A DNA stretch of 64,000 nt, taken from contig CM068835.1 of the NCBI GenBank assembly GCA_028554795.2, positions 59,615,719-59,679,718 on the forward strand. The letters are read 5' to 3'. The first letter of the stretch is position 1, and each line of letters starts with the position of its first letter. The stretch comes from Sinohyriopsis cumingii. Taxonomy: Eukaryota > Mollusca > Bivalvia > Unionida > Unionidae. The position numbers and the translations under genes were made by a program. A model generated the notes under the pieces. That model saw only the letters and a list, made by a program, of their open reading frames with translations. It had not been told where the DNA came from and did no database searches. This document shows positions 1 through 64,000 of this stretch, in pieces.

Positions 1-3000
1 CTATTATGAGTTATGAAAAAAGACAGATAAATGTGCGTAAAGTACAATGCATCTTTACCAGACTTTCTCGTATCTTAAATTTCATTTAAATTGATAATAA
101 TTAATATTCAAAACATCACAAACATTTTAAGTTGTCAAATTAATACCATTCTAACCATAACAGTTTCCGATTCGAAATATAATCACGAAAGTTTAAAATG
201 TGTATGCCTTTCCTGTCACTACAAAAATATAACGTATCTCAGATACACACGACAAGAGACCAAGAGACTGTTGATTAAATTGATAATTATTTTCACTCAG
301 TTTTCTTGGTTCCCTTTTCGTCATGAAAATATGGCATGAAATTGTTACAAATATTAGGACAGAATTTTTTAGTACAAGTAATAAGATTGAAATTTTCTCT
401 AAATTGTATTAAAAGTAATTTTTTATTAAATTATATTGAAAGTAATTTTCTATTAAAAGATATTGAAATTAAATTTATTTATTTCGGCATTATAATTGTA
501 TACTATTTAACAATGATTGCGCCTTTATGATCAAATAGGCCTTTTGTATATCCTTTCTTGTTTTGGCCATTCTAAAATAAACAAGTGTTATGTCTATTTG
601 ATTTAATTTATATTTGCTTTAATTGAATTGTCTTTAAGGATAAAAAATTATTACATGTTAAAGTAATATAATTTTGTTTACTGAATTTGGCAATTTCCAG
701 AAGTTAGTTTGTCCTGAATGCTTTGTCGTAAACACCTTAAGCTGACCTAGTTCCCGACCTTGATTCAGAAACGAGTGAGTCAAGTAAACAGCTTTCTATT
801 TTTACCTTATTCTTGGAGTAAAATGATTGATTTTTGTCAATGTCATACTGGGAGTACGTGACTTTAAATGTAAACAGCCTCTATTTCAAAATTCTGATTT
901 ACCGGAATTCCGCAGTGGTCATGTTTAATACCGATGTTTATAGAGAATTTAGTCAGTTTGGGCTTGAAAGCACTTGATGTCAGGGTGTTCGTTTTGTTGT
1001 GACCAGTTTGCGGTTACATTTTAATGTTTATTCAGATTATTTGGATTCTAAAAGATTAATTCGTTTTCCTGGAAATATTTTAGTGATAATAAAAAAATTC
1101 TTGGACAAAGACATTTTTTTGAATTTTATTCGGAATTCAGACACCGGAATAGTATTGTCTGTTGTATAACAAAGAACTGTAGACATAACGGCAGACTATA
1201 CTAGCTATGGTATACGTTATCACCTTCCATTTTGGATTTTCGTTGGGACTTGAACTCAGTTTTTTTAGAACATTATATTATTAGGACTTTTTAATTCTTG
1301 GATTTTTTTGGATTTGATTCTTAAAATCCTATGTTCCATTTTTTCCTTTTTACCTTGTTTTTATTTTTTCTTTCTCCCAAGGAAATAAATTATTTGTTAA
1401 ATTTTACAAAGCTTGTTGGCTTCACTTTTTCTAGTTACCGTTTATTAGAAACTAAACACGTAACATAAGATAAGAACAAGTCAGTGCAAACATAGAGTCC
1501 CCCCGGTTTCACCGGTAGGGGACTAATAACGTAAGTATCGATAATACGTTATGAAATTGCGTGTGATGGATTGAGTATAGCTGAAATTAAGTTAATTTTT
1601 TAAAAATAAATATTTACACTCATGGTTTGTTTCTAATTTACCTTTGCAACGAATTTTTTTCTTAGTTTATTTAAATTTTTACCTTCGCACTAAAGATGTG
1701 TTCTTTTTATGCTAGTCCTTCAACCATTAGTTACCGAATATACTCATATCATTCATAGTCACTTTTATAACATTTTTGAAAATGTATCCAGTATTAATTG
1801 TGTTTTTAAGAATAACTGTATAGTAGAGCTAAACTGAAGATCTAAATTGTACTCATATTTAAACTGATAATCATTTTTGTTCTGGATTAAGTCTAAATAC
1901 ATACGTTAAGCTCCGTAACGTATGTTTCAGTACTTTATATACAGTGATAACATCGCTTGTAAACAAAGAGGTCACTGTATTTTAATGTATATCTTCTCTT
2001 TCTTTCTTTTTTTACTGACTCCTGTCCAGTAAAAACGTAAGTTTTAATTGGAATCGCTTAATTATAGGTGGGCTGTAGTATACAGAGTATAACACAATTT
2101 TACTGGCTTGTCCTCATTGTACTTGGTGTTTTTTTTTTTTAGCACTAAGAAATGAAATATAGCGGCATGACACCTTTCAGCATGCAAAGTTGGCAGGCTA
2201 TCATCACGTGTTCCGTTGTTTAGTATATCTTTGTCACGTATGTATCGGTAACGTACGTATTATTAAGCATTATTTACGCTAAAATTTGTCAAAATATTAC
2301 TTGATAGATTTATCAAGATTTTATTTTCAGACATATATGAAACATGATTACATTTTCGAAGGGTTTATTAAATCCTTTGATTTTGATTTCATATTATTTG
2401 GACCAAGAAACGTAAGTTTATAACCAATGAACATCAAAACATATGGCACGTACAAAAATTATGCATCAACAATAATCATTTATTTGGTTGTTTTTTATAT
2501 AATAAAACGTACATTTTAAGCGCCTTTTATACTCCCCCAAAACACTCGTTTTACACACAAAAAATGTCGTGCGTAAACAAGGGTTACGTATGTATCATGA
2601 CCTTAGCGACCTACATTCGGATGTCTCGTGAATGAATGTTCAGGGTATAATTATTCAAAATTTTCTTTTAGATTTCTCAAAGAGTATGCACGATTGATTC
2701 AGAGACTTTTTAAATTCAATCTTCAGTTTCATATTTCATCTTTATCTGACAGAATTGGCTCATAATTACACTACCGACAGTAACGTAGGTATTGATATAC
2801 ACCATTTAGGTTGCGATATTTTTAGATCCAAGCTTTTTGATTGCTTACATTGATTTTTTTGGAATGATAGACGTATATTGATATAGCAAAAAGTATGCAT
2901 TAAGGAAAGAGACGTATATAATGAGTTAACCTGTCAGCGCATTGATTTGTGCCTCATTAGTGAATTTGGGTCCAAAGTGCATGATAATATTAATTTAACG

Positions 3001-3119
3001 AAGCATTTTTCAAATGCACAAGATCGTTAAAATTAAAAGAATTTTTCTCACCATCATGTACATATTCACGATATGATAGTAGTTTTCATGTACAAAATAA
3101 GCCCATCTTCAATAAAAAA
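1..3119. other. AT-rich host DNA, no gene seen
   Basis: Very AT-rich sequence with only short, low-complexity open frames. No coding similarity, RNA gene or clear repeat border was recognised. It lies directly upstream of a decayed Penelope-like element, so part of it may be old retroelement or untranslated sequence that can no longer be identified by eye. Confidence 0.6.
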
Positions 3120-5078
3120 GAATCCTCATTTACACCTTCTACTGAAAGAACTAAACAAGAAATTTTAAATAGCAGTCCTAAAAGAAAACATTTTACAAAC
3201 ATATCTAAAGAAGAACTAAATTCTTTACGTGCATTATCACAAGACGAAAGTATTATTATTAAAAAAAGCTGATAAGTCTCGCACCATAGTAATAATAAAT
3301 AACGAGGATTATATTAAAGAAGTCGAAAGACAAACCTTTCCTATAATCCTACTGAAGAAATTAAAGAAAAAATAAGTCAATGTATTAATCAAATCTCTAT
3401 ACACAATTGCTCCATATATGATGAACTAGATATCTTCCCAAATAAAATACGCACACCTCAGTTTTATATTTTACCAAAAATACATAAAATAGTTGATAAG
3501 TCCCTACCCTTAGGATATCCAGCTAGACCCATAATTTATACATCTAACTCAATTACAAAAAATATATCGCATTATATTGATCACATTTTACAACCACTGG
3601 TGAAATCACTAACTTCGTATGTCAAAGATACTTTTGATTTCATTACCAAACTGAAATCTTTACCGAAACTAACTGAAAATTCATTCCTAGTTACACTTGA
3701 TGTGCTTTCACTCTACACGAATATACCACACAATGATGGTATCGAAGCGTGTAAATATTATCTAGAAGAAAACAAATATACACATAAACTATCAAAAGAA
3801 CGTGTTTGTGATTTGATAAAACTTGTGCTCGAAAATAACTTTTTTCAGTTTGGCAGTACAAACTATCTCCAAAATATGGGAACAGCAATGGGTAGTCCTA
3901 TGGCACCTGCTTATATATCTTTATTTATGGGAAAATTATAAAATGATTTTTTAAATAAATGCCTCTTAAAACCAGATGTTTGGGTAAGATTTTTAGACAT
4001 CTTTATGATGTGGAGTTAATCATTAGAAGACCTTATTATTTTATAGACAGTTTAAACAAATTACATCCTATAATAAAATTTACATTCAATGTGTCTAAAA
4101 CTAAAATATCATTTTTGGACGTAGAGGTCGTGAAAAATGAAAATAATGACATCACTACCACGGTTCAGGTTTAAAATACGAATTTCATCAATATGTTGAA
4201 TATTCTTCATGCCATCCTAAATCATGTAAAAACGCAATACTATACAGTCAAGCGAAAAGATATAGAAGAATTATTTCGGATGACGCTGTTTTTAAATTAT
4301 CTTTAACAAAGTTAAGTCAGCATTTGTTAAATAGAAATTACCCTATTCAATGACATCATTAATGCTTCTTTCCCAAAAGTATCTTCTCTTACACAACTTG
4401 AATCTTTACAATGTAAAATCAAAAATAGAAATGAAGATATCATTCCTTTTGTTACTGAAGATAATACAAGTTTGTCTAATATAGGTAAAATTATCAATAC
4501 ATATTGTGATTTATTAAAATTATCATGTAAAGCAAGTGTTAAATCGTTACACGAAAGCAAACCCACACAGGACTAAAAATCTTAAAGATTTCCTAACTAA
4601 TTCTAAATTAGAAACAACATCATATAAAAATGGATCATCAGCTAAATGTAATCGACCTAGATGTTTGCACTGTTCTTTTATTAATGAAAATACTTCTTTC
4701 AAAAGTAATAATACGAAAGGAACTTTTAATATGCGTTGCGATACTAATTGCGCAACATCAAATGTTATTTATTTGATCACATGCAAAAAATGTAACATCC
4801 AATATATTGGACAAACCAGTCAACACATATCTAAACGTATGAACCAACATAGATCAGACATAAAAAAAAAACAATTTATCTCGATCAATCATTCTCATCT
4901 CATGTTGCCGGACATTTTAACAAGAGTTCCCATACTTTTCAAGATTTCTTCTTCCAACCTATTGTTAAAGCTGATTCTGAGATGGAACGTCTGCTAAAGA
5001 AAACATAACTGGATTCACCGTCTTAATACGGTATATCCAAAAGGTCTAAATTCAAAAACACTAAACTACATTCATTAA
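3120..5078 (+). pseudogene. Penelope-like retroelement (RT plus GIY-YIG), decayed
   Basis: Segments in changing plus-strand frames give a reverse transcriptase followed by a GIY-YIG nuclease, the layout of endonuclease-bearing Penelope-like elements. RT hallmarks are KADKSRTIVI near 3262, QFYILPKIHK near 3460, LDVLSLYTNIPH near 3700 and GTAMGSPMAPAYISLFM near 3880. The GIY-YIG part (NVIYLITCKKC, then QYIGQTSQHISKRMNQH) lies at about 4760-4860 and is preceded by CxxC-type cysteines. Stops and frame changes occur near 3300, 3940, 4175 and 4330. At 3985-4010 the catalytic box reads FLDIFMMW with only one of the two expected aspartates, so the copy is also catalytically dead. Known of the family: PLEs copy themselves by target-primed reverse transcription. 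The termini were not identified. Confidence 0.9.
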
Positions 5079-5500
5079 TCTTTTTTAATTATATCCCCTG
5101 TTTACAATTAGTTAAGAATATTTTTATATTGTTCTAACTTACAGAATAGCTTAGTTAGTGAAAGCATAAACAAATAACATAAAAATAAGTTTACTAAGGT
5201 TTTAAAGATGAAAATGCATTTGTAGGTTCATTCAGTCTATATTATGATTAATTATTTATAAAATACTTGATAGTAAGTATTTTGCACACCATAATTTTGT
5301 ATTATATAATTTGAGTTCTGATGAAATTATGAATATTCGTCAATCATATATCAATATATAATATTTTAATTTATTGATTTATTTAATCATTCATTTATTT
5401 TATGTCTTTACTAAATGTGCATTATACATAATAAAAATATTAATAAAACTGAGTATCTCTATTTAGTCATAAGTTTTAGTGATAGTTTTCGATATCTACT

Positions 5501-5610
<110 letters not shown>

Positions 5611-5634
5611 TAATAATAGAATCATTAAAATAGA

Positions 5635-6210
5635 CTAGAGACCAAAAAGTTCCTAAAGCAGTTATCATCAGCGACGTACTTAGTGTAATAGAATCCATCA
5701 AATCTCACAGCACCAAATCAAGAGAGCAATTCTAGGCTCGAACTTTCTATATGCTTAAGGAATTATCCACAGCGGATCAGATAGTTGAATTCATATGGAT
5801 ACCCTCGCATATAGAAATCCCTGATAATGAGCTAGCCGACCAAGTCGCAAAAACATGTTAGGGAATCCTAACCCTGCCCCACTCAGATATAGCATAAAAG
5901 AAGTCCAAAGCATAACAAGAAACTATATTAAACAGAAATGGCAGGAGCACTGGAACTCCACTCCACTATTAAAGGCAGAGTATCCACTCTACTCCATTAG
6001 AAAAGAAACCAATAGGTCCCTCAAACCACTCAAAGTGAACTGCCTGGACTAAAAAATTATTAATCGCATCGTAATCGGAAAAAAAAACAAAATTAGCAGG
6101 ACGTTTTGGCAAACATCTAGGACCCAAGCCTGCTAATATCAATTGCTATCACTGCAAAATCATTGAAGACCTGCCACCTATATTCATTAGCTGTTCAAAA
6201 TATCAGGTTG
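5635..6210 (+). pseudogene. non-LTR retrotransposon ORF2 C-terminus (RNase H), decayed
   Basis: A fragment in shifting frames encodes the end of an RNase H domain: VIISDVLSVIESI near 5660, then FIWIPSHIEIPDNELADQ near 5790, which is the family's conserved W(I/V)PSHxxIxGNExAD block. It is followed by the C-terminal tail typical of Jockey/I-group non-LTR elements, including a CYHC ... CSKYQ cysteine cluster near 6140-6205. There are several internal stops (for example near 5735, 5860 and 6050) and frame changes. No reverse transcriptase part is present upstream, so this is a 5'-truncated dead copy. The downstream 6210-6700 may be its 3' UTR. Confidence 0.8.
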
Positions 6211-7707
<1,497 letters not shown>

Positions 7708-7708
<1 letters not shown>

Positions 7709-10700
7709 ACAAGAACGCTTAATTAAGCAAAATGTTGATTTGGATTTTGTTCCGATTGTTAATCTTTACCGTTAAGCAAATACAGCATGCAGTATGTGAT
7801 ATTATATTTTAATACATGTCTTTAAATTATAATTAGAATGAAGTCGAGGAGGGAGTGGGCGTGTTGATGTATGCTCTCAGAAAATATAAATACTATGACG
7901 GGCAAATTTCTGGCGATCTAACAAGAATACATTAGTTGAGGCTAGAGAACCATTACTTAGATTTATGGAGACAGGCGCGTATCATATCGCCATACTACCG
8001 TGTACAGTATTGTCCTTTAGAGGGAGAATCTTATTCTTAATTAAGCATTTGTTTATACAGCAGCCAGACGGACTATTAGGGACACGGTAAACTTCATTTT
8101 CATTATAAACTTGGCACAATTGAGAAATCGCAGAAACTCTGCTACTCAAACTACCAGGTCAAACTGACCCTGACTATGGCGCCTCTGGAAAAAAAAGGCG
8201 GCAGAGATATTTGATTCTGATTGGTTACGTTAAATAAAGGCGTGTTTCCCACACACAATTTTCTAGGTTTTAATATCGCCCACATCGGAAATTTTAATCA
8301 GTCTAAGCTTTTCTGGAAGAGAAATCAGAGTAGGCTCCTTGGGATTTGCAAGAAATTCCTCGTAAACGAACTGTTGTCCAAAGGGGACTACTGTCGAAAG
8401 GAACCAACGAAATAATTTAGCGATTAGAGGGAGGAACGTTGAAAGCAAAGGTAGTGTAACAATTGCGTGTGATTTGTTGATGCCATATATAATGCTTTGC
8501 TGAATTTATTTACTTGTATTTGCATGAATCTTTTTTCTACATTCGTCTAATAATTTGCTTTATGAAGTATAACTGTGTTGAGTTTATGCATAGGAAGTCG
8601 TACATTAATCTTCTTTAGAAAAGTTTGACAAATTGTTTGAATTTGTCGTCTTGTTTTCATAAGAATTAGGTTCTAAGAATTGAATACATTACATTAGTTA
8701 ATATGATTACGAGAATCTGTGTGAATTCGTCGAATTTAGAGATTTCACGTATTATTGAGAGTAAGTGTGTATTGTCTGAAATAATGTAGTAATTGATGTG
8801 ATGTATCCCAGTTATTCGCTGTGTAAATTGAGGCTGGCTCAGAACTCAGGCCTCGCGTATGGTGCGTTAATGTGTAAGGTCAAGGCGTAACGAATTAGCC
8901 ATTTGACTTACTAGGCTCAGTAAAGGACACGTGGAGTCGATTGATAGCCTTATGATCTGTCTAGCACTGATAGTAAAATCTGATAACGAGGAAGAATAAT
9001 GCGGAATCCCCTCTATCATAAATAACAGGAAATTTAGGTTGTCTCTATTTATATTTATTTCAAAGGGAGAAAATAGCCCCTGAGACGTATTATGCTGTGA
9101 CGTATGATGTGAATTACCCTGAGACTTATACTGAGAAGTATAGAGAGAAGTTCAGTGAGACGTACAATCCTGTGACGTAATCCTGCGACGTATTAATTTC
9201 TGAAACGTATTCTGAGAGTATCCTGAGACGGATGGTGGAAAGTATCATCCTGAATCCACGGTTCTGAACAGCTACAGTGGAAGCAGAACAAACTGAGGAC
9301 GAGCAGGTTATGCAATCGTACAAGACGTTGACTTCGATTGTTCACTCGATCCTATGATGAACTAAATCTATCAGTAAACAGATCGGCTATTTTATTTAAA
9401 TCTATTTGCGTTTTCTTTGTATTTCGGTGAAAGTTTAAATTTCTAAAAGTAGAGTATATTACTGATGTAACGAATTTTCACAGTTGTTTATGGAATTGAT
9501 TAAATTGTTTGTTTACATGTACGGGGGCTCGTGTTGGTTAGTTCAGTATATCTGCTCAGATCTCTATCTACTTCACCTATAAGTTTCACCACTTATATTT
9601 ATATTTACTCGAACCGGGCAATAAGATCGAGGGCGGTCAACCCCTAGATAACGAAAACCAAATTAAGCGGGACACCCACCAGAGAAACGTCCCCATTTAC
9701 ATATAATTTCAGTGACTGCAGGACTCCAAATTCATTGTTTGAATATGTTTGGTATAAAAGTAGTTTTTCTACTACATTCAAAAATAGTTTACTTCTTTTT
9801 GATAGACTAAAGAACAATAGTCCAACATGTTTCAGTTAACAGGCAGAACGGCATTCTGGGTTTAATTTCCATGTTTGCTCATCTATTAAAATGTTGCTTT
9901 ATTTTCACCGACTTAAAAGAATAATTAAGTTGATCGAAATCAGTATCAGAATTTTTCAGATACAAAATATGTAAAATATAATTTACTTTTTTTCATGAGC
10001 AAAAAGAATCATTAAAATATAATGCATCGAAAAAGGAAACTCTCATTAAAATAAGGGAACTCTCATGAAAATACTTTCCTATTAGTTTTGATTGAAAGAT
10101 CTGGTTTTTTAAGTTTTTGCTAACTGTAAATTTCTTTCTAAGAAAAGTAAATTTCAATAATTTACAGAGAATTGACTAATAAATAGTATTAAACAGGAAT
10201 TAAATATATATAATGGACAATGCATAAATGCTGCTCTTGTATTATGTTTAGTATCTATCAGTAGTTCTAACTGACACAATGTAATACCATCCTCTGATGC
10301 TGGCATCTATTATTCATGAGTGACAGTTCTTGTCTGGTGTGGGAGTAGACTGGAGTCATACTGAGTCGACCTTGATGGGGTCATTCTCCAGCTAATTTTT
10401 AAAAGCAAACATTTGGGGAAATCTTTTCATTGCTATTCTTTCTGCGTGATGAATGTTAAAAGTTTCAGAATGTCTTCTCAATTTTCTAGAAAGTCTTACC
10501 TAAGTCACATTTCGCCATGCTAACGGATAGAATATTTTCTGTTCAAAGGTGGAAATTGTAACATACAAATTAAATACGGTTATGCGCATTAAATGATGAA
10601 AAATCGAGTTTTTATAAACCATCGCCATTACTTTTTATGAAAGAGAGATTCATGCATGAATGTTATTATTATAATATTAATCTCTTAAGTTGTTCTTAGG

Positions 10701-10780
10701 AAATATTTTTTGCGAAATCATTTCATATGCACGCATGCGTAATGTATATCATTGTATTTGCACCCAAAAGTCTCATATAT
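7708..10780. other. host DNA, no gene seen
   Basis: No protein-coding similarity or RNA gene recognised. It holds a degenerate short repeat at 9060-9240 (separate entry) and, near 9520, a gggggctcgt stretch that resembles sequence after retroviral LTRs but without supporting structure. Confidence 0.5.
9060..9240. repeat. degenerate CTGAGACGTA short-motif array
   Basis: The phrase (c)ctg(a/t)gacgta recurs about eight times with irregular spacing and point changes (for example near 9080, 9120, 9165 and 9190). It looks like a decayed minisatellite. No open frame spans it. Confidence 0.5.
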
Positions 10781-10985
10781 CAGAGGCGTAGCTGGGGGGG
10801 GGGGGGCAGGGGGGTACATATGTCCCCGGGCGCCAAGGTACATGGGCGCCAAAATGAGGCTTACAACGTTACATTATAATAAGTAAACAAGGGTAATATT
10901 CAAAAATGTGATTAAACGGGGAGGGGGCTGGGGCGCCAATTTTATAGTTCGTCCCCGGGCGCAAAATATCATAGCTACGCCTCTG
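10781..10985. mobile_element. hAT-type MITE with 8-bp target duplication
   Basis: A 205-bp non-coding element begins CAGAGGCGTAGCT and ends with its inverse AGCTACGCCTCTG. It is flanked on both sides by the 8-bp direct repeat TCATATAT (10773-10780 and 10986-10993). Terminal CAG..CTG and an 8-bp target duplication are diagnostic of hAT transposons. Internal GGGCGCC motifs near both ends extend the inverted repeat. It has no coding capacity and was presumably mobilised in trans. It lies about 215 bp left of element 1. Confidence 0.88.
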
Positions 10986-11207
10986 TCATATATGCACATC
11001 TTTTTACACGAATCTGCTCTTTAATCATCTGACCAGATGTTCATCTGCCCAAAACTTACCAATCCATGAAGTATCACTACAACTACCGATCTATTTCAGA
11101 GAGTTGATGATATTCAGCTCCCATTCGAAAGAAAACATGTTCTGAATAATATCATGCAGAGACGAAGAACTAAGATTTCTATGACCCAGTGGCCATAATA
11201 GCCATAT

Positions 11208-11494
11208 AGCAGCAGAGAGGGTGAACAGACCACTTAGGGGAATGGTCACCCTTGTGTTTTACCAAAAAAAATAGTGACCACTCATAGAGGTCAATTACCA
11301 CGTCTACGATTATTGTTTGTCCCAAACAGAACCGTAGACGCCCCTCTCTGCTGCTATCAATATTGGGAATCATCATCTGAATCATGGGAATCTTCATCTG
11401 TTTCATCTTCATCTGAATCTTCGGAATTTGTTCTATGTTTCAAGTAATATTCAAGTTCTGATGGTGGTTTTTCTATTTTTGGATTTATGTTCTT
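11208..11494 (+). repeat. left terminal inverted repeat of element 1
   Basis: Matches 28408-28695 in inverse orientation nearly perfectly. The outer 148 bp is itself bounded by a 14-bp inverted repeat (11208-11221 with 11342-11355) and holds two internal hairpins: TGGTCAC/GTGACCA at 11243/11274, and CGTCTACG/CGTAGACG at 11301/11333 with a nested GTTTG/CAAAC. It can therefore fold into a T or Y shape. The inner 138 bp overlaps the 3' end of the zinc-protein gene. Confidence 0.92.
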
Positions 11495-11716
11495 TCTTTT
11501 TCTGTAATAGTTCATCAAACTTCGATATCGATCTCCACCGCAATTTTTGCAAATCTGATATAATCCTCTAACGCCGTTGTTACATCCAACACATCTTCGT
11601 GGACCAGCATGAGGATTTTTCTTTATAAGATAATTATGTTTCTTGCAATATTCTCCACGGCATTTTTTATTACAATTGTTAGTGGTTCCTTGACGCAGCC
11701 ACGCACAGTTGTTCAT
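11357..11716 (-). CDS. small cysteine-rich zinc-binding protein, acidic tail
   Basis: 119 aa. The N-terminal ~75 residues carry about nine cysteines arranged as CNKKC, CKKH, CxxC and CxxCGG, followed by RYRSLMNYYRKRKN. This suggests a treble-clef or zinc-ribbon fold. The C-terminus is strongly acidic (SEDSDEDETDEDSHDSDDD). It is a paralogue of the 99-aa protein at 17415, sharing the Cys/His spacing, the GVR and CGG motifs and the YY-basic motif. Its last 46 codons lie inside the terminal repeat, so the right repeat (28408-28550, plus strand) carries an orphan copy of this 3' end. Role unknown; nucleic-acid binding is an inference from the cysteines and basic patch. Confidence 0.75.
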   Translation of the reverse strand: MNNCAWLRQGTTNNCNKKCRGEYCKKHNYLIKKNPHAGPRRCVGCNNGVRGLYQICKNCGGDRYRSLMNYYRKRKNINPKIEKPPSELEYYLKHRTNSEDSDEDETDEDSHDSDDDSQY

Positions 11717-11765
11717 TATATTAATGATATCTGTTTAATTAAATTTAATTTTATCATCACCCCTG

Positions 11766-12431
11766 TTACCCAAATATTTTATCAATACCCACACGATATC
11801 TTGTTCTTGGATCATGTAAATTTATTGTTATAAATCCATGCGGGGTAGCTTGCGCTCGTGAGAAGAAATTTTTGAATTTAATTATATCCATGTCACCACC
11901 ACACCAGGTTTGATGAATATTTCGCAACGTGTGTGTGTCTACGCCATTAAACACAACTAAAATGTTGCAGTTGTCTCTGATCACTTTTGGTATTTGTGTA
12001 TATCGTTGAGTAACATAGATCACGTCTGTATTTTTGTGTCTACCTCGGGAAAATATTCTGGCTGGATTTGATTGTTTATCTAGCATCACATCGTCGTATA
12101 CAACTAAATTATTAATAAATCCATCTATGGAATCTACGGATGGTGCTTCATCAATATCGGTTATAAACTCTATAACATCATTATCTTCATCCAGTAATCG
12201 TGCGTTTTCATTGAAATCTTTAAGTACATCATAACATCGTTGATCATCAACGGATGGTGCTACTAAATACAACTTATCCCATTTCAACCATCTCATTATC
12301 AGATTAAGTAATAATTGCGTCTTACCCGATCCAGATGGTCCTATGATAATCATTCTGATGGAGTTCGGTAGCGCAGGATGATGCTTAACTGGCTCTCGCT
12401 GCCGAGTTGCTGAGAAATCAATTATATCCAT
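11766..12431 (-). CDS. A32/FtsK-type DNA packaging ATPase
   Basis: 221 aa, the usual size for the Polinton packaging ATPase. The Walker A motif GPSGSGKTQ is at about residues 33-41. A Walker B-like segment NLVVYDDVM is near residue 110, followed by the IYVTQRY sensor-type strand that is typical of the HerA/FtsK-A32 branch. Family knowledge: this ATPase drives genome packaging into the preformed capsid. The start ATG lies only 12 bp from the divergent ATG of the DUF5679/PLA2 gene, so the two share a promoter. The frame is intact. Confidence 0.93.
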   Translation of the reverse strand: MDIIDFSATRQREPVKHHPALPNSIRMIIIGPSGSGKTQLLLNLIMRWLKWDKLYLVAPSVDDQRCYDVLKDFNENARLLDEDNDVIEFITDIDEAPSVDSIDGFINNLVVYDDVMLDKQSNPARIFSRGRHKNTDVIYVTQRYTQIPKVIRDNCNILVVFNGVDTHTLRNIHQTWCGGDMDIIKFKNFFSRAQATPHGFITINLHDPRTRYRVGIDKIFG

Positions 12432-12443
12432 ATATATTATAAC
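12432..12443. promoter_or_regulatory. 12-bp divergent promoter (ATPase / PLA2 gene)
   Basis: The only sequence between two divergent start codons is the AT-rich atatattataac. On either strand it presents the TATA-rich motif that directly abuts ATGs elsewhere in this element. This leaves no room for a conventional TATA-plus-leader arrangement. Confidence 0.5.
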
Positions 12444-12945
12444 ATGAATTTATATTGTTTACGCTGTAAAGTTAAAACTCCAACTATTGATTTAGCTACA
12501 GTTACAACAAAAAACAAAAAAAATAGCGTACGGTGGAAAATGTTCTGTATGCTGTAGAAAGAAATTTTCATTTTTACCTAATAAGCGGGGTGGTGATATT
12601 GCTAATTTGATGTCAAAGTTTCCAGGTGCTCCATGGGCTAAATACAGCGGAGAAAAACATCTACCAGGATATAATTATTGCGGTCCTGGTACCAGACTTG
12701 ATATCAGGCTCGATAATCAAGATCAACCAAAACCAGGCGAGGAACCAATAAATGCTATTGATCGAGCTTGTCATGCTCATGATGTAGCTTATAAAAGTCA
12801 AAATCTACAAGATAGGCATATTGCAGATGTAAAATTAATTCATTCATTAAATTCTATAAAAAATAAAAATATTAGAGAATCATTAGCTAATTGGTTAGTA
12901 AGATCCTCGATGAAAGGTAAATTAGCGATTGGGGCTGGTAATTAA
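12444..12945 (+). pseudogene. DUF5679-PLA2 protein, split by one frameshift
   Basis: An upstream reading frame from the ATG at 12444 begins NLYCLRCKVKT, the first half of a DUF5679-type zinc module (CxxC, then TTKN). The second CxxC and the rest continue in another frame after an 8-A run at about 12516-12523. The downstream frame (ATG at 12610) encodes a parvovirus-VP1-type phospholipase A2: calcium loop YNYCGPGT, then catalytic ACHAHDVAY. In parvoviruses this enzyme lets virions leave endosomes; a similar entry role here is inference. The break is at a homopolymer, so it could be mutation, ribosomal slippage or a base-calling error. The stop is 2 bp before the integrase ATG, so the two are probably co-expressed. 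Confidence 0.8.
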
Positions 12946-12947
12946 TA

Positions 12948-13934
12948 ATGGAATCAATTTATTATTCACCAGTTGGATACTGGAGAGGCAAAGCAGCAAT
13001 TGGTAAACTCGCTGATGCAGCATCGGTTAAACATTCTACTGCTAAAACGTGGTTATCTAAACAAGCAATATGGCAAATTTATGTACCACGTCCTAAACAA
13101 ATTCAGTACGCGTATTTCGATGTCAGTGTTCCTAATGAAGTTCATCAAGCTGATATTCTGTTTTTACCGCATGATACTGTGCGTGGAAAAACGTACAAGT
13201 ACGCGCTAACCGTAGTTGATGTTGCAAGTAGATATAAAGAAGCAGAGCCGCTATCGGCGAAAACATCATCTGAAGTAGCCGATGCGTTTGAACGAATTTA
13301 TCAACGAGGTGGTGGACCACAAGGTGGTCTACGATGGCCACAGCTACTACAGGTTGATCCTGGTAGGGAATTTCTTGGTCCAGTATCATCGCTGATGAAA
13401 CAACATAATACCAAAATACGACGAGGTCATACTGCAATTCACCGTGATCAGGCAATTGTTGAGCGATTCAATCGAACACTTGCTGAACGGTTATTTGGAT
13501 ATCAATACGCGAAGGAATTTATTCAGGATAAAAGATCTCGCGAATGGGTTGCAAGATTACCAATCGTGATAGCTGCATTAAATAATGAGATCACACGAAC
13601 AACCAACATGAAACCCATTAGCGCGGTCACAAAAATAAATATACCAACACAACGAAAAGCTGCTGGAAAACAAAAAATATTAGGTGATGTCACAGTCAGA
13701 TATTTATATGAGCCTGGTGAACTTGAAGGTGGTAAAGCGAGAGCGACTGATCCTATTTGGAGTGTTACCACACACAAAATATCTACCGTGACAAGATCCA
13801 CTGGAAGAAATGTAGGCGTTTCCAGACCTGCAATCTACAGATTAGATTCTGCTGCTCCTCAACGTGGATTTACACGTGAACAACTACAAATAATTCCCGC
13901 GGATACACAACTACCACCGCGATCACTCCGGTGA
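12948..13934 (+). CDS. Polinton RVE-family integrase
   Basis: 328 aa, intact. Retroviral-type DDE core: first Asp in HQADILFL (about residue 68), second in LLQVDPGREF (about 140), Glu in AIVERFNRTLAERL (about 175). An N-terminal SPVGYWRGKAAIGKLADAA segment is the usual Polinton integrase HTH-like region. The C-terminal ~90 residues are SH3-like and basic. Unlike the element 2 enzyme there is no chromodomain. Family role: inserts the linear element DNA with a 5-6 bp staggered cut, consistent with the CATAT duplication here. It follows the PLA2 gene by 2 bp and converges on the polymerase gene with a 10-bp gap. Confidence 0.95.
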   Translation: MESIYYSPVGYWRGKAAIGKLADAASVKHSTAKTWLSKQAIWQIYVPRPKQIQYAYFDVSVPNEVHQADILFLPHDTVRGKTYKYALTVVDVASRYKEAEPLSAKTSSEVADAFERIYQRGGGPQGGLRWPQLLQVDPGREFLGPVSSLMKQHNTKIRRGHTAIHRDQAIVERFNRTLAERLFGYQYAKEFIQDKRSREWVARLPIVIAALNNEITRTTNMKPISAVTKINIPTQRKAAGKQKILGDVTVRYLYEPGELEGGKARATDPIWSVTTHKISTVTRSTGRNVGVSRPAIYRLDSAAPQRGFTREQLQIIPADTQLPPRSLR

Positions 13935-13944
13935 TTTCGATCAC

Positions 13945-16900
13945 TTAACTAGCGCCTCTACGTCGATTACACTCAAGACAGGTTAACATGGTATTTTCTC
14001 GTGTATGACCGCGACTATTATCTTTTCTATCTACGGTAAATTGTCTTGAATCATTACTTGAATATCGCCATAACATTATACAATTACAACTGGTGCAATG
14101 ATTGTTCTGCTGCTGTTTTAACTCAATAATAAATTCAACATCAAGATCAAAGTCACGTTTATTTTTTTTGTCAGATTGTTTGTATCCGATTAATTTTTTT
14201 CTTATTATATCATCATCGATGATGTTAAATTTATCAACGATTTCAGGAATTATAATTCTACGTAATTGAGATATATTTCTGACCCTCGATACCGCCAAAT
14301 AAACTAAATTTGACCACTCGATGCGATCGTCTACAATCCAGACTCGTGTATCAGAAATAGTTAATCCCTGAGACGAGTGGATCGTCATAGCGTATCCCAA
14401 CACCCATGGAGATTTGTCAGCGTGTATTGCATCTTCGACCACACTGATATCAACGGCGACAATATCATTTAATACGAGATTTTGCTTCTCAGTCTGTCCT
14501 GGAATATCAACATTAATACTCTGTTTTCGTGTATCTGATGGTCTATAACATAACGGAACGGGTAGTTCTGAATATTGTTCTTTATGCAGTTGAAATAACT
14601 GTTGTTGTAAAGCGTCTCTGATTATCTTTCTGCTTGCTACGATCAAATCGTTGGGCCTCCATGAGTTCAAAAAATCACTCATTGATGTCTCTGAGATCAC
14701 TCCACGTATTATTTCACACTGAATTTTGTTTGATTGTAATCTGATTAATTTTTTAAACTCCTTCAAATTTGCATCAAGAGCTCTATGATCATCATCTATT
14801 TCTTCGTAATAATCAACGAAATTTTTTAACCAATCATGTGGAGATGGTCCAACAAAAGGCGGCGGTTGACCATGATCGCCACACATTATTATGGCGGTAT
14901 TTTTCGTCAACAACCAATCAAGAAACATTTTTAATGTATCCAATGACACCGTGCATATCTCGTCCCAAATAATTATTTTAGGTATATATTTTTCTCCCAT
15001 CCGTTCAGGAGTCCATGTATCCCCGCGCCACCGAAAGAAACTATGATACGTACACGATTGTACTTGCCGCTGTTTCATCTCACGTGCAAGTCTATGTGTG
15101 GGTGTCAGCACGATTATATCTGAATTTCTAAAAACATTAATCGTTCGAGTTGTTTTGCCGCATCCACCAGGTCCATTGAGATATACTGTCTTATATCTAG
15201 TTATTGGATCACTCAACGATGGTGCCTTTGACATTTCTGATATTTTATTACCCTCACGATAAACATCTCTCATTGGAACATCTGCTGATTCTGTATAATT
15301 GTGTAATAGTTCCTTTTTTATTCTCCACGAACCCCATCGTTCATCATTACTTGTAAATTTCATAACAAGTTCTAAATATTTACTTGAAATATAAAACGAA
15401 TCTGTTGCGACTCTGACTGCGGTCTCAGGAAATCTATTAATCATCGATAATAAATTTATAGAAACATAAGCCAACATGGAAGATCTTAGATGAGTATATT
15501 GCGGGGATACGTCATTTATGTAACTAACGATCGTACCTAATTTTGTTCCGTCGGATAAATAAACACTCTCTCGATTTACAAATGTATTTTTCGCCGTTGT
15601 ATCAGCGATTATAAAATCGTACTCGGCATCATCTAGAATTAATCGTGCGTGATGTCTTTTATAATCATATGCACCACCTTGAGTAAATTTACCTATAATT
15701 TTTCTACCGAGATCTTTTGCGGTTTTGAGTCTATTAGGAATATCATCTTCGGAAATATCAGGATATTTTTCCTTAAACTCGCTAATAACTTCAGAATCTG
15801 ACATGGGCAACCAAACTTTGGTCTGTGCATGATATGATATAATTGCCTCACTGACCACCAACGATGTCAGTATCATACAATCTAGCATATATCGCAACAA
15901 AACTATAGGTGCCCAACGTTTTTCACAAAAATGTCTGCCAAACCAAGCATAACAAATCTTGTGAAGATTTTCGTTAAGCTCGAATGATTCAATACAGGCG
16001 AATCCAGTCAGATCAAAATCAGGTAATGGTCCATTAATTGCCACTCGCGTCATCTCGTTTGTAGGGTGACCAAATCTTTCAAAGTACGTAGAACAATCTC
16101 CGTATCCCAGAAAACTTCCTGGATAACATGCAACCATATCAACCGAAATAACATCATTGTAATTATATTTGGTATTCCATAATCCGCCATGTCCATATTC
16201 GACGCAACTTGCGCGTACGTCCTCGAGTAAATCAAATCGTGTTGGTTTCCATGAATTTCGTTCTCTGGCGAAATGAGCCGCAACAGATGGAACGGTAAAA
16301 CAATTAGTTAGTAATTTGTCAGTATTTTCCGCGTGCTTGCACTGTAAAAACGTCGCAAGATTTTTCATCTCGTCATGGAGGGATTCTGTTCGATATATTT
16401 CACCGTTCGGTTTGACAAACTGATCAAATTCACCCTCCTCATTACTTTTAAATAACCATACCGATACAGGATCGGTTTTACTTATTTCGTTGATAAAATC
16501 AAACATACTATCTGTGGGGTAAAATCTAACAGTTCGATCACGTGGAAATATTGTTACTGCGTTAGTCCATGCGTGCGCGTTATGATCGATAATATTTATT
16601 GGAGCTCCTTTCGATTTATATTTCGATTGGTATAGTACTTCTCCCGTTATTGTCGCCACAGTTATTGGAAATTTTAATAGTTTTCCTAGTTCAGCAACAT
16701 CTTTTATTGTAGCACCGGTATCCTTAACTGAATCAGCCCACGAGTTTATTTTTTCACGCCTTAAATCAGTTAATCCATTTCCACGCATCGCGTTTGTAAA
16801 GTGTTCTATTACTCGCTTGGCTACACAATTTAACCTTGAAAATTTCATCGGCGCTAGTTTATCAACGTTGGGTTTTTTATTTATCTCATAGATTCCATAA

Positions 16901-17364
16901 ATAACCGCCGTTACAGGATATGCTCGCTCATAATACGGTTTGTCAATACCCGTCAGTAGACCCGGTCTGGAATTTTTACTTAATATGATAGTTTTATTAT
17001 TACCAAGGACAGGATCATATTTGTCACGGATAATCCAACTACCTGTTTCTGTTAATACAATAAATTTTACTCTGAAGAAATATTTTTGATTGCCCTCGTA
17101 TTCAGCGATGTAGTTAATGATAGTTGCCGCTCGCTTGTCGTTCATTGTAGCGTCCGTGACAGTGTTGCGTATAATCTTGAACGTTGACCATGTATGAGAT
17201 GCACCATCCGTGTAAAATTCTTTCTTGGCGTCGTGAATTTTCGAGATCAAACTTTTATTTTTCGGATCAACCAGATCTCGTACTGGCAAGTCAGAAGATA
17301 ATCTGTCAAGGTTGAATTTATACTTAACAGGCCTAGTTTGGGATAATCTCTCAAACTCGTTCAT
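13945..17364 (-). CDS. PolB-like polymerase fused to SF1 helicase and HNH
   Basis: About 1139 aa from the ATG at 17364; the open frame extends 57 codons further but over AT-rich promoter sequence, so the internal MNEFERL start is chosen. Polymerase palm-like motifs: A, SVDMVACYPGS (~residue 405); B, GRKIIGKFTQGGAYD (~550); C, RVATDSFYIS (~650). A helicase follows: Walker A NGPGGCGKTT (~730), DEAD-box-like IIIWDEI (~797), CGDHGQPPPF (~828), and motifs V/VI MTIHSSQGLT and VYLAVSRVR (~1000-1025), matching Pif1/RecD-like SF1. The last ~50 residues (CTSC ... FTVDRKDNS ... TCLECNRRRG) form an HNH-type zinc domain. The palm motifs are divergent, so polymerase assignment is likely rather than certain. 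No stop interrupts it. Confidence 0.82.
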   Translation of the reverse strand: MNEFERLSQTRPVKYKFNLDRLSSDLPVRDLVDPKNKSLISKIHDAKKEFYTDGASHTWSTFKIIRNTVTDATMNDKRAATIINYIAEYEGNQKYFFRVKFIVLTETGSWIIRDKYDPVLGNNKTIILSKNSRPGLLTGIDKPYYERAYPVTAVIYGIYEINKKPNVDKLAPMKFSRLNCVAKRVIEHFTNAMRGNGLTDLRREKINSWADSVKDTGATIKDVAELGKLLKFPITVATITGEVLYQSKYKSKGAPINIIDHNAHAWTNAVTIFPRDRTVRFYPTDSMFDFINEISKTDPVSVWLFKSNEEGEFDQFVKPNGEIYRTESLHDEMKNLATFLQCKHAENTDKLLTNCFTVPSVAAHFARERNSWKPTRFDLLEDVRASCVEYGHGGLWNTKYNYNDVISVDMVACYPGSFLGYGDCSTYFERFGHPTNEMTRVAINGPLPDFDLTGFACIESFELNENLHKICYAWFGRHFCEKRWAPIVLLRYMLDCMILTSLVVSEAIISYHAQTKVWLPMSDSEVISEFKEKYPDISEDDIPNRLKTAKDLGRKIIGKFTQGGAYDYKRHHARLILDDAEYDFIIADTTAKNTFVNRESVYLSDGTKLGTIVSYINDVSPQYTHLRSSMLAYVSINLLSMINRFPETAVRVATDSFYISSKYLELVMKFTSNDERWGSWRIKKELLHNYTESADVPMRDVYREGNKISEMSKAPSLSDPITRYKTVYLNGPGGCGKTTRTINVFRNSDIIVLTPTHRLAREMKQRQVQSCTYHSFFRWRGDTWTPERMGEKYIPKIIIWDEICTVSLDTLKMFLDWLLTKNTAIIMCGDHGQPPPFVGPSPHDWLKNFVDYYEEIDDDHRALDANLKEFKKLIRLQSNKIQCEIIRGVISETSMSDFLNSWRPNDLIVASRKIIRDALQQQLFQLHKEQYSELPVPLCYRPSDTRKQSINVDIPGQTEKQNLVLNDIVAVDISVVEDAIHADKSPWVLGYAMTIHSSQGLTISDTRVWIVDDRIEWSNLVYLAVSRVRNISQLRRIIIPEIVDKFNIIDDDIIRKKLIGYKQSDKKNKRDFDLDVEFIIELKQQQNNHCTSCNCIMLWRYSSNDSRQFTVDRKDNSRGHTRENTMLTCLECNRRRGAS

Positions 17365-17414
17365 ATAATTAAAACAAATATTTAAATAAAGAAAATTATA
17401 TATATATATATACA
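17365..17414. promoter_or_regulatory. divergent AT-rich promoter (polymerase / zinc protein)
   Basis: A 50-bp, almost pure A/T spacer separates the divergent starts of the polymerase fusion and the 99-aa zinc protein. It contains taaataaag and a short (TA)n next to the plus-strand ATG. Confidence 0.5.
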
Positions 17415-17714
17415 ATGTCTCAATGTAGATGGTTGATGATCGGCTCGGTAAATCGATGCAACAAATCCTGTAGAAAGGAATTTTGTTGGATGCACTCACA
17501 AAACATACGACGAGGAAGTCTAGGACCAATACCATGTCTACGGTGTGGTATTGGAGTGCGAGAAAAGACAGAATTATGTGGGAAGTGCGGCGGAAAACGG
17601 TTCAGAGAACTTAAAAGATATTATGACAAAAAAAATAATAGCGGTGAAAACGCTATAAAATCCGTGGAGGATTATATATCAAGATTTCAGACAAACAATG
17701 ATTTAAACATATAA
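17415..17714 (+). CDS. small cysteine-rich zinc-binding protein (paralogue)
   Basis: 99 aa. Same cysteine scaffold as the 11357-11716 protein: SVNRCNKSCRKEFC with a following His, GPIPCLRCGIGVR, CGKCGGKRFRELKRYY. It lacks that protein's acidic tail. A duplicated pair of such proteins within one element is notable. It is divergent from the polymerase gene and 10 bp upstream of the HNH gene, suggesting expression with the replication genes. Function is unknown; zinc and nucleic-acid binding are inferred. Confidence 0.75.
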   Translation: MSQCRWLMIGSVNRCNKSCRKEFCWMHSQNIRRGSLGPIPCLRCGIGVREKTELCGKCGGKRFRELKRYYDKKNNSGENAIKSVEDYISRFQTNNDLNI

Positions 17715-17724
17715 TATTATTATA

Positions 17725-18222
17725 ATGGAGCAAAATATATTTGTCCCACATCCTGTCATAACAAACTATGAATCAAATATTAATGGTATCATCAGACACT
17801 GCAAGTTGAAGAGACCAGTTGGTTGTATTAATAATGTTGGTTATCTTAGATTTACAGTTGGGAAGAAACATTATCTATGTCATAGATTTACGTACGAGTG
17901 TCACAAGGGTTTGATCAAAGACGGTCTTGTTATTGATCATATTGACGGGGACACTCAAAACAATAATTTATCCAACCTTCGTGTTGTCACATACAGCGAG
18001 AATAATACACGTGGAAATACAGGAAGATATAAGACAATCGGAAAGAGGGCGGTAATTTCTACAAACATAGAAACCGGTAAAGAAATTATGTTTCAGTCTA
18101 TGAACGCGGCTGCGACATATTTTGATATTAACTCGCGTTCAGTACAAAAAGTAGCAGATAATATAACCAGATCTACTTTATCGAAAAAATATAAACAGAA
18201 AATTATCTTTAAGTATCAATAA
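17725..18222 (+). CDS. HNH homing-type endonuclease with NUMOD1-like tail
   Basis: 165 aa, intact. An HNH_3-type core spans about residues 45-100: CHRFTYECHKGLI, then VIDHIDGDTQNNNLSNLRV, with the usual DHxxGdxxNNxxxNL pattern. The C-terminus (TGKEIMFQSMNAAATYF followed by SRSVQKVADN) looks like a NUMOD1 DNA-binding repeat. The ATG is directly preceded by tattattata. Free-standing genes of this type occur in phages and large eukaryotic viruses as selfish nucleases. A similar role, or genome-end processing together with the polymerase's own HNH, is inference. Confidence 0.85.
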   Translation: MEQNIFVPHPVITNYESNINGIIRHCKLKRPVGCINNVGYLRFTVGKKHYLCHRFTYECHKGLIKDGLVIDHIDGDTQNNNLSNLRVVTYSENNTRGNTGRYKTIGKRAVISTNIETGKEIMFQSMNAAATYFDINSRSVQKVADNITRSTLSKKYKQKIIFKYQ

Positions 18223-18284
18223 CTATCATCACCACATTATTAACTATCATCACCACATTATTAACTATCATCACCACATTGAAT
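18222..18284. repeat. three tandem copies of a 21-bp unit
   Basis: The unit aactatcatcaccacattatt is repeated three times immediately after the HNH gene stop codon. Confidence 0.9.
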
Positions 18285-18588
18285 TAATTTTTTTAATTTA
18301 TGTCACAGTAGGTCCTCCATACACTACTGAATTTTTGATTACATAAGGGGAGATTACTTTGTAATATATAGTTTTCTTTGTAGATGGTTGGTTTTTTATG
18401 ATCGTAATTAGTCAGTTTAACTAATTACATCGTAACTAATTACTCGTAGAAGTATTATTTATGTTTTTTAAATATTTCCCCATCATACAACACATGATAA
18501 TGTTATTGATCCGTAGGAAGCTGTGTGTGAAACAGAAACCGTTTGTCATTGTAATCGACCTGCAGTTGTGCATTAATGCCACTGTTAT

Positions 18589-18912
18589 TATTGATTCTCA
18601 GTCTACTTGGGAAACCCGCTACAAATACAGAAACTATTATTCAGAAACTGTTATTATTGATTCTCAGTCTACTTAGGAAACCCGCTACAAATACAGAAAC
18701 TATTATTCAGAAACTGTTATTAATACAGAAACTGTTATTATTCAGAAACCGCTACAAATACAGAAACTGTTATAAATACAGAAACTGTTATTATTCAGAA
18801 ACCGCTACAAATACAGAAACTGTTATTATTCAGAAACTGTTATAAATACAGAAACTGTTATGATTCAGAAACTGTTATAAATACAGAAACTGTTATTATT
18901 CAGAAACCGCTG
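18589..18912. repeat. minisatellite of CAGAAAC(T/C)G-type units
   Basis: A dense array of short units such as attcagaaactgttat and acaaatacagaaac in mixed order, with a duplicated 70-bp block at its left (gattctcagtctactt near 18593 and 18659). Short open frames through it are artefacts. Confidence 0.85.
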
Positions 18913-18974
18913 TTTACTGTAAATATTGGTTCCTTAGCTATATATTAACTTCCGAAACATATGTTCGTAACAAT

Positions 18975-19045
18975 GTTTGATAGCTCGATCAGTATGGTAT
19001 TGGACTGTGACGCTCGCGGTCCAGGATCGAATCCCCATGGCTGAC
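18975..19045 (+). other. tRNA-like degenerate sequence
   Basis: TAGCTCGATCAGTATGG resembles a polymerase III A box. It is followed by ATTGGACTGTGAC (an anticodon-arm-like segment with a GTG triplet) and GGATCGAATCCCC, close to a B box/T arm. The anticodon and acceptor stems do not pair properly, so this is not a functional tRNA; it may be tRNA-derived (SINE-like) or a relic. It sits between repeat arrays in the element's non-coding centre. Confidence 0.4.
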
Positions 19046-19109
19046 AATTTGTCGGTGGTGCGCATAATTGCGATTTTTATAATAGTGGGGGGAACCGCAA
19101 GAACCCACC

Positions 19110-19207
19110 CGCTCAGCAAATTCACAACCACAATATTGACTTGTGGTTGATACATATTTTCGTATCACCCACTGGATTAATTATTGTGGGTGTGATTTTG
19201 CTGAGCG
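19110..19207. other. cloverleaf-like nested inverted repeats
   Basis: An 11-bp outer inverted repeat (CGCTCAGCAAA at 19110-19120 with its inverse at 19197-19207) encloses a 9-bp stem with 7-nt loop (CAACCACAA at 19125, inverse at 19141), a short ATAC/GTAT stem at 19150-19165, and CACCCAC/GTGGGTG at 19166/19186. Together these can form a multi-arm structure. It lies between the coding blocks and next to a 158-bp tandem array, so a replication or expression role is possible but unproven. Confidence 0.6.
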
Positions 19208-19220
19208 TACATGTTTGTAC

Positions 19221-19905
19221 TGTCCTTAGTTAGTGCCGTTTCATTCATAATCTGAGCTCGCTAATACACTCGATAGGGGCTCTTCATTCATTGTGTATAT
19301 GTTATATGTATGTCCGATAAACTTGGTAGATTGCGGTGGCAAGCTACGAGTTTAATGAGGACTGTGCTGTCCTTGTGCTGTCCTTAGTTAGTGCCGTTTC
19401 ATTCATAATCTGAGCTCGCTAATACACTCGATAGGGGCTCTTCATTCATTGTGTATATGTTATATGTATGTCCGATAAACTTGGTAGATTGCGGTGGCAA
19501 GCTACGAGTTTAATGAGGACTGTGCTGTCCTTGTGCTGTCCTTAGTTAGTGCCGTTTCATTCATAATCTGAGCTCGCTAATACACTCGATAGGGGCTCTT
19601 CATTCATTGTGTATATGTTATATGTATGTCCGATAAACTTGGTAGATTGCGGTGGCAAGCTACGAGTTTAATGAGGACTGTGCTGTCCTTAGTTAGTTAT
19701 ATGTTATGTGTATATCCTCTAAACTTGGTAGATTGCGGTGGCAAGCTACGAGTTTAATGAGGGTTGTGCTGTCCTCCCTCTTGGGCCTCTAGACCGTTGT
19801 TTGGCGGGTTAGGGGCTCTCGTAGAGGGAATATTTGCCTAATGAACTTGGTAGATTGCGGTGGCAAGCTACGAGTTCTTGGTTGTGCTGTCCCTGAAACA
19901 TCCCG
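19221..19905. repeat. 158-bp tandem repeat array with shared 33-bp core
   Basis: Copies start at 19221, 19379 and 19537 (period 158 bp, almost identical), then degenerate partial copies to about 19905. A core beginning aacttggtagattgcggtgg and ending gctacgagtt occurs in all five copies, including the two divergent ones near 19720 and 19840. The core ends are AACT..AGTT inverted. No open frame. Confidence 0.92.
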
Positions 19906-19976
19906 ACGAACTCGCTAAACACTCGATAGGTGTTCTGGGATATTTTTTTTTATTTTAAAGATTTATATATTATATA

Positions 19977-20366
19977 ATGAACCATGAAAATATCAATGAT
20001 GTAATTGTCGCTATTAAAAAATTAAAAAAAGATGGAATTAATATATCTGATGAACTTAATCCTGAAAAAAAAGTTTCTGACTTTGAGATTTTACAAGAAC
20101 GTAAAACCATGGGGACACACACACTATCATCTGAATACAGGCTCATGAAACGGATTCAATCGGCAATGTTTCAGTCGCTAGCTACCGTAGAAGATGATCA
20201 TGTGAAGGAGTTCGTTCCTCTTTCTACCGCCGTAGAAAGAATTAAGTCGTTATTATCCCACGAGTATGAGGCAAAGAAAACGATTAGTACTCGCATAAGA
20301 CTATTAAGAAAAATAATGTCAGATCGTGAAACGATCCAAAGTAGTAATTCCGATGAAGATGACTGA
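19977..20366 (+). CDS. hypothetical protein, 129 aa
   Basis: Not recognised. Charged, predicted helical; an acidic tail (SSNSDEDD) follows a basic helix (STRIRLLRKIMSDRE). The ATG directly follows tatattatata, the same ATG-abutting motif as the recognised genes of the element, which supports it being real. It is the last plus-strand gene before the central convergent region. Confidence 0.6.
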   Translation: MNHENINDVIVAIKKLKKDGINISDELNPEKKVSDFEILQERKTMGTHTLSSEYRLMKRIQSAMFQSLATVEDDHVKEFVPLSTAVERIKSLLSHEYEAKKTISTRIRLLRKIMSDRETIQSSNSDEDD

Positions 20367-20439
20367 GATCTTTGATCAGAAATATTATTTCTGAATTTGA
20401 TGGGTTAGTAATTTGTTTTTCTTTACTGAAATTTAACAA

Positions 20440-21100
20440 ATTTGTACAAATTTCTTAATTTTGACTACCATTTACCCCATCAAAAGCATAAAATTGTACA
20501 AATTTCTTAATTTGAGTACCATTTACCCCATCAAAAACATAAAATTGTACAAATTTCTTAATTTTGACTACCATTTACCCCATCAAAAGCATAAAATTGT
20601 ACAAATTTCTTAATTTTACAAATTATTTATTTCTGAATTAATTTATTTATTTACTGAATTAATTTATTTTTTTTTACTAAAATCAAGAAAAATGCACAAA
20701 TTACTTGATTCTGACGGGGTAGTTGGTAGTCAAAATCAAAGAAAAATGCACGAACTACTTGATTTCTGACGGGGTAGTTGGTAGTCAAAATCAGGAAAAT
20801 TGAGCAATTTCGTTGTATTTTAGTAAAAAAAAAATAAAAATCTCAGTAAAAATAATATTATTAATAAATAAAATTAATTTATAATAAATAAAATTTGTTA
20901 GGAACAATTTGACAAGGTTAGAACTTTCTTGATTTTGACGGGGGGGGGTAGTCAAAATCAAGTAGTTCGTGCATTTTTATGTTTCTGACGGGGTAGTTGG
21001 TAGTCAAAATCAAGTAGTTCGTGCATTTTTATGTTTCTGAGGGGGTAGTTGGTAGTCAAAATCAAGTAATTTGTACAATTTCAGTAAAAATCAGGAAAAT
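20440..21100. repeat. hr-like inverted/tandem repeats at convergent centre
   Basis: Three forward units (TTTTGACTACCATTTACCCC, period ~52 bp, 20442-20620) and about five inverse units (GACGGGGTAGTTGGTAGTCA, near 20715, 20770, 20940, 20985 and 21040) share one sequence in opposite orientations. Single units can form hairpins with G-rich loops; the best is at 20928-20962, a 12-bp perfect stem CTTGATTTTGAC around a run of nine G. They occupy the gap between plus-strand genes on the left and minus-strand genes on the right. Baculovirus hr regions (enhancer/origin) are a structural analogy only. Confidence 0.85.
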
Positions 21101-21327
21101 TAATAAATATTATTTTTTTTTGTGATAGAAATTTTAATTTTACTTTCATCGACTAGCTTTTTTAGTTTCCTGGGCCGATTAATTTGTACCAAACACAAAT
21201 TTGTGTCAGTAATAATAAAATATTTTTTTAAGTTGATCGAATTTGATTCTGATCTCTGTTACAAATGTTCTTCTAACTGTTAAGAAATCCTCGCGTGTAA
21301 AAACCCTCCATTACATGAAGATCTACG

Positions 21328-21416
21328 ATAAAGTCTTACGACGGAAGTCTTTACGACAAAAGTCTTAGGACGGAAGTCTTTACGACAAAAGTCTTAGGAC
21401 GGAAGTCTTTACGACT
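21328..21416. repeat. ~29-bp tandem repeat at penton gene 3' end
   Basis: The unit acgacaaaagtcttaggacggaagtcttt is repeated about three times. The last copy supplies the final codons and stop of the minus-strand penton gene. Confidence 0.85.
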
Positions 21417-22830
21417 TTACATACAGATTTATTACAAGCTCTTCTTCACGTATGTCAATCAAGCGATTAAGGTGGTCTGTGAGTTTAAAATTGATTCGTG
21501 TTAACATATTATTGTGACACCGCAGATACACGGGATTACTTGGTTCTTGCACGATTAAATTTCCAGGGGGAACTTGTGGTGTGAACGTGTATAGGATGTA
21601 TCCTTGTTGAGCTTGATTTGATCTTCCGAGATCTATTTGATAGCTGCCATCGATTACGTCACAAACCAGATTGACCGCGACCGTCGGTGTTATATTAACG
21701 ATCCGCGGGGATACGTGTCTTCCGCCGCCATGTGGATCATTATCATATCTGAGAACGGTTGGAGGTGGTGCTAGTTTTTTCCACGCATCGAGTATTTTAG
21801 GGAAGTTTTCGTCGATAAGATCGTTTAATAATTTTACTAGTTCTCCAGCATCAATCCCCGGTATTACAAATGTTGGTAATTGTTGTTTAGTTATTTTGTA
21901 ATGATTGAGAAACCATGGTCCAGCTTTATAATTATCAATAATTTCATCACCGTGTCTAACCATGTTCACAATGATAGTTTTATTAACGTATCTAATATCT
22001 GATATGACCTGATTTAGATGTTTTATCGTCTCAATGATTTTTTGTTTTACGTCATCGCTGTAGCTATCAGTAAAGAAATTTCGTAGTTTGTTGATTGATT
22101 GTTTAAATTCAAAATTAACAGGATCAGAATATGATTTAATAAATTCTTCATCTACGAGTGGATATACTCTAGCACCTGAATGAACATTACGTACATTATT
22201 TATTATTTTAGGAACGTCACCATCAGGAGTAATTGTAAACACGGAAAGACCACCGGTCTGGATCCATGGATATTTACCTCTATATTCAGGAACTGTCATA
22301 AATTTCCTTTCATCTGTGATAAAATCACCCCTCGTTGGTTCTGGTGGTCCTTCATACACCGGGGGAATTTCAGGCCATCCTAGCACGGATCTGATTGAAG
22401 ATTGATAAATATCAACGGCATAATCAGGCGAGTTTATTTCAATCGTCGAGGACAACGTCGGCTCATGAACGTTTATTGATATTTTTGATTCTTTTCCCGT
22501 TATTGATTTTATTCTACGCGCAAATTCCTCACTGATCTCTTCAATCTGGTAACTGCCGGTTGGTATTCCAACAACAACCCAGTCAGGTGTTCCATCGGGT
22601 TTGTTCTTGTTAGTAAATACAAGCGAATTATTTGCTGGTGTATCATGAAATGATTTTGATCTGATATTTGGCCAGCTGTAATATACTCGTAATTGCGCTA
22701 GTGCTATTTCTTTTACTGGAATTGCAATAGGAAAATTAACACTAAATTCAGGATTAATTGAACTTACCGAGATCATCGTTATCTTTGGCGGAGTTGTGTT
22801 GGTCACGATCTGCTGGAGTAATTCTGTCAT
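21409..22830 (-). CDS. penton-like minor capsid protein with internal insertion
   Basis: 473 aa from the MTELLQQ start (an ATG at 22866 would add 12 residues). The N-terminal part (VKEIALAQLRVYYSWPNI, IPTGSYQIEEISEEFARRI) and the C-terminal part (DGSYQIDLG, PPGNLIVQEPSNPVYLRCH, INFKLTDHLNRLIDIREEELVINL) are the conserved ends of Polinton/adintovirus pentons (single jelly roll). Between them about 230 residues (roughly 165-395) have no counterpart in the element 2 penton and include a helical stretch and an APPP segment. Family role: forms the capsid vertices. The gene overlaps the 3' end of the upstream membrane-protein gene. Confidence 0.85.
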   Translation of the reverse strand: MTELLQQIVTNTTPPKITMISVSSINPEFSVNFPIAIPVKEIALAQLRVYYSWPNIRSKSFHDTPANNSLVFTNKNKPDGTPDWVVVGIPTGSYQIEEISEEFARRIKSITGKESKISINVHEPTLSSTIEINSPDYAVDIYQSSIRSVLGWPEIPPVYEGPPEPTRGDFITDERKFMTVPEYRGKYPWIQTGGLSVFTITPDGDVPKIINNVRNVHSGARVYPLVDEEFIKSYSDPVNFEFKQSINKLRNFFTDSYSDDVKQKIIETIKHLNQVISDIRYVNKTIIVNMVRHGDEIIDNYKAGPWFLNHYKITKQQLPTFVIPGIDAGELVKLLNDLIDENFPKILDAWKKLAPPPTVLRYDNDPHGGGRHVSPRIVNITPTVAVNLVCDVIDGSYQIDLGRSNQAQQGYILYTFTPQVPPGNLIVQEPSNPVYLRCHNNMLTRINFKLTDHLNRLIDIREEELVINLYVKS

Positions 22831-23284
22831 TATTGATACTTGTATCTTTAATACCGATACCTTCATCGTATATTTTGGTCATCATTGAAAATTCGAAATC
22901 AGATATAATTCCATCACTGAGACTCGCTGATAACAACGAGGATAATTTCGAGTATGCTACCGTCGCTGTATGTAATTTTATTTTGTAATCGGATAATTTT
23001 TCGTTCGTACAAGTACATATTTTTTTTGTGATGATACCAAGCACACCTGCAATAGTTGTTGCTGCTGAAATACAGATAGTTACAGCTACTGGTGCCATCG
23101 TTGTCAACGCTGATAATATTACACCGGTTCCAGCAACAACAGCGGATACTGAATAAACAATCACATCAACGATAACCAATCGTCGTCGATATTTTTTTAC
23201 TTTTACTGTATATTGATCGACTTGATCTTTTAGCGCCGCCTGCCATTCACGCGCTTGATTGTATCTGTATTGTGCACCGTCCAT
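22754..23284 (-). CDS. structural membrane protein with hydrophobic hairpin
   Basis: 176 aa. The N-terminus is basic and helical (KVKKYRRRL). It is followed by two hydrophobic segments (about residues 37-90: IVDVIVYSVSAVVAGTGVIL and a second Ala/Val-rich one) and a conserved soluble tail with SASLSDGIISDFEFSMM. That tail matches a motif usually found near the fibre genes of Polintons (SDGxISDEEF). The 3' end overlaps the penton gene. The ATG abuts aaaaatatat. Its role in the virion is not known. Confidence 0.72.
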   Translation of the reverse strand: MDGAQYRYNQAREWQAALKDQVDQYTVKVKKYRRRLVIVDVIVYSVSAVVAGTGVILSALTTMAPVAVTICISAATTIAGVLGIITKKICTCTNEKLSDYKIKLHTATVAYSKLSSLLSASLSDGIISDFEFSMMTKIYDEGIGIKDTSINNDRITPADRDQHNSAKDNDDLGKFN

Positions 23285-23292
23285 ATATATTT

Positions 23293-24204
23293 TTATGCAG
23301 TAACCAATTGAGGTGTTTCAGCTACAAATTCCAAACACCACCAGAAGGATGTTGCGGTTAATGTCCTATCAGCTGCTTCCAGCATAAATATTTCTTCGGT
23401 TCCGCTATTTAATACAACAGATACAACCCCGGAAAACCTGTCTGTGGAATGACGCCATGGAAACTTTGTAAATATTTCAAATTTTGCAGCACTGAACACG
23501 GACAACCTGTACACGCCAGTGACTGTTGCGGTATATTTGATAGTATTATTTTGTTTTGACCATGTTGCAAATCCCGATGATACCGTGCATACGATGTTTG
23601 TGATATGCCAGGGAGTTATTTCAGCTGGAATTTTAATCAGATTGGTTTTATTGATAATCTCAGGAATTCCCGCTACGATGTCTAGCTGTGTTCGTTTGAT
23701 CGTGTCTAGGTTACTTTTGATATCAACGAGTTTCATGTCAATGACGGAAGGAGTTCCAAAGAACTTATTTATGGCATCATCGGTTTTCTGAAAATTTCTT
23801 CGAAGCCTTGTAAAACCGGTTACGTGAACATCATATTCGGCCCGTAGCGTGGATAGTTTTCCATCCACGTCGTCGACGTATAGTTTGTTTGCGACGTCGT
23901 TGTCAGATTTTGGAGCTGTTACAGCTACTATTTTGTTCCCGTTCATGCTAAGTTCACCTGTCATCGTGTCACCGGTGTTTCTCACGCAATTAGCAACACT
24001 TTTTGCAATTTCATCTCTGATGGTTTTAAGTGACATACTTGAATCTCTGATTCTACCACCGTCAGTAAACACGGGAATATTATCCGTAACTGCACCAAGT
24101 ACTCGCCGGACTATATCATTCCATTTGATATTGCTGGTTTTTAGTTTACCATATCGATCTTGAAAAATAACAACTTCATCTGGGTCAACTCCAGCCAGGT
24201 TCAT
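23293..24204 (-). CDS. fibre-like protein, N-terminus cut by in-frame TAA
   Basis: 303 aa as an open frame. Residues ~75-110 read NTGDTMTGELSMNGNKI ... SDNDVANKLYVD, the collar repeat of tailed-phage tail fibres. A helical shaft follows, then a beta-rich C-terminal head (~200-303). A better start is the ATG at 24300 (MVDIYGR, abutted by ttattata), but an in-frame TAA at 24232-24234 (codon 23) separates it from the long frame. As it stands, translation would have to begin at 24204 and lose the usual capsid-anchoring N-terminus. It lies between the protease and membrane-protein genes; receptor binding is inferred from family position. Confidence 0.75.
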   Translation of the reverse strand: MNLAGVDPDEVVIFQDRYGKLKTSNIKWNDIVRRVLGAVTDNIPVFTDGGRIRDSSMSLKTIRDEIAKSVANCVRNTGDTMTGELSMNGNKIVAVTAPKSDNDVANKLYVDDVDGKLSTLRAEYDVHVTGFTRLRRNFQKTDDAINKFFGTPSVIDMKLVDIKSNLDTIKRTQLDIVAGIPEIINKTNLIKIPAEITPWHITNIVCTVSSGFATWSKQNNTIKYTATVTGVYRLSVFSAAKFEIFTKFPWRHSTDRFSGVVSVVLNSGTEEIFMLEAADRTLTATSFWWCLEFVAETPQLVTA

Positions 24205-24318
24205 GATATCAGCGAGGTCATCTTTAGTCGATTACTTTGACAGATCAACGTCGGATTTTATTTTCTTACTAGTAGAAGATCTTCCGTAAATGTCAACCAT
24301 TATAATAAGATCCGTTGT

Positions 24319-24798
24319 TTAAAATGCTTTACGCGCAACAAATCGGTTGCTTGTATAATCGTGCACGACTTTATGTGGCGGCTTGGATGATTTTGATATT
24401 GCGTCGAGTACATTAATTACTTCACGGCCGCATATTGGCGGATCTGTCATTGTTTGTGTAGGTAGCGTTGAATACCAAACTTTATAACCAGAGGTTGTTG
24501 CGTGAAGTGGTGCGACATACTTGATAAATTCAACAGGTGGAGCTAACCCGTACGAATCAAAATAAACAATTCCACGCGGATCAATCGCGTATGATACCCA
24601 ATGAGTACCAGGTCCGGAACGTTTGTCAAGATTAATAATACCTGTTTCAAGTTTGTTTGGTTGTTTCGGTAATTGATCTCGCATAAAAACACCTCTAAAG
24701 GCGGATATCTTTAATTTTTTAGCAGCATCAAGTAAATCAAAATTTGATGCTGGAACGTCTAACGAAATGATCCTGGAAGCCTTAGGCCTCTCCCCCAA
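24319..24798 (-). CDS. adenain-like cysteine protease
   Basis: About 160 aa. Adenovirus-protease-type motifs: SAFRGVFMRDQLP near the N-terminus, catalytic His in GPGTHWVSYAI, acidic residue in VYFDSYGLAPP, and catalytic Cys in PPICGREVINVL. No ATG exists at the natural N-terminus: the frame opens with TTG at 24798 and continues upstream without ATG into the 3' end of the pX-like gene, whose frame differs by one base across a run of seven A at 24829-24835. Either it is produced by frameshifting from that gene or the gene is damaged. Family role: processes core and capsid precursors. Confidence 0.82.
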   Translation of the reverse strand: MGERPKASRIISLDVPASNFDLLDAAKKLKISAFRGVFMRDQLPKQPNKLETGIINLDKRSGPGTHWVSYAIDPRGIVYFDSYGLAPPVEFIKYVAPLHATTSGYKVWYSTLPTQTMTDPPICGREVINVLDAISKSSKPPHKVVHDYTSNRFVARKAF

Positions 24799-24814
24799 CG
24801 AGATCCCGGTAATC

Positions 24815-25210
24815 TTAGACCGCGTCCCTTTTTTTGTATCCCCGCCCTGCTGCTTTCTTTAGTGCCATTCCAGCGGCTGTTCCAACAGCACCTAACGCGG
24901 CCGCTTTTGCTACGGCTGGAGCAGCAGCAGCTATTAACGCCGGAATAGCCGCAAGAAGTGGAAATATACCACCCGTTTTAACCATGTCTTTGATGGCGCT
25001 CGGGGAGAGATGGAATTGAACTCAAGTTTTTGATTCTAGGGCTTTATTGAAATGTTTAATCTGATTATTTGTCAACGATAATTTGTTTGGACCACCACTA
25101 ATATGATCTCGTTTTAGTGATATTTTAGTTCCGCATTTGTTGGCGGTTTTTGATTGAAGCTTTTTTACCTGACCCGGGGTCAGAGTAACATTAACATGAC
25201 TATACGACAT
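24815..25210 (-). pseudogene. pX-like core protein interrupted by in-frame TGA
   Basis: The first half (62 codons from the ATG at 25210) has two LTPGQV/LTNNQI-type repeats with basic residues, like the KLTxxQ repeats of Polinton pX-like proteins. A TGA at 25022-25024 stops it. The same frame then continues with LSPSAIKDM, a GGIFPLLAAIPALIAAA hydrophobic segment and a basic end, the usual pX tail. The two halves are thus one gene with a nonsense codon. It runs into the protease frame (see that entry). Family role: DNA-condensing core peptide, matured by the protease. Confidence 0.75.
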
Positions 25211-25244
25211 TTTTATATAAAATATATTTTTCTAAATAACACGA

Positions 25245-26690
25245 TTAAAGATTTTCCACCGGTGCATCAACGACCCTCATTCGACCACTACCACCTTCAA
25301 GTAACATGGCCTTGTCGCTAAGTATGACCGCGATCGCTCTGTAGGCACCGGGAACAACTGGTGGACCGGGTATATCAGGAGGAGGGTTAGTAACATGAGC
25401 TCGAAAGTGTATATCAACAACAGATTGTTTGGATAAATCAAGATGTTCTAGTGAAAAATAATAAATCGGATATAGACCTGTAAAATCTAGTTGTGATATT
25501 TGCAACCCGGTATCTATATTTTGATCACGTCCCATGAATGACATTAAACGATGATATGCGCGCGCTACATGATTTTGATCAAAATTTAGTTGTATATCCT
25601 CGGCTGGTTCTTGATGTCCATTTATCCGTAAGGAAACTTCATTAACTCCAAGGTTGTCAAATATCATATGTGAACGTTGTTGATTATTCGTCCGAGCATT
25701 ATCTTGTAGTGCAATAAAAATATGTCGTGGTGCAGAAACACCCTGTTGTGATGCTATATGCCATGTAAATAAACCATTAATATTGCTTTGAGCAGCATCT
25801 GTGGTTACTGTTAACCATGATAGCAATGATTTACCGCCTTGATCCATAAAAGATAGTAATTTTTGTTCCTCAGTAATAGATGGAGTCATTACTGGCATCC
25901 ACAATGAAAGTTTTGATATATTTACTTTACCCTCGGCAACACCAGCACCTCGCCAGATTGCATCATTATCATTACCTTTTCTTACGAGCACAATTGTGTG
26001 TTTAGCTCCAAAGATGACTTTTCTAACATTTCTGCAAAATCCAAAGATGTGAGATAATGGAATTGCACACGAAAAATTTCTATTATCTCCCGACAGCGCT
26101 GATCGGCGTGTTGCAAATCCTAGGTTGTAAGTCGCATTAACGCTTCCTACAATATCAAAAGCAGCACCTGGTCTGTCTGCGTGTTCAAAATCAACTGGTT
26201 GTGGATCAGATGCAGTACCTACTGGTGTTCGTATTTTAGTATACTGAACATGATCAGTGTTGTCAGTAATATCCTTAGCAAACATCATTGTTGGACCAGC
26301 TGATCTTGTAAAGTCGTCAGAATATCTCGCCAGACCAATTATTGTTGTAGCAACATCAACATCCTTCTGAACTGATTCAATATTTTTTCCATCAATCATG
26401 TATGTGGCGCTATCAAACAACGCCATAATCCCGTTGTTGACAAAACCAACACGTAAATTAGCAGCATATGGCGTATTAGCTACAACATTCGTTACAAGTC
26501 TACCTTCTACTTCAATAAACGCCTCAGCGGGCAAGAAATATCTACTTGTATCATGAACCTGTAATTCGATTCTCCCCTGATGATTTGGTATTCTTGCGTC
26601 ATAAGAATAAAATTGATAATCACGTACCGACTCGTACTTAAGGACAGGTGCCTCCATATCAAATGCTGGGTCTGATTCGCGCCTGAACAT
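25245..26690 (-). CDS. major capsid protein (double jelly roll)
   Basis: About 481 aa from MFRRESDP; an ATG six codons upstream (26708) is less likely because tataataaaa directly abuts the 26690 start. Features shared with Polinton hexon-like proteins are the N-terminal RDYQFYSYDARI, a RYFLPAEAFIEVEGRL strand, LFDSATYMIDGK, PLSHIFGFC, and the C-terminal TGLYPIYYFSLEHLD ... VVDIHFR. Family role: pseudo-hexameric capsomer of an icosahedral shell. It is quite divergent from the element 2 capsid protein, supporting different lineages. The frame is intact. Confidence 0.88.
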   Translation of the reverse strand: MFRRESDPAFDMEAPVLKYESVRDYQFYSYDARIPNHQGRIELQVHDTSRYFLPAEAFIEVEGRLVTNVVANTPYAANLRVGFVNNGIMALFDSATYMIDGKNIESVQKDVDVATTIIGLARYSDDFTRSAGPTMMFAKDITDNTDHVQYTKIRTPVGTASDPQPVDFEHADRPGAAFDIVGSVNATYNLGFATRRSALSGDNRNFSCAIPLSHIFGFCRNVRKVIFGAKHTIVLVRKGNDNDAIWRGAGVAEGKVNISKLSLWMPVMTPSITEEQKLLSFMDQGGKSLLSWLTVTTDAAQSNINGLFTWHIASQQGVSAPRHIFIALQDNARTNNQQRSHMIFDNLGVNEVSLRINGHQEPAEDIQLNFDQNHVARAYHRLMSFMGRDQNIDTGLQISQLDFTGLYPIYYFSLEHLDLSKQSVVDIHFRAHVTNPPPDIPGPPVVPGAYRAIAVILSDKAMLLEGGSGRMRVVDAPVENL

Positions 26691-26723
26691 TTTTATTATA
26701 GTTACCATTTTTCCAAATGATGA

Positions 26724-27158
26724 TCATCGTCGACGAAGACCGCTTCCTGCTATTAAATTTGCTGTTATATTTTTTTCTGCTTCTTCAGATATCGCCGCTA
26801 GTTTTTGATTTGCAGCCTGATTTATTATTTTACTGACATCTGCAGGCATCACCTCAGTACTTGCCAGTTTCACCGGTGGTTGTTGTTTTCGTCGCAATAA
26901 TCGTGATAATCTTTCTTTGATCGCCGAGAACGCCTTACCAGCAACATTGACAATTGCACCAGGAGCTTTATCACGAACAATATCAATAGCCTTCATCGAT
27001 AATTGTTTTGCAACAGGTGCTACTTTTGGAGCTATCCTCGTGAATAATCCCCGAATGACATCACCAAGTCCATCTCCGTAAATTGCTTCATAGATTGGTA
27101 ATCGTGAGTTTACCGCTCTAACCTGTGTGGGTTTACGATGATTATCATGCACAATCAT
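26724..27158 (-). CDS. pVI-like minor capsid protein
   Basis: 144 aa. GDGLGDVIRGLFTRIAP at ~residues 29-45 matches the GHGLGDMLKSAFRSVAP of the element 2 protein at 43421. Both are amphipathic regions typical of the Polinton pVI-like protein. A basic middle (RLSRLLRRKQQ) and a C-terminal GSGLRRR follow. In adenovirus the related protein is a membrane-lytic capsid component and protease cofactor; a similar role is inference. It is directly upstream of the major capsid gene, as is usual. Confidence 0.75.
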   Translation of the reverse strand: MIVHDNHRKPTQVRAVNSRLPIYEAIYGDGLGDVIRGLFTRIAPKVAPVAKQLSMKAIDIVRDKAPGAIVNVAGKAFSAIKERLSRLLRRKQQPPVKLASTEVMPADVSKIINQAANQKLAAISEEAEKNITANLIAGSGLRRR

Positions 27159-27186
27159 CTTATTTTATTTACCATTTATCTAACAA

Positions 27187-28329
27187 CTAGTCATCAACGA
27201 GCTCATCAATAAGTTCTCGGTAAACGCCGATATCCATGATACCACCTTGAAATAGTCGCCGACAAATATCAGCTGCTTCATTGGTTATTTCTGGTGAATT
27301 ATTTCCAGCTCGTTTTCCTCCTATGAGAACTTCTAACCGTGATACGTCATTGATGATATTATCTGGACATAAACCAGATCCTGTTTTAGGTTCATCTTGG
27401 GGTGGTGGTTGCATTACCGGAGTAGGTACTTCAGTGGTGTCCGGGGGTGAGTCACCTTCTCGAAATCCATGTGGTGAACCTGTCGGTGTAAATGTCATTT
27501 TCGGTGCAGAAATTTTCTTCGAGAAGGGTGATTTAAGTGACTCTTTAGCCTTTTTAATTTTCGACATCAACCTTTGCTGTGGCGAAGAAGATTGTTGTTG
27601 TTGTTCTATTTGTTGCAGAGGTGGAGGAAGCTGATACTGGAAGGACTCTCCTTGTTTTGGTTGTTCCCGTCTCCCTCTAAGTCTTTCTACTTCTTCTTTA
27701 AGTCTTTTAAATTCTTGACCTCTAGCTTGTTTTCTGTTGTAATATACGCGATATATCCATTTAATGAAATTATCATCATTTGTTTTTTCATGACCGGGTT
27801 TTAAAAAATTAGATTTATTAGATATATTTTTTGATATCATCTCAGGTAATCTCTCTCTTTCAGTGTTTCTAATTTCCTCAACAACTCCTTCGTTAAATCT
27901 TGCAATTAATCTTAAGCTTTCTTCTGCTGATTTGGGTTCAGATGCAAGTTTTTTTCTCACATCGGCGACTTCGGTACGAAGTTCTTCAATGCCTTCAAGT
28001 ATTTCCTCACCAACAGGTGGAGGCTGAGCCGCAGCTATTTTCCCGGCTATGCCAGTTGGAAGATCTCGTAAAATCTCCCTCGCCTGTTTAGTTCTTCTTG
28101 CTATTTTTTTTGATACCGGAAGAAGATCTTCTTTGATGACAGTTGTAACTTGTTCAGTAGCCGCAGTGACGGGCTTAAACAGTTTTTTAGTGTCCTCTTC
28201 ATACTCAACTTTTGCTTCTTGCTGCGCTTGCAGATTTTTTCTAAATGAGTCTCTGACAGGAAGAAATTTTTTAATTGTTTCTAATCGTTCTCGTGCTGTT
28301 CTTGCAGTATGAGATTCTGGATGTACCAT
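27187..28329 (-). CDS. PY-like virion protein, coiled coil
   Basis: 380 aa. Long helical/coiled-coil stretches (about residues 100-230), a Gln/Pro-rich middle (LPPPLQQIEQQQQ) and a C-terminal module SRLEVLIGGKRAGNNSPEI ... ICRRLFQGGIMD. That module corresponds to the conserved end of Polinton PY proteins. The ATG abuts ttataataaaa. Exact function is unknown; its place at the head of the capsid block suggests a structural or assembly role. Confidence 0.7.
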   Translation of the reverse strand: MVHPESHTARTARERLETIKKFLPVRDSFRKNLQAQQEAKVEYEEDTKKLFKPVTAATEQVTTVIKEDLLPVSKKIARRTKQAREILRDLPTGIAGKIAAAQPPPVGEEILEGIEELRTEVADVRKKLASEPKSAEESLRLIARFNEGVVEEIRNTERERLPEMISKNISNKSNFLKPGHEKTNDDNFIKWIYRVYYNRKQARGQEFKRLKEEVERLRGRREQPKQGESFQYQLPPPLQQIEQQQQSSSPQQRLMSKIKKAKESLKSPFSKKISAPKMTFTPTGSPHGFREGDSPPDTTEVPTPVMQPPPQDEPKTGSGLCPDNIINDVSRLEVLIGGKRAGNNSPEITNEAADICRRLFQGGIMDIGVYRELIDELVDD

Positions 28330-28407
28330 TTTTATTATAACATAATAATTTAATTAATATCAGCAAAAGAGGAATACAGAAGTTTGATGATATATTATAA
28401 ACACAGA

Positions 28408-28695
28408 AAAGAACATAAATCCAAAAATAGAAAAACCACCATCAGAACTTGAATATTACTTGAAACATAGAACAAATTCCGAAGATTCAGATGAAGATGA
28501 AACAGATGAAGATTCCCATGATTCAGATGATGATTCCCAATATTGATAGCAGCAGAGAGGGGCGTCTACGGTTCTGTTTGGGACAAACAATAATCGTAGA
28601 CGTGGTAATTGACCTCTATGAGTGGTCACTATTTTTTTTGGTAAAACACAAGGGTGACCATTCCCCTAAGTGGTCTGTTCACCCTCTCTGCTGCT
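28408..28695 (-). repeat. right terminal inverted repeat of element 1
   Basis: The inverse of 11208-11494. It includes the T-foldable outer 148 bp (28548-28695) and, on the plus strand at about 28411-28550, an orphan copy of the last 46 codons of the left-end zinc-protein gene with its TGA stop. Confidence 0.92.
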
Positions 28696-28735
28696 CATAT
28701 TGATATTATCATTAACATCAACTTAAGTCATTATT
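28696..28735. other. 40-bp host spacer between the two elements
   Basis: Contains the CATAT target duplication of element 1 (28696-28700) and the ATTATT duplication of element 2 (28730-28735). It is the only host sequence between two giant insertions. Confidence 0.85.
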
Positions 28736-29100
28736 AGTAGTGAAGGTGGTCGGATTAGCGACAATGGGAATTAGCATTACAGAGACCCCTGGGTCCGATT
28801 AGCGACAAGGGAAATTTAACATGGAGAAAAATCGTGGGTCCGATTAGCGACAAGGGAAATTAACATGGAGAAAAAAATATCGTGGGTCTGTCTAGCGACA
28901 AGGGAAATTTAACATGGAGAAAAAAAAATCGTGGGTCCGATTAGCGACAAGGGAAATTAACATGGAGAAAAAATCTTGGGTCTGATTAGCGTCAAGGGAA
29001 ATGGAACATGGGATTTTTTTTTTTTTTTTAAAAAGGGGTAGGCAATGGAAAGGCTATCTCTTTTCGAGATATATGGCTGGCCCTGAAAAGGGCCTTTGGT
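28736..29100 (+). repeat. left terminal inverted repeat of element 2, iterons
   Basis: Matches 48688-49052 in inverse orientation. It contains six tandem units built on GTCCGATTAGCGACAAGGG (starts near 28747, 28791, 28836, 28884, 28932 and 28978; spacing 44-48 bp), each followed by AT-rich aacatggagaaaaa. The inner end carries a histone-like stem-loop on the minus strand. Confidence 0.95.
29079..29094 (-). terminator. histone-type 3' stem-loop (minus strand)
   Basis: Read on the minus strand: ACCAAAGG, stem-loop GGCCCT-TTTC-AGGGCC, then AGCCA and, about 14 nt on, CGAAAAGAGAT. This follows the metazoan histone mRNA pattern of stem-loop plus purine-rich U7-binding element. It lies 22 bp beyond the stop of the 76-aa minus-strand gene. 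Confidence 0.75.
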
Positions 29101-29116
29101 TTATGTTAATATGCCC

Positions 29117-29347
29117 TTAACATAAAGGGCATTTGCGACATCTTCTTGTCTTCAAACTTCGTCTTACAGCAGGGCCATACATCAGAGTCCTCTTGAGGCA
29201 ACCTTGTCTCTCTATATAGACTCTTCTTATCCACAAACTGCTGCTGGTCCTGTGGACAACGGTCCACTTGGATCGGACATACATGAGCATGTCCGTCCTG
29301 AACATCATTGTTGACACAAGGGTTGAAAATTCAACGTCGGTCCACAT
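29117..29347 (-). CDS. small basic accessory protein, 76 aa
   Basis: Not recognised. Rich in Arg/Lys and Cys towards the C-terminus (RRSLKTRRCRKCPLC). A minus-strand TATA box (TATAAATA, about 29392-29399) lies 45-50 bp before the ATG and a histone-like stem-loop follows the stop, so it has a complete-looking transcription unit despite its small size. It is the only leftward gene of the left accessory cluster. Confidence 0.55.
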   Translation of the reverse strand: MWTDVEFSTLVSTMMFRTDMLMYVRSKWTVVHRTSSSLWIRRVYIERQGCLKRTLMYGPAVRRSLKTRRCRKCPLC

Positions 29348-29566
29348 GTTGAGGCTCCGAGAATAGGTGAATCAATGCAGTGAACTGCGCTTATTTATAG
29401 GGACAGAAAGGATTGAAACGGATTGAGTTCATTCACCAATCCGAACACGCGTTACAGAATTCAGTCAGCCCGCATCCAATCCGAAGAGAGCAGTCTGTGA
29501 CGTCACGTAGTCAATATAGATTCGCTAGCGCTTGTGTGCAGTCAATCTATGCGACAGTGATTCAAC
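29348..29566. promoter_or_regulatory. divergent promoter with perfect CRE palindrome
   Basis: The 219 bp between divergent accessory genes holds a leftward TATAAATA (29392-29399) and the CREB/ATF palindrome TGACGTCA at 29498-29505. The latter is followed by aatataga about 55 bp before the rightward ATG. Binding of host factors is inferred from sequence only. Confidence 0.5.
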
Positions 29567-30136
29567 ATGACGGAAACTCAGAAAACGATCCAATGGGGTG
29601 CACCAGCAGGGGAGACCGCCCAAGGGAACCCGGACTTACTTTCAGAAGAGGTGAATTGGGATTTTGTGGATTTTCTCTCCTCGCAAGAATTTGTTCCGGA
29701 ACCTGTGTTACCTTCTTCATTACCGCAAGTGGAAAATTTTAGACAGAGACAGAAAGAAGAATTGGAGAAATTTATACAACGACAAAAGGAAGCCGAACAA
29801 GTTTTTCTCCTACAGCAACAGCAGCAAGAAGAAGAGGTAAGAAAAAAACAACAGCAACAGCAAGAAGAAGTAGCAGCAAAGAAACAAGAGGGTGAAAATG
29901 AAACGGTCACGGTACTGTTGGACATTTTAGCGGAGTTAAGAAGTCTGAAACAAATGTATCAGACTTCTTTATTACGACCGAAGAGAATACGACCTTCCCG
30001 AGCCAAACACGTCAACCCTGTGACTAAGCCTACCGTACCACCCTTAGTGATTTCAACCCAATCATCAACATTACGCAGTTCAGAAGTAGGCCTTGGCCGT
30101 GGCAAAGGCATAAGGCAGTTAAAGTTGATTGGTTAA
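29567..30136 (+). CDS. Gln/Glu-rich coiled-coil accessory protein
   Basis: 189 aa. The N-terminus is acidic. A long charged coiled coil with Q and E runs spans roughly residues 55-110 (QQQQQEEEVRKKQQQQQEEV), followed by a helical ELRSLKQMYQTSLL segment and a basic C-terminus ending GLGRGKGIRQLKLIG. No family recognised. It is followed 27 bp later by a histone-like stem-loop. It resembles in style, but not in clear sequence, the coiled-coil accessory proteins at the right end. Confidence 0.7.
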   Translation: MTETQKTIQWGAPAGETAQGNPDLLSEEVNWDFVDFLSSQEFVPEPVLPSSLPQVENFRQRQKEELEKFIQRQKEAEQVFLLQQQQQEEEVRKKQQQQQEEVAAKKQEGENETVTVLLDILAELRSLKQMYQTSLLRPKRIRPSRAKHVNPVTKPTVPPLVISTQSSTLRSSEVGLGRGKGIRQLKLIG

Positions 30137-30162
30137 ACTCACCCCTGCACCGAAATAAAAAA

Positions 30163-30178
30163 GGCCCTTTTCAGGGCC
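30163..30178 (+). terminator. histone-type 3' stem-loop
   Basis: Stem-loop GGCCCT-TTTC-AGGGCC preceded by AAAAAA and followed by AGCCA, then TCTCGAAAAGAT about 11 nt later. Same arrangement as the copies in the terminal repeats but at an internal site, so it is not just a repeat by-product. Confidence 0.75.
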
Positions 30179-30437
30179 AGCCACATTTCTCGAAAAGATA
30201 TACAATTTCAAATTGCCAATAACTCAAAAAAAAAAAATATTCAACAGCCCATTTTACCCTTATAGTACGTGTTTGTGTATGAGTGCGTGAGTGTACGTTC
30301 TTATTTTAAAATCAAAACTCAAAGACACTTACCTTATATCATTCATTTATTCTTTTCTCCATTTTTTTACAATCCAATTCACAATTCACAACACAACACT
30401 TTAATAAAAAGTTCATTGACTTTTTCTTTCTCCTTGT

Positions 30438-30914
30438 TTAGTCTCTCTGTTTTTCTAATTTCTTCACCGTCACACTCTTTTCCTCTTCTTCCTCCTCCTC
30501 CATGCTTTCTTCCCTTCTTCTTTTCTTCTCCTGTTTCTTTTTCTTCACCTGTCTGCTTTCTTCCTCAGAAGAATCCCTCTCTTCCTTTGAAGAATCCTTC
30601 TCTTCTTCTGAAGAATTCCTCTTTTCTTCTGACTCCTCTTGTTTCTTTTTTGGGCAATCTGGAGACCAATGTCCTTTTTCTTTACAATAATAACAGGTAT
30701 CTTGACTTTTGTCTTTTTTATCCCCTGTTTTGTTTCTTTTTTGACGGTCTGGACATTCTGAAGACCAATGCCCTTTCTTCTGACAGATATAGCAAGTATC
30801 CTGACTTTTATCTCGAAAGGAAGGAGAGTAGTCCGTAGGCTGGTCTGAAGAGAATTTTCTAATGACCCCTCGCAAAGCTCTGACGAAACGTTCGATTTGG
30901 TTAGTCTCTTCCAT
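30438..30914 (-). CDS. CCHC zinc-knuckle protein, Lys/Glu-rich tail
   Basis: 158 aa from the ATG at 30914. The open frame extends to 30962, but a minus-strand TATA box (TATATAAAAGGG, 30967-30977) lies too close to that upstream ATG for it to be in the transcript. Two CX2CX4HX4C knuckles: CYICQKKGHWSSEC and CYYCKEKGHWSPDC. A long Glu/Lys/Ser tail follows. Retroviral-type knuckles usually bind single-stranded nucleic acid; the role here is unknown. It is divergent from the PolB gene. Confidence 0.75.
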   Translation of the reverse strand: MEETNQIERFVRALRGVIRKFSSDQPTDYSPSFRDKSQDTCYICQKKGHWSSECPDRQKRNKTGDKKDKSQDTCYYCKEKGHWSPDCPKKKQEESEEKRNSSEEEKDSSKEERDSSEEESRQVKKKKQEKKRRREESMEEEEEEEKSVTVKKLEKQRD

Positions 30915-30961
30915 CGTTGTGCTCGGCTTGAGAGTGAAATGAATAGTGAAAGAACAAGACA

Positions 30962-31010
30962 CACACCCTTTTATATACGCTAGTCTGCCATGACTATAAA
31001 TTAGTCTATG
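30962..31010. promoter_or_regulatory. back-to-back TATA boxes (zinc-knuckle / PolB)
   Basis: A leftward TATATAAAAGGG at 30967-30977 and a rightward CTATAAATTAG near 30994-31004 lie within 40 bp, about 50 bp from the zinc-knuckle and PolB start codons respectively. Confidence 0.6.
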
Positions 31011-31048
31011 GTGTTGGAACTTGAGTCATTTGACGTTTTTCACTCAAG

Positions 31049-34000
31049 ATGAAACGATCCCATTCATTTGAGAGGAAAGAAAAAGAAAGTAAGAGGCAGA
31101 AACGTGATCTATCGCCTCGTACTAGGGCTGAAATCTTGGCACAAATTCATGCCAGTGATTTTGAAGAGGACATGAGTGAACCAGAATCCGAACCCTCTAA
31201 ACCAAGTTCGTCACCCTTACTCAACCCTGAAAAATACTATTCCATTCGAGAGACGGAAAAGCGCTCCTCTAGAAAATTTAGAACCACGGCTTACACCTAC
31301 ACGGTGAAGTTTAAAGATTTCAAGTCCGACGTACCGTTGGAGAAAGCAGAAGGGTTCATCACCGAGATGTGGGATTCTTTGCTCACTTCACTTAAGCGAC
31401 AATGTCAACCCAAAGAAGACGATCGCTTGACACTATCCATAGATCACGACGGTTTGAAATCCCCTGTTTGGATCGAGTTTAGCTGACCCGCAGAACTAAC
31501 CCCTTCCAAAATCATGGACAAGATTCAACAGTACAACAATCTAATGACCAGTTTGACATCACCGATGGTAAAGCCACACTGAAAATGGCTCACGTCTCTC
31601 TTCCTCAAGGGACTGGACAACGCAATAAGGTGTTATTGGTGAACGAACTTCGCAGTACCAAAAAGAGCCTCGTCCAAATTCACAACCCTCAAGACCAGAT
31701 GTGTTTAGCCCGTGCCATCGTGGTGGGACGAACCTATGCCAACAAGAACGACACGGTAGAATGGAAAAGAACCTGGAAAACTATTCAACGATCCGATCGA
31801 GCCAAACAACGAAATGAAGCAGAACTCCTGTTGCAACAAGCTGGCCTGTCCAAAGACACACCCTGTGGCATTCCTGAGATGCAAAAATTGCAAGATGTCC
31901 TAGCTCCACGCTACACCTTGAAAGTGCACCCTCAAGAAATGCGCGGACCTTTGTTGTTTCGAGGCCAAGACTTTAAGGACGGAAAATACATTAATGTCTA
32001 TCATCACGATGAACATTTCGATACCATTACCAGTATCACTGGATTCCTGGGATATGTTTATTACTGTGAGAAATGTGACTATGGTTATAATAATCGAGAG
32101 CAACACAAACATTGTGGATCGAAATGCTCAGGATGTTTGGCCTCTTCACCCTGTCTGAGCGAAGAACCAGTGCCTTGTTCAACTTGTCTGCGCACGTTTG
32201 TCAGCCCTACCTGTTACCAACAACATCTGAAAACGCAAGGTTCACAGCAGAAATGTGCTTGTCAACTCCTGAGATTGTGCTCTACGTGTGAACAAGTCAT
32301 ACGTACCAATAATACCAAGGCACACATATGTTCAGGAAAGAAAAAATGTCACATTTGTCACCACATCGTGGACTTGGAACACCAATGTTACGTGCAAAAA
32401 TACCAACCCCCACCAGAGAAAGAGGACGGTCACAAGAAGAAAGGCAATTTCATCTTTTTCGATTTCGAATGCATGCAAGAAACCGGCATTCACATTCCTA
32501 ATTTCTGCGTGGCTCATCGAGCGTGCGAGAAGTGCATTCAAGAACCTATCTTCAGTCATTGCCCTCACTGCAGCAAAATTCCCGGAGGGCGTGAAAAAAT
32601 CTTTCGAGGACCGAACACGCTAGCCGATTTTGCCCAATGGGTCTTAGACCCCGTCGACAAGACGTGGAGCCAAGAGGACATCGAACGTTACCGAGATTGT
32701 CATCGTCATGCCACGGTGATGGCTCACAATTTCTCCGGATACGATGGACAGTTTCTTTTGAGGTACTATACGGAACAAGGCACCGAGCGTCCTAAAGTGA
32801 CTTTGAACGGAGTCAAAATCATTTTCATGCAAGTGGGACAAGTACAGTTTAAAGATTTGATGAGGTACTTGGCCATGCCTTTGAGCCGAATGCCTAAAAC
32901 GTTTGGAATGACAGAAATGGCTAAAGGGTACTTTCCACACTTTTTCAATACGGAAGCCAATCAACACGCCGTTCTACCCCATTTACCTGAGGCTCACTAT
33001 TACGACCCCGACAACATGCGTACCGAACAACGAGAAGCTTTCTACGCTTGGTACCAGGCTCACGCCTCGGACCCTTTCGACTTTCAGGAAGAAATGCTAA
33101 AGTATTGTCGTTCCGACGTTGACATTTTACGACGTTGCTGTGGAAAATTTCGAGAACTGTTCATGGAACACGGAGGGGTCGATCCTTTGAAAGAAGCTTG
33201 CACCATTGCCAAAGCGTGTTCCTTAGTGTATCGACAACGATTCATGCCTGAAAACACCGTGGCTGTCATCAGTCCTTAAACGACCCACTATGTCAAACGT
33301 CAATACTCGGTCAAAGCCCTACGTTGGTTACATTACTTGTGCGACAAGGAAGACAAGTGGATTCAGCATGCCCGCAACGGAGGGGGCGAAAAGACCATCG
33401 GAACGTATTCGGTCGATGGCTGGGACTTAGAAAACCCCAAGATCGTGTACGAGTTTAACGGTTGCTTATTTCACGGATGTCCCGTCTGTTACCCTGACCG
33501 TGGCACTAAAAATCAGTTTTTGCAACGAACCATGGAAGACTTGTACCATGACACTTGTCAGCGGCGCCTAAAGTTAGAACAGCAAGGATACCAAGTGGTG
33601 GAAATGTGGGAACACGAATACGATCACCGTATGAAACGTGCCGTGGAAAGTTACAAGCTGATGGACCCCCTAAACCCGAGGGATAGTTTGTACGGAGGAA
33701 GGACCAATGCCACCTGTTTGCTGTACCAAGTCGACGAAGAGAAAGGAGAATAAATCAAATACTTGGACGTGTGTTCGCTGTATCCCTACGTGTGCAAATA
33801 TTGTCGCTTTCCTACAGGGCACCCGCAATTGCTGACGGAACACATCGACCTGGTCAACATTCGACAATACGAAGGCTTGATCAAGTGCAAAGTTTTGCCT
33901 CCCACGAACCTATACCATCCCGTCTTACCTCACCATTGTCAAGGCAAACTGATGTTTCCTTTGTGCCGTACTTGTGCCGAAACGTGCAACCAAGATCAGC

Positions 34001-35070
34001 CTTGCCATCACAGCCAGGAAGAACGGGCCTTGACGGGAACCTGGGTCAGCGTAGAACTGTTCAAAGCTATGGACATGGGATACCAACTGTTAGAAGTGTA
34101 CAAAATTTGCCACTTTCCCAAGACACAACAATACCACAAGGGTGATCCCAGTCAGAAAGGCATTTTCGCCGACTACGTGGATGCCTTTTTGAAACTGAAA
34201 CAAGAAGCCAGCGGCTATCCTTCCTGGTGTCACACTCCCGAAGACCAAATACAATTCAAAGAGAAATACTACGAACAAGAAGGCATCACTTTAGACCACA
34301 TCGAGAAAAACGAAGGCAGGCGATCGTTTGCCAAAGTGATGTTAAATTGCTTGTGGGGTAAAATGGCACAACGACCGTGTTTACCCAAGACGGAATATTT
34401 GACAGAACCTTCCCGCTACTTCCAGATGATTCACGACAAAACCAAGTACATGAAACACGTGGACGTCGTTCGAGAGGATTTGATCTTGGTCAATTACGAA
34501 GAAGATCTGGACTTTGTACAAGACGACCCTTTTGGAAATGTCATCATTGCGGCTTACGTGACAGCCCATGCTCGCTTAAAATTGTACGAAGCTTTAGAAC
34601 TGTTAGGGGAACGCGTCCTGTACTTTGACACGGACAGTTGCATTTACATCCATCACCCGATTCAACATCACCCTGACATCGAAGGAGACCGTTTAGGAGC
34701 CTGGACAGACGAGCATCCCGACGACAAGATTCTAAGTTTCGTCAGTGGTGGTCCCAAAAATTACGGCTACGAATACCGGGACAAACAAGGAGAAGTGCAC
34801 ACGACGTGCAAAGTGAAAGGACTAACTCTGAATTATCGTACCAGTCGAGTGGTCAACTTTGGGGTATTGAAAGAAGCCTTGCAATCGGGAGAGGATGGAA
34901 ACTTTAAAGTGACCACTCACCAACCGAACAAGATTGTACGTTTACCCACTCACCACATCGTCAGTCGACCTTTGGAAAAAGTTTATCAAATCGTGTACCA
35001 GAAGCGAGTTCGACTTCCCAATCATTTTACCTTACCGTATGGACACGTTGGTATAAAACATTGGTTGTAA
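31049..35070 (+). pseudogene. protein-primed family B DNA polymerase, three breaks
   Basis: About 1340 codons overall, the usual size for Polinton PolB. Exonuclease motifs: FFDFECMQE (~32455), HNFSGYDGQF (~32725), YCRSDVDIL (~33100). Polymerase motifs: A, LDVCSLYP (33763-33786); B, KVMLNCLWGK (34333-34362); C, FDTDS (34624-34638). A Cys-rich zinc region lies around 32060-32400. Breaks: a frameshift at about 31480-31490 ending the 145-aa N-terminal frame, an in-frame TAA at 33277-33279, and an in-frame TAA at 33751-33753 just before motif A. All catalytic residues are still present, so inactivation is recent, or stop codons are bypassed, or the assembly is wrong. Family role: replicates the linear element from a terminal protein primer. 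Confidence 0.93.
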
Positions 35071-35093
35071 GAGGATAGTCACCCACCAGAAAG

Positions 35094-35552
35094 ATGACTT
35101 CGCCACAGCAAAAATCGAGTGAGAAACCCGATGAGAACTCCAAGTTCAAACCCTACCATTTTCCAGTCTTCTTACCTGACTATTGTGATTGTGCCCGTCG
35201 ATTGGACACGTTTCACAAATGGCCTACGGATAGGGAAGGATTACCTTCTTCGCATGTTTTAGCTAGAACAGGATTTGTCTACTTGGGACCTGAGTCAGGA
35301 TTGGGATACGAGGTACAGTGTTTCGCTTGCGGACTGAAGTTACGAATGGATCTATGTATCTATAAAGATTCAGCTATTCTGGAACATACTCGATGGTCTC
35401 CGCACTGCCCTTACCTTTCTATAGCCTTTCCACCCATCACACTACGGTACAATGTTGACGGTACCTTAGAGACGGTACCTTCCAGAACAGGACATAAAAA
35501 ACGTAAAAAAGGAAAGATGTACAAGCTGGAGACTGCATTGCGACTAGTATAA
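35094..35552 (+). CDS. BIR-domain (IAP-like) protein 1
   Basis: 152 aa with one BIR domain at about residues 25-105: RRLDTFHKWP, LARTGFVYLG, zinc ligands in VQCFACGLKL and EHTRWSPHC. The tail is basic (GHKKRKKGK). BIR proteins of baculoviruses and other animal DNA viruses block host cell death; the same is inferred here. A tataaaa motif lies just upstream, inside the PolB 3' end. The gene's own stop TAA is part of a TATAAAAAAGG motif serving the next gene. Confidence 0.92.
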   Translation: MTSPQQKSSEKPDENSKFKPYHFPVFLPDYCDCARRLDTFHKWPTDREGLPSSHVLARTGFVYLGPESGLGYEVQCFACGLKLRMDLCIYKDSAILEHTRWSPHCPYLSIAFPPITLRYNVDGTLETVPSRTGHKKRKKGKMYKLETALRLV

Positions 35553-35611
35553 AAAAGGGGCTATGGTCAAGATCGATAGTTCATTGTGACTACCAAGACC
35601 GAACGAACAAG

Positions 35612-36250
35612 ATGAGTACTTTCAGAGAAACACAGAACAAGTTGTTTAGAAGGGCACAATTCAAGTGTGAGGCTTCGGAAGTGGAATGCGATTGTGAGCC
35701 TTGCGATGGGTACGATGCTGTACGTTGTGATCTGAGCGATGCCGTAAAGCATCATGGGAACTTTAGTGTCCCTACCCCTATCATGGAAAGTGATGCTGTG
35801 CGTGTCAAACCTGTGGGATGCGAAAGTGATGCCGCTCGTCCTCTTGGACATTTTACTGGGTTTCGTTTTAAAGGGGAATGTTCACCTTCACGTCTACCCC
35901 CCTACGGATGTCATCCAGCCCTGAGCAAACTCCTACCCATGTCACTCAACCCTCATCGAAACGAACCTGTGAAAGACGAATATTCGTTCCCTGTGCGTTT
36001 GTCGGAATACTGCGACTTTGAAAATCGTCTTCAATCGTTCAAAGGAAAATGGCCAAAGTATCTGGGAGGACCGACCCCCGAAGAATTAGCCAGAGCCGGA
36101 TTTTTCTACTTGGGTGAAGGAGATAAAGTCAAGTGCTTCAGTTGCGGTGTGTCACTTCACCACTGGGAACCGCAAGATTCGGCCTACGTAGAACATGCTC
36201 GATGGTCACCGAATTGTCATTACTTACCCTTAGTGGGACCGAGACATTGA
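35612..36250 (+). CDS. BIR-domain (IAP-like) protein 2
   Basis: 212 aa. The N-terminal ~115 residues are not recognised (CDCEPCDGYDAVRCD-type acidic, Cys-containing). A single BIR domain follows at about residues 125-205: NRLQSFKGKWP, LARAGFFYLGEGDKVKCFSC, VEHARWSPNCHYLP. It has no RING. It is a tandem partner of BIR protein 1 with clearly similar BIR cores but otherwise different, so an old duplication or two acquisitions. Its TATA box overlaps the stop codon of the preceding gene. Likely anti-apoptotic. Confidence 0.92.
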   Translation: MSTFRETQNKLFRRAQFKCEASEVECDCEPCDGYDAVRCDLSDAVKHHGNFSVPTPIMESDAVRVKPVGCESDAARPLGHFTGFRFKGECSPSRLPPYGCHPALSKLLPMSLNPHRNEPVKDEYSFPVRLSEYCDFENRLQSFKGKWPKYLGGPTPEELARAGFFYLGEGDKVKCFSCGVSLHHWEPQDSAYVEHARWSPNCHYLPLVGPRH

Positions 36251-36278
36251 AGTAACTTCTTACCATAATAATCTGTTC

Positions 36279-36734
36279 ATGGATACTTTACAAGAGAACA
36301 TTCGTGCTTTGCCTGTGGAGTTGAGAGAACGCATTTACCGAGAGCTGGTCAAAATACAAGTGAAACGTAAAGAACAATTGCATCCGTTACGTCACCAGTG
36401 TTTGAACCACTGGTACCTGAAGGCTATACAAGGATTGATTCAATTGAAAGTGTTCCATCGGACAGACATTGATCAACGATCCTCTAGTTTTAAAAAGGAT
36501 TGGTTTGGTATGGACGATTGTAGTTACATCATTGTAAACGTACTGCATCGAATTCCAGAGGAAGAGTTAACGAATTACCAACATCTTGAACACAATGTCA
36601 ACTTAGTGAAAGAGGAAACTTCTGAACGAATTGTAATGTGTAGATTAGTGACTCAACGATTTAAATTTGACACTGAAGTGAAACCATGTTTGTGCAAAGA
36701 GTACATTTCTTGTGTCAGACCAAAGAGGATTTAG
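36279..36734 (+). CDS. F-box-like protein, first copy
   Basis: 151 aa. The N-terminus (ALPVELRERIYRELVKIQ) resembles the start of an F-box (LPxELxxxIYxxL), the SKP1-binding motif of ubiquitin ligase adaptors. The rest is not recognised. Nearly identical 5' sequence recurs at 36747, and a diverged C-terminal fragment at 37210, so this is a small tandem family. F-box assignment is tentative because the motif is short. Position beside two BIR genes suggests a host-modulation block. Confidence 0.6.
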   Translation: MDTLQENIRALPVELRERIYRELVKIQVKRKEQLHPLRHQCLNHWYLKAIQGLIQLKVFHRTDIDQRSSSFKKDWFGMDDCSYIIVNVLHRIPEEELTNYQHLEHNVNLVKEETSERIVMCRLVTQRFKFDTEVKPCLCKEYISCVRPKRI

Positions 36735-36746
36735 TATGACCTATTC

Positions 36747-37265
36747 ATGGATACTTTGCTAGAGAACATTCGTGCTTTGCCTGTGGAGTTGAGAGAACGC
36801 ATTTACCGAGAGCTGGTGAAAATACAAGTGAAACGTAAAGAACAACTGCATCCATTACGTCACCAGATCTTTAACCACTGGTACCTGAATGGTATAAGAG
36901 AACTGATTCGTTAGAAATTGTTTCAGTGGTCAGACCTTGTTCAATACTTCCAGGCCCCCGATGATTCACGTGTTGATCATTTTGGTTACTTCGAGATTCA
37001 TCTAGAGCAACCCATTGAGGAAGACAAGGTAGAGGATTACCAACATTTGTTACGTGGAATCTACTTAGCGGAAGAGGAAACACCTAAACGAACTCTGACG
37101 TTTCGGTTACAGTATGCAAGATTTACATTCCCAACTGGAAAACGAACATCTCTGGCTAGAAAGTACGTGTATTCTTTTCGAAACAAAGAGACTATAAAAA
37201 GAGGCTGTTATGCCACGACTTATGTCGTATGTCATCCAACAGATTCTGTGGAAGGAACTCAATGA
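36747..37265 (+). pseudogene. F-box-like protein, second copy with in-frame TAG
   Basis: The first 50 codons are almost the same as the 36279 gene (ALPVELRERIYRELVK), but TAG at 36912-36914 (codon 56) stops it. The same frame continues to 37265 with a diverged body still alignable to copy one (for example VEDYQHLLRGIYLAEEETP against LTNYQHLEHNVNLVKEETS). Strong identity confined to the 5' part suggests recent gene conversion or a staggered duplication. Confidence 0.75.
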
Positions 37266-37434
37266 CCATATTCAAACCGTGGATCATTACCATCAATTAT
37301 TACAAGAATTTTATCCATTCAATTTGGGACGACAAGTGGTGTGTGTCTTAGTGACTTGTTTTCTGGGATTTCGTTTACCAGCCGATTCTTTGTGGACTCT
37401 TTACGATCAGTACTTACCACCTCCATGGCCTTAA
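37210..37434 (+). CDS. possible third family fragment, 74 aa
   Basis: An open frame overlapping the end of the previous copy. VDHYHQLLQEFYPF and the following VVCVLVTCFLGFRL can be aligned with the C-terminal half of the two F-box-like copies, so it may be a 5'-truncated third member. A TATA motif (actataaaaag) at 37190-37200 is very close to the first ATG, making the second ATG (37222) or non-expression more likely. Confidence 0.35.
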   Translation: MPRLMSYVIQQILWKELNDHIQTVDHYHQLLQEFYPFNLGRQVVCVLVTCFLGFRLPADSLWTLYDQYLPPPWP

Positions 37435-37935
37435 ATGGTCACGAAAAACTCCTTTTGCTCAAAGCCTTGCGGTTTCATCTGGATACTTCTCGACCTCAAC
37501 AGGAAAAAAAGATTCGTCAACTTTTAGCTACCCAAGACGTGTATGACGATGTGTGTGTAGCTTGTGACTTACATCCCCATTGGACAGATGTCCGTGCCTG
37601 GAAAGAATGGGGTTTTGAGGCTTGGACCCAAGAAGTGGCCCAGTATGCACGAGAGTTGTTCAAGGAAAAAAGTTACTTTTCAACCCGTGTTAGTGACGGT
37701 GCCAGAAGAACCAGTCACCCAAGACGGGACTGTCGTGGACAGGCCTGAAAGACCCTTTCGGGAGGACACTTGTGTGACCTTACCCCCTACTATAGAACTG
37801 GTTAGAACATTACCCAAAACATGTTGTTGTACAGACACTTGTGTTTATTCCACGTTCATAGTTATCATGTGCCTTTTATTGTTGTACTTAAGCCTTTGGC
37901 TTTTATGTATTTTTGTCTTTCGTATTCATGTTTAA
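37425..37935 (+). pseudogene. small membrane-anchored protein, frameshifted
   Basis: The first frame (from ATG 37425, to 37748) encodes a helical domain (MALNGHEKLLLLKALRF ... FKEK). A second, overlapping frame (to 37935) carries a Pro/Thr-rich linker, a CCCTDTC cluster and a C-terminal transmembrane segment (FIVIMCLLLLYLSLWLL). The switch falls at a six-A run near 37667, the same kind of homopolymer break as in element 1. Alternatively these are two overlapping genes. No family recognised. Confidence 0.5.
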
Positions 37936-38022
37936 AAAAAAACATTCAATAAACGTGTTCTGAAAAAGTATATAAACTCTTGTCTTGTTTGTTTTCGTGT
38001 CACAAGTGACATTTCTCACACC

Positions 38023-38766
38023 ATGACTACCTCTGCTGTCTCTACTCCCTCTTCCTCTACTGTCAAAGTCATCGACGAACACTTAGATCGTGCCAGTTGG
38101 GAGGCTTTGTATCTTCGCCATCCCTTTAACATGCTCATTGCTGGACCTAGCGGTTCAGGCAAAACCGAATTCGTCAAACGTTTGATCGAACATAAACATC
38201 ATTTGATCGATCGACCCCCTCAACGGATCGTGTGGTGTTACAAAGAGTGGCAATCGGCGTACAGCCTCTTGCGAGAAAGTCAAGGCGATTCCATCGTGTT
38301 TGTGGAAGGCATTCCTAAAGAAGACGACGGCATCGTCTCTGACTCCCGTCAAACCCATTTGGTCATTTTCGACGACATGTTAGGAGAAGACGAAGAAGAA
38401 ATTAAATTGTGGTTCACGCGCAAAGGGCATCACCGTAATGCCAGTGTCGTTTACATCACCCAAAATTTGTTTCAACAAAGTAAAGCCCATCGCACCATCA
38501 GTCTCAATGCGCATTACGTGGTCTTGTTTAAAAGCCCTCGAGATAAATCGCAAGTGCAAGTCTTAGCCAAACAGTTAGGAACGCCTTGGCTGACTCAGGC
38601 GTACGACGATGCCACTCAAACGCCACACGCCTATTTACTCGTCGATTTGAAACCTACGACCCCCGAGGATTTGCGATTTCGTACCCACTTGTTTCACCAC
38701 TGGTGCCAAGACGGAGGGCCTGTCCTGTACACGTCTCCGTCCTCGACTTCATTTCACTCCCCATAA
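38023..38766 (+). CDS. A32/FtsK-type DNA packaging ATPase
   Basis: 247 aa, intact. Walker A GPSGSGKTEF at about residues 41-50, Walker B HLVIFDDMLGE near 112-122, then a VVYITQNLF sensor strand. It is the counterpart of the element 1 ATPase. A TATA box (tatataaac, near 37970) lies about 50 bp before the ATG, and an AATAAA for the upstream gene is at about 37948. Packages the genome into capsids by family analogy. Confidence 0.94.
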   Translation: MTTSAVSTPSSSTVKVIDEHLDRASWEALYLRHPFNMLIAGPSGSGKTEFVKRLIEHKHHLIDRPPQRIVWCYKEWQSAYSLLRESQGDSIVFVEGIPKEDDGIVSDSRQTHLVIFDDMLGEDEEEIKLWFTRKGHHRNASVVYITQNLFQQSKAHRTISLNAHYVVLFKSPRDKSQVQVLAKQLGTPWLTQAYDDATQTPHAYLLVDLKPTTPEDLRFRTHLFHHWCQDGGPVLYTSPSSTSFHSP

Positions 38767-38820
38767 AAAAAATCTATAAAAACCTCAGACCCTTTTTCGT
38801 CTGTCTCACACAGTGTGAAC

Positions 38821-39746
38821 ATGACGTCCCTTCAGTCGCATCTTCCCGTCAAATTGATTCGTGCCTTGTATGGCATCAGTCGAGAAAAAGATCCACAAAC
38901 ACGAACTCGTGTCTTAGAAGCTAGTCTCAAAGAAGTCTTACGATGGTTCACGGTGACGGCACGTCAATTACTCCAAGGAATCATTCAGATTCCTCATCAA
39001 ACCAAACGCTTTTTCGATCGAAACAAAGTCGCTTTGGTCCAACTGGCCGATCCCCGCATTGACACTCAAACCAAAAAACAAATCATTTTGAAACCTGGAG
39101 GGAGCGGTACTCTAGGAGGGGTTATCATTCGCTCACTCTTAAGATGGGATCCTAATGCCCCCAAAGTTATCCCCAAGACAAAAGTTCAACGAAGCCCCAA
39201 GAAGAAAAAGAAAAAGACCAGATCCCCAAGAAGAATAACTTCTCCAGTGGCAGGACCCTCCTCTTACCAGACACCACCTCGGAAAAAGAAAAGAAGCCCC
39301 AAGAAAAAGAAAAGTCCACAGAAGAAAACTAGTCGCAAGAGAGGCACTTCGGCCAGGACGCAACCTTACACTCGCAAACCACGACCTGCCACAGCGGTGA
39401 CTGCGTCTCCGGCAGCCTCACGTTTATCCACTTCTCCGTTGATGTCACCAGGAACTGAAGAGTACTTGGAGACGTTGATCACACCAAGAACTTCTCCGTT
39501 GATGACCCCCAAAGAACTTCCCCAGTGGCAGGACCTTCCAATTTAGCGGCAGTGGCTGCTGCTCACAAAGTACCTTCTCCCAAAATCAAAGTCCATGAAA
39601 GATCGAGCATGTTACAAAGTTTACTGGATTTGTCCAAGCAAGAACTGGCTCGATTTAGTCCGTTACGTACCCCTGCACGACGTGTCATGCCTGTCCTCAA
39701 ACTGATACGACGTAAAGACAATCAATGGCGACGCGTTCCAGTATAA
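38821..39746 (+). pseudogene. Lys/Arg-rich core-like protein, frameshifted near 3' end
   Basis: The first frame (to 39546) begins with a helical domain (LIRALYGISREKDPQTRTRV), then ILKPGGSGTLGGVIIRSLLR and a very basic tail with repeated SPKKKKK and RSPKKKK blocks. The tail's SPVAGPSSYQ phrase recurs as SPVAGPSNLAA only after a frame change near 39505, in the frame that then runs to 39746. The basic, protamine-like composition suggests a DNA-binding virion core protein. CTATAAAAAC near 38776 is the likely TATA. The final stop lies inside another GTATAAAAAAGG motif. Confidence 0.65.
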
Positions 39747-39804
39747 AAAAGGCCTGTAACCGAGTAGGGTATCAGTGTTTTTAGGTGCTCCTAAAGACTC
39801 AAAG

Positions 39805-40191
39805 ATGTCACCCTCCAGAAAACCCCAAGGAAAGAAAAGGAAAGGACTGCCACCACGTTTAGCCAAACATGGGGACCTGTTATCTGTCCTGTCCAAAGCT
39901 TCTCCACCCCTACGAAAAAAACTCATTCAAACGGCCTCCAAAGAGGTCATCGATACCGTGTGCGAATGTTGTTTGAACGTTTTGAAAGGCACGATCCCTT
40001 TGTCCAAACACCAGAAACAATGCTTAGGCAAACATCGTCACGTTCTTCGGAAAATGGTTCAAAAGAAAATTCCCATTCGTCAAAAAAAGAAGATGTTGGT
40101 CCAACGTGGAGGCATTTTACCTCTCTTGTTAGGCCCCATACTGAAAGGAGTCTTGGGAACCATGTTGGGAGGACTGGTGGGAGCAAGATAA
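39805..40191 (+). CDS. pX-like core protein
   Basis: 128 aa from the first ATG; an upstream GTG-initiated extension is unlikely because the TATA box is at 39743. Motifs of the adintovirus pX-like family: DTVCECCLNVLKGTIPLSKHQ, a basic LRKMVQKKIPIRQKKK segment, and a C-terminal RGGILPLLLGPILKGVLG hydrophobic/glycine tail. A probable DNA-condensing or membrane-active core component cleaved by the protease. The stop TAA lies within AGATAAAAAGG preceding the next gene. Confidence 0.78.
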   Translation: MSPSRKPQGKKRKGLPPRLAKHGDLLSVLSKASPPLRKKLIQTASKEVIDTVCECCLNVLKGTIPLSKHQKQCLGKHRHVLRKMVQKKIPIRQKKKMLVQRGGILPLLLGPILKGVLGTMLGGLVGAR

Positions 40192-40240
40192 AAAGGCCCT
40201 CGGAAGTCCCAAGATCTCAGAATTCACCCCTGACAACCCC

Positions 40241-40711
40241 ATGGAAGGACGAAAACTAGCTTTAGTGCCTTACAAACGATGGATGGAATACCATCGGTGG
40301 CAAGAACAACGCACCCCGCATTTACCTCCCAATCCCAATTTGAGCGAGATGTCCCAGTTACAACACGAATTGCAATCCTTGATGGATCGCCAAGATTTGT
40401 CCGAAACAGAAAAATCTCAAAAGTACGGTCAACTCTTGCAAAGACTGCAACTCTTTCACCAGAAAGCTTTAGACGAAACAGCTTTACCCACTCTGAAAGA
40501 TTTTAAGACCTTGATGAAAAGTCCAGCACCATCATCAGCATTACCACCACCACCAATACCATCCCCAACGGTCACCAGAGATGCTACCCCACAAAGACCT
40601 GAGGAAGAAGAGATGCGCGAAGTGTTTCAAACACCGTCAGCAGCTCCCATTTCGAGTAAGATTGCAGCATCCTTGTTGACCCCGTCCCCACATCCCAACG
40701 AGAAGAAATGA
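40241..40711 (+). CDS. PY-like virion protein
   Basis: 156 aa. ALVPYKRWMEY at the N-terminus and the helical ELQSLMDRQDLSETEKSQKY-GQLLQRL block are typical of Polinton PY-like proteins. A Pro/Ser-rich linker with a PPPPIPSP motif and a TPSPHP end follow. Its stop overlaps the start of the next gene (ATGA), so the two are probably translated from one message. The virion role is not defined. Confidence 0.7.
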   Translation: MEGRKLALVPYKRWMEYHRWQEQRTPHLPPNPNLSEMSQLQHELQSLMDRQDLSETEKSQKYGQLLQRLQLFHQKALDETALPTLKDFKTLMKSPAPSSALPPPPIPSPTVTRDATPQRPEEEEMREVFQTPSAAPISSKIAASLLTPSPHPNEKK

Positions 40712-40944
40712 AAGCTTGGGTTAAAAAGATGATGTCCACGCCTCCTTCGACAGAAGTGAAAAAGAAAGAAGGGAAACCAGAACCGAAAAAAGAAAAGAAA
40801 ACCAAAGCCATTCCATTGCCACCTCCACCACCACCACTACCTTCGACTTCTACTCCCGTAGCCCATCGGACACGTAAATCCGTTTCCAAACCACCCTTTC
40901 GACCCACCCAAAGTAGCATCACCGAAGAGTGGGTGACTTATTAA
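40708..40944 (+). CDS. small Pro/Lys-rich protein, 78 aa
   Basis: Begins in an ATGA overlap with the PY-like gene. Composition is low complexity: KKKEGKPEPKKEKK, then PLPPPPPPLPSTST, then a basic segment. It is probably the displaced C-terminal part of a longer PY-like protein (one-base frame change) or a separate small structural protein. Not otherwise recognised. Confidence 0.5.
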   Translation: MKAWVKKMMSTPPSTEVKKKEGKPEPKKEKKTKAIPLPPPPPPLPSTSTPVAHRTRKSVSKPPFRPTQSSITEEWVTY

Positions 40945-40961
40945 CACACAAACACAAAAAA

Positions 40962-42056
40962 ATGGAAAAAGTCTTAGCCAGCATTTACTACGATCCCTCG
41001 CATCCTGCAGGTTACGCAGGAAAATTGTATCGTGCTGCCAAAAGTCGACTGAAAAGTCTCCGTTTACCTCAAGTGCAACGATGGTTACAAGAACAAGCTA
41101 CCTACACTTTACACAAACCCATTCGACGCAAGTTTGCCAGAAGTCGCACCCGAGTGGAAGGCATCGATCATCAATGGCAAGCCGATTTAGCCGATGTCTC
41201 TCATTTGGCCAGCTACAATCGTGGCTACAAATATTTGTTTTGTGTCATCGACGTCTTTTCCAAATTTGCCTGGGTCGTGCCCTTGACTTCCAAATCGAGC
41301 AGCGAGTTAGTGCGAGCCCTGCAACGGGTGTTGAAACAAAGCGGTCGTCACCCTCTTCGATGGCAAACGGACAAAGGCACCGAATTTCTGAACCAAGCTT
41401 TCCAAAAAGAATTAAAGAAACGTGACATTCATTTTTTTACCACCGAGAATCCCGAAACCAAAGCCAGCATCGTGGAACGTTTTCAACGCACTTTGAAAGA
41501 ACGCATGTGGAAATATTTTACGCATCACCACACTCTGAAGTACATCGACATCTTACCGCACCTGGTGCAAGCGTACAACCAATCTTACCATCGAAGCATC
41601 GGACGTGCCCCGCAAGACGTGACTCCCGACAACGAAGTGCTGGTGTTTGAGCGTCTGTTTGGTACGTCCCCGACGAGGGCTGTCCCCAAGAAAAGTGGAG
41701 AGTTGACCGTAGGAGATTGGGTGCGCATTGGCAAAACCAAACGCACTTTCGACAAAGGTTACTTACCTAACTGGACGACCGAACTGTTTCGCGTCACTGG
41801 ACGAGTGCATGGCCGTCATCCTGCCGTCTATAAATTGGAAGACATGAACGGAGAAGTACTCAAAGGAACGTTTTATTTACCCGAGTTACAACGTGTCACC
41901 AAAAATGAAGACGACGTGTACGACATTCTCGAACGCAGAACCCGTAAAGTGGGCAAACGACGTGTCAAAGAAGTCAAAGTACGTTGGAAAGGATATCCAC
42001 CCAGTTTCGATTCTTGGATCGACGCTTCGCAAGTCATCGACTATAAAAAGAAGTGA
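40962..42056 (+). CDS. RVE integrase with C-terminal chromodomain
   Basis: 364 aa, intact. Zinc/HTH-like N-terminus; catalytic Asp in HQWQADLADV (~residue 73), Asp in RWQTDKGTEFL (~134) and Glu in ASIVERFQRTLKER (~170). The last ~55 residues form a chromodomain (YDILERRTRKVGKRR ... VRWKGYPPSFDSWIDASQV), as in typical Polintons and some Gypsy elements, where it guides insertion to modified chromatin. The final codons (GACTATAAAAAG) double as a TATA-like motif for the next gene. Confidence 0.96.
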   Translation: MEKVLASIYYDPSHPAGYAGKLYRAAKSRLKSLRLPQVQRWLQEQATYTLHKPIRRKFARSRTRVEGIDHQWQADLADVSHLASYNRGYKYLFCVIDVFSKFAWVVPLTSKSSSELVRALQRVLKQSGRHPLRWQTDKGTEFLNQAFQKELKKRDIHFFTTENPETKASIVERFQRTLKERMWKYFTHHHTLKYIDILPHLVQAYNQSYHRSIGRAPQDVTPDNEVLVFERLFGTSPTRAVPKKSGELTVGDWVRIGKTKRTFDKGYLPNWTTELFRVTGRVHGRHPAVYKLEDMNGEVLKGTFYLPELQRVTKNEDDVYDILERRTRKVGKRRVKEVKVRWKGYPPSFDSWIDASQVIDYKKK

Positions 42057-42061
42057 CCATC

Positions 42062-42478
42062 ATGCCCTTTCACACAGCAGACGCAGCTACGTCGACCACT
42101 CCTTCTTCACCCAGTTCTTCTGTGCAAGATTTACAAAAACAACCCTTGTGGGTGTGGTGTGGAGAACGTGTGCCTAAAACGCAAATCGTCTTTTTCTGCC
42201 AAATCTTCGTGGTGTATTGTGTCATCGGGGCAGCCATCGCCAATTTGAGTTTGCAACAAGGAGACAAACAATTGTGGACCATTTTATTGAGCAGTTGCAT
42301 CGGTTACCTGCTTCCCAATCCCTCCCTGAAATTCTCCTCGAACGGGAACCACGGGAACCTTGTGTCCAGTGCCAGTGTCAGTCACCAGTCCAACCACAAT
42401 CAGAACTCCATTTTAGACGGAGACACGCCTCTGACGTCCAGTAACCCCTCGGAGAGCCACAAAACTCTGGAATTATGA
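42062..42478 (+). CDS. conserved Polinton membrane protein
   Basis: 138 aa from the ATG at 42062. Two hydrophobic segments (PKTQIVFFCQIFVVYCVIGA and WTILLSSCIGYLLPNP) separated by NLSLQQGDK form a conserved block I associate with Polinton/adintovirus TM proteins. The tail is Ser/Asn/His-rich. The stop overlaps the penton start (ATGA), indicating coupling with the virion gene. A place in an internal membrane or at the host membrane is inference. Confidence 0.75.
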   Translation: MPFHTADAATSTTPSSPSSSVQDLQKQPLWVWCGERVPKTQIVFFCQIFVVYCVIGAAIANLSLQQGDKQLWTILLSSCIGYLLPNPSLKFSSNGNHGNLVSSASVSHQSNHNQNSILDGDTPLTSSNPSESHKTLEL

Positions 42479-43413
42479 GTCACGAAAACCAATTTTACTT
42501 AACTTTACCCAGTGACAGTTCCATGGAAGTGTTTCCCAACAACACGTTGTGCTGTTACACGGCCAAATTACCTCAGGCCATCCCCTTAGATCACGAAGCC
42601 CATTGGGAAGTGGCTTTAGTAGAAATGATTCACCCGACCCAAGTCCTCAATGTCCTTCCCAATCAAAATAAATTTGATGTGGAAGTTCATGATGAACAAT
42701 TGCAACAGTGGATGGATAACCATGGCAAATATGACAAGAAAACCCCTGGCACAAAAAATCAAAAGTACACCACCTATCACTTGTTCATTCCCCCAGGCTA
42801 TTATTTTAGTGCTCAACATTTGGTCAGCACCATAGCCACCAGGTTTAATGGCGTGTTTCTGAAAGCTTTGGAGGATGTCAAAAAAGGTGTCGTCACCCTG
42901 GAGTACCACAAAACAGCTCGTCGCTTCCTGATGAAATTTCCTGAGGGGCGTAAAATGATGTCTTTCTTATTTTGTCCTGAATTGTTTGATATGTTGGGCG
43001 GAGACATGGAGATGAGAAAGAAATTTGAGCAAAAAGGTGAGCTAGCAGTGATTTACGACAACGAGTCTCTTAGCAAGTTCTTTCGTACCCCAGTAGAACT
43101 GAATCAAGGACTGAATTTGATGTTCGTGTATTCCGATGTGGTGGAGTACAACGTGGTGGGACACACCTCTGTACCGTTACTGCGTGTCATTCCTTTCAAA
43201 GTGGATTCTGCCGCGAACGCTGACGAGGAAGGTGGAAACACTTACCACGTCCACCGCGAATTTATTTATCCTCACTATTTGCCGGTCAGCAAGTCGTATT
43301 TGGACACGGTCAACATTACTATAAAAGGAGATTTGGGACAAAATATTACATTCACCAAAGGAAAAGTCACGGTGAAACTCCATTTTCGAAAACGGTTCTC
43401 TCACGACTCGTAA
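42475..43413 (+). CDS. penton-like minor capsid protein
   Basis: 312 aa, intact. N-terminal FYLTLPSDSSMEVFPNNTL, then HWEVALVEMIHPT, LFIPPGYYFSAQHLVSTI, and a C-terminal LDTVNITIKGDLGQNITFTK, all standard for adintovirus/Polinton penton proteins (single jelly roll). Vertex capsomer by family. It lacks the large internal insertion of the element 1 homologue. A TATA-like actataaaagg inside its 3' part (near 43319) may serve the pVI-like gene. Confidence 0.88.
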   Translation: MSHENQFYLTLPSDSSMEVFPNNTLCCYTAKLPQAIPLDHEAHWEVALVEMIHPTQVLNVLPNQNKFDVEVHDEQLQQWMDNHGKYDKKTPGTKNQKYTTYHLFIPPGYYFSAQHLVSTIATRFNGVFLKALEDVKKGVVTLEYHKTARRFLMKFPEGRKMMSFLFCPELFDMLGGDMEMRKKFEQKGELAVIYDNESLSKFFRTPVELNQGLNLMFVYSDVVEYNVVGHTSVPLLRVIPFKVDSAANADEEGGNTYHVHREFIYPHYLPVSKSYLDTVNITIKGDLGQNITFTKGKVTVKLHFRKRFSHDS

Positions 43414-43420
43414 GTAAGTC

Positions 43421-43837
43421 ATGTGTCCAGTGTACCGAGGGGTTGCTCGACAGCGAGGACACGGTTTAGGAGATATGTTAAAATCGGCCTTTCGTTCGGT
43501 GGCCCCGGTGTTGAAACCGATGGTGACACGCGGATTGCACGCCTTGAAAGATGCGGCACCGACGCAAGGCAAAGAATTTCTCCAAAATGTCATCATCGAC
43601 AAAGAAAACCCTAAAGAAGCCTTCATGAGGGCAGGCAAAAATGTCTTGCTGCAAACGGGTAAAGACATTTTGGGCCGACGAGACACACCTATAAATGCCC
43701 TGCACGCTACCGAGTCAGGCATTCAGCAAGGACAAGGCAGAAAGAGACGACGAAGAAAACACCCTTTCACCAGACTTCAAGCTAGAAAGGCCAAGAAAAG
43801 AAGAACCGTTCGAGACTTAGACGTTTTCGATTATTGA
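43421..43837 (+). CDS. pVI-like minor capsid protein
   Basis: 138 aa. GHGLGDMLKSAFRSVAP near residues 13-29 is homologous to the element 1 protein at 26724. A helical middle and a strongly basic C-terminus (GRKRRRRKHPFTRLQ) follow. By analogy with adenovirus pVI it would be a membrane-active, capsid-internal protein cleaved by the viral protease. It sits between penton and major capsid as usual. Confidence 0.8.
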   Translation: MCPVYRGVARQRGHGLGDMLKSAFRSVAPVLKPMVTRGLHALKDAAPTQGKEFLQNVIIDKENPKEAFMRAGKNVLLQTGKDILGRRDTPINALHATESGIQQGQGRKRRRRKHPFTRLQARKAKKRRTVRDLDVFDY

Positions 43838-43852
43838 AACACAGAAAAAAAA

Positions 43853-45166
43853 ATGATGCACCGAGAGTCTTGCGCTTGTTCCAAGACGGAACTGGATCTG
43901 TTTGCCATGCCCCCCACCATGATGACGATGCAAGAATCCCAATGGGTGGAATTTCACCCCGTCTCCTCATTGACAGCCTCAGCTCCCATCGAGTTTGAAA
44001 TCAAAGGACAGCCCGAAGATTACATCGATCTGAATAGCAGTTACTTGTACTTGAAAGTCAAAGTTGTCGATGAGGACAATTCAACCCTAGATGGCGATGA
44101 GGTAATAGCTCCCGTCAACAATTTCATGCATTCCTTGTTTAGCGGAGTGGACTTGTACTTGAACAACAAACTGGTCAGCAGCAGCATGGATACTTACCCT
44201 TATCGAGCGTACCTGGAAAATCTCTTGACGTACGGAATAGACGCCAAGAACACTCATCTCAATGCCTGTGTGGTATGGGAAGCTGACGAAGTAGGCCAGT
44301 TTGAAACATTCGAAACTGATGCAACCAAAACACCAAACAATGACGGATTTGTAGAACGAAGAGACAAAATCAAAAACGGACAAAGTTTAGAACTAATGGA
44401 TCGTTTGCATTTGGACATGTGGTTGCAAGAGAAATATTTGCTGAACGGGGTGAATGTCCGCCTGAGACTGAATCGTAGCAGTGCCGCTTTCCATTTGATA
44501 GGTAATACTGCTTGCAAAACTGTCATCGAGGAAGCCAGGTTCTACGTACGACGCGTAGAAGTGTTACCTAAAGTGGGTAACGACATCAGTCAGACGTTGA
44601 GCAGAACGACCGCTAAGTATCCGATCCGACGCATGGAAGTGAAAACCTTCACCATTCCCAAGGGACAGCGATCCATGATCGAAGATCATCTGTTCCAAGG
44701 ACAGCTACCCAAACGTTTGATCGTTGGTATCGTCGAAAATGAAGCCTTCAACGGAGCTTTGGCTAAAAATCCTTTCTACTTTCAACACTTTGGCGTGTCC
44801 AAAATCGAAGTCAGTCGCGATGGCAAGACCTTGTGTACCCGACCTTTCGAACCTGACTTTGAGAAGAAGAATTACTTGAGATCGTACTTGTCCCTGTACG
44901 AAGCCACCGGCCAGTTAGGAACCAACACCAGTCAAGGCATTACGTACGAGGATTACGCAGGAGGTTTTGCTTTGTGGGCTTTCGATTTCACTCTAGACCA
45001 AGGCAGCGACGAGAGACATTTCCACCCTATAAAATCCGGCCAAATTCGTGTGGAAATTCAGTTTGCAAACCGAGACCCTGATGTAACGGTGAACGTCATC
45101 CTGTATGCCGAATTTGATAATACAATAGAAATCAATAGTTTGAGAGAAGTCATTCTAGATTACTAG
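43853..45166 (+). CDS. major capsid protein (hexon-like, double jelly roll)
   Basis: 437 aa, intact. Typical Polinton capsid features: the early ESQWVEFHPVSSLTASAPIE strand, LNSSYLYLKVKVVD, NNFMHSLFSGVDLYLN, YRAYLENLLTYG, and later KNPFYFQHFGVSKIEVSRDG and YAGGFALWAFDFT. Forms the icosahedral shell. A TATA-like cctataaaatcc near 45029 in its 3' end probably belongs to the next gene. Confidence 0.95.
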   Translation: MMHRESCACSKTELDLFAMPPTMMTMQESQWVEFHPVSSLTASAPIEFEIKGQPEDYIDLNSSYLYLKVKVVDEDNSTLDGDEVIAPVNNFMHSLFSGVDLYLNNKLVSSSMDTYPYRAYLENLLTYGIDAKNTHLNACVVWEADEVGQFETFETDATKTPNNDGFVERRDKIKNGQSLELMDRLHLDMWLQEKYLLNGVNVRLRLNRSSAAFHLIGNTACKTVIEEARFYVRRVEVLPKVGNDISQTLSRTTAKYPIRRMEVKTFTIPKGQRSMIEDHLFQGQLPKRLIVGIVENEAFNGALAKNPFYFQHFGVSKIEVSRDGKTLCTRPFEPDFEKKNYLRSYLSLYEATGQLGTNTSQGITYEDYAGGFALWAFDFTLDQGSDERHFHPIKSGQIRVEIQFANRDPDVTVNVILYAEFDNTIEINSLREVILDY

Positions 45167-45171
45167 AAGCC

Positions 45172-45657
45172 ATGGAAGACTGTTATCCCTCTTTACCTAG
45201 TGGAGAAACTTTGGACATGGAATGTAAGGAGACCGTGGAAAAAGAAGAAGTGATCATGATGAAGTCCCGATGGCCAGAACAAGAAGCGCATTTAGTCTCC
45301 TGTTTTGCCAAACACTTGGTCGATAAAATGACGGAATTGATCAAGAAAAATTGTTATAGATGTCAAAACGATCATCCCAGTCAAATTCAACACGATAAAT
45401 GCCTAATGTTGAGTCAAGAAGAAAAATTGGACGAGTATCTGGACGAAGCTTGGAGTCTCATCTCGAACAAAGACGTGTTGCACCAGTGGTATAAAGACTT
45501 GCGTGAACATTCTTGTCCACCATTAACCACTCAAGAGATCCATCGTATCGAAGCTCTCCTGAATCAGAGTGAGGAAACAGAACGAATAACCGTTTATTCG
45601 TCAGACATTTTCAAGCAAAAAGTCAGGATCGAATTGACGACTTATTATTACCTGTGA
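45172..45657 (+). CDS. conserved small protein with CxxC..H..C motif
   Basis: 161 aa. The segment NCYRCQNDHPSQIQHDKC, with possible zinc ligands, is a conserved motif of unnamed small Polinton/adintovirus proteins encoded between capsid and protease. The rest is acidic and helical. Function unknown. It starts 5 bp after the major capsid stop. Confidence 0.65.
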   Translation: MEDCYPSLPSGETLDMECKETVEKEEVIMMKSRWPEQEAHLVSCFAKHLVDKMTELIKKNCYRCQNDHPSQIQHDKCLMLSQEEKLDEYLDEAWSLISNKDVLHQWYKDLREHSCPPLTTQEIHRIEALLNQSEETERITVYSSDIFKQKVRIELTTYYYL

Positions 45658-45680
45658 AGAAGAAAAACACACAAACACAA

Positions 45681-46241
45681 ATGGATACCTGGGAACTTTA
45701 TTACCTTTTGAACCACAGTTCGTATACGGCTTCTTGGAATCCTGTCGTCTGTGCTAAAGATGAACTCCCTCATCGCAAACCTAAAGACCATCAAGCTTAC
45801 GTGATCAACACGGACGACAGTCATCTCCCAGGAACCCACTGGGTAGCCGTTTACTTTCCTCAAGAAGGATGTGTGGAATATTTCGATTCGTACGGATTGC
45901 CCCCTTTGGAAGACGATATCGTCGACTTTATGAGAAGAAATGCTCAAACCACCCGATTCAATAATGTGAAATTACAAGGCACAGATTCCTTGGTGTGTGG
46001 ACAATATTGTGTGTATTTTCTGCATCATCGCAGCCTGGGCTATTCCTTAGAACATTTAGTGACTCATTTCGATCCTCGTTCTTCTGCTAGAAATGATGTG
46101 AAAGTAGATCGATGGTTTTGTGACCATTATGCTTATCTTTTGTCTCAAGCTAGGAAACGTAGTGTCCATCAATGGCCTAATGATTTCCAACAGTGGAAAT
46201 CACAATTTAATTCACAACGTTGTCAGCCCTGTTTAAAGTAG
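45681..46241 (+). CDS. adenain-like cysteine protease
   Basis: 186 aa from MDTWELYYLL; upstream in-frame codons are Lys/Asn/Thr linker read-through and less likely. Catalytic set: His in LPGTHWVAVYF, Asp in EYFDSYGLPP, Gln in VKLQGTDS, Cys in LVCGQYCVYFL. Size and motif order match adenovirus-type proteases. Expected substrates are the pVI-like and pX-like proteins. Last core gene of the element. Confidence 0.93.
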   Translation: MDTWELYYLLNHSSYTASWNPVVCAKDELPHRKPKDHQAYVINTDDSHLPGTHWVAVYFPQEGCVEYFDSYGLPPLEDDIVDFMRRNAQTTRFNNVKLQGTDSLVCGQYCVYFLHHRSLGYSLEHLVTHFDPRSSARNDVKVDRWFCDHYAYLLSQARKRSVHQWPNDFQQWKSQFNSQRCQPCLK

Positions 46242-46580
46242 ATTGTCCATTGAGAAAAAAACTGTTTGTGATTTGAAAAAAAATTGTTTGATGTTATAGT
46301 GTTGGATTATTGTTAAAAAATGTTAGAGTTGTTGTTTAGTGTTAAGTGATTTTTGAATAAAAAATGTTGTGTTTTGAAAAAATGTCTTTGTCTTTTGTTT
46401 AGCTAGAAGAATGTTGGATTGATGCTCTTTGATTTCTTACTATCCCTCTCATGACACTCACTAAACGTTGCGGCTCGAAAACCGTGTGGGGGATGTTTTC
46501 CTTCACGTCCGCGCTTTGACTTTAAGAACCGGGGTTGTTTCCAGTCTAACCATCCATTGTCGACTCATCCTCCTACGAAG
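46242..46580. promoter_or_regulatory. core-gene polyA signal and first accessory promoter
   Basis: Contains an AATAAA (near 46356) that would end the core transcripts by ordinary polyadenylation. At about 46488-46526 it contains the module GGGGATGTTTTCC, TTCACGTCCGCGCTTT and a TATA-like ACTTTAAGA, 55-60 bp before the first right-end accessory ATG. Confidence 0.65.
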
Positions 46581-46943
46581 ATGTGCTCCAAACTAGCTAA
46601 GCTCAACGAAGCCTACGTGAATCTGCATAGGGTCAGACACAGTCTGATACCGAAGCCAGAAGAAATAGAGAATGTGAGAATGTTAAAAATCACTGAAGAC
46701 CTAATAGAAGAGCTCTTCAGAGAAGAAATGAACAGGGAAAAAGAAGAATGGACAGAGAAGTACAGACTTCAGAGACAGCAGCAACAGCAGCAACAACAGC
46801 AACAGCAGCAGCAACAACCTGAAGCTGACAGAGGCTTTGTCGATTGTCGTATCGACACCAAAGAGTTCTTCTTCTCTTTCCGAAGAAGCAGACCTATCGC
46901 CAGAAAGTCTATCCTCAGAGGACATCGCATTATTAGAAACTAA
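46581..46943 (+). CDS. coiled-coil accessory protein 1, CAG/polyQ tract
   Basis: 120 aa from ATG 46581 (a longer TTG-initiated frame begins 24 bp earlier). The N-terminus KLAKLNEAYVNLHRVRHSL is helical and shares its pattern with accessory proteins 2 and 3. A pure Gln run of about 17 residues encoded by CAG/CAA follows, then a Ser/Arg tail. It has the shared promoter module upstream and a histone-like stem-loop 28 bp after the stop. No family recognised. Confidence 0.7.
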   Translation: MCSKLAKLNEAYVNLHRVRHSLIPKPEEIENVRMLKITEDLIEELFREEMNREKEEWTEKYRLQRQQQQQQQQQQQQQQPEADRGFVDCRIDTKEFFFSFRRSRPIARKSILRGHRIIRN

Positions 46944-46971
46944 AAAAGAATGCCATAGCAAAACAAAAAAC

Positions 46972-46987
46972 AGCCCTTTTCAGGGCT
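46972..46987 (+). terminator. histone-type 3' stem-loop
   Basis: AACAGCCCTTTTCAGGGCTACCCA: stem AGCCCT/AGGGCT, loop TTTC, canonical ACCCA flank, then TCTAGAAAAGAAATAAC about 12 nt later. Relative to the terminal-repeat copies the first base pair is A-U instead of G-C, a compensated change. Confidence 0.78.
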
Positions 46988-47360
46988 ACCCAATACTCTA
47001 GAAAAGAAATAACGATCGATTTGCCAATGTGTGTAGGTAGAGTAGTGTGAAAATAAACATAAACTCATTATTAAAAAAATGTGAGGGTATGTGTTTGTGT
47101 GTTTGTGTGTTTGTGTTTGTAAGTGATAAAGTAGGTTTGTGTGGATAGTAGATTAAAATGATGTTTGTTTTTTTGGGCTGTTTGAGGTGTATATTTGGGG
47201 TTAGATTGGATTGCTTTGCGTATGTGGATAGTCTATTGAAGTAATTTATAAAAAATTTTACAATAGTGATGGGTAGCATAAAAAAGTGAGTGAGTGTTTC
47301 TTTTAGGTCCGCGCGTTGTTTTTTGGTCACGATCTAGGTAAGATCAATTTTATGTTATTA

Positions 47361-47398
47361 GGGGATGTTTTCCATCACGTCCGCGCTTTCACTATAAA
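47361..47398 (+). promoter_or_regulatory. shared accessory promoter module
   Basis: GGGGATGTTTTCC followed by ATCACGTCCGCGCTTTC and ACTATAAAT, 55-60 bp upstream of the 47451 ATG. The same module, in the same order and distance, precedes the other right-end accessory genes. Confidence 0.7.
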
Positions 47399-47450
47399 TT
47401 GAAACTCGCTGGGCAGTCTAGCTACCCTTGTTGATTGATCAACACCAAAA

Positions 47451-47822
47451 ATGAACACGAGACTGGAGAAACTGTTGGAACTTCATGTGCATCTGGAATA
47501 TGCCAGGCGCATATTAAATGAACTGGCCGCGGAAGCCATTGTCGAGGAGGGAAGGATAAGAGAGGAGGAAAGAAGAAACAAAGAAGAGGAGGAAAGAAGA
47601 TATAAAGAAGAAGAAGAGGAAAGAAGATACAAAGAGGAGGAGAGAAGATGCAAAGAAGAGGAGGAGGAAAAGGAGAGAAGAAAAAATTTCAGAATCCCAG
47701 AGAGCGAAAATTGGGATTCTGAAGCGACGTATCCTGCCTCTGCTCTCTCCCCCCAAAAGGTAAAAAGTAACTGGGGGATAAGATGTGTATGTGGTGCCAG
47801 GCCTGGAAGGTGCCACCATTAA
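47451..47822 (+). CDS. coiled-coil accessory protein 2, Glu/Arg/Lys repeats
   Basis: 123 aa. The N-terminus TRLEKLLELHVHLEYARRIL resembles accessory protein 1. A repetitive EEERR(Y/N/C)KEEEE tract of ~60 residues follows, then a Cys-containing tail (IRCVCGARPGRCHH). It probably arose with its flanks by duplication of the neighbouring unit, since the downstream ~90 bp is nearly the same as that after gene 1. Role unknown. Confidence 0.7.
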   Translation: MNTRLEKLLELHVHLEYARRILNELAAEAIVEEGRIREEERRNKEEEERRYKEEEEERRYKEEERRCKEEEEEKERRKNFRIPESENWDSEATYPASALSPQKVKSNWGIRCVCGARPGRCHH

Positions 47823-47851
47823 CCAGGTGTCCATGAAGTTCCAAACAAAAC

Positions 47852-47867
47852 AGCCCTTTTCAGGGCT
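47852..47867 (+). terminator. histone-type 3' stem-loop
   Basis: Same AGCCCT-TTTC-AGGGCT stem-loop with AAACAAAACA leader, ACCCA trailer and TCTAGAAAAGAAATAAC downstream element, 30 bp after the stop of the 47451 gene. Confidence 0.78.
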
Positions 47868-48130
47868 ACCCAATACTCTAGAAAAGAAATAACGATCGAT
47901 TTGCCAATGTGTGTAGGTAGAGTAGTGTGAATATAAACACTAACTCTTTATTAATAGTGGAAGTGTATGTGTTTGTGTGTTTGTGTTTGTAAATGTTGAA
48001 GTAAGTTCGTGTGTTAGTGTTTGTAAATGATGAAGTAAGTTTGTGTGAATAGTAGATTATGGGTTTATTTATTGATTCTTAGCGTATGTAGAGAGTATAG
48101 TTAGGGTTATATTATATGAAATGAGAAAGT

Positions 48131-48238
48131 AGGGGGATGTTTTCCTTCACGTACGCGCGATGTTGGGTCATGATCTAGGTAAGATCAATTTCATGTTTTT
48201 AGGGGGATGTTTTCCTTCACGTTCGCGCTTTCACTATA
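48131..48238 (+). promoter_or_regulatory. duplicated accessory promoter module
   Basis: Two copies of GGGGGATGTTTTCCTTCACGT: one at about 48131 followed by ACGCGCG, the other at about 48201 followed by TCGCGCTTTCACTATAA. Between them is a gatctaggtaagatcaat phrase that also occurs upstream of the 47451 gene. The second copy is 52-56 bp from the 48290 ATG. Confidence 0.7.
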
Positions 48239-48289
48239 ATAACCCACAGTGTTTGTTGTTCAAACCATTCTGCAAAGAATAAAAAGAAG

Positions 48290-48667
48290 ATGGCGTCAAA
48301 CCAAATGGACAAAATACAAACCTTACAAGACGTTTTAGACAACTTAGGAATAATGGAACAGATGCTAATAAGACTCGTTGAAGACCATTATTCCTATAGT
48401 CCCCATCGTGTAAAGATGGAAATTAACAACTTAAGAAAAGCAAAGGAGAAGATTAGTGGTGTGATGAAGGAAATAAAGGAGGAGAAGGAGGATGAAGAGG
48501 AAAAGATAAGAATAAGAACATGGAACGAAAAAATTGAAAAAGAAGAAGAAAATGAGAAGAGGAAGAAAGAAGAGGAGGAAGAGAAGAAAGAAGAGGAGGA
48601 GAAAAAAAAGAAGAAAAAGAGTGTAGGTGAGAAAATAAGAAGTTGGTGGAGGAAAAGAAGAAATTAG
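48290..48667 (+). CDS. coiled-coil accessory protein 3, Glu/Lys-rich
   Basis: 125 aa. The helical N-terminus KIQTLQDVLDNLGIMEQMLI follows the pattern of the other two accessory proteins. The rest is an extended Glu/Lys coiled coil, and the C-terminus is basic and Trp-rich (KIRSWWRKRRN). The stop is 25 bp before the stem-loop inside the right terminal repeat. No family recognised. Confidence 0.7.
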   Translation: MASNQMDKIQTLQDVLDNLGIMEQMLIRLVEDHYSYSPHRVKMEINNLRKAKEKISGVMKEIKEEKEDEEEKIRIRTWNEKIEKEEENEKRKKEEEEEKKEEEEKKKKKKSVGEKIRSWWRKRRN

Positions 48668-48687
48668 AAGCAGAAGAAGAAGAAAAC

Positions 48688-49052
48688 CCAAAGGCCCTTT
48701 TCAGGGCCAGCCATATATCTCGAAAAGAGATAGCCTTTCCATTGCCTACCCCATTTTTTTAAAAAAAAAAAAATCCCATGTTCCATTTCCCTTGACGCTA
48801 ATCAGACCCAAGATTTTTTCTCCATGTTAATTTCCCTTGTCGCTAATCGGACCCACGATTTTTTTTTTCTCCATGTTAAATTTCCCTTGTCGCTAGACAG
48901 ACCCACAATATTTTTTTCTCCATGTTAATTTCCCTTGTCGCTAATCGGACCCACGATTTTTCTCCATGTTAAATTTCCCTTGTCGCTAATCGGACCCAGG
49001 GGTCTCTGTAATGCTAATTCCCATTGTCGCTAATCCGACCCCCTTCACTACT
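48688..49052 (-). repeat. right terminal inverted repeat of element 2
   Basis: The inverse of 28736-29100, with the same six iteron-like units and, at its inner end, the histone-like stem-loop that terminates the 48290 gene. Differences between the two repeats are few (single bases and poly-A/T lengths), indicating a young insertion. Confidence 0.95.
48693..48708 (+). terminator. histone-type 3' stem-loop
   Basis: AACCCAAA precedes GGCCCT-TTTC-AGGGCC, followed by AGCCA and, after about 12 nt, CGAAAAGAGATAG, which contains the AAAAGAG core complementary to vertebrate U7 snRNA. Best match of the five to animal histone gene ends. Confidence 0.8.
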
Positions 49053-49058
49053 ATTATT

Positions 49059-52000
49059 GCTGTAAATATAAGATGGCACTGGTAGACGCAGTCTTGTCTT
49101 TTGCCATCCGTTGTGTAGTCCAAGGTTGAACTCTTTAAGGTCATGATCCAACATTCAAAGCAAGGTGCTTGTTGGTTTTCCCACTGGGCGCAATGATAGC
49201 TTGTGGATCGGTCATTTGAATTTTGGCCTTACCCCAGTAGATCTCAAGATTTACAAATTTTGTTTCTTTCTGCATAATGTCAAGGCTGGACAGTTCTGTA
49301 GCTTCTCAGACAGCAGGGCAACGTCACTGACTTTTTCCCTTGTGTGCTATTCGTTCCAGCGCTTAGTCTATTGGCATGATGACGTTTGAGGGAATGGAAC
49401 ATTCCAGTCAAATGCGGTTGTTTATGTTAAACCATCGTGAACATTCACCACTGACTGGAGCAAAGATAAAGAAAACCGTAAGGCAGTGATATATTCTGAA
49501 AGAGTAAGACCTCTGAGAAGCATGCTAGATCAGTGAGTGACAAGGCAGTGTCAGGATAATGTGACTGGGTGGAACATGATGCTACATGTTTGCTAGACAT
49601 CACTATAAATTACCACACTACATGCATCGTAGTGATATGACTGACAAATTGTTACGCGTATGTTAAACACACACACACGCACACGCGCGCGCACACACCA
49701 CACCACACACACACACACACACACACACACTTAATTACAAGGCTTTTTTACGGCATTTTCTACAAGTGAGATTAGTTATTGGTATTGAAAGCTAAAAGTG
49801 TCTCTCGTAGCAATGCAGCCACGCTTATTTTGCTGGAATATGCATGCACGTCATTTCGCTGACTGCAATGAACATTATCAAAATAAACAACTGTCGCAGT
49901 TGTTGAAGTTGTTTTTTCTTAAACTTGACAACACTGACAACTGCATCACACTTCCGGTACATGTGGAACTGCATATAACCAACATCTTCCAGCTTTATTG
50001 ATTGACAGAATTTCCAAACTGTTTCGGCACTATGCTGCATACTTAATTAAAGTAACCTGCTAATTACTGCAATGCAGGGTTAGTTTACAAGATCATTATT
50101 GAAATGACATCACTGTCGTCTGAAAGACGTCAAAGATTAACCATACAGAAGACATATTTACTAGCGATCAGTCTTGTGAGTCTCGTCCTGTCTTGTCTTC
50201 CCTTTTCCCTTGCCATATCATACCGTCTTGTCTTGTCTTGTCCTGTCTTGTGCCATCATTATCTTGTCCTTTCCCATACATTACTGTAGCTTCTTGTTTT
50301 GTCCTTCTACTATCTTGTGCTGTGCCGTCTTGTATTGTTTCGTCCATTGCCATGCCATAGTGATTTGTCATGTTTTGTCCCATCTCATTGCATGCCATAT
50401 GGTTTTGTTTCCCTCACTATCAACAACCATGTGTGATAATGGTCCCAGGATACCATCATCAAACATTGCTGATTGTGACGGAGGCGAGACATGTTGGCAT
50501 GCGACGGAATGGCACAAGACAAGACAAAATGACATGTCATGGCAAGGGATGGGATTTCAAGATGGCTCTGAGGCCGGATGAGACGGGATAAGACAAAATT
50601 GCACATGGTGATATAAGATGGAACAATACAAGATAATATAGAATGGGGCAGGATAAGACAATATGTCACAGCATGACAAGTAATGGGATAAGACAAAGGT
50701 AACATGACACGGGATGGGGCAGGATAAGACAAGATGTCACAGCATGACAAGTAATGGGATAAGACAAGGTAACATGACACGGGATGGGGCAGGATAAGAC
50801 AAGATGTCACAGCATGACAAGTAATGGGATAAGACAAGTTAACATGACACGGGATGGGGCAGGATAAGACAAGATGTCACAGCATGACAAGTAATTGGAT
50901 AAGACAAGGTAACATGACACGGGATGGAACAGGATAGGACAAAAAAAGACTAATACTACACACCAATACATGTATACACGCAAACATACATGCAGGCACA
51001 CATATCCATACATGCAGACTCATGTATATAATTAAGGTCCACAGGCTTGAGAAAAGGCTCCAGACACACATATCCTTCCCTGCTAAAAGCTCTTTCAACA
51101 TCAAAAACAATCCCTAACGATGTATATATACTAGTCTAGAATGATACTTTACCTTCTGTGCAAAGTGAAACATGATACATACGAAGATACTAACAAGGAG
51201 GTCACTGAACTGAATGACAAGACGCCATTAGTCATCAATGAGCCAAACCAGACCGGTGAGATTCGAACAAAGAGTGGACGTCTAATTTTTTTAAAAAAAG
51301 GCTGCAAGATAAAATGATTTTGTTATGTGAACTCGATAGTTTTCTCAATTACAAAAATAGTGTTTTATGAATATTAGAAACTGGGAGTGTTTAGGGGCAT
51401 AATACTACATCTGTTATATCGCATCAGTTTATACGCAGTGATAACAACTAGATTGAAGAAAATATTGATTTTAGTGGCAATGCCATTATATTACAATGTC
51501 TTTGTTTTCATGAGTGTAAGAATGATTCTGAATTCCATAGGGTTAAAACGTAATTTTAACAATTAGTAGAACTTTTACAACTCACCAGAAACTATTTGAA
51601 ATATATTCATGTGCAAAATAGCGCTTTGTCAAGTTTGAATATGTTTACAAATTTATTAAAAATAAAAGGAAAAATTAATATGTGAATTTAAAAGAAAAGC
51701 ACAAAACTCATTTTTAGGAAGAGTTGTGGTAATATACGGTATTAACATTCTGTAGCTACAAGTGGCCTGATAGTTATAGGTCACCTAAGGTCAGCTCCAG
51801 GCTCTCACTCAGTTGTAACCCTGTATGCCTTGTGATAACATTAGCGTGAGAAACTGGTGTCCATGTGTTTTCTCTGTTTAAGTCAGTCGAAATCTAGTCA
51901 TTAAAGTAGTTAGACCAAACCATGTTTTGTGTTATTTAGCAAAACATAACAATCAGTAGATGATTTTGATTTATCAGTAAATGCATTCAATATATCAATA

Positions 52001-52497
52001 CAGGATCCTTGTATCTTAGAACAGACTTTATTATGATATAAAATAATTTTAAAAATTACAATTATGATTTTGCAATATTTGAAAGGTTTTCTAGTTATTG
52101 ACAATAAATTTTGAATATTATAAATTTTCATCGAATATTAGAATGTATTAAGTTTGTTATACAACACGCCGTAACAAGTGCCATTATAGATATGTGAACA
52201 ACGTAACAGGAAAAAATTATTAGTGGCTTTATTTATGTTATAAAGCAAAGAAAGAAACCTGCCTGTATAATATTATTTTCAAAATCTTCGAAATCGAAAT
52301 ATATGAAAAAGAGGAAAATAATAAAACAAACATCGAAATAATAGAACTTCCCTCTCTTCCCTGTTGCGGTCCTCTTAGATAGCAACAAGGGTGTTTCCCA
52401 AGCAACGCTGCGGGATACCGGAACAGGAAACGGAAAAAGAATTATTTTACCCATAATGCTCTTCTTGCATTCTTTCAACTGGTAGAAAATCTTGAAA
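49059..52497. other. host intergenic DNA, low-complexity repeats
   Basis: No gene recognised. It holds a (CA)n/(CACG)n tract at about 49668-49732 and two repeat fields at 50150-50960 (separate entry). The last few hundred bases presumably contain the RABL2 promoter and 5' leader; no TATA or CpG-type signal could be singled out. Confidence 0.55.
50150..50960. repeat. TGTCTTGTC minisatellite and 70-bp tandem repeats
   Basis: 50160-50400 is rich in tcttgtcctgtc-type words. 50500-50960 carries the inverse words (aagacaagat) and, from 50701, a 70-bp unit starting aacatgacacgggatggggc at 50701, 50771, 50841 and 50911 with few changes. The open frames across it are artefacts. Confidence 0.9.
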
Positions 52498-52598
52498 ATG
52501 GCAAAGACAGTCGATCCTGATTATGATAAGGACGGTACTGATGGAGAAACCAAAGTTAAAATAATAGGTTTAGGGGACAGCGCTGTTGGAAAATCTAA
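52498..52598 (+). CDS. RABL2: RABL2 exon: start and P-loop
   Basis: ATG at 52498; encodes the N-terminus and the P-loop GDSAVGKS. Splice donor AA|gtatgt at 52599. Confidence 0.9.
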
Positions 52599-55500
52599 GT
52601 ATGTATTTTCAGCAATAATTACGTTTGCTTTACTAATTGAATGATTGCAGTGTGTTTCGTACTGATGCCCCTAGTCGGTCATTAAAGAAAATGAACATTC
52701 TCGAAGAGTATAAACTATAAAACGGCGGCGGTCTATTGCTATAGGTCACAGCTTGGAATCCAGAAAAGAAGCACCAGACTGCTCAATTAGCATTATTGTT
52801 TGGTATGATACTAAAGCATTTGCAGCCCCCCCCCCCCCCGCCTAAAAAAGACACCTAGTCCGATTTTTTAAATGAAAGCATGAAGTTGTCCAACAAATGC
52901 ACATAATTAAGTAATTTTATTCATCCGTTATATTTCTAACCTGATTATTACCAGGTGGCCCCTATTTTTGACATCTTTTTTAAACAAACCGAAGTTGTCG
53001 ATGTAAACAACCTGCTTACTCTCCTTTCATGATTCCTTGAAAAATAACGTTACATTGTCATTAAACTGGTGTTATTTGGATCCATTATTTACAGTATTAA
53101 CTCTTACATGCATTTGTTACATAGATTTGCAGAATTATTCGTTTGTTATTGAAGACATCGCATATTAAGTTTGAAAATAAAAGACTTTCCTATGCACAGG
53201 GGTCAAGATAGACTTCAGATTTAAAGGGGCAATTGACTCCTCCTTTTTCACAGAGGCATATTTATAAAATTTATCATATTCATACCATTGTAGTGATAGA
53301 TGAAAATATGCATGTTTGGATGGAGAAATACATGCAGCATATTTTGGCTATAGTTTTTTTAAAAGAACACAATAAAAAAAATCATACATTGTAGGTAATT
53401 GTAGCTGATAGGAATAACTAGATTACGGTATTGTAATTTCAAGTTGAAACAATGTCTAATCAACTACAAATTAAACAAATGTTTCTGTAAAGCTACTATC
53501 AAATGCCAGCTGAAAAGCTTTCTAAACTCTTTGAAACAACCTGTATAATATGGACATAAGAGCAAAGACACAAGTGTCATCATACCTTAAGTTCATCTTC
53601 ATTTTATTGTTACTGATAATACAGTGCTGTTGAAAGTGTTCATAAACAACACACTGAAGCAATAAAGTTGATATATAAATGAACTATATCTTTTGTTCCA
53701 AGTGAATTAATAAAAGAACATATGTTGCCATGCATGACTATGATTGCATCTTTTTTAGAAAGTGGATTTTCGTAACCACCAACGTTAAAATTTGTTACAA
53801 CAATCCATTGAAAGGATTGCAACTTAATGTTTTATTATTTGACTATGTACTTGTGCTAATGTAATGCATTGGTTAAATATTACTTCACTGCTTTTCATAT
53901 TTTAACAGTAATGAAAGATATGAAAACAATCTTATCTTTATAGAGCTTCACAAATTCCACAATATAGATTGAATGGTCCCATACATTTCTGACTTGCATG
54001 ATTATAGTTTTAGGCTAAATCTTTTATCATGTAATATTTAGATTTTGCATTTTATCAATTTTATATTTTCTTTAATCTGTTTGCTTAACAATTTACAAAA
54101 ACAGACAATCTAATCGAGTGGTATTTCCTAGATATACACATTGATGAATTCCATTACAGGTTTATTTATGGTTTCAAACTGATTTTATTAGGAAAATAAT
54201 GCAAACATAGCAGTTAAAATCTTCATTCTTTTGGGATTGTTTGTGTTTAAATTAGAAAGTGTTTTTTACCAATTCTGTTCAAACATAACTTATCATTTAA
54301 ATATTGATGTTTAAATTTGCAGATAGAAGTTGGTACGTTTAATCATGAAAGGAATCTTGTGGAAATTGGGTACTTATGACTTGCTCGGAAAATGGTTATT
54401 GGCTGTATGTGCAAGAGTTTGTTGGTGCAATTGGTATAAACAACTCATGAAATACATTTTGCCTTGGGCTAATACGCAACACTGTTAGAGCTACCTGGAT
54501 ATGGTGAGCGTTCATATCAAAAGTTGTAAGCCACTATCACTTATTTTAAGTTTAAAATATAACAGGGCAGAGTCGTTTTCACTTTTGTAACTGAAGAAGG
54601 AAAAGTTTGCATTCTTTTAGGTGACTAGTTGCTTACCTCAGTTTAACATGACCCCAGTATGCAGATATGGTGACCGTGTTAGTAAAAAAAATTCTGTTTG
54701 GTTTGAAATGTGAACAAGATGACATAAACAGCGGTATCTGCAGGTAATGATTTAAGTGTTGGTTTTTAGTACCAGTAGAATTGCTCTGTGTACAGGCAGA
54801 TGATCCTCCTGTGTCTTACTAAAAGTTAATGCCATTGAGATTCTTTTAGCAGTATGGAGTATGCGTAAGTACACTTGTCCATGATGGCATAAGTACACTT
54901 GTCCATGATGGCATAAGTACACTTGTCCATGATGGCATAAGTACACTTGTCCATGATGGCATAAGTACACTTGTCCATGATGGCATAAGTACACTTGTCC
55001 ATGATGGCATAAGTACACTTGTCCATGATGCTGTATATGTAGTAGTTTATCAGTAATATATCTCATAACAGGCAATTATCAACATTCCAATGATGGTGAT
55101 GACATTGCTGTTTGTGTCATAAAATGGTTCTTTCAGGATGGAGAGAGATACAGATATAACAAAAATCTAATTTGCCTGGGAAAACTTTGATCATGCTGAT
55201 GAAATGCATACTTGTACTGTCAAGATGTTAAAAGACTTGTACATATTTATCTCAGTTTATGCCCCTTGTCCTTATGAAGATCATCTACTTACTATGTACT
55301 ATACTTTATCAAAAGCTGTGAACTTTATATACAAAGTTAAGCACCTGACCTGTGAATGGGGGAGCTAATTGGGATTGTTACCTATAATGTTTTTACTCAT
55401 AGGGCTTTATTAAGGATATGAATCTTGTTGTAGTAGGACAAAACTGATGGTTTTAAGTCCATCTAGCACATGAACCATGAGTCATTGGACAAGGGATATA

Positions 55501-58500
55501 ATGTGTACACAAAAAGTTAATCATTGATTACCTTATTCTTGTAATCTGGAGAGCTTAGTCCAAAAAGCATGATGTTTTTGAGGTTTTACAAGTAACAAAG
55601 GGATCGAAGTAGGTCACTGATGGCTCTTGAATCTTTGATTCAGCATTGGCCATCCTTTGGTGGAGGTGAGATAAAACAACCTCTATGGTGTAATGAGAAA
55701 TTGTGTAAAGCAAACTACTTTAAATGCAATGTGGCTGATCCAGTGACATTGATAGATAAATTGAACAATGGTTGACATCACAACCTGTTAAAAAAAAAAT
55801 GTTGCTATTATGTGAAATATATTGATCAAGCCATGTCTGCTTTGGAAAAATAAATTCATAATTTTTTCTTGTCACACATATCAAGGCAAAATGTACACTG
55901 TAGTTGCAGTATTTACAAATTGGTCCTTTGTGTTCATCCATTCCGTATGGCTCTGTGATTGGATCCTGACATTTAGGTCTAGGGCAGGGGTGCACAACCT
56001 CTGGCCTATGTATGTGTTTTGTCCAGCCCTCAGGGCAGATTAAAACAACACAGAAATCTGGCACATGAACTGTAATTATATTAAAGAAATTAGTGTTTTC
56101 AGCCCATGAGTGGTCTTAGAAAATGCAATTTGGCCCTTGGCCAAAAAAAAGTTGTGCACCTCTGATCTAGGGCCAAATAGTCACATGTTTATAAATATAA
56201 TTATTGATTACATTACAGCACGTTCCAGCTGCCTTTGACCTCAGCCAATACAAGATCTGTACGTGGGTCTGTTTAAGTTTTTTTCCCTTCAAATTACTGT
56301 ATATACTCACTTATAATATGAATCCAATTGCAAACTGCACATACAAAGATCTGCCATCTCATACTGCACTGGCAAGTCTGGGTCTGTGCAATTTATTAAG
56401 ATTAATCAGTAGAACAAACAAGATAGACCCTGATCTGTAGGTGTAATATGCTACGGCAGATCAGGATCTTTGCTGTTTGCAGTTTGACTCGACTTATAGG
56501 TGAGTATATGTGGTAATGCTTGACCATTGTGAAAAGAAGATTGGAACGGATATAGCTCTGCATAAAGTCACTTTTATTCAGTAATTTGGCACACAGGAGA
56601 AGGAGAATTATGCCATGACATGGTCTTATTACCTAGATATATGAAGTTGAATTTTTATTCTTTACTACATTGCAGGTTGGTGGAGCGCTTTCTCATGGAT
56701 GGATAGTATCCTTTATACCCAGCTGAATGCTTTTCCAACATAAGAGTACTGTGAACAGCACATTATATGCCCACATATCAGTCCACTGTGTAGAATCTAG
56801 TAGGGAATGGTCTATAGATTTTTTATTGACTAACAGGTTTCAGTGATGTGGACCTTTGGTCAAGGGTATGTGTTCTTGGGCTAAACTTACAACATGCAGA
56901 AACCTTTTTTGCCTTTTAAGACTTACCATGATTCTGATCTTTTGATTCCATAATCTACAAGTTTCTTTATTATCCCGAGTGCAAGCTATCAGAGTTTGGT
57001 CAAGGAATTTACTATAAATTAAAGTTCTCCTGAAGAGAGTTTTTGTATTTTCATTTAGACACAGTGACCTTGACATTTTGTCAACAAAATCAGTAGGTTT
57101 CCTCCATACATTAAGGCAAGCCCTCCAGGTCAAGGCATGTGATCTAGTTCTAATGTTGTGATGCATTGACCTTGACTTTTGATTCCAAAATCAATGGGCT
57201 TATTTTCTTACCTCAGGTGCAAATTGTCCACATAGTTAGGTCCAGGTCTTTGATATAGAATGAATGTCATTGAGTGAAAACCATTTTTCTTCTTTCAGTC
57301 ACAGAGCTCTTGACTTTTGACCTCCCCCACCCCAATCAGTATGCTTCTTCCCCAAATGCATGCCATGCAAAAGGTTGGGTCCATGGATGTGATTTGAAAC
57401 CAGTGTTATGGTGTGGAAATCATTTTTCTTCTTTCAGTCCTTTTTTTTATCCCAAAATCATTTTTTTTAAAAATCCCATGTTAAAGTCATCCACAGAGTT
57501 TGGTAAAAATAGATACTGGAGAACTTGAGTTACAATGCAGAATAAAAATTGACAAGATGAACAGATGGGCAGCATCATAGCGTAATTGGGTCCACCTTAT
57601 AGCCAGTGTATATTTCAGTATTAAACTAATAATTCAGCACAGAGGAATGAGATGTTTTCTTCATGTTTCTATTCAGAAATTGGTCTGATTACATGTATAT
57701 GAATGTTTACTGACTTATGAATCATTTTGGCTGTTTGGCCATAGAAATTATCATCTGAAAAGAAACATTTAAGAATTGTAAAGTTTTATTTTTTCTTTGG
57801 CATGTCATTTAAGTAGTAAAAACCTAACATTGTTTTCATATAGTGAGAATTTTCTGGTATCAATGGCAGAATAACAAGTCATTTGCAACAAAGTTAATAC
57901 ATGTATTTTGTTTCAGTTCTGAAAGTAATATTTAAGAACTGAACATCACAAAGTGTAGGCCTTCATGCATAGCATGTAATTTATTTTCAATCTTTATGAC
58001 TTAATAAATCCTGCAAAATATGAAGTTCAGTTCTTATAATTACAAATAGTTATAAAATAAATAATGGAACTTAAAAATACAGAACAGAACAATACATTAA
58101 CTATCATTTAGAATACAGTATTGTCAAGCACAGAAGAATGGTGTATGAATACATAATTAGTTCCTATTTTTGTGTCATGAACTGATAGCTTACAGTTTTT
58201 CAATATCACATGATGAGATTTTAACCAATCAAAAAATGGCTTACAAGCGATGATAAAAATGTATAATAATGTTATTATCATGTGGTATATTGTGTTCTAT
58301 AAAATCTGTATTTCATCAGTAGGGACTAAAACATCTTATTGTATTGATTATCATCTTAGAACATATTTGTTTTGTTGATCTTGCCTGTCTGAACTTGTGT
58401 GGCTATTTTAATGCATACAACAGGTCTGTTCTAAGATGCAAGATTTGCTCATCACTCTAAAAACGCCCATAGAAATCATGCATTATTGTTTCAAACCCTA

Positions 58501-61500
58501 CCATTATTTATTTGATAACTGTCTCCTACTTTCAGAAAATAGAAAACTATCCCCTTTTTTTCAAATGGAGGAGGTATTTTCTGCCACATATTTTAGTTCT
58601 TAAATAGACTTTGCATGCACACATAAAGTACACAATTCCAACTACACCATTTAAGATAAGGATTTATGGCAGCAATGTAAAAAATGGATGTAGTTAATGG
58701 ATAAACATAACCATTTGAAATACTCATTTTGTGTTTAGTGGGATGAGGGAGTAAGGTAAAAAAAAGTGTTTGGGGCAGTACAATGAAGGTACAAACAGAA
58801 AAAAACCTGATAAAAGCTTGTTTTCTTCAGGTTTTTAAATTTGTTTATAAAATATGACTTTGCCATTATTATATATGATATAGGTAAAAAAATAAAATGC
58901 AGTTTGGGAATTAATTAGTTTTTCTGGTACAAGATCTTTCCTTGACCCAGGACAGTAAACCACAGCAGTTGTCCACGTATGCCTTGACCTTGTTCAACTA
59001 TAAGACTCAAGTAAATGATTCCAAAGTTTCTGTCGGTATGTATTCCTAGAAAAACGTGTTGATCGGGAAAGTATAATTTTGAAGCAAATACCAATGTAAA
59101 CAACATAATTCCAGATCTGCTGTCACAGATCAGGGAGTATATTGTTTGTTCTACTAATTACTCCTAATAAACCACATAGAGAAAAAAAATATGTTGCATT
59201 AGACAACGGCAGATCTGGGTCTATGATGTTTTCAGTTGTTATGTGACTTATAAACAAGTATATACATTAGTCTGTTATGCTGATCATAGTAGTACAGTAC
59301 TAACTGGTATCCTCTTTGATCAGTAGCCATTGTAAATAAACCAAACTTGTCACTGACAGTCTGGAATGGCATCCAAAAGCGACATTGATGATCCATTACC
59401 TTCAAGCGATTTGTCTCATAGAAATGCAGTGTTTCCGTTTGGTGTGGTGATTATATAAAACATGTCTTCTTCATACTTTAATGAATAAATAAAATGTAAT
59501 AAGATCTCCTATGACTTGATTAGTGTTATCTGGCCAAAACACTTGAATACAGTTGGAAATTATGGGGAAGAGAGAAAAAAGACAACTGTTAGGGCAGCTG
59601 GTTCACATTGTGATGATGTTTACCAGTAGATTAACCTGGCTGCAAAGATGTGAGATAAAAAATATCTTTCCTGAAATTTGGTAACAGTTGCTTCATTGCT
59701 ATATATTATGACAATAAAGAAGATTTATAATACGTCAGTTGTACCAAATAGTTACTGCTCTCGTGGTCTAAGTGATTAGAGTGTCTGCCGTGGATGCAGA
59801 TCGAACCACATCTGAGTTAATTGCACTAAGGACATCTGTGACTGACAACGTTTTTCTTGTACTCTGTAAGAAAAGTCTGATTCACAGAGATTTGTGAAAA
59901 GCTGCAGCATTGCCATGTGTTTTGTTGAAATTTTTATATCGTTAACGCTATGATATTTACTACAATACTCAAGAATATTGTTTAAACCATGATAAAAACC
60001 TGTATTTCTTTCACAGCCATTCAATTTCACAGAAAAACAAGAACTACAATATTAGTTACTATTCTTTATACTCACTATAGAGCAATTTTTTTATACTTGT
60101 GATAGACCTTTGCAGGTGTTAAATTCATAAATTACAATAAAAATCTTCACTGAATCCATTTTAAGGATATTTTTCTAGAATACTTACCTTATAAAATCCA
60201 GAAATGTTTAATATTGTACGACATAACAAGGTTATAGTACAGTTTTGCTCTAGATGTAGTTATCTCCCCTTATTACAGATTTCTGGGACACAGCTGGCCA
60301 GGAGAGATTCAACAACATGCATCCATCCTACTATCATCAAGCTCATGCCTGTATATTGGTAGGTCTCACATAATCATGGACATAAGTTCTACATTATCAT
60401 ACAGATACATTTTTTGTGATGCCTGCATTAGCAGATGATAAGACTAGATGAGTCCATGCTGTGGTGCTGTGTGTTGCATCTAGGATCCATTAAGCTAAGG
60501 ACAATGTGCAACACTGTCTCCAAAATCTGGTGGACATGCAGAATTTGAAAAGGACAAATGTTGGTATTAGAAGTAGTGGTCAAAAAGGCACATTGAAAGA
60601 GGTTTATAGGGGTCAAGATATGTGAGTCAAAACATTACATGAAGACCTAAATTAATGTGCTGCATGCGTGGTATGGGATAGGGAATACTCACTTGGCAAG
60701 AACAAGGCTTTGCAGAGTTCTTCCACATAAATTCTGATCCCAATCCTACATCAGTGTATATAATGTTTGATTTTATTTCATTTCTCACTAGGAAATGTTG
60801 GAGAATGAAGGATGACATCATTGGCATGGATATATAGTTTTAGAAATACAGAGTATTTTATTTTTTAAATATTGTCATTAGGAAAAGAATATTATGTTTA
60901 TTGAAAAACAGATACTATTTAAAGACTCGCATTTGTTTAAAATACTAAAATTTGCAAAACATATTGCAGACCATAAAGATATCATAAGCATAATTATGTC
61001 TGATTCAGTGTCTGTTAATGTGCTTACATGAATAGGTACATCTCACATTCTCTGGGCATATCTCACATGCCATAGTCATATCTTACATGCCTTAGTTATT
61101 TAAAGCTTGTTGTATTTATTATGTTATTATTGAAAGCAGTTTCAGTATTTTGTTCAAGTAATAGTAAATAGTCCATTGCTCTGTCAGGCAAGTGTAGTTT
61201 GAGTTTGGGCAAAATTCACATCGTCCTGGGCATGTGTATGGAAAAAAAATGGAGCATTGTGCTGCTTTTTAAGGTAAAGAGTAAATTACAACCAAAAGGT
61301 TGATGCTCTGGATTTCAGAAATTGAAAGTTACAAATTTGAACCTCAACTTAAAATTGCTTTTGAAAAGTTTTTACTTTTATTTTATCCTCACTTTGGAAT
61401 TAGTAATGGGGTGGTGTTGTCATAAATAACTTGGCTTGTTGCCTCTTTTCCTCCGTTTGGATAAACATGATATTAAGATTTGGCTTTTTCTTATGCAAAC

Positions 61501-62384
61501 AGGTGTTTGATGCTACTAGAAAAGTTACATATAAGAACCTAACTAATTGGCTGAAGGAGCTGCGGGAATATAGACCGGAAATTCCAGTGTTTTGTTGCTG
61601 TAATAAAATAGATGGTAAGTATGGGCATCTAGTATGTTCCATATACGTAAAGGGAGACAAATTTGTGATAAAGCTTGTTTTACTTTAAATGCTATCAAAG
61701 ACCATTTAATGTTTATTGTCATGCATGTGTTTAGTAGTGATCATTGCTAGTTACTAGTTTTTGTTTGCATCAGTGGAGTTTTCATTAGGGATGCATCTTA
61801 TATACTTTATTGAGATGATATTTTGAAGAATTGAAATTAATTGAATGACTTGGAGTTGTACTAATATTTGCAAAGTCCTAATCCTTTCAGGTAAAATACA
61901 TACCAGTATGTCAGAAGATATCGAAGCATAATTTATTTCTGAAGGTTATACTAATATGTTTTTTCGGACAAAAGTGAGTCACACCGTGTAAAGAAATTCA
62001 TCAAAACATAACTTACACTTTTTAATCCAAAACATGGAAATATTTTTAAAAAAATGTAAAATGTATATGAATCAGGATTTTAAGAGGTAAATGTTTGTAC
62101 AGTTGTACTTTAGAGTGTGACTTCTATCACCCTGAAGAATTCTAAGGTTCTAGAACATAGAATATATGTTTCTCTCACATCATAAAACATCAGCTGGAAA
62201 TGACTAATATCACTGGCATATAGAACACAAATTAAAACATGAGGAATTTGAAAGATAGTTTTGATTAATGGTGACGTTCTTTTCAGCTGATCCCAGTGTA
62301 ACAAAGAAAGTGTTTGGATTTCCAAAGAAACACAACATGCCTTTCTACTATGTGTCGGCCTCAGATGGGAGAAATGTTGTCAGG
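52498..62384 (+). CDS. RABL2: RABL2-like small GTPase gene (spliced, partial)
   Basis: Recognisable coding exons: 52498-52598, 56676-56705, 60279-60358, 61503-61614 and 62287-62384, all with AG/GT borders and compatible phases except as noted. The protein opens MAKTVDPDYDKDGTDG, then the P-loop GLGDSAVGKSK, LVERFLMDG, DFWDTAGQERFNNMHPSYYH, VFDATRKVTYKNLTNWLKEL, NKID and SASDGRNVVR. The GDSAVGKSK P-loop, MHPSYYH and VFDxxRKVTY motifs identify RABL2, a Rab-like GTPase of basal body and intraflagellar transport. The exon for the switch I region (between GY and DFWDTAG) was not found in the 3.6 kb where it should lie. The C-terminal exons lie beyond the window. Confidence 0.9.
54864..55030. repeat. 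24-bp tandem repeat, seven copies
   Basis: The unit ataagtacacttgtccatgatggc is repeated seven times almost perfectly within RABL2 intron 1. The open frames over it are artefacts. Confidence 0.97.
55985..56164. mobile_element. hAT-type MITE in RABL2 intron 1
   Basis: 180 bp beginning CAGGGGTGCACAAC and ending GTTGTGCACCTCTG, flanked by near-perfect 8-bp duplications GTCTAGGG (55977-55984) and ATCTAGGG (56165-56172). The GGCC motifs just inside both ends are also inverted. The termini are typical of hAT elements. Non-coding. Confidence 0.85.
56676..56705 (+). CDS. RABL2: RABL2 exon: VERFLMDG microexon
   Basis: 30-bp exon after acceptor ttgcag. It completes Lys and encodes LVERFLMDG plus two bases of the next codon; donor gtatcc at 56706. 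Confidence 0.85.
56706..60278. other. RABL2 intron region lacking a visible exon
   Basis: Intronic host DNA with self-similar stretches around 56820-57500 built on gaccttgacttttg words (a diverged dispersed repeat). The exon for the switch I segment should be here but was not recognised. A tRNA-like A-box fragment near 59760 is not a functional gene. Confidence 0.55.
60279..60358 (+). CDS. RABL2: RABL2 exon: switch II (DTAGQE)
   Basis: After acceptor tattacag it encodes FWDTAGQERFNNMHPSYYHQ and AHACIL. Donor gtaggt at 60359. Confidence 0.92.
61503..61614 (+). CDS. RABL2: RABL2 exon: VFDATRKVTY to NKID
   Basis: After acceptor aaacag it encodes VFDATRKVTYKNLTNW ... NKID, including the guanine-specificity NKxD motif. 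Donor gtaagt at 61615. Confidence 0.93.
62287..62384 (+). CDS. RABL2: RABL2 exon: SAxDGxNVV
   Basis: After acceptor tttcag it encodes ADPSVTKKVFGF through SASDGRNVVR, the G5 region. Donor gtaggt at 62385. Confidence 0.93.
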
Positions 62385-64000
62385 GTAGGTAGCTCTTCCT
62401 GGCATTGTGCAGTGCCAAATCTTGTTGATTTCAAGGTTGTTTAAGACCATAGATTTACATACCTAGCTGACATTGACCACAAGATATAAATTTAAGTACC
62501 CTAAAACGTTTCTTTCTCAACATTTCATTGCAAATCCACAAAAACTGATGCTGCCCAGAAAAGTAATTGAATAGACAGTATCAAATACAAGTTACTGGCT
62601 TTCTGTTTTATTGCGTATTTACATTAAATCTGTTTAGTGTAAGGTAAAATGTTTATTAAGTTGAAATTTGGGATTGAGAAAAATATAAAAAGGATACATG
62701 TCTCTTGCAAAGTAGGAATTGCATAAAGTTATAATTTGTGTGCTTGTTAGTTTTTTTATCAATCATGTGTATTTTACAGTTATTAAATACTGATAATTAT
62801 GGAATATCAAGCATATAAATAGGGTTAAGTTCATATTTCCTTTATTATGAAGACACAGGACCTGGATGCAGGTAAGTTGTAATAAAAAATGTCATATGAT
62901 GCAGTTTATTACCTCATTGTCTGGTTAAGGGAAAGTGTGCATATTTGCATTTGGTCAGATATAGTTGGTTTTAATAAGTCATGCATTGCATATGTAAGAG
63001 TGATTTCCCTTACCAACTGTGATGTCAAACATGAAATCAACTGATCATCGATGAATAAACTAATGTGGAAAATCCACATATTTATTGCTGATTTTTGTTG
63101 TTTCGAATACTTAAATTGATACATTAGTTGATTTAATATTTTGGTAAATTTAGCTGGTGTGTACTTTGGAATTGATGTTTTATATTTTACTTTATGTACC
63201 CAGTAGCAAAGGTAGATAATTATATCTTTGTTTCTATTAAGTATACATGCTGTCCATAATATATCCTATGTAAAATTTTAGAATAGTTATTTTGCTCTAC
63301 TTGTCATTGCCCAGAAGAGTTTATGGGTATCTTGTTTGATGCATATCCATCTGTTTGTACACATTTGTTATAGTTTCTCTAACTAAACTACTTGGAGGAT
63401 TGCCATGAAACCTGACACATTCATCCCAAGGTCTGTTTGATCCTAAATGAAAATGGTAAAGTTTAGTAATCCAATATGGCCACCACAGGTAAAATCTTGC
63501 AATTGCTACCCCCCCCCCACCAATGGATGGTCAAATCCAGGTGAGATTTTCACTTTTTATGATGTCCAGTTCATCCTAAGTGAAAATTGTGCTGATCTAA
63601 TGTCCAATATGGTTAGCACAGCAGCCATCTTGATAATCACTACTACTCCTCTTGAATGGAAGCCACATTGACATGGGGTTTATGATGTCTAGTTGGTTCA
63701 GAATGAGCATGGCTTTGTGTGGACATCCAATAACTTGAAAATCTTGTCATTGTTTCTTCTTCTGAACGTATGGTTGTATCAGCATGGGTTTTCGCTAAAA
63801 GACTTGCTCAGATGTCTGGTTGGTCCAAATTGTCCCACTCAGCATTGAGTCCATCTTGAAAGTCTTATCATGGATGGCCATGATAAATGGTAGAATGTTT
63901 ATTAAGTTGAAATTTGGGATTGAGGAAAATATAAAAAGGATACATGTCTCTTGCAAAGAAGGAATTGCATCAGGTTATAATTTTTGAGATATAGAGAGAC
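62385..64000. other. RABL2 intron, dispersed 90-bp repeat
   Basis: No further exon recognised before the window ends. A ~92-bp segment (62647-62739) is repeated with about five differences at 63893-63986, in the same orientation. 63400-63880 has loosely repeated gatgtctagttggtcc-type phrases. Confidence 0.6.

Follow-up and report, generated by a model that had tools for sequence, protein, structure and literature searches.

Our analysis revealed that five accessory genes (g1 to g5) of a Polinton-type element each carry, in sense and shortly past the stop codon, the stem-loop, trailer and purine element of a replication-dependent histone mRNA 3′ end. Histone-type processing of the g1–g5 mRNAs is well supported by sequence, since the signals match the covariance model, keep a constant geometry, show conservation confined to the signal and appear to recur in a read-through homologue. 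Because a histone-type signal here ends five non-histone genes, these results suggest that the element borrows the histone mRNA machinery of its host, probably a freshwater mussel. We consider it probable that the stem-loop binding protein (SLBP) and U7 of the host act on these transcripts in the histone manner, without poly(A), which would link accessory expression to S phase.

The element was recognised within the window, that is, the whole 64-kb stretch of DNA analysed. Its terminal inverted repeats are about 372 nt long and 98% (I1) and 96% (I2) complementary. By Pfam, the integrase ORF has rve plus Chromo domains, the ATPase ORF matches Pox_A32 (A32-like packaging ATPase), the protease-like gene matches PF00770 below cut-off (E 0.0082), and DNA_pol_B_2, of the protein-primed PolB type, falls on two ORF pieces separated by in-frame stops. 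Two in-frame stops interrupt the PolB gene here, so the copy may be inactive. The ORFs that we take to encode capsid proteins had no match in Pfam, PHROGs or PDB. Searching the terminal repeat against a phage collection returned no match, and no LXCXE motif was found in the 11 ORFs inspected.

Table 1. Features of the Polinton-type element and of its 3′-end signals (positions in the window).
Feature	Position	Strand	Remarks
Polinton-type element, 20317 bp	28736..49052	.	from sequence, inverted repeats and PolB/integrase/ATPase domains
Target duplications ATTATT, 6 bp	28730-28735 and 49053-49058		flank the element
Left terminal inverted repeat	28736..29107	+	inner edge contains g1 stem-loop and purine element
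g1 purine element GAAAAGA	29059..29065	-	13 nt past stem
g1 stem-loop GGCCCT-TTTC-AGGGCC	29079..29094	-	RF00032, 35.6 bits
Accessory gene g1	29117..29347	-	76-aa ORF, least certain of the ORFs; no Pfam match
Divergent g1/g2 promoter region	29348..29566	.	two CCAAT boxes, one TGACGTCA, TATAAA for g1
Accessory gene g2	29567..30136	+	189 aa, coiled-coil-like, basic KRxRPSRAK stretch; no Pfam match
AATAAA	30154		between g2 stop and g2 stem-loop
g2 stem-loop GGCCCT-TTTC-AGGGCC	30163..30178	+	RF00032, 34.8 bits
g2 purine element GAAAAGA	30192..30198	+	13 nt past stem
AATAAA	30346	-	past zf-CCHC gene
AATAAA	37948		past ORF 37588-37935
AATAAA	46356..46361	+	past protease-like gene; a core gene with an ordinary poly(A) signal
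Promoter module GGGGGATGTTTTCCTTCACGTCCGCGCTTTGACT	46488..46530	+	upstream of g3; repeat family D6
Accessory gene g3	46581..46943	+	120 aa; no Pfam match above cut-off
g3 stem-loop AGCCCT-TTTC-AGGGCT	46972..46987	+	RF00032, 31.0 bits, below gathering
g3 purine element GAAAAGA	47001..47007	+	13 nt past stem
AATAAA	47052		65 nt downstream of g3 stem-loop
Copies like the promoter module	47360-47402 (g4) and 48202-48244 (g5)		repeat family D6
Accessory gene g4	47451..47822	+	123 aa, E/R/K-rich; no Pfam match above cut-off
g4 stem-loop AGCCCT-TTTC-AGGGCT	47852..47867	+	RF00032, 31.0 bits, below gathering
g4 purine element GAAAAGA	47881..47887	+	13 nt past stem
Accessory gene g5	48290..48667	+	125 aa, E/K-rich; homologue in Sinanodonta woodiana
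Right terminal inverted repeat	48680..49052	+	inner edge contains g5 stem-loop and purine element
g5 stem-loop GGCCCT-TTTC-AGGGCC	48693..48708	+	RF00032, 35.6 bits
g5 purine element GAAAAGA	48722..48728	+	13 nt past stem

The first-pass annotation had listed five 16-nt stem-loops, all of which were found at their positions, with a 6-bp stem and a 4-nt UUUC-type loop by sequence in 5/5 copies. It had also named a covariance search of the element as a check. In our cmscan search, the Rfam model Histone3 (RF00032; 46 nt, gathering score 34 bits) matched three copies over gathering, at 29054-29099(-), 48688-48733(+) and 30158-30202(+), with E values of 1.2e-6 to 2.4e-6, and the other two below it, at 46967-47012(+) and 47847-47892(+), with E 6.4e-5 each. 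No further match at E≤1 was present in the whole window. The alignment to the model extends past the stem-loop to the flanks, the trailer and the purine element. A stem-loop letter pattern matched five times against none in 100 shuffles, but this pattern was composed post hoc from the copies, and independent testing comes from the Rfam model. Three of the stems are letter-for-letter GGCCCTTTTCAGGGCC, which is present in the list of human histone stem-loops given in PMC7807067. MFE folding from the stop codon to the purine element formed the stem-loop in four of the five copies; the g4 structure differed from the histone-type stem-loop, and 62 of 200 shuffles folded at least equally well. The purine elements of g1 and g5 were able to fold into a second hairpin, which could impede U7 pairing.

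The geometry of the signals was constant. The stem-loops begin 22, 26, 28, 29 and 25 nt past the stops of g1 to g5, in agreement with the 20–30 bp claimed for them, and the GAAAAGA element, which had been placed 11–14 nt further on, begins 13 nt beyond the stem in all five. The trailers are AGCCA (three copies) and ACCCA (two), as had been noted. The AAAAGAG of the purine element is presumably complementary to the CUCUUUU of U7, the latter being the human and not the host snRNA. Among the 44 ORFs that end inside the element (ATG-to-stop, at least 70 aa), a stem-loop core lies in sense within 60 nt past the stop for five. Each terminal inverted repeat has one of the copies at its inner edge, as would be expected if the hairpins were DNA or RNA elements of replication or packaging near the element ends and not mRNA 3′ ends. 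However, three copies are internal, all lie in sense past stop codons, and the match covers the 46-nt histone model including flanks, trailer and purine element, and we consider this explanation very improbable.

In an alignment of the five copies, conservation covered the stem, the trailer and the purine element, whereas the spacers have diverged. Invariant columns made up 25/28 of the signal and 11/37 of the rest (Fisher p 1.3e-6, with region borders chosen post hoc on the alignment and copies of only about three types). Two of the three varying signal columns are the first stem pair, which co-varies from G-C to A-U. Compensation had been claimed for the first and fourth pairs; it holds for the first, whereas the fourth does not vary among the five copies and departs solely from the Rfam consensus. 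Nor are the five copies independent, although all are present: those at 29079 and 48693 lie within the terminal inverted repeats and those at 46972 and 47852 in a 108-nt repeat (96% identical), so they represent about three sequence types.

The genes that bear these signals are not histones. No histone domain was found in g1–g5 by Pfam at E≤0.1. Their coding sequences are mostly unrelated, with a weak similarity between g3 and g4 (17/500 shuffles as good) and at least 62/500 shuffles as good for each of the remaining nine pairs; despite this, the 3′ modules are common to all of them. A TATAAA is located 52 nt upstream of the g1 ATG. Protein searches found one homologue of g5 above threshold, from Sinanodonta woodiana, and 20 homologues of g2 with identities of 58–94%. 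With the closest homologue set aside, identity to the aligned g2 proteins does not exceed 75%.

One g2 homologue, P0130, lacks the usual stop and reads through into a peptide encoded by what looks like the same module as on g1–g5. Each of the five modules is among the five best places of this peptide in the window, with an unrelated place tied for fifth, and the matches are singly weak (20.4–22.7 bits, against a median best of 18.9 and a maximum of 24.6 in 200 shuffles). By codon count the 13-nt spacing is preserved. The peptide forces an A at the sixth stem letter, where the copies here have U, so that pair 6 is either compensated or broken.

These observations bear on whether the signals are a passive relic, a host histone 3′ end captured once, spread by duplication and terminal-repeat homogenisation, and now functionless. 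The small number of copy types would agree with such a history, one pair of copies belonging to the terminal repeats and another to the 108-nt duplication. Nevertheless, conservation is limited to the signal, one stem pair is compensated, the spacing is constant, each copy sits in sense after an ORF, and a relative appears to have kept the module at the divergence of the g2 proteins given above; we therefore regard a functionless relic as unlikely.

Searches for further relatives gave little. Three related loci (L001–L003; identity 40–42%) were found in GTDB contigs, where they probably represent host DNA included in MAGs of symbionts or in other MAGs. They contained no Histone3 match at E≤1, L001 and L003 being short contigs and L002 decayed; this counts little, yet it speaks against wide conservation. 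Scans of IMG/VR yielded no confirmed relative, whether run with the protein encoded at 43853-45163, with the alignment made from it (A1) or with that of the ATPase (A3). One stem-loop letter pattern gave 0 stretches in IMG/VR, another gave two in contigs whose ORFs look phage-like, neither with an Rfam match at E≤0.5, and a pattern of the 3′ arm plus purine element gave 52, with the full 6-pair stem in 0/52. The pattern stretches were taken as chance, and these scans cover the given letter patterns, a part of all possible histone stem-loops.

The core genes had been contrasted with the accessory genes as being ended by AATAAA. This holds for the zf-CCHC gene, ORF 37588-37935 and the protease-like gene, but AATAAA also occurs near the stem-loops of g2 and g3, which makes poly(A) ends possible for these two genes. 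The accessory genes might accordingly be dual-ended, switching from the stem-loop during S phase to a nearby AATAAA at other times, so that the signal would give an S-phase boost and polyadenylation would not be replaced. Dual processing, as in mammalian H2A.X, has been published (PMC7807067), and mussel H2A.X and H2A.Z cDNAs are described as polyadenylated (PMC3256202). Against this, the g2 AATAAA precedes the stem-loop, and cleavage there would cut into the latter; moreover, no AATAAA occurs within about 160 nt past the g1 and g5 stops. We consider dual ends for these genes a less probable alternative.

Under the preferred explanation, histone-type processing by the host, SLBP would bind the stem-loop and U7 snRNP would pair with the purine element. 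Cleavage between the two would yield non-polyadenylated viral mRNAs, to be translated and degraded in the manner of histone mRNAs. Since SLBP is an S-phase protein, we infer that the accessory proteins would be produced mainly during DNA replication, and that this restriction would not extend to the core genes with their AATAAA ends.

The abundant stem-loop RNAs of a multi-copy viral template might instead act as a decoy, titrating SLBP/U7 so that host histone supply drops and viral DNA is less covered by nucleosomes. This element has five signals, plus promoter modules, and the ability of viruses to act on this pathway is shown by a bracovirus H4 suppressing the expression of host histone H4 (PMC12819152). 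However, an ORF precedes each signal and g2 shows conservation at the protein level, so the RNAs are at least also messages, and a decoy role seems to us doubtful. We hold equally little confidence in a broader proposal, that this non-histone gene set is run as histone mimics: SLBP/U7 would make and license the mRNAs in S phase alone, with the processing signal present in both terminal repeats, and the many-copy RNAs would divert SLBP/U7 from host histone mRNAs, leaving fewer histones on new viral DNA.

Histone mRNAs are described in PMC12819152 as the sole non-polyadenylated protein-coding transcripts of animals. If histone-type processing of g1–g5 is true, the presence of the complete signal on non-histone genes of a virus-like element would break this histone-only rule, represent a new route for a DNA virus to sense the host cell cycle, and offer a natural non-histone reporter of SLBP/U7 processing. 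No virus or transposon was reported to have 3′ ends of the histone type in the literature searched, which lay mostly outside subscription journals.

Compared with the replication-dependent histone 3′ end (RF00032, SLBP/U7), g1–g5 are alike in the 6-bp stem, UUUC loop, ACCCA-like trailer and purine element, while one stem type of the element differs in beginning with A-U. They also resemble replication-dependent histone genes in their short stop-to-signal distance and short intronless ORFs, and differ in being non-histone and part of a mobile element. The histone mRNAs of one bivalve are reported to bear this stem-loop close to the stop codon (PMC6210712). The element is similar to Polinton/Maverick elements and adintoviruses in its PolB, rve-chromo integrase, A32-like ATPase, terminal inverted repeats and 6-bp target duplication, the capsid and protease labels being presumed or weakly supported; histone-type 3′ ends on such elements were unreported in the literature searched. 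In having a stem-loop with a neighbouring poly(A) signal, g2 and g3 are like H2A.X with its dual 3′-end processing (PMC7807067), although H2A.X is a host histone gene. The variant histone H4 of bracoviruses is a likeness in that a virus acts on the host histone pathway (PMC12819152); however, that virus encodes a histone, whereas the element here puts a histone RNA signal on non-histone genes.

Our covariance search of the window with the Rfam Histone3 model, which describes the 3′ end of replication-dependent histone mRNAs, gave five matching places. Three exceeded the gathering score (34), with 35.6, 35.6 and 34.8, two fell below it at 31.0 (E 6.4e-5), and no further match was found in the whole window at E≤1. 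The five histone-type stem-loops of the first-pass annotation were thus recovered by the model. They lie, as it had claimed, shortly 3′ of the stop codons of the five accessory genes g1–g5 (22–29 nt), and the purine element that it placed downstream of every stem is present, with GAAAAGA starting 13 nt past the stem in 5/5 copies. Of the ORFs that end inside the Polinton, 44 are 70 aa or longer, and among these only g1–g5 have a stem-loop core within 60 nt of the stop. Three of the five stems are GGCCCTTTTCAGGGCC and the other two AGCCCTTTTCAGGGCT; the former also appears in a list of human histone stem-loops (PMC7807067). Every module type has, in addition, a TTGCC motif about 10–15 nt past its purine element.

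Coordinates of the elements, accessory genes and associated features
Feature	Position	Strand	Remarks
Second integrating element, different from the Polinton	11208-28695		40 bp left of Polinton
Polinton-type element	28736-49052		20317 bp; ATTATT target duplication on either side
Terminal inverted repeats	inner edges 29107 and 48680		arms 98% and 96% complementary
g1	29117-29347	minus	stop-to-stem 22 nt
g2	29567-30136		stop-to-stem 26 nt
g3	46581-46943		stop-to-stem 28 nt
g4	47451-47822		stop-to-stem 29 nt
g5	48290-48667		stop-to-stem 25 nt
Stretches with TTGCC motif	29040-29107, 30153-30217, 46962-47026		
Predicted hairpin AUCUC-GAAAA-GAGAU of the purine element	29054-29070 and 48718-48733		terminal-repeat copies; folding

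The modules of the five genes fall into about three sequence types, because those of g1 and g5 are terminal-repeat copies of one another, those of g3 and g4 share a 108-nt repeat (96% identical), and that of g2 matches the g5 one at 88% across 50 nt. Over 65 aligned columns, 25/28 were invariant in the signal versus 11/37 elsewhere (p 1.3e-6, with signal limits set post hoc on an alignment already seen). Of the three signal columns that vary, two form the first stem pair, where both partners changed among the copies.

The coding sequences are unlike. Only weak similarity was found between the g3 and g4 proteins (17/500 shuffles as good, N-terminal 60 residues), and the remaining nine pairs were at or near chance (62 to 482 of 500). 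A promoter module is common to g3, g4 and g5, and g1 and g2 have a common divergent region with CCAAT boxes. The shared 3′ module therefore looks like a reusable part placed on unlike genes.

The stem-loop was within the MFE structure of 4/5 stretches (z −3.35, −2.29, −2.01 and −3.95); that of the g4 stretch lacked it (z −0.61). At g1 and g5 the purine element falls inside a second predicted hairpin, which might hinder U7, a point against histone-type processing, or might act as a switch.

The element limits given at first proved exact. Domain searches of the Polinton revealed DNA_pol_B_2 in two ORF pieces whose joint frame has two in-frame stops, rve-chromo integrase and A32-like ATPase domains, one zf-CCHC and two BIR proteins (Pfam), and a weak adenovirus-protease match below the Pfam cut-off. 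The stops in the PolB frame (31585-35070) occur despite terminal repeats still 96–98% identical. To judge from its sequence, this copy of the Polinton is young, and its polymerase gene is broken. The two BIR (inhibitor-of-apoptosis) genes stand side by side at 35094-36250, and behind them is a direct repeat of 209 nt, with copies at 36268 and 36736 that are 87% identical. The putative capsid ORFs 43853-45166 and 42475-43413 had no match in Pfam or PHROGs, and a profile search with the former gave no PDB relative. Among the best 120 of the 1203 homologues of the 437-aa ORF at 43853, the closest were 83, 80, 77 and 78% identical, and the named ones were mostly bivalves at ≤54% (such as Mercenaria, Ostrea and Crassostrea), plus one gastropod.

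For g5 there is a sole homologue, in the unionid freshwater mussel Sinanodonta woodiana (83% identical over 65% of g5). From these matches, the element's host is probably a unionid. For g2 we found 20 homologues (58–94% identity), all from short contigs. One, P0130, extends 31 residues beyond the usual protein end. In a six-frame search of the window, this extension had its top five places at the modules of g5, g2, g1, g3 and g4 (22.7 down to 20.4 bits), an unrelated place (11509-11441) tying with the fifth; 200 shuffles gave a best of 24.6 and a median of 18.9. Single scores being weak, the case for a module there rests on agreement of place, frame and spacing. Back-read by hand, the peptide requires a stem that starts with G G C C, a loop with T in positions 1 and 3 and C in position 4, a 3′ arm with G G and C C, and GARAAR 13 nt past the stem; it also requires A at stem position 6, so that pair 6 there is either compensated or broken. 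In another g2 homologue, P0140, the N-terminal part leads into a stretch resembling the PolB ORF start; it probably arose by deletion or by chimeric assembly.

No Histone3 match was found in three distant relatives of the Polinton or in the second element. The latter has 288-nt terminal inverted repeats (100% identical), encodes an rve integrase, an A32-like ATPase, a 1196-aa helicase-domain protein and an HNH protein, and gave a double-jelly-roll match. The strict stem-loop pattern had 0 matches across all IMG/VR. Two IMG/VR stretches with stem-loop and ANCCA trailer were rejected for want of Rfam support; 52 with 3′ arm and purine element were rejected because 0/52 had six paired stem positions.

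In previous studies, the SLBP-bound histone stem-loop and the U7-paired purine-rich downstream element (HDE) bring about cleavage at a site between the two, with no poly(A) added, and SLBP is specific to S phase (PMC7807067, PMC12774660, PMC9133132). Bivalve histone mRNAs are described with a stem-loop near the stop, and with purine elements for four genes (PMC6210712); the host therefore very likely possesses the SLBP/U7 machinery. The viral signals appear to fit it, and S-phase timing of the accessory genes would follow if histone-type processing takes place. Histone mRNAs have been called animals' only non-polyadenylated protein-coding transcripts in a 2026 paper (PMC12819152). Our literature search found no report of a virus or transposon bearing histone-type 3′ ends; being partial in coverage, it falls short of proving novelty. 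The presence of AATAAA near g2 and g3 leaves room for these two being dual-ended, with a poly(A) end besides the stem-loop end. Dual ends are described (PMC7807067) for H2A.X, which g2 and g3 resemble in having a poly(A) signal close by.
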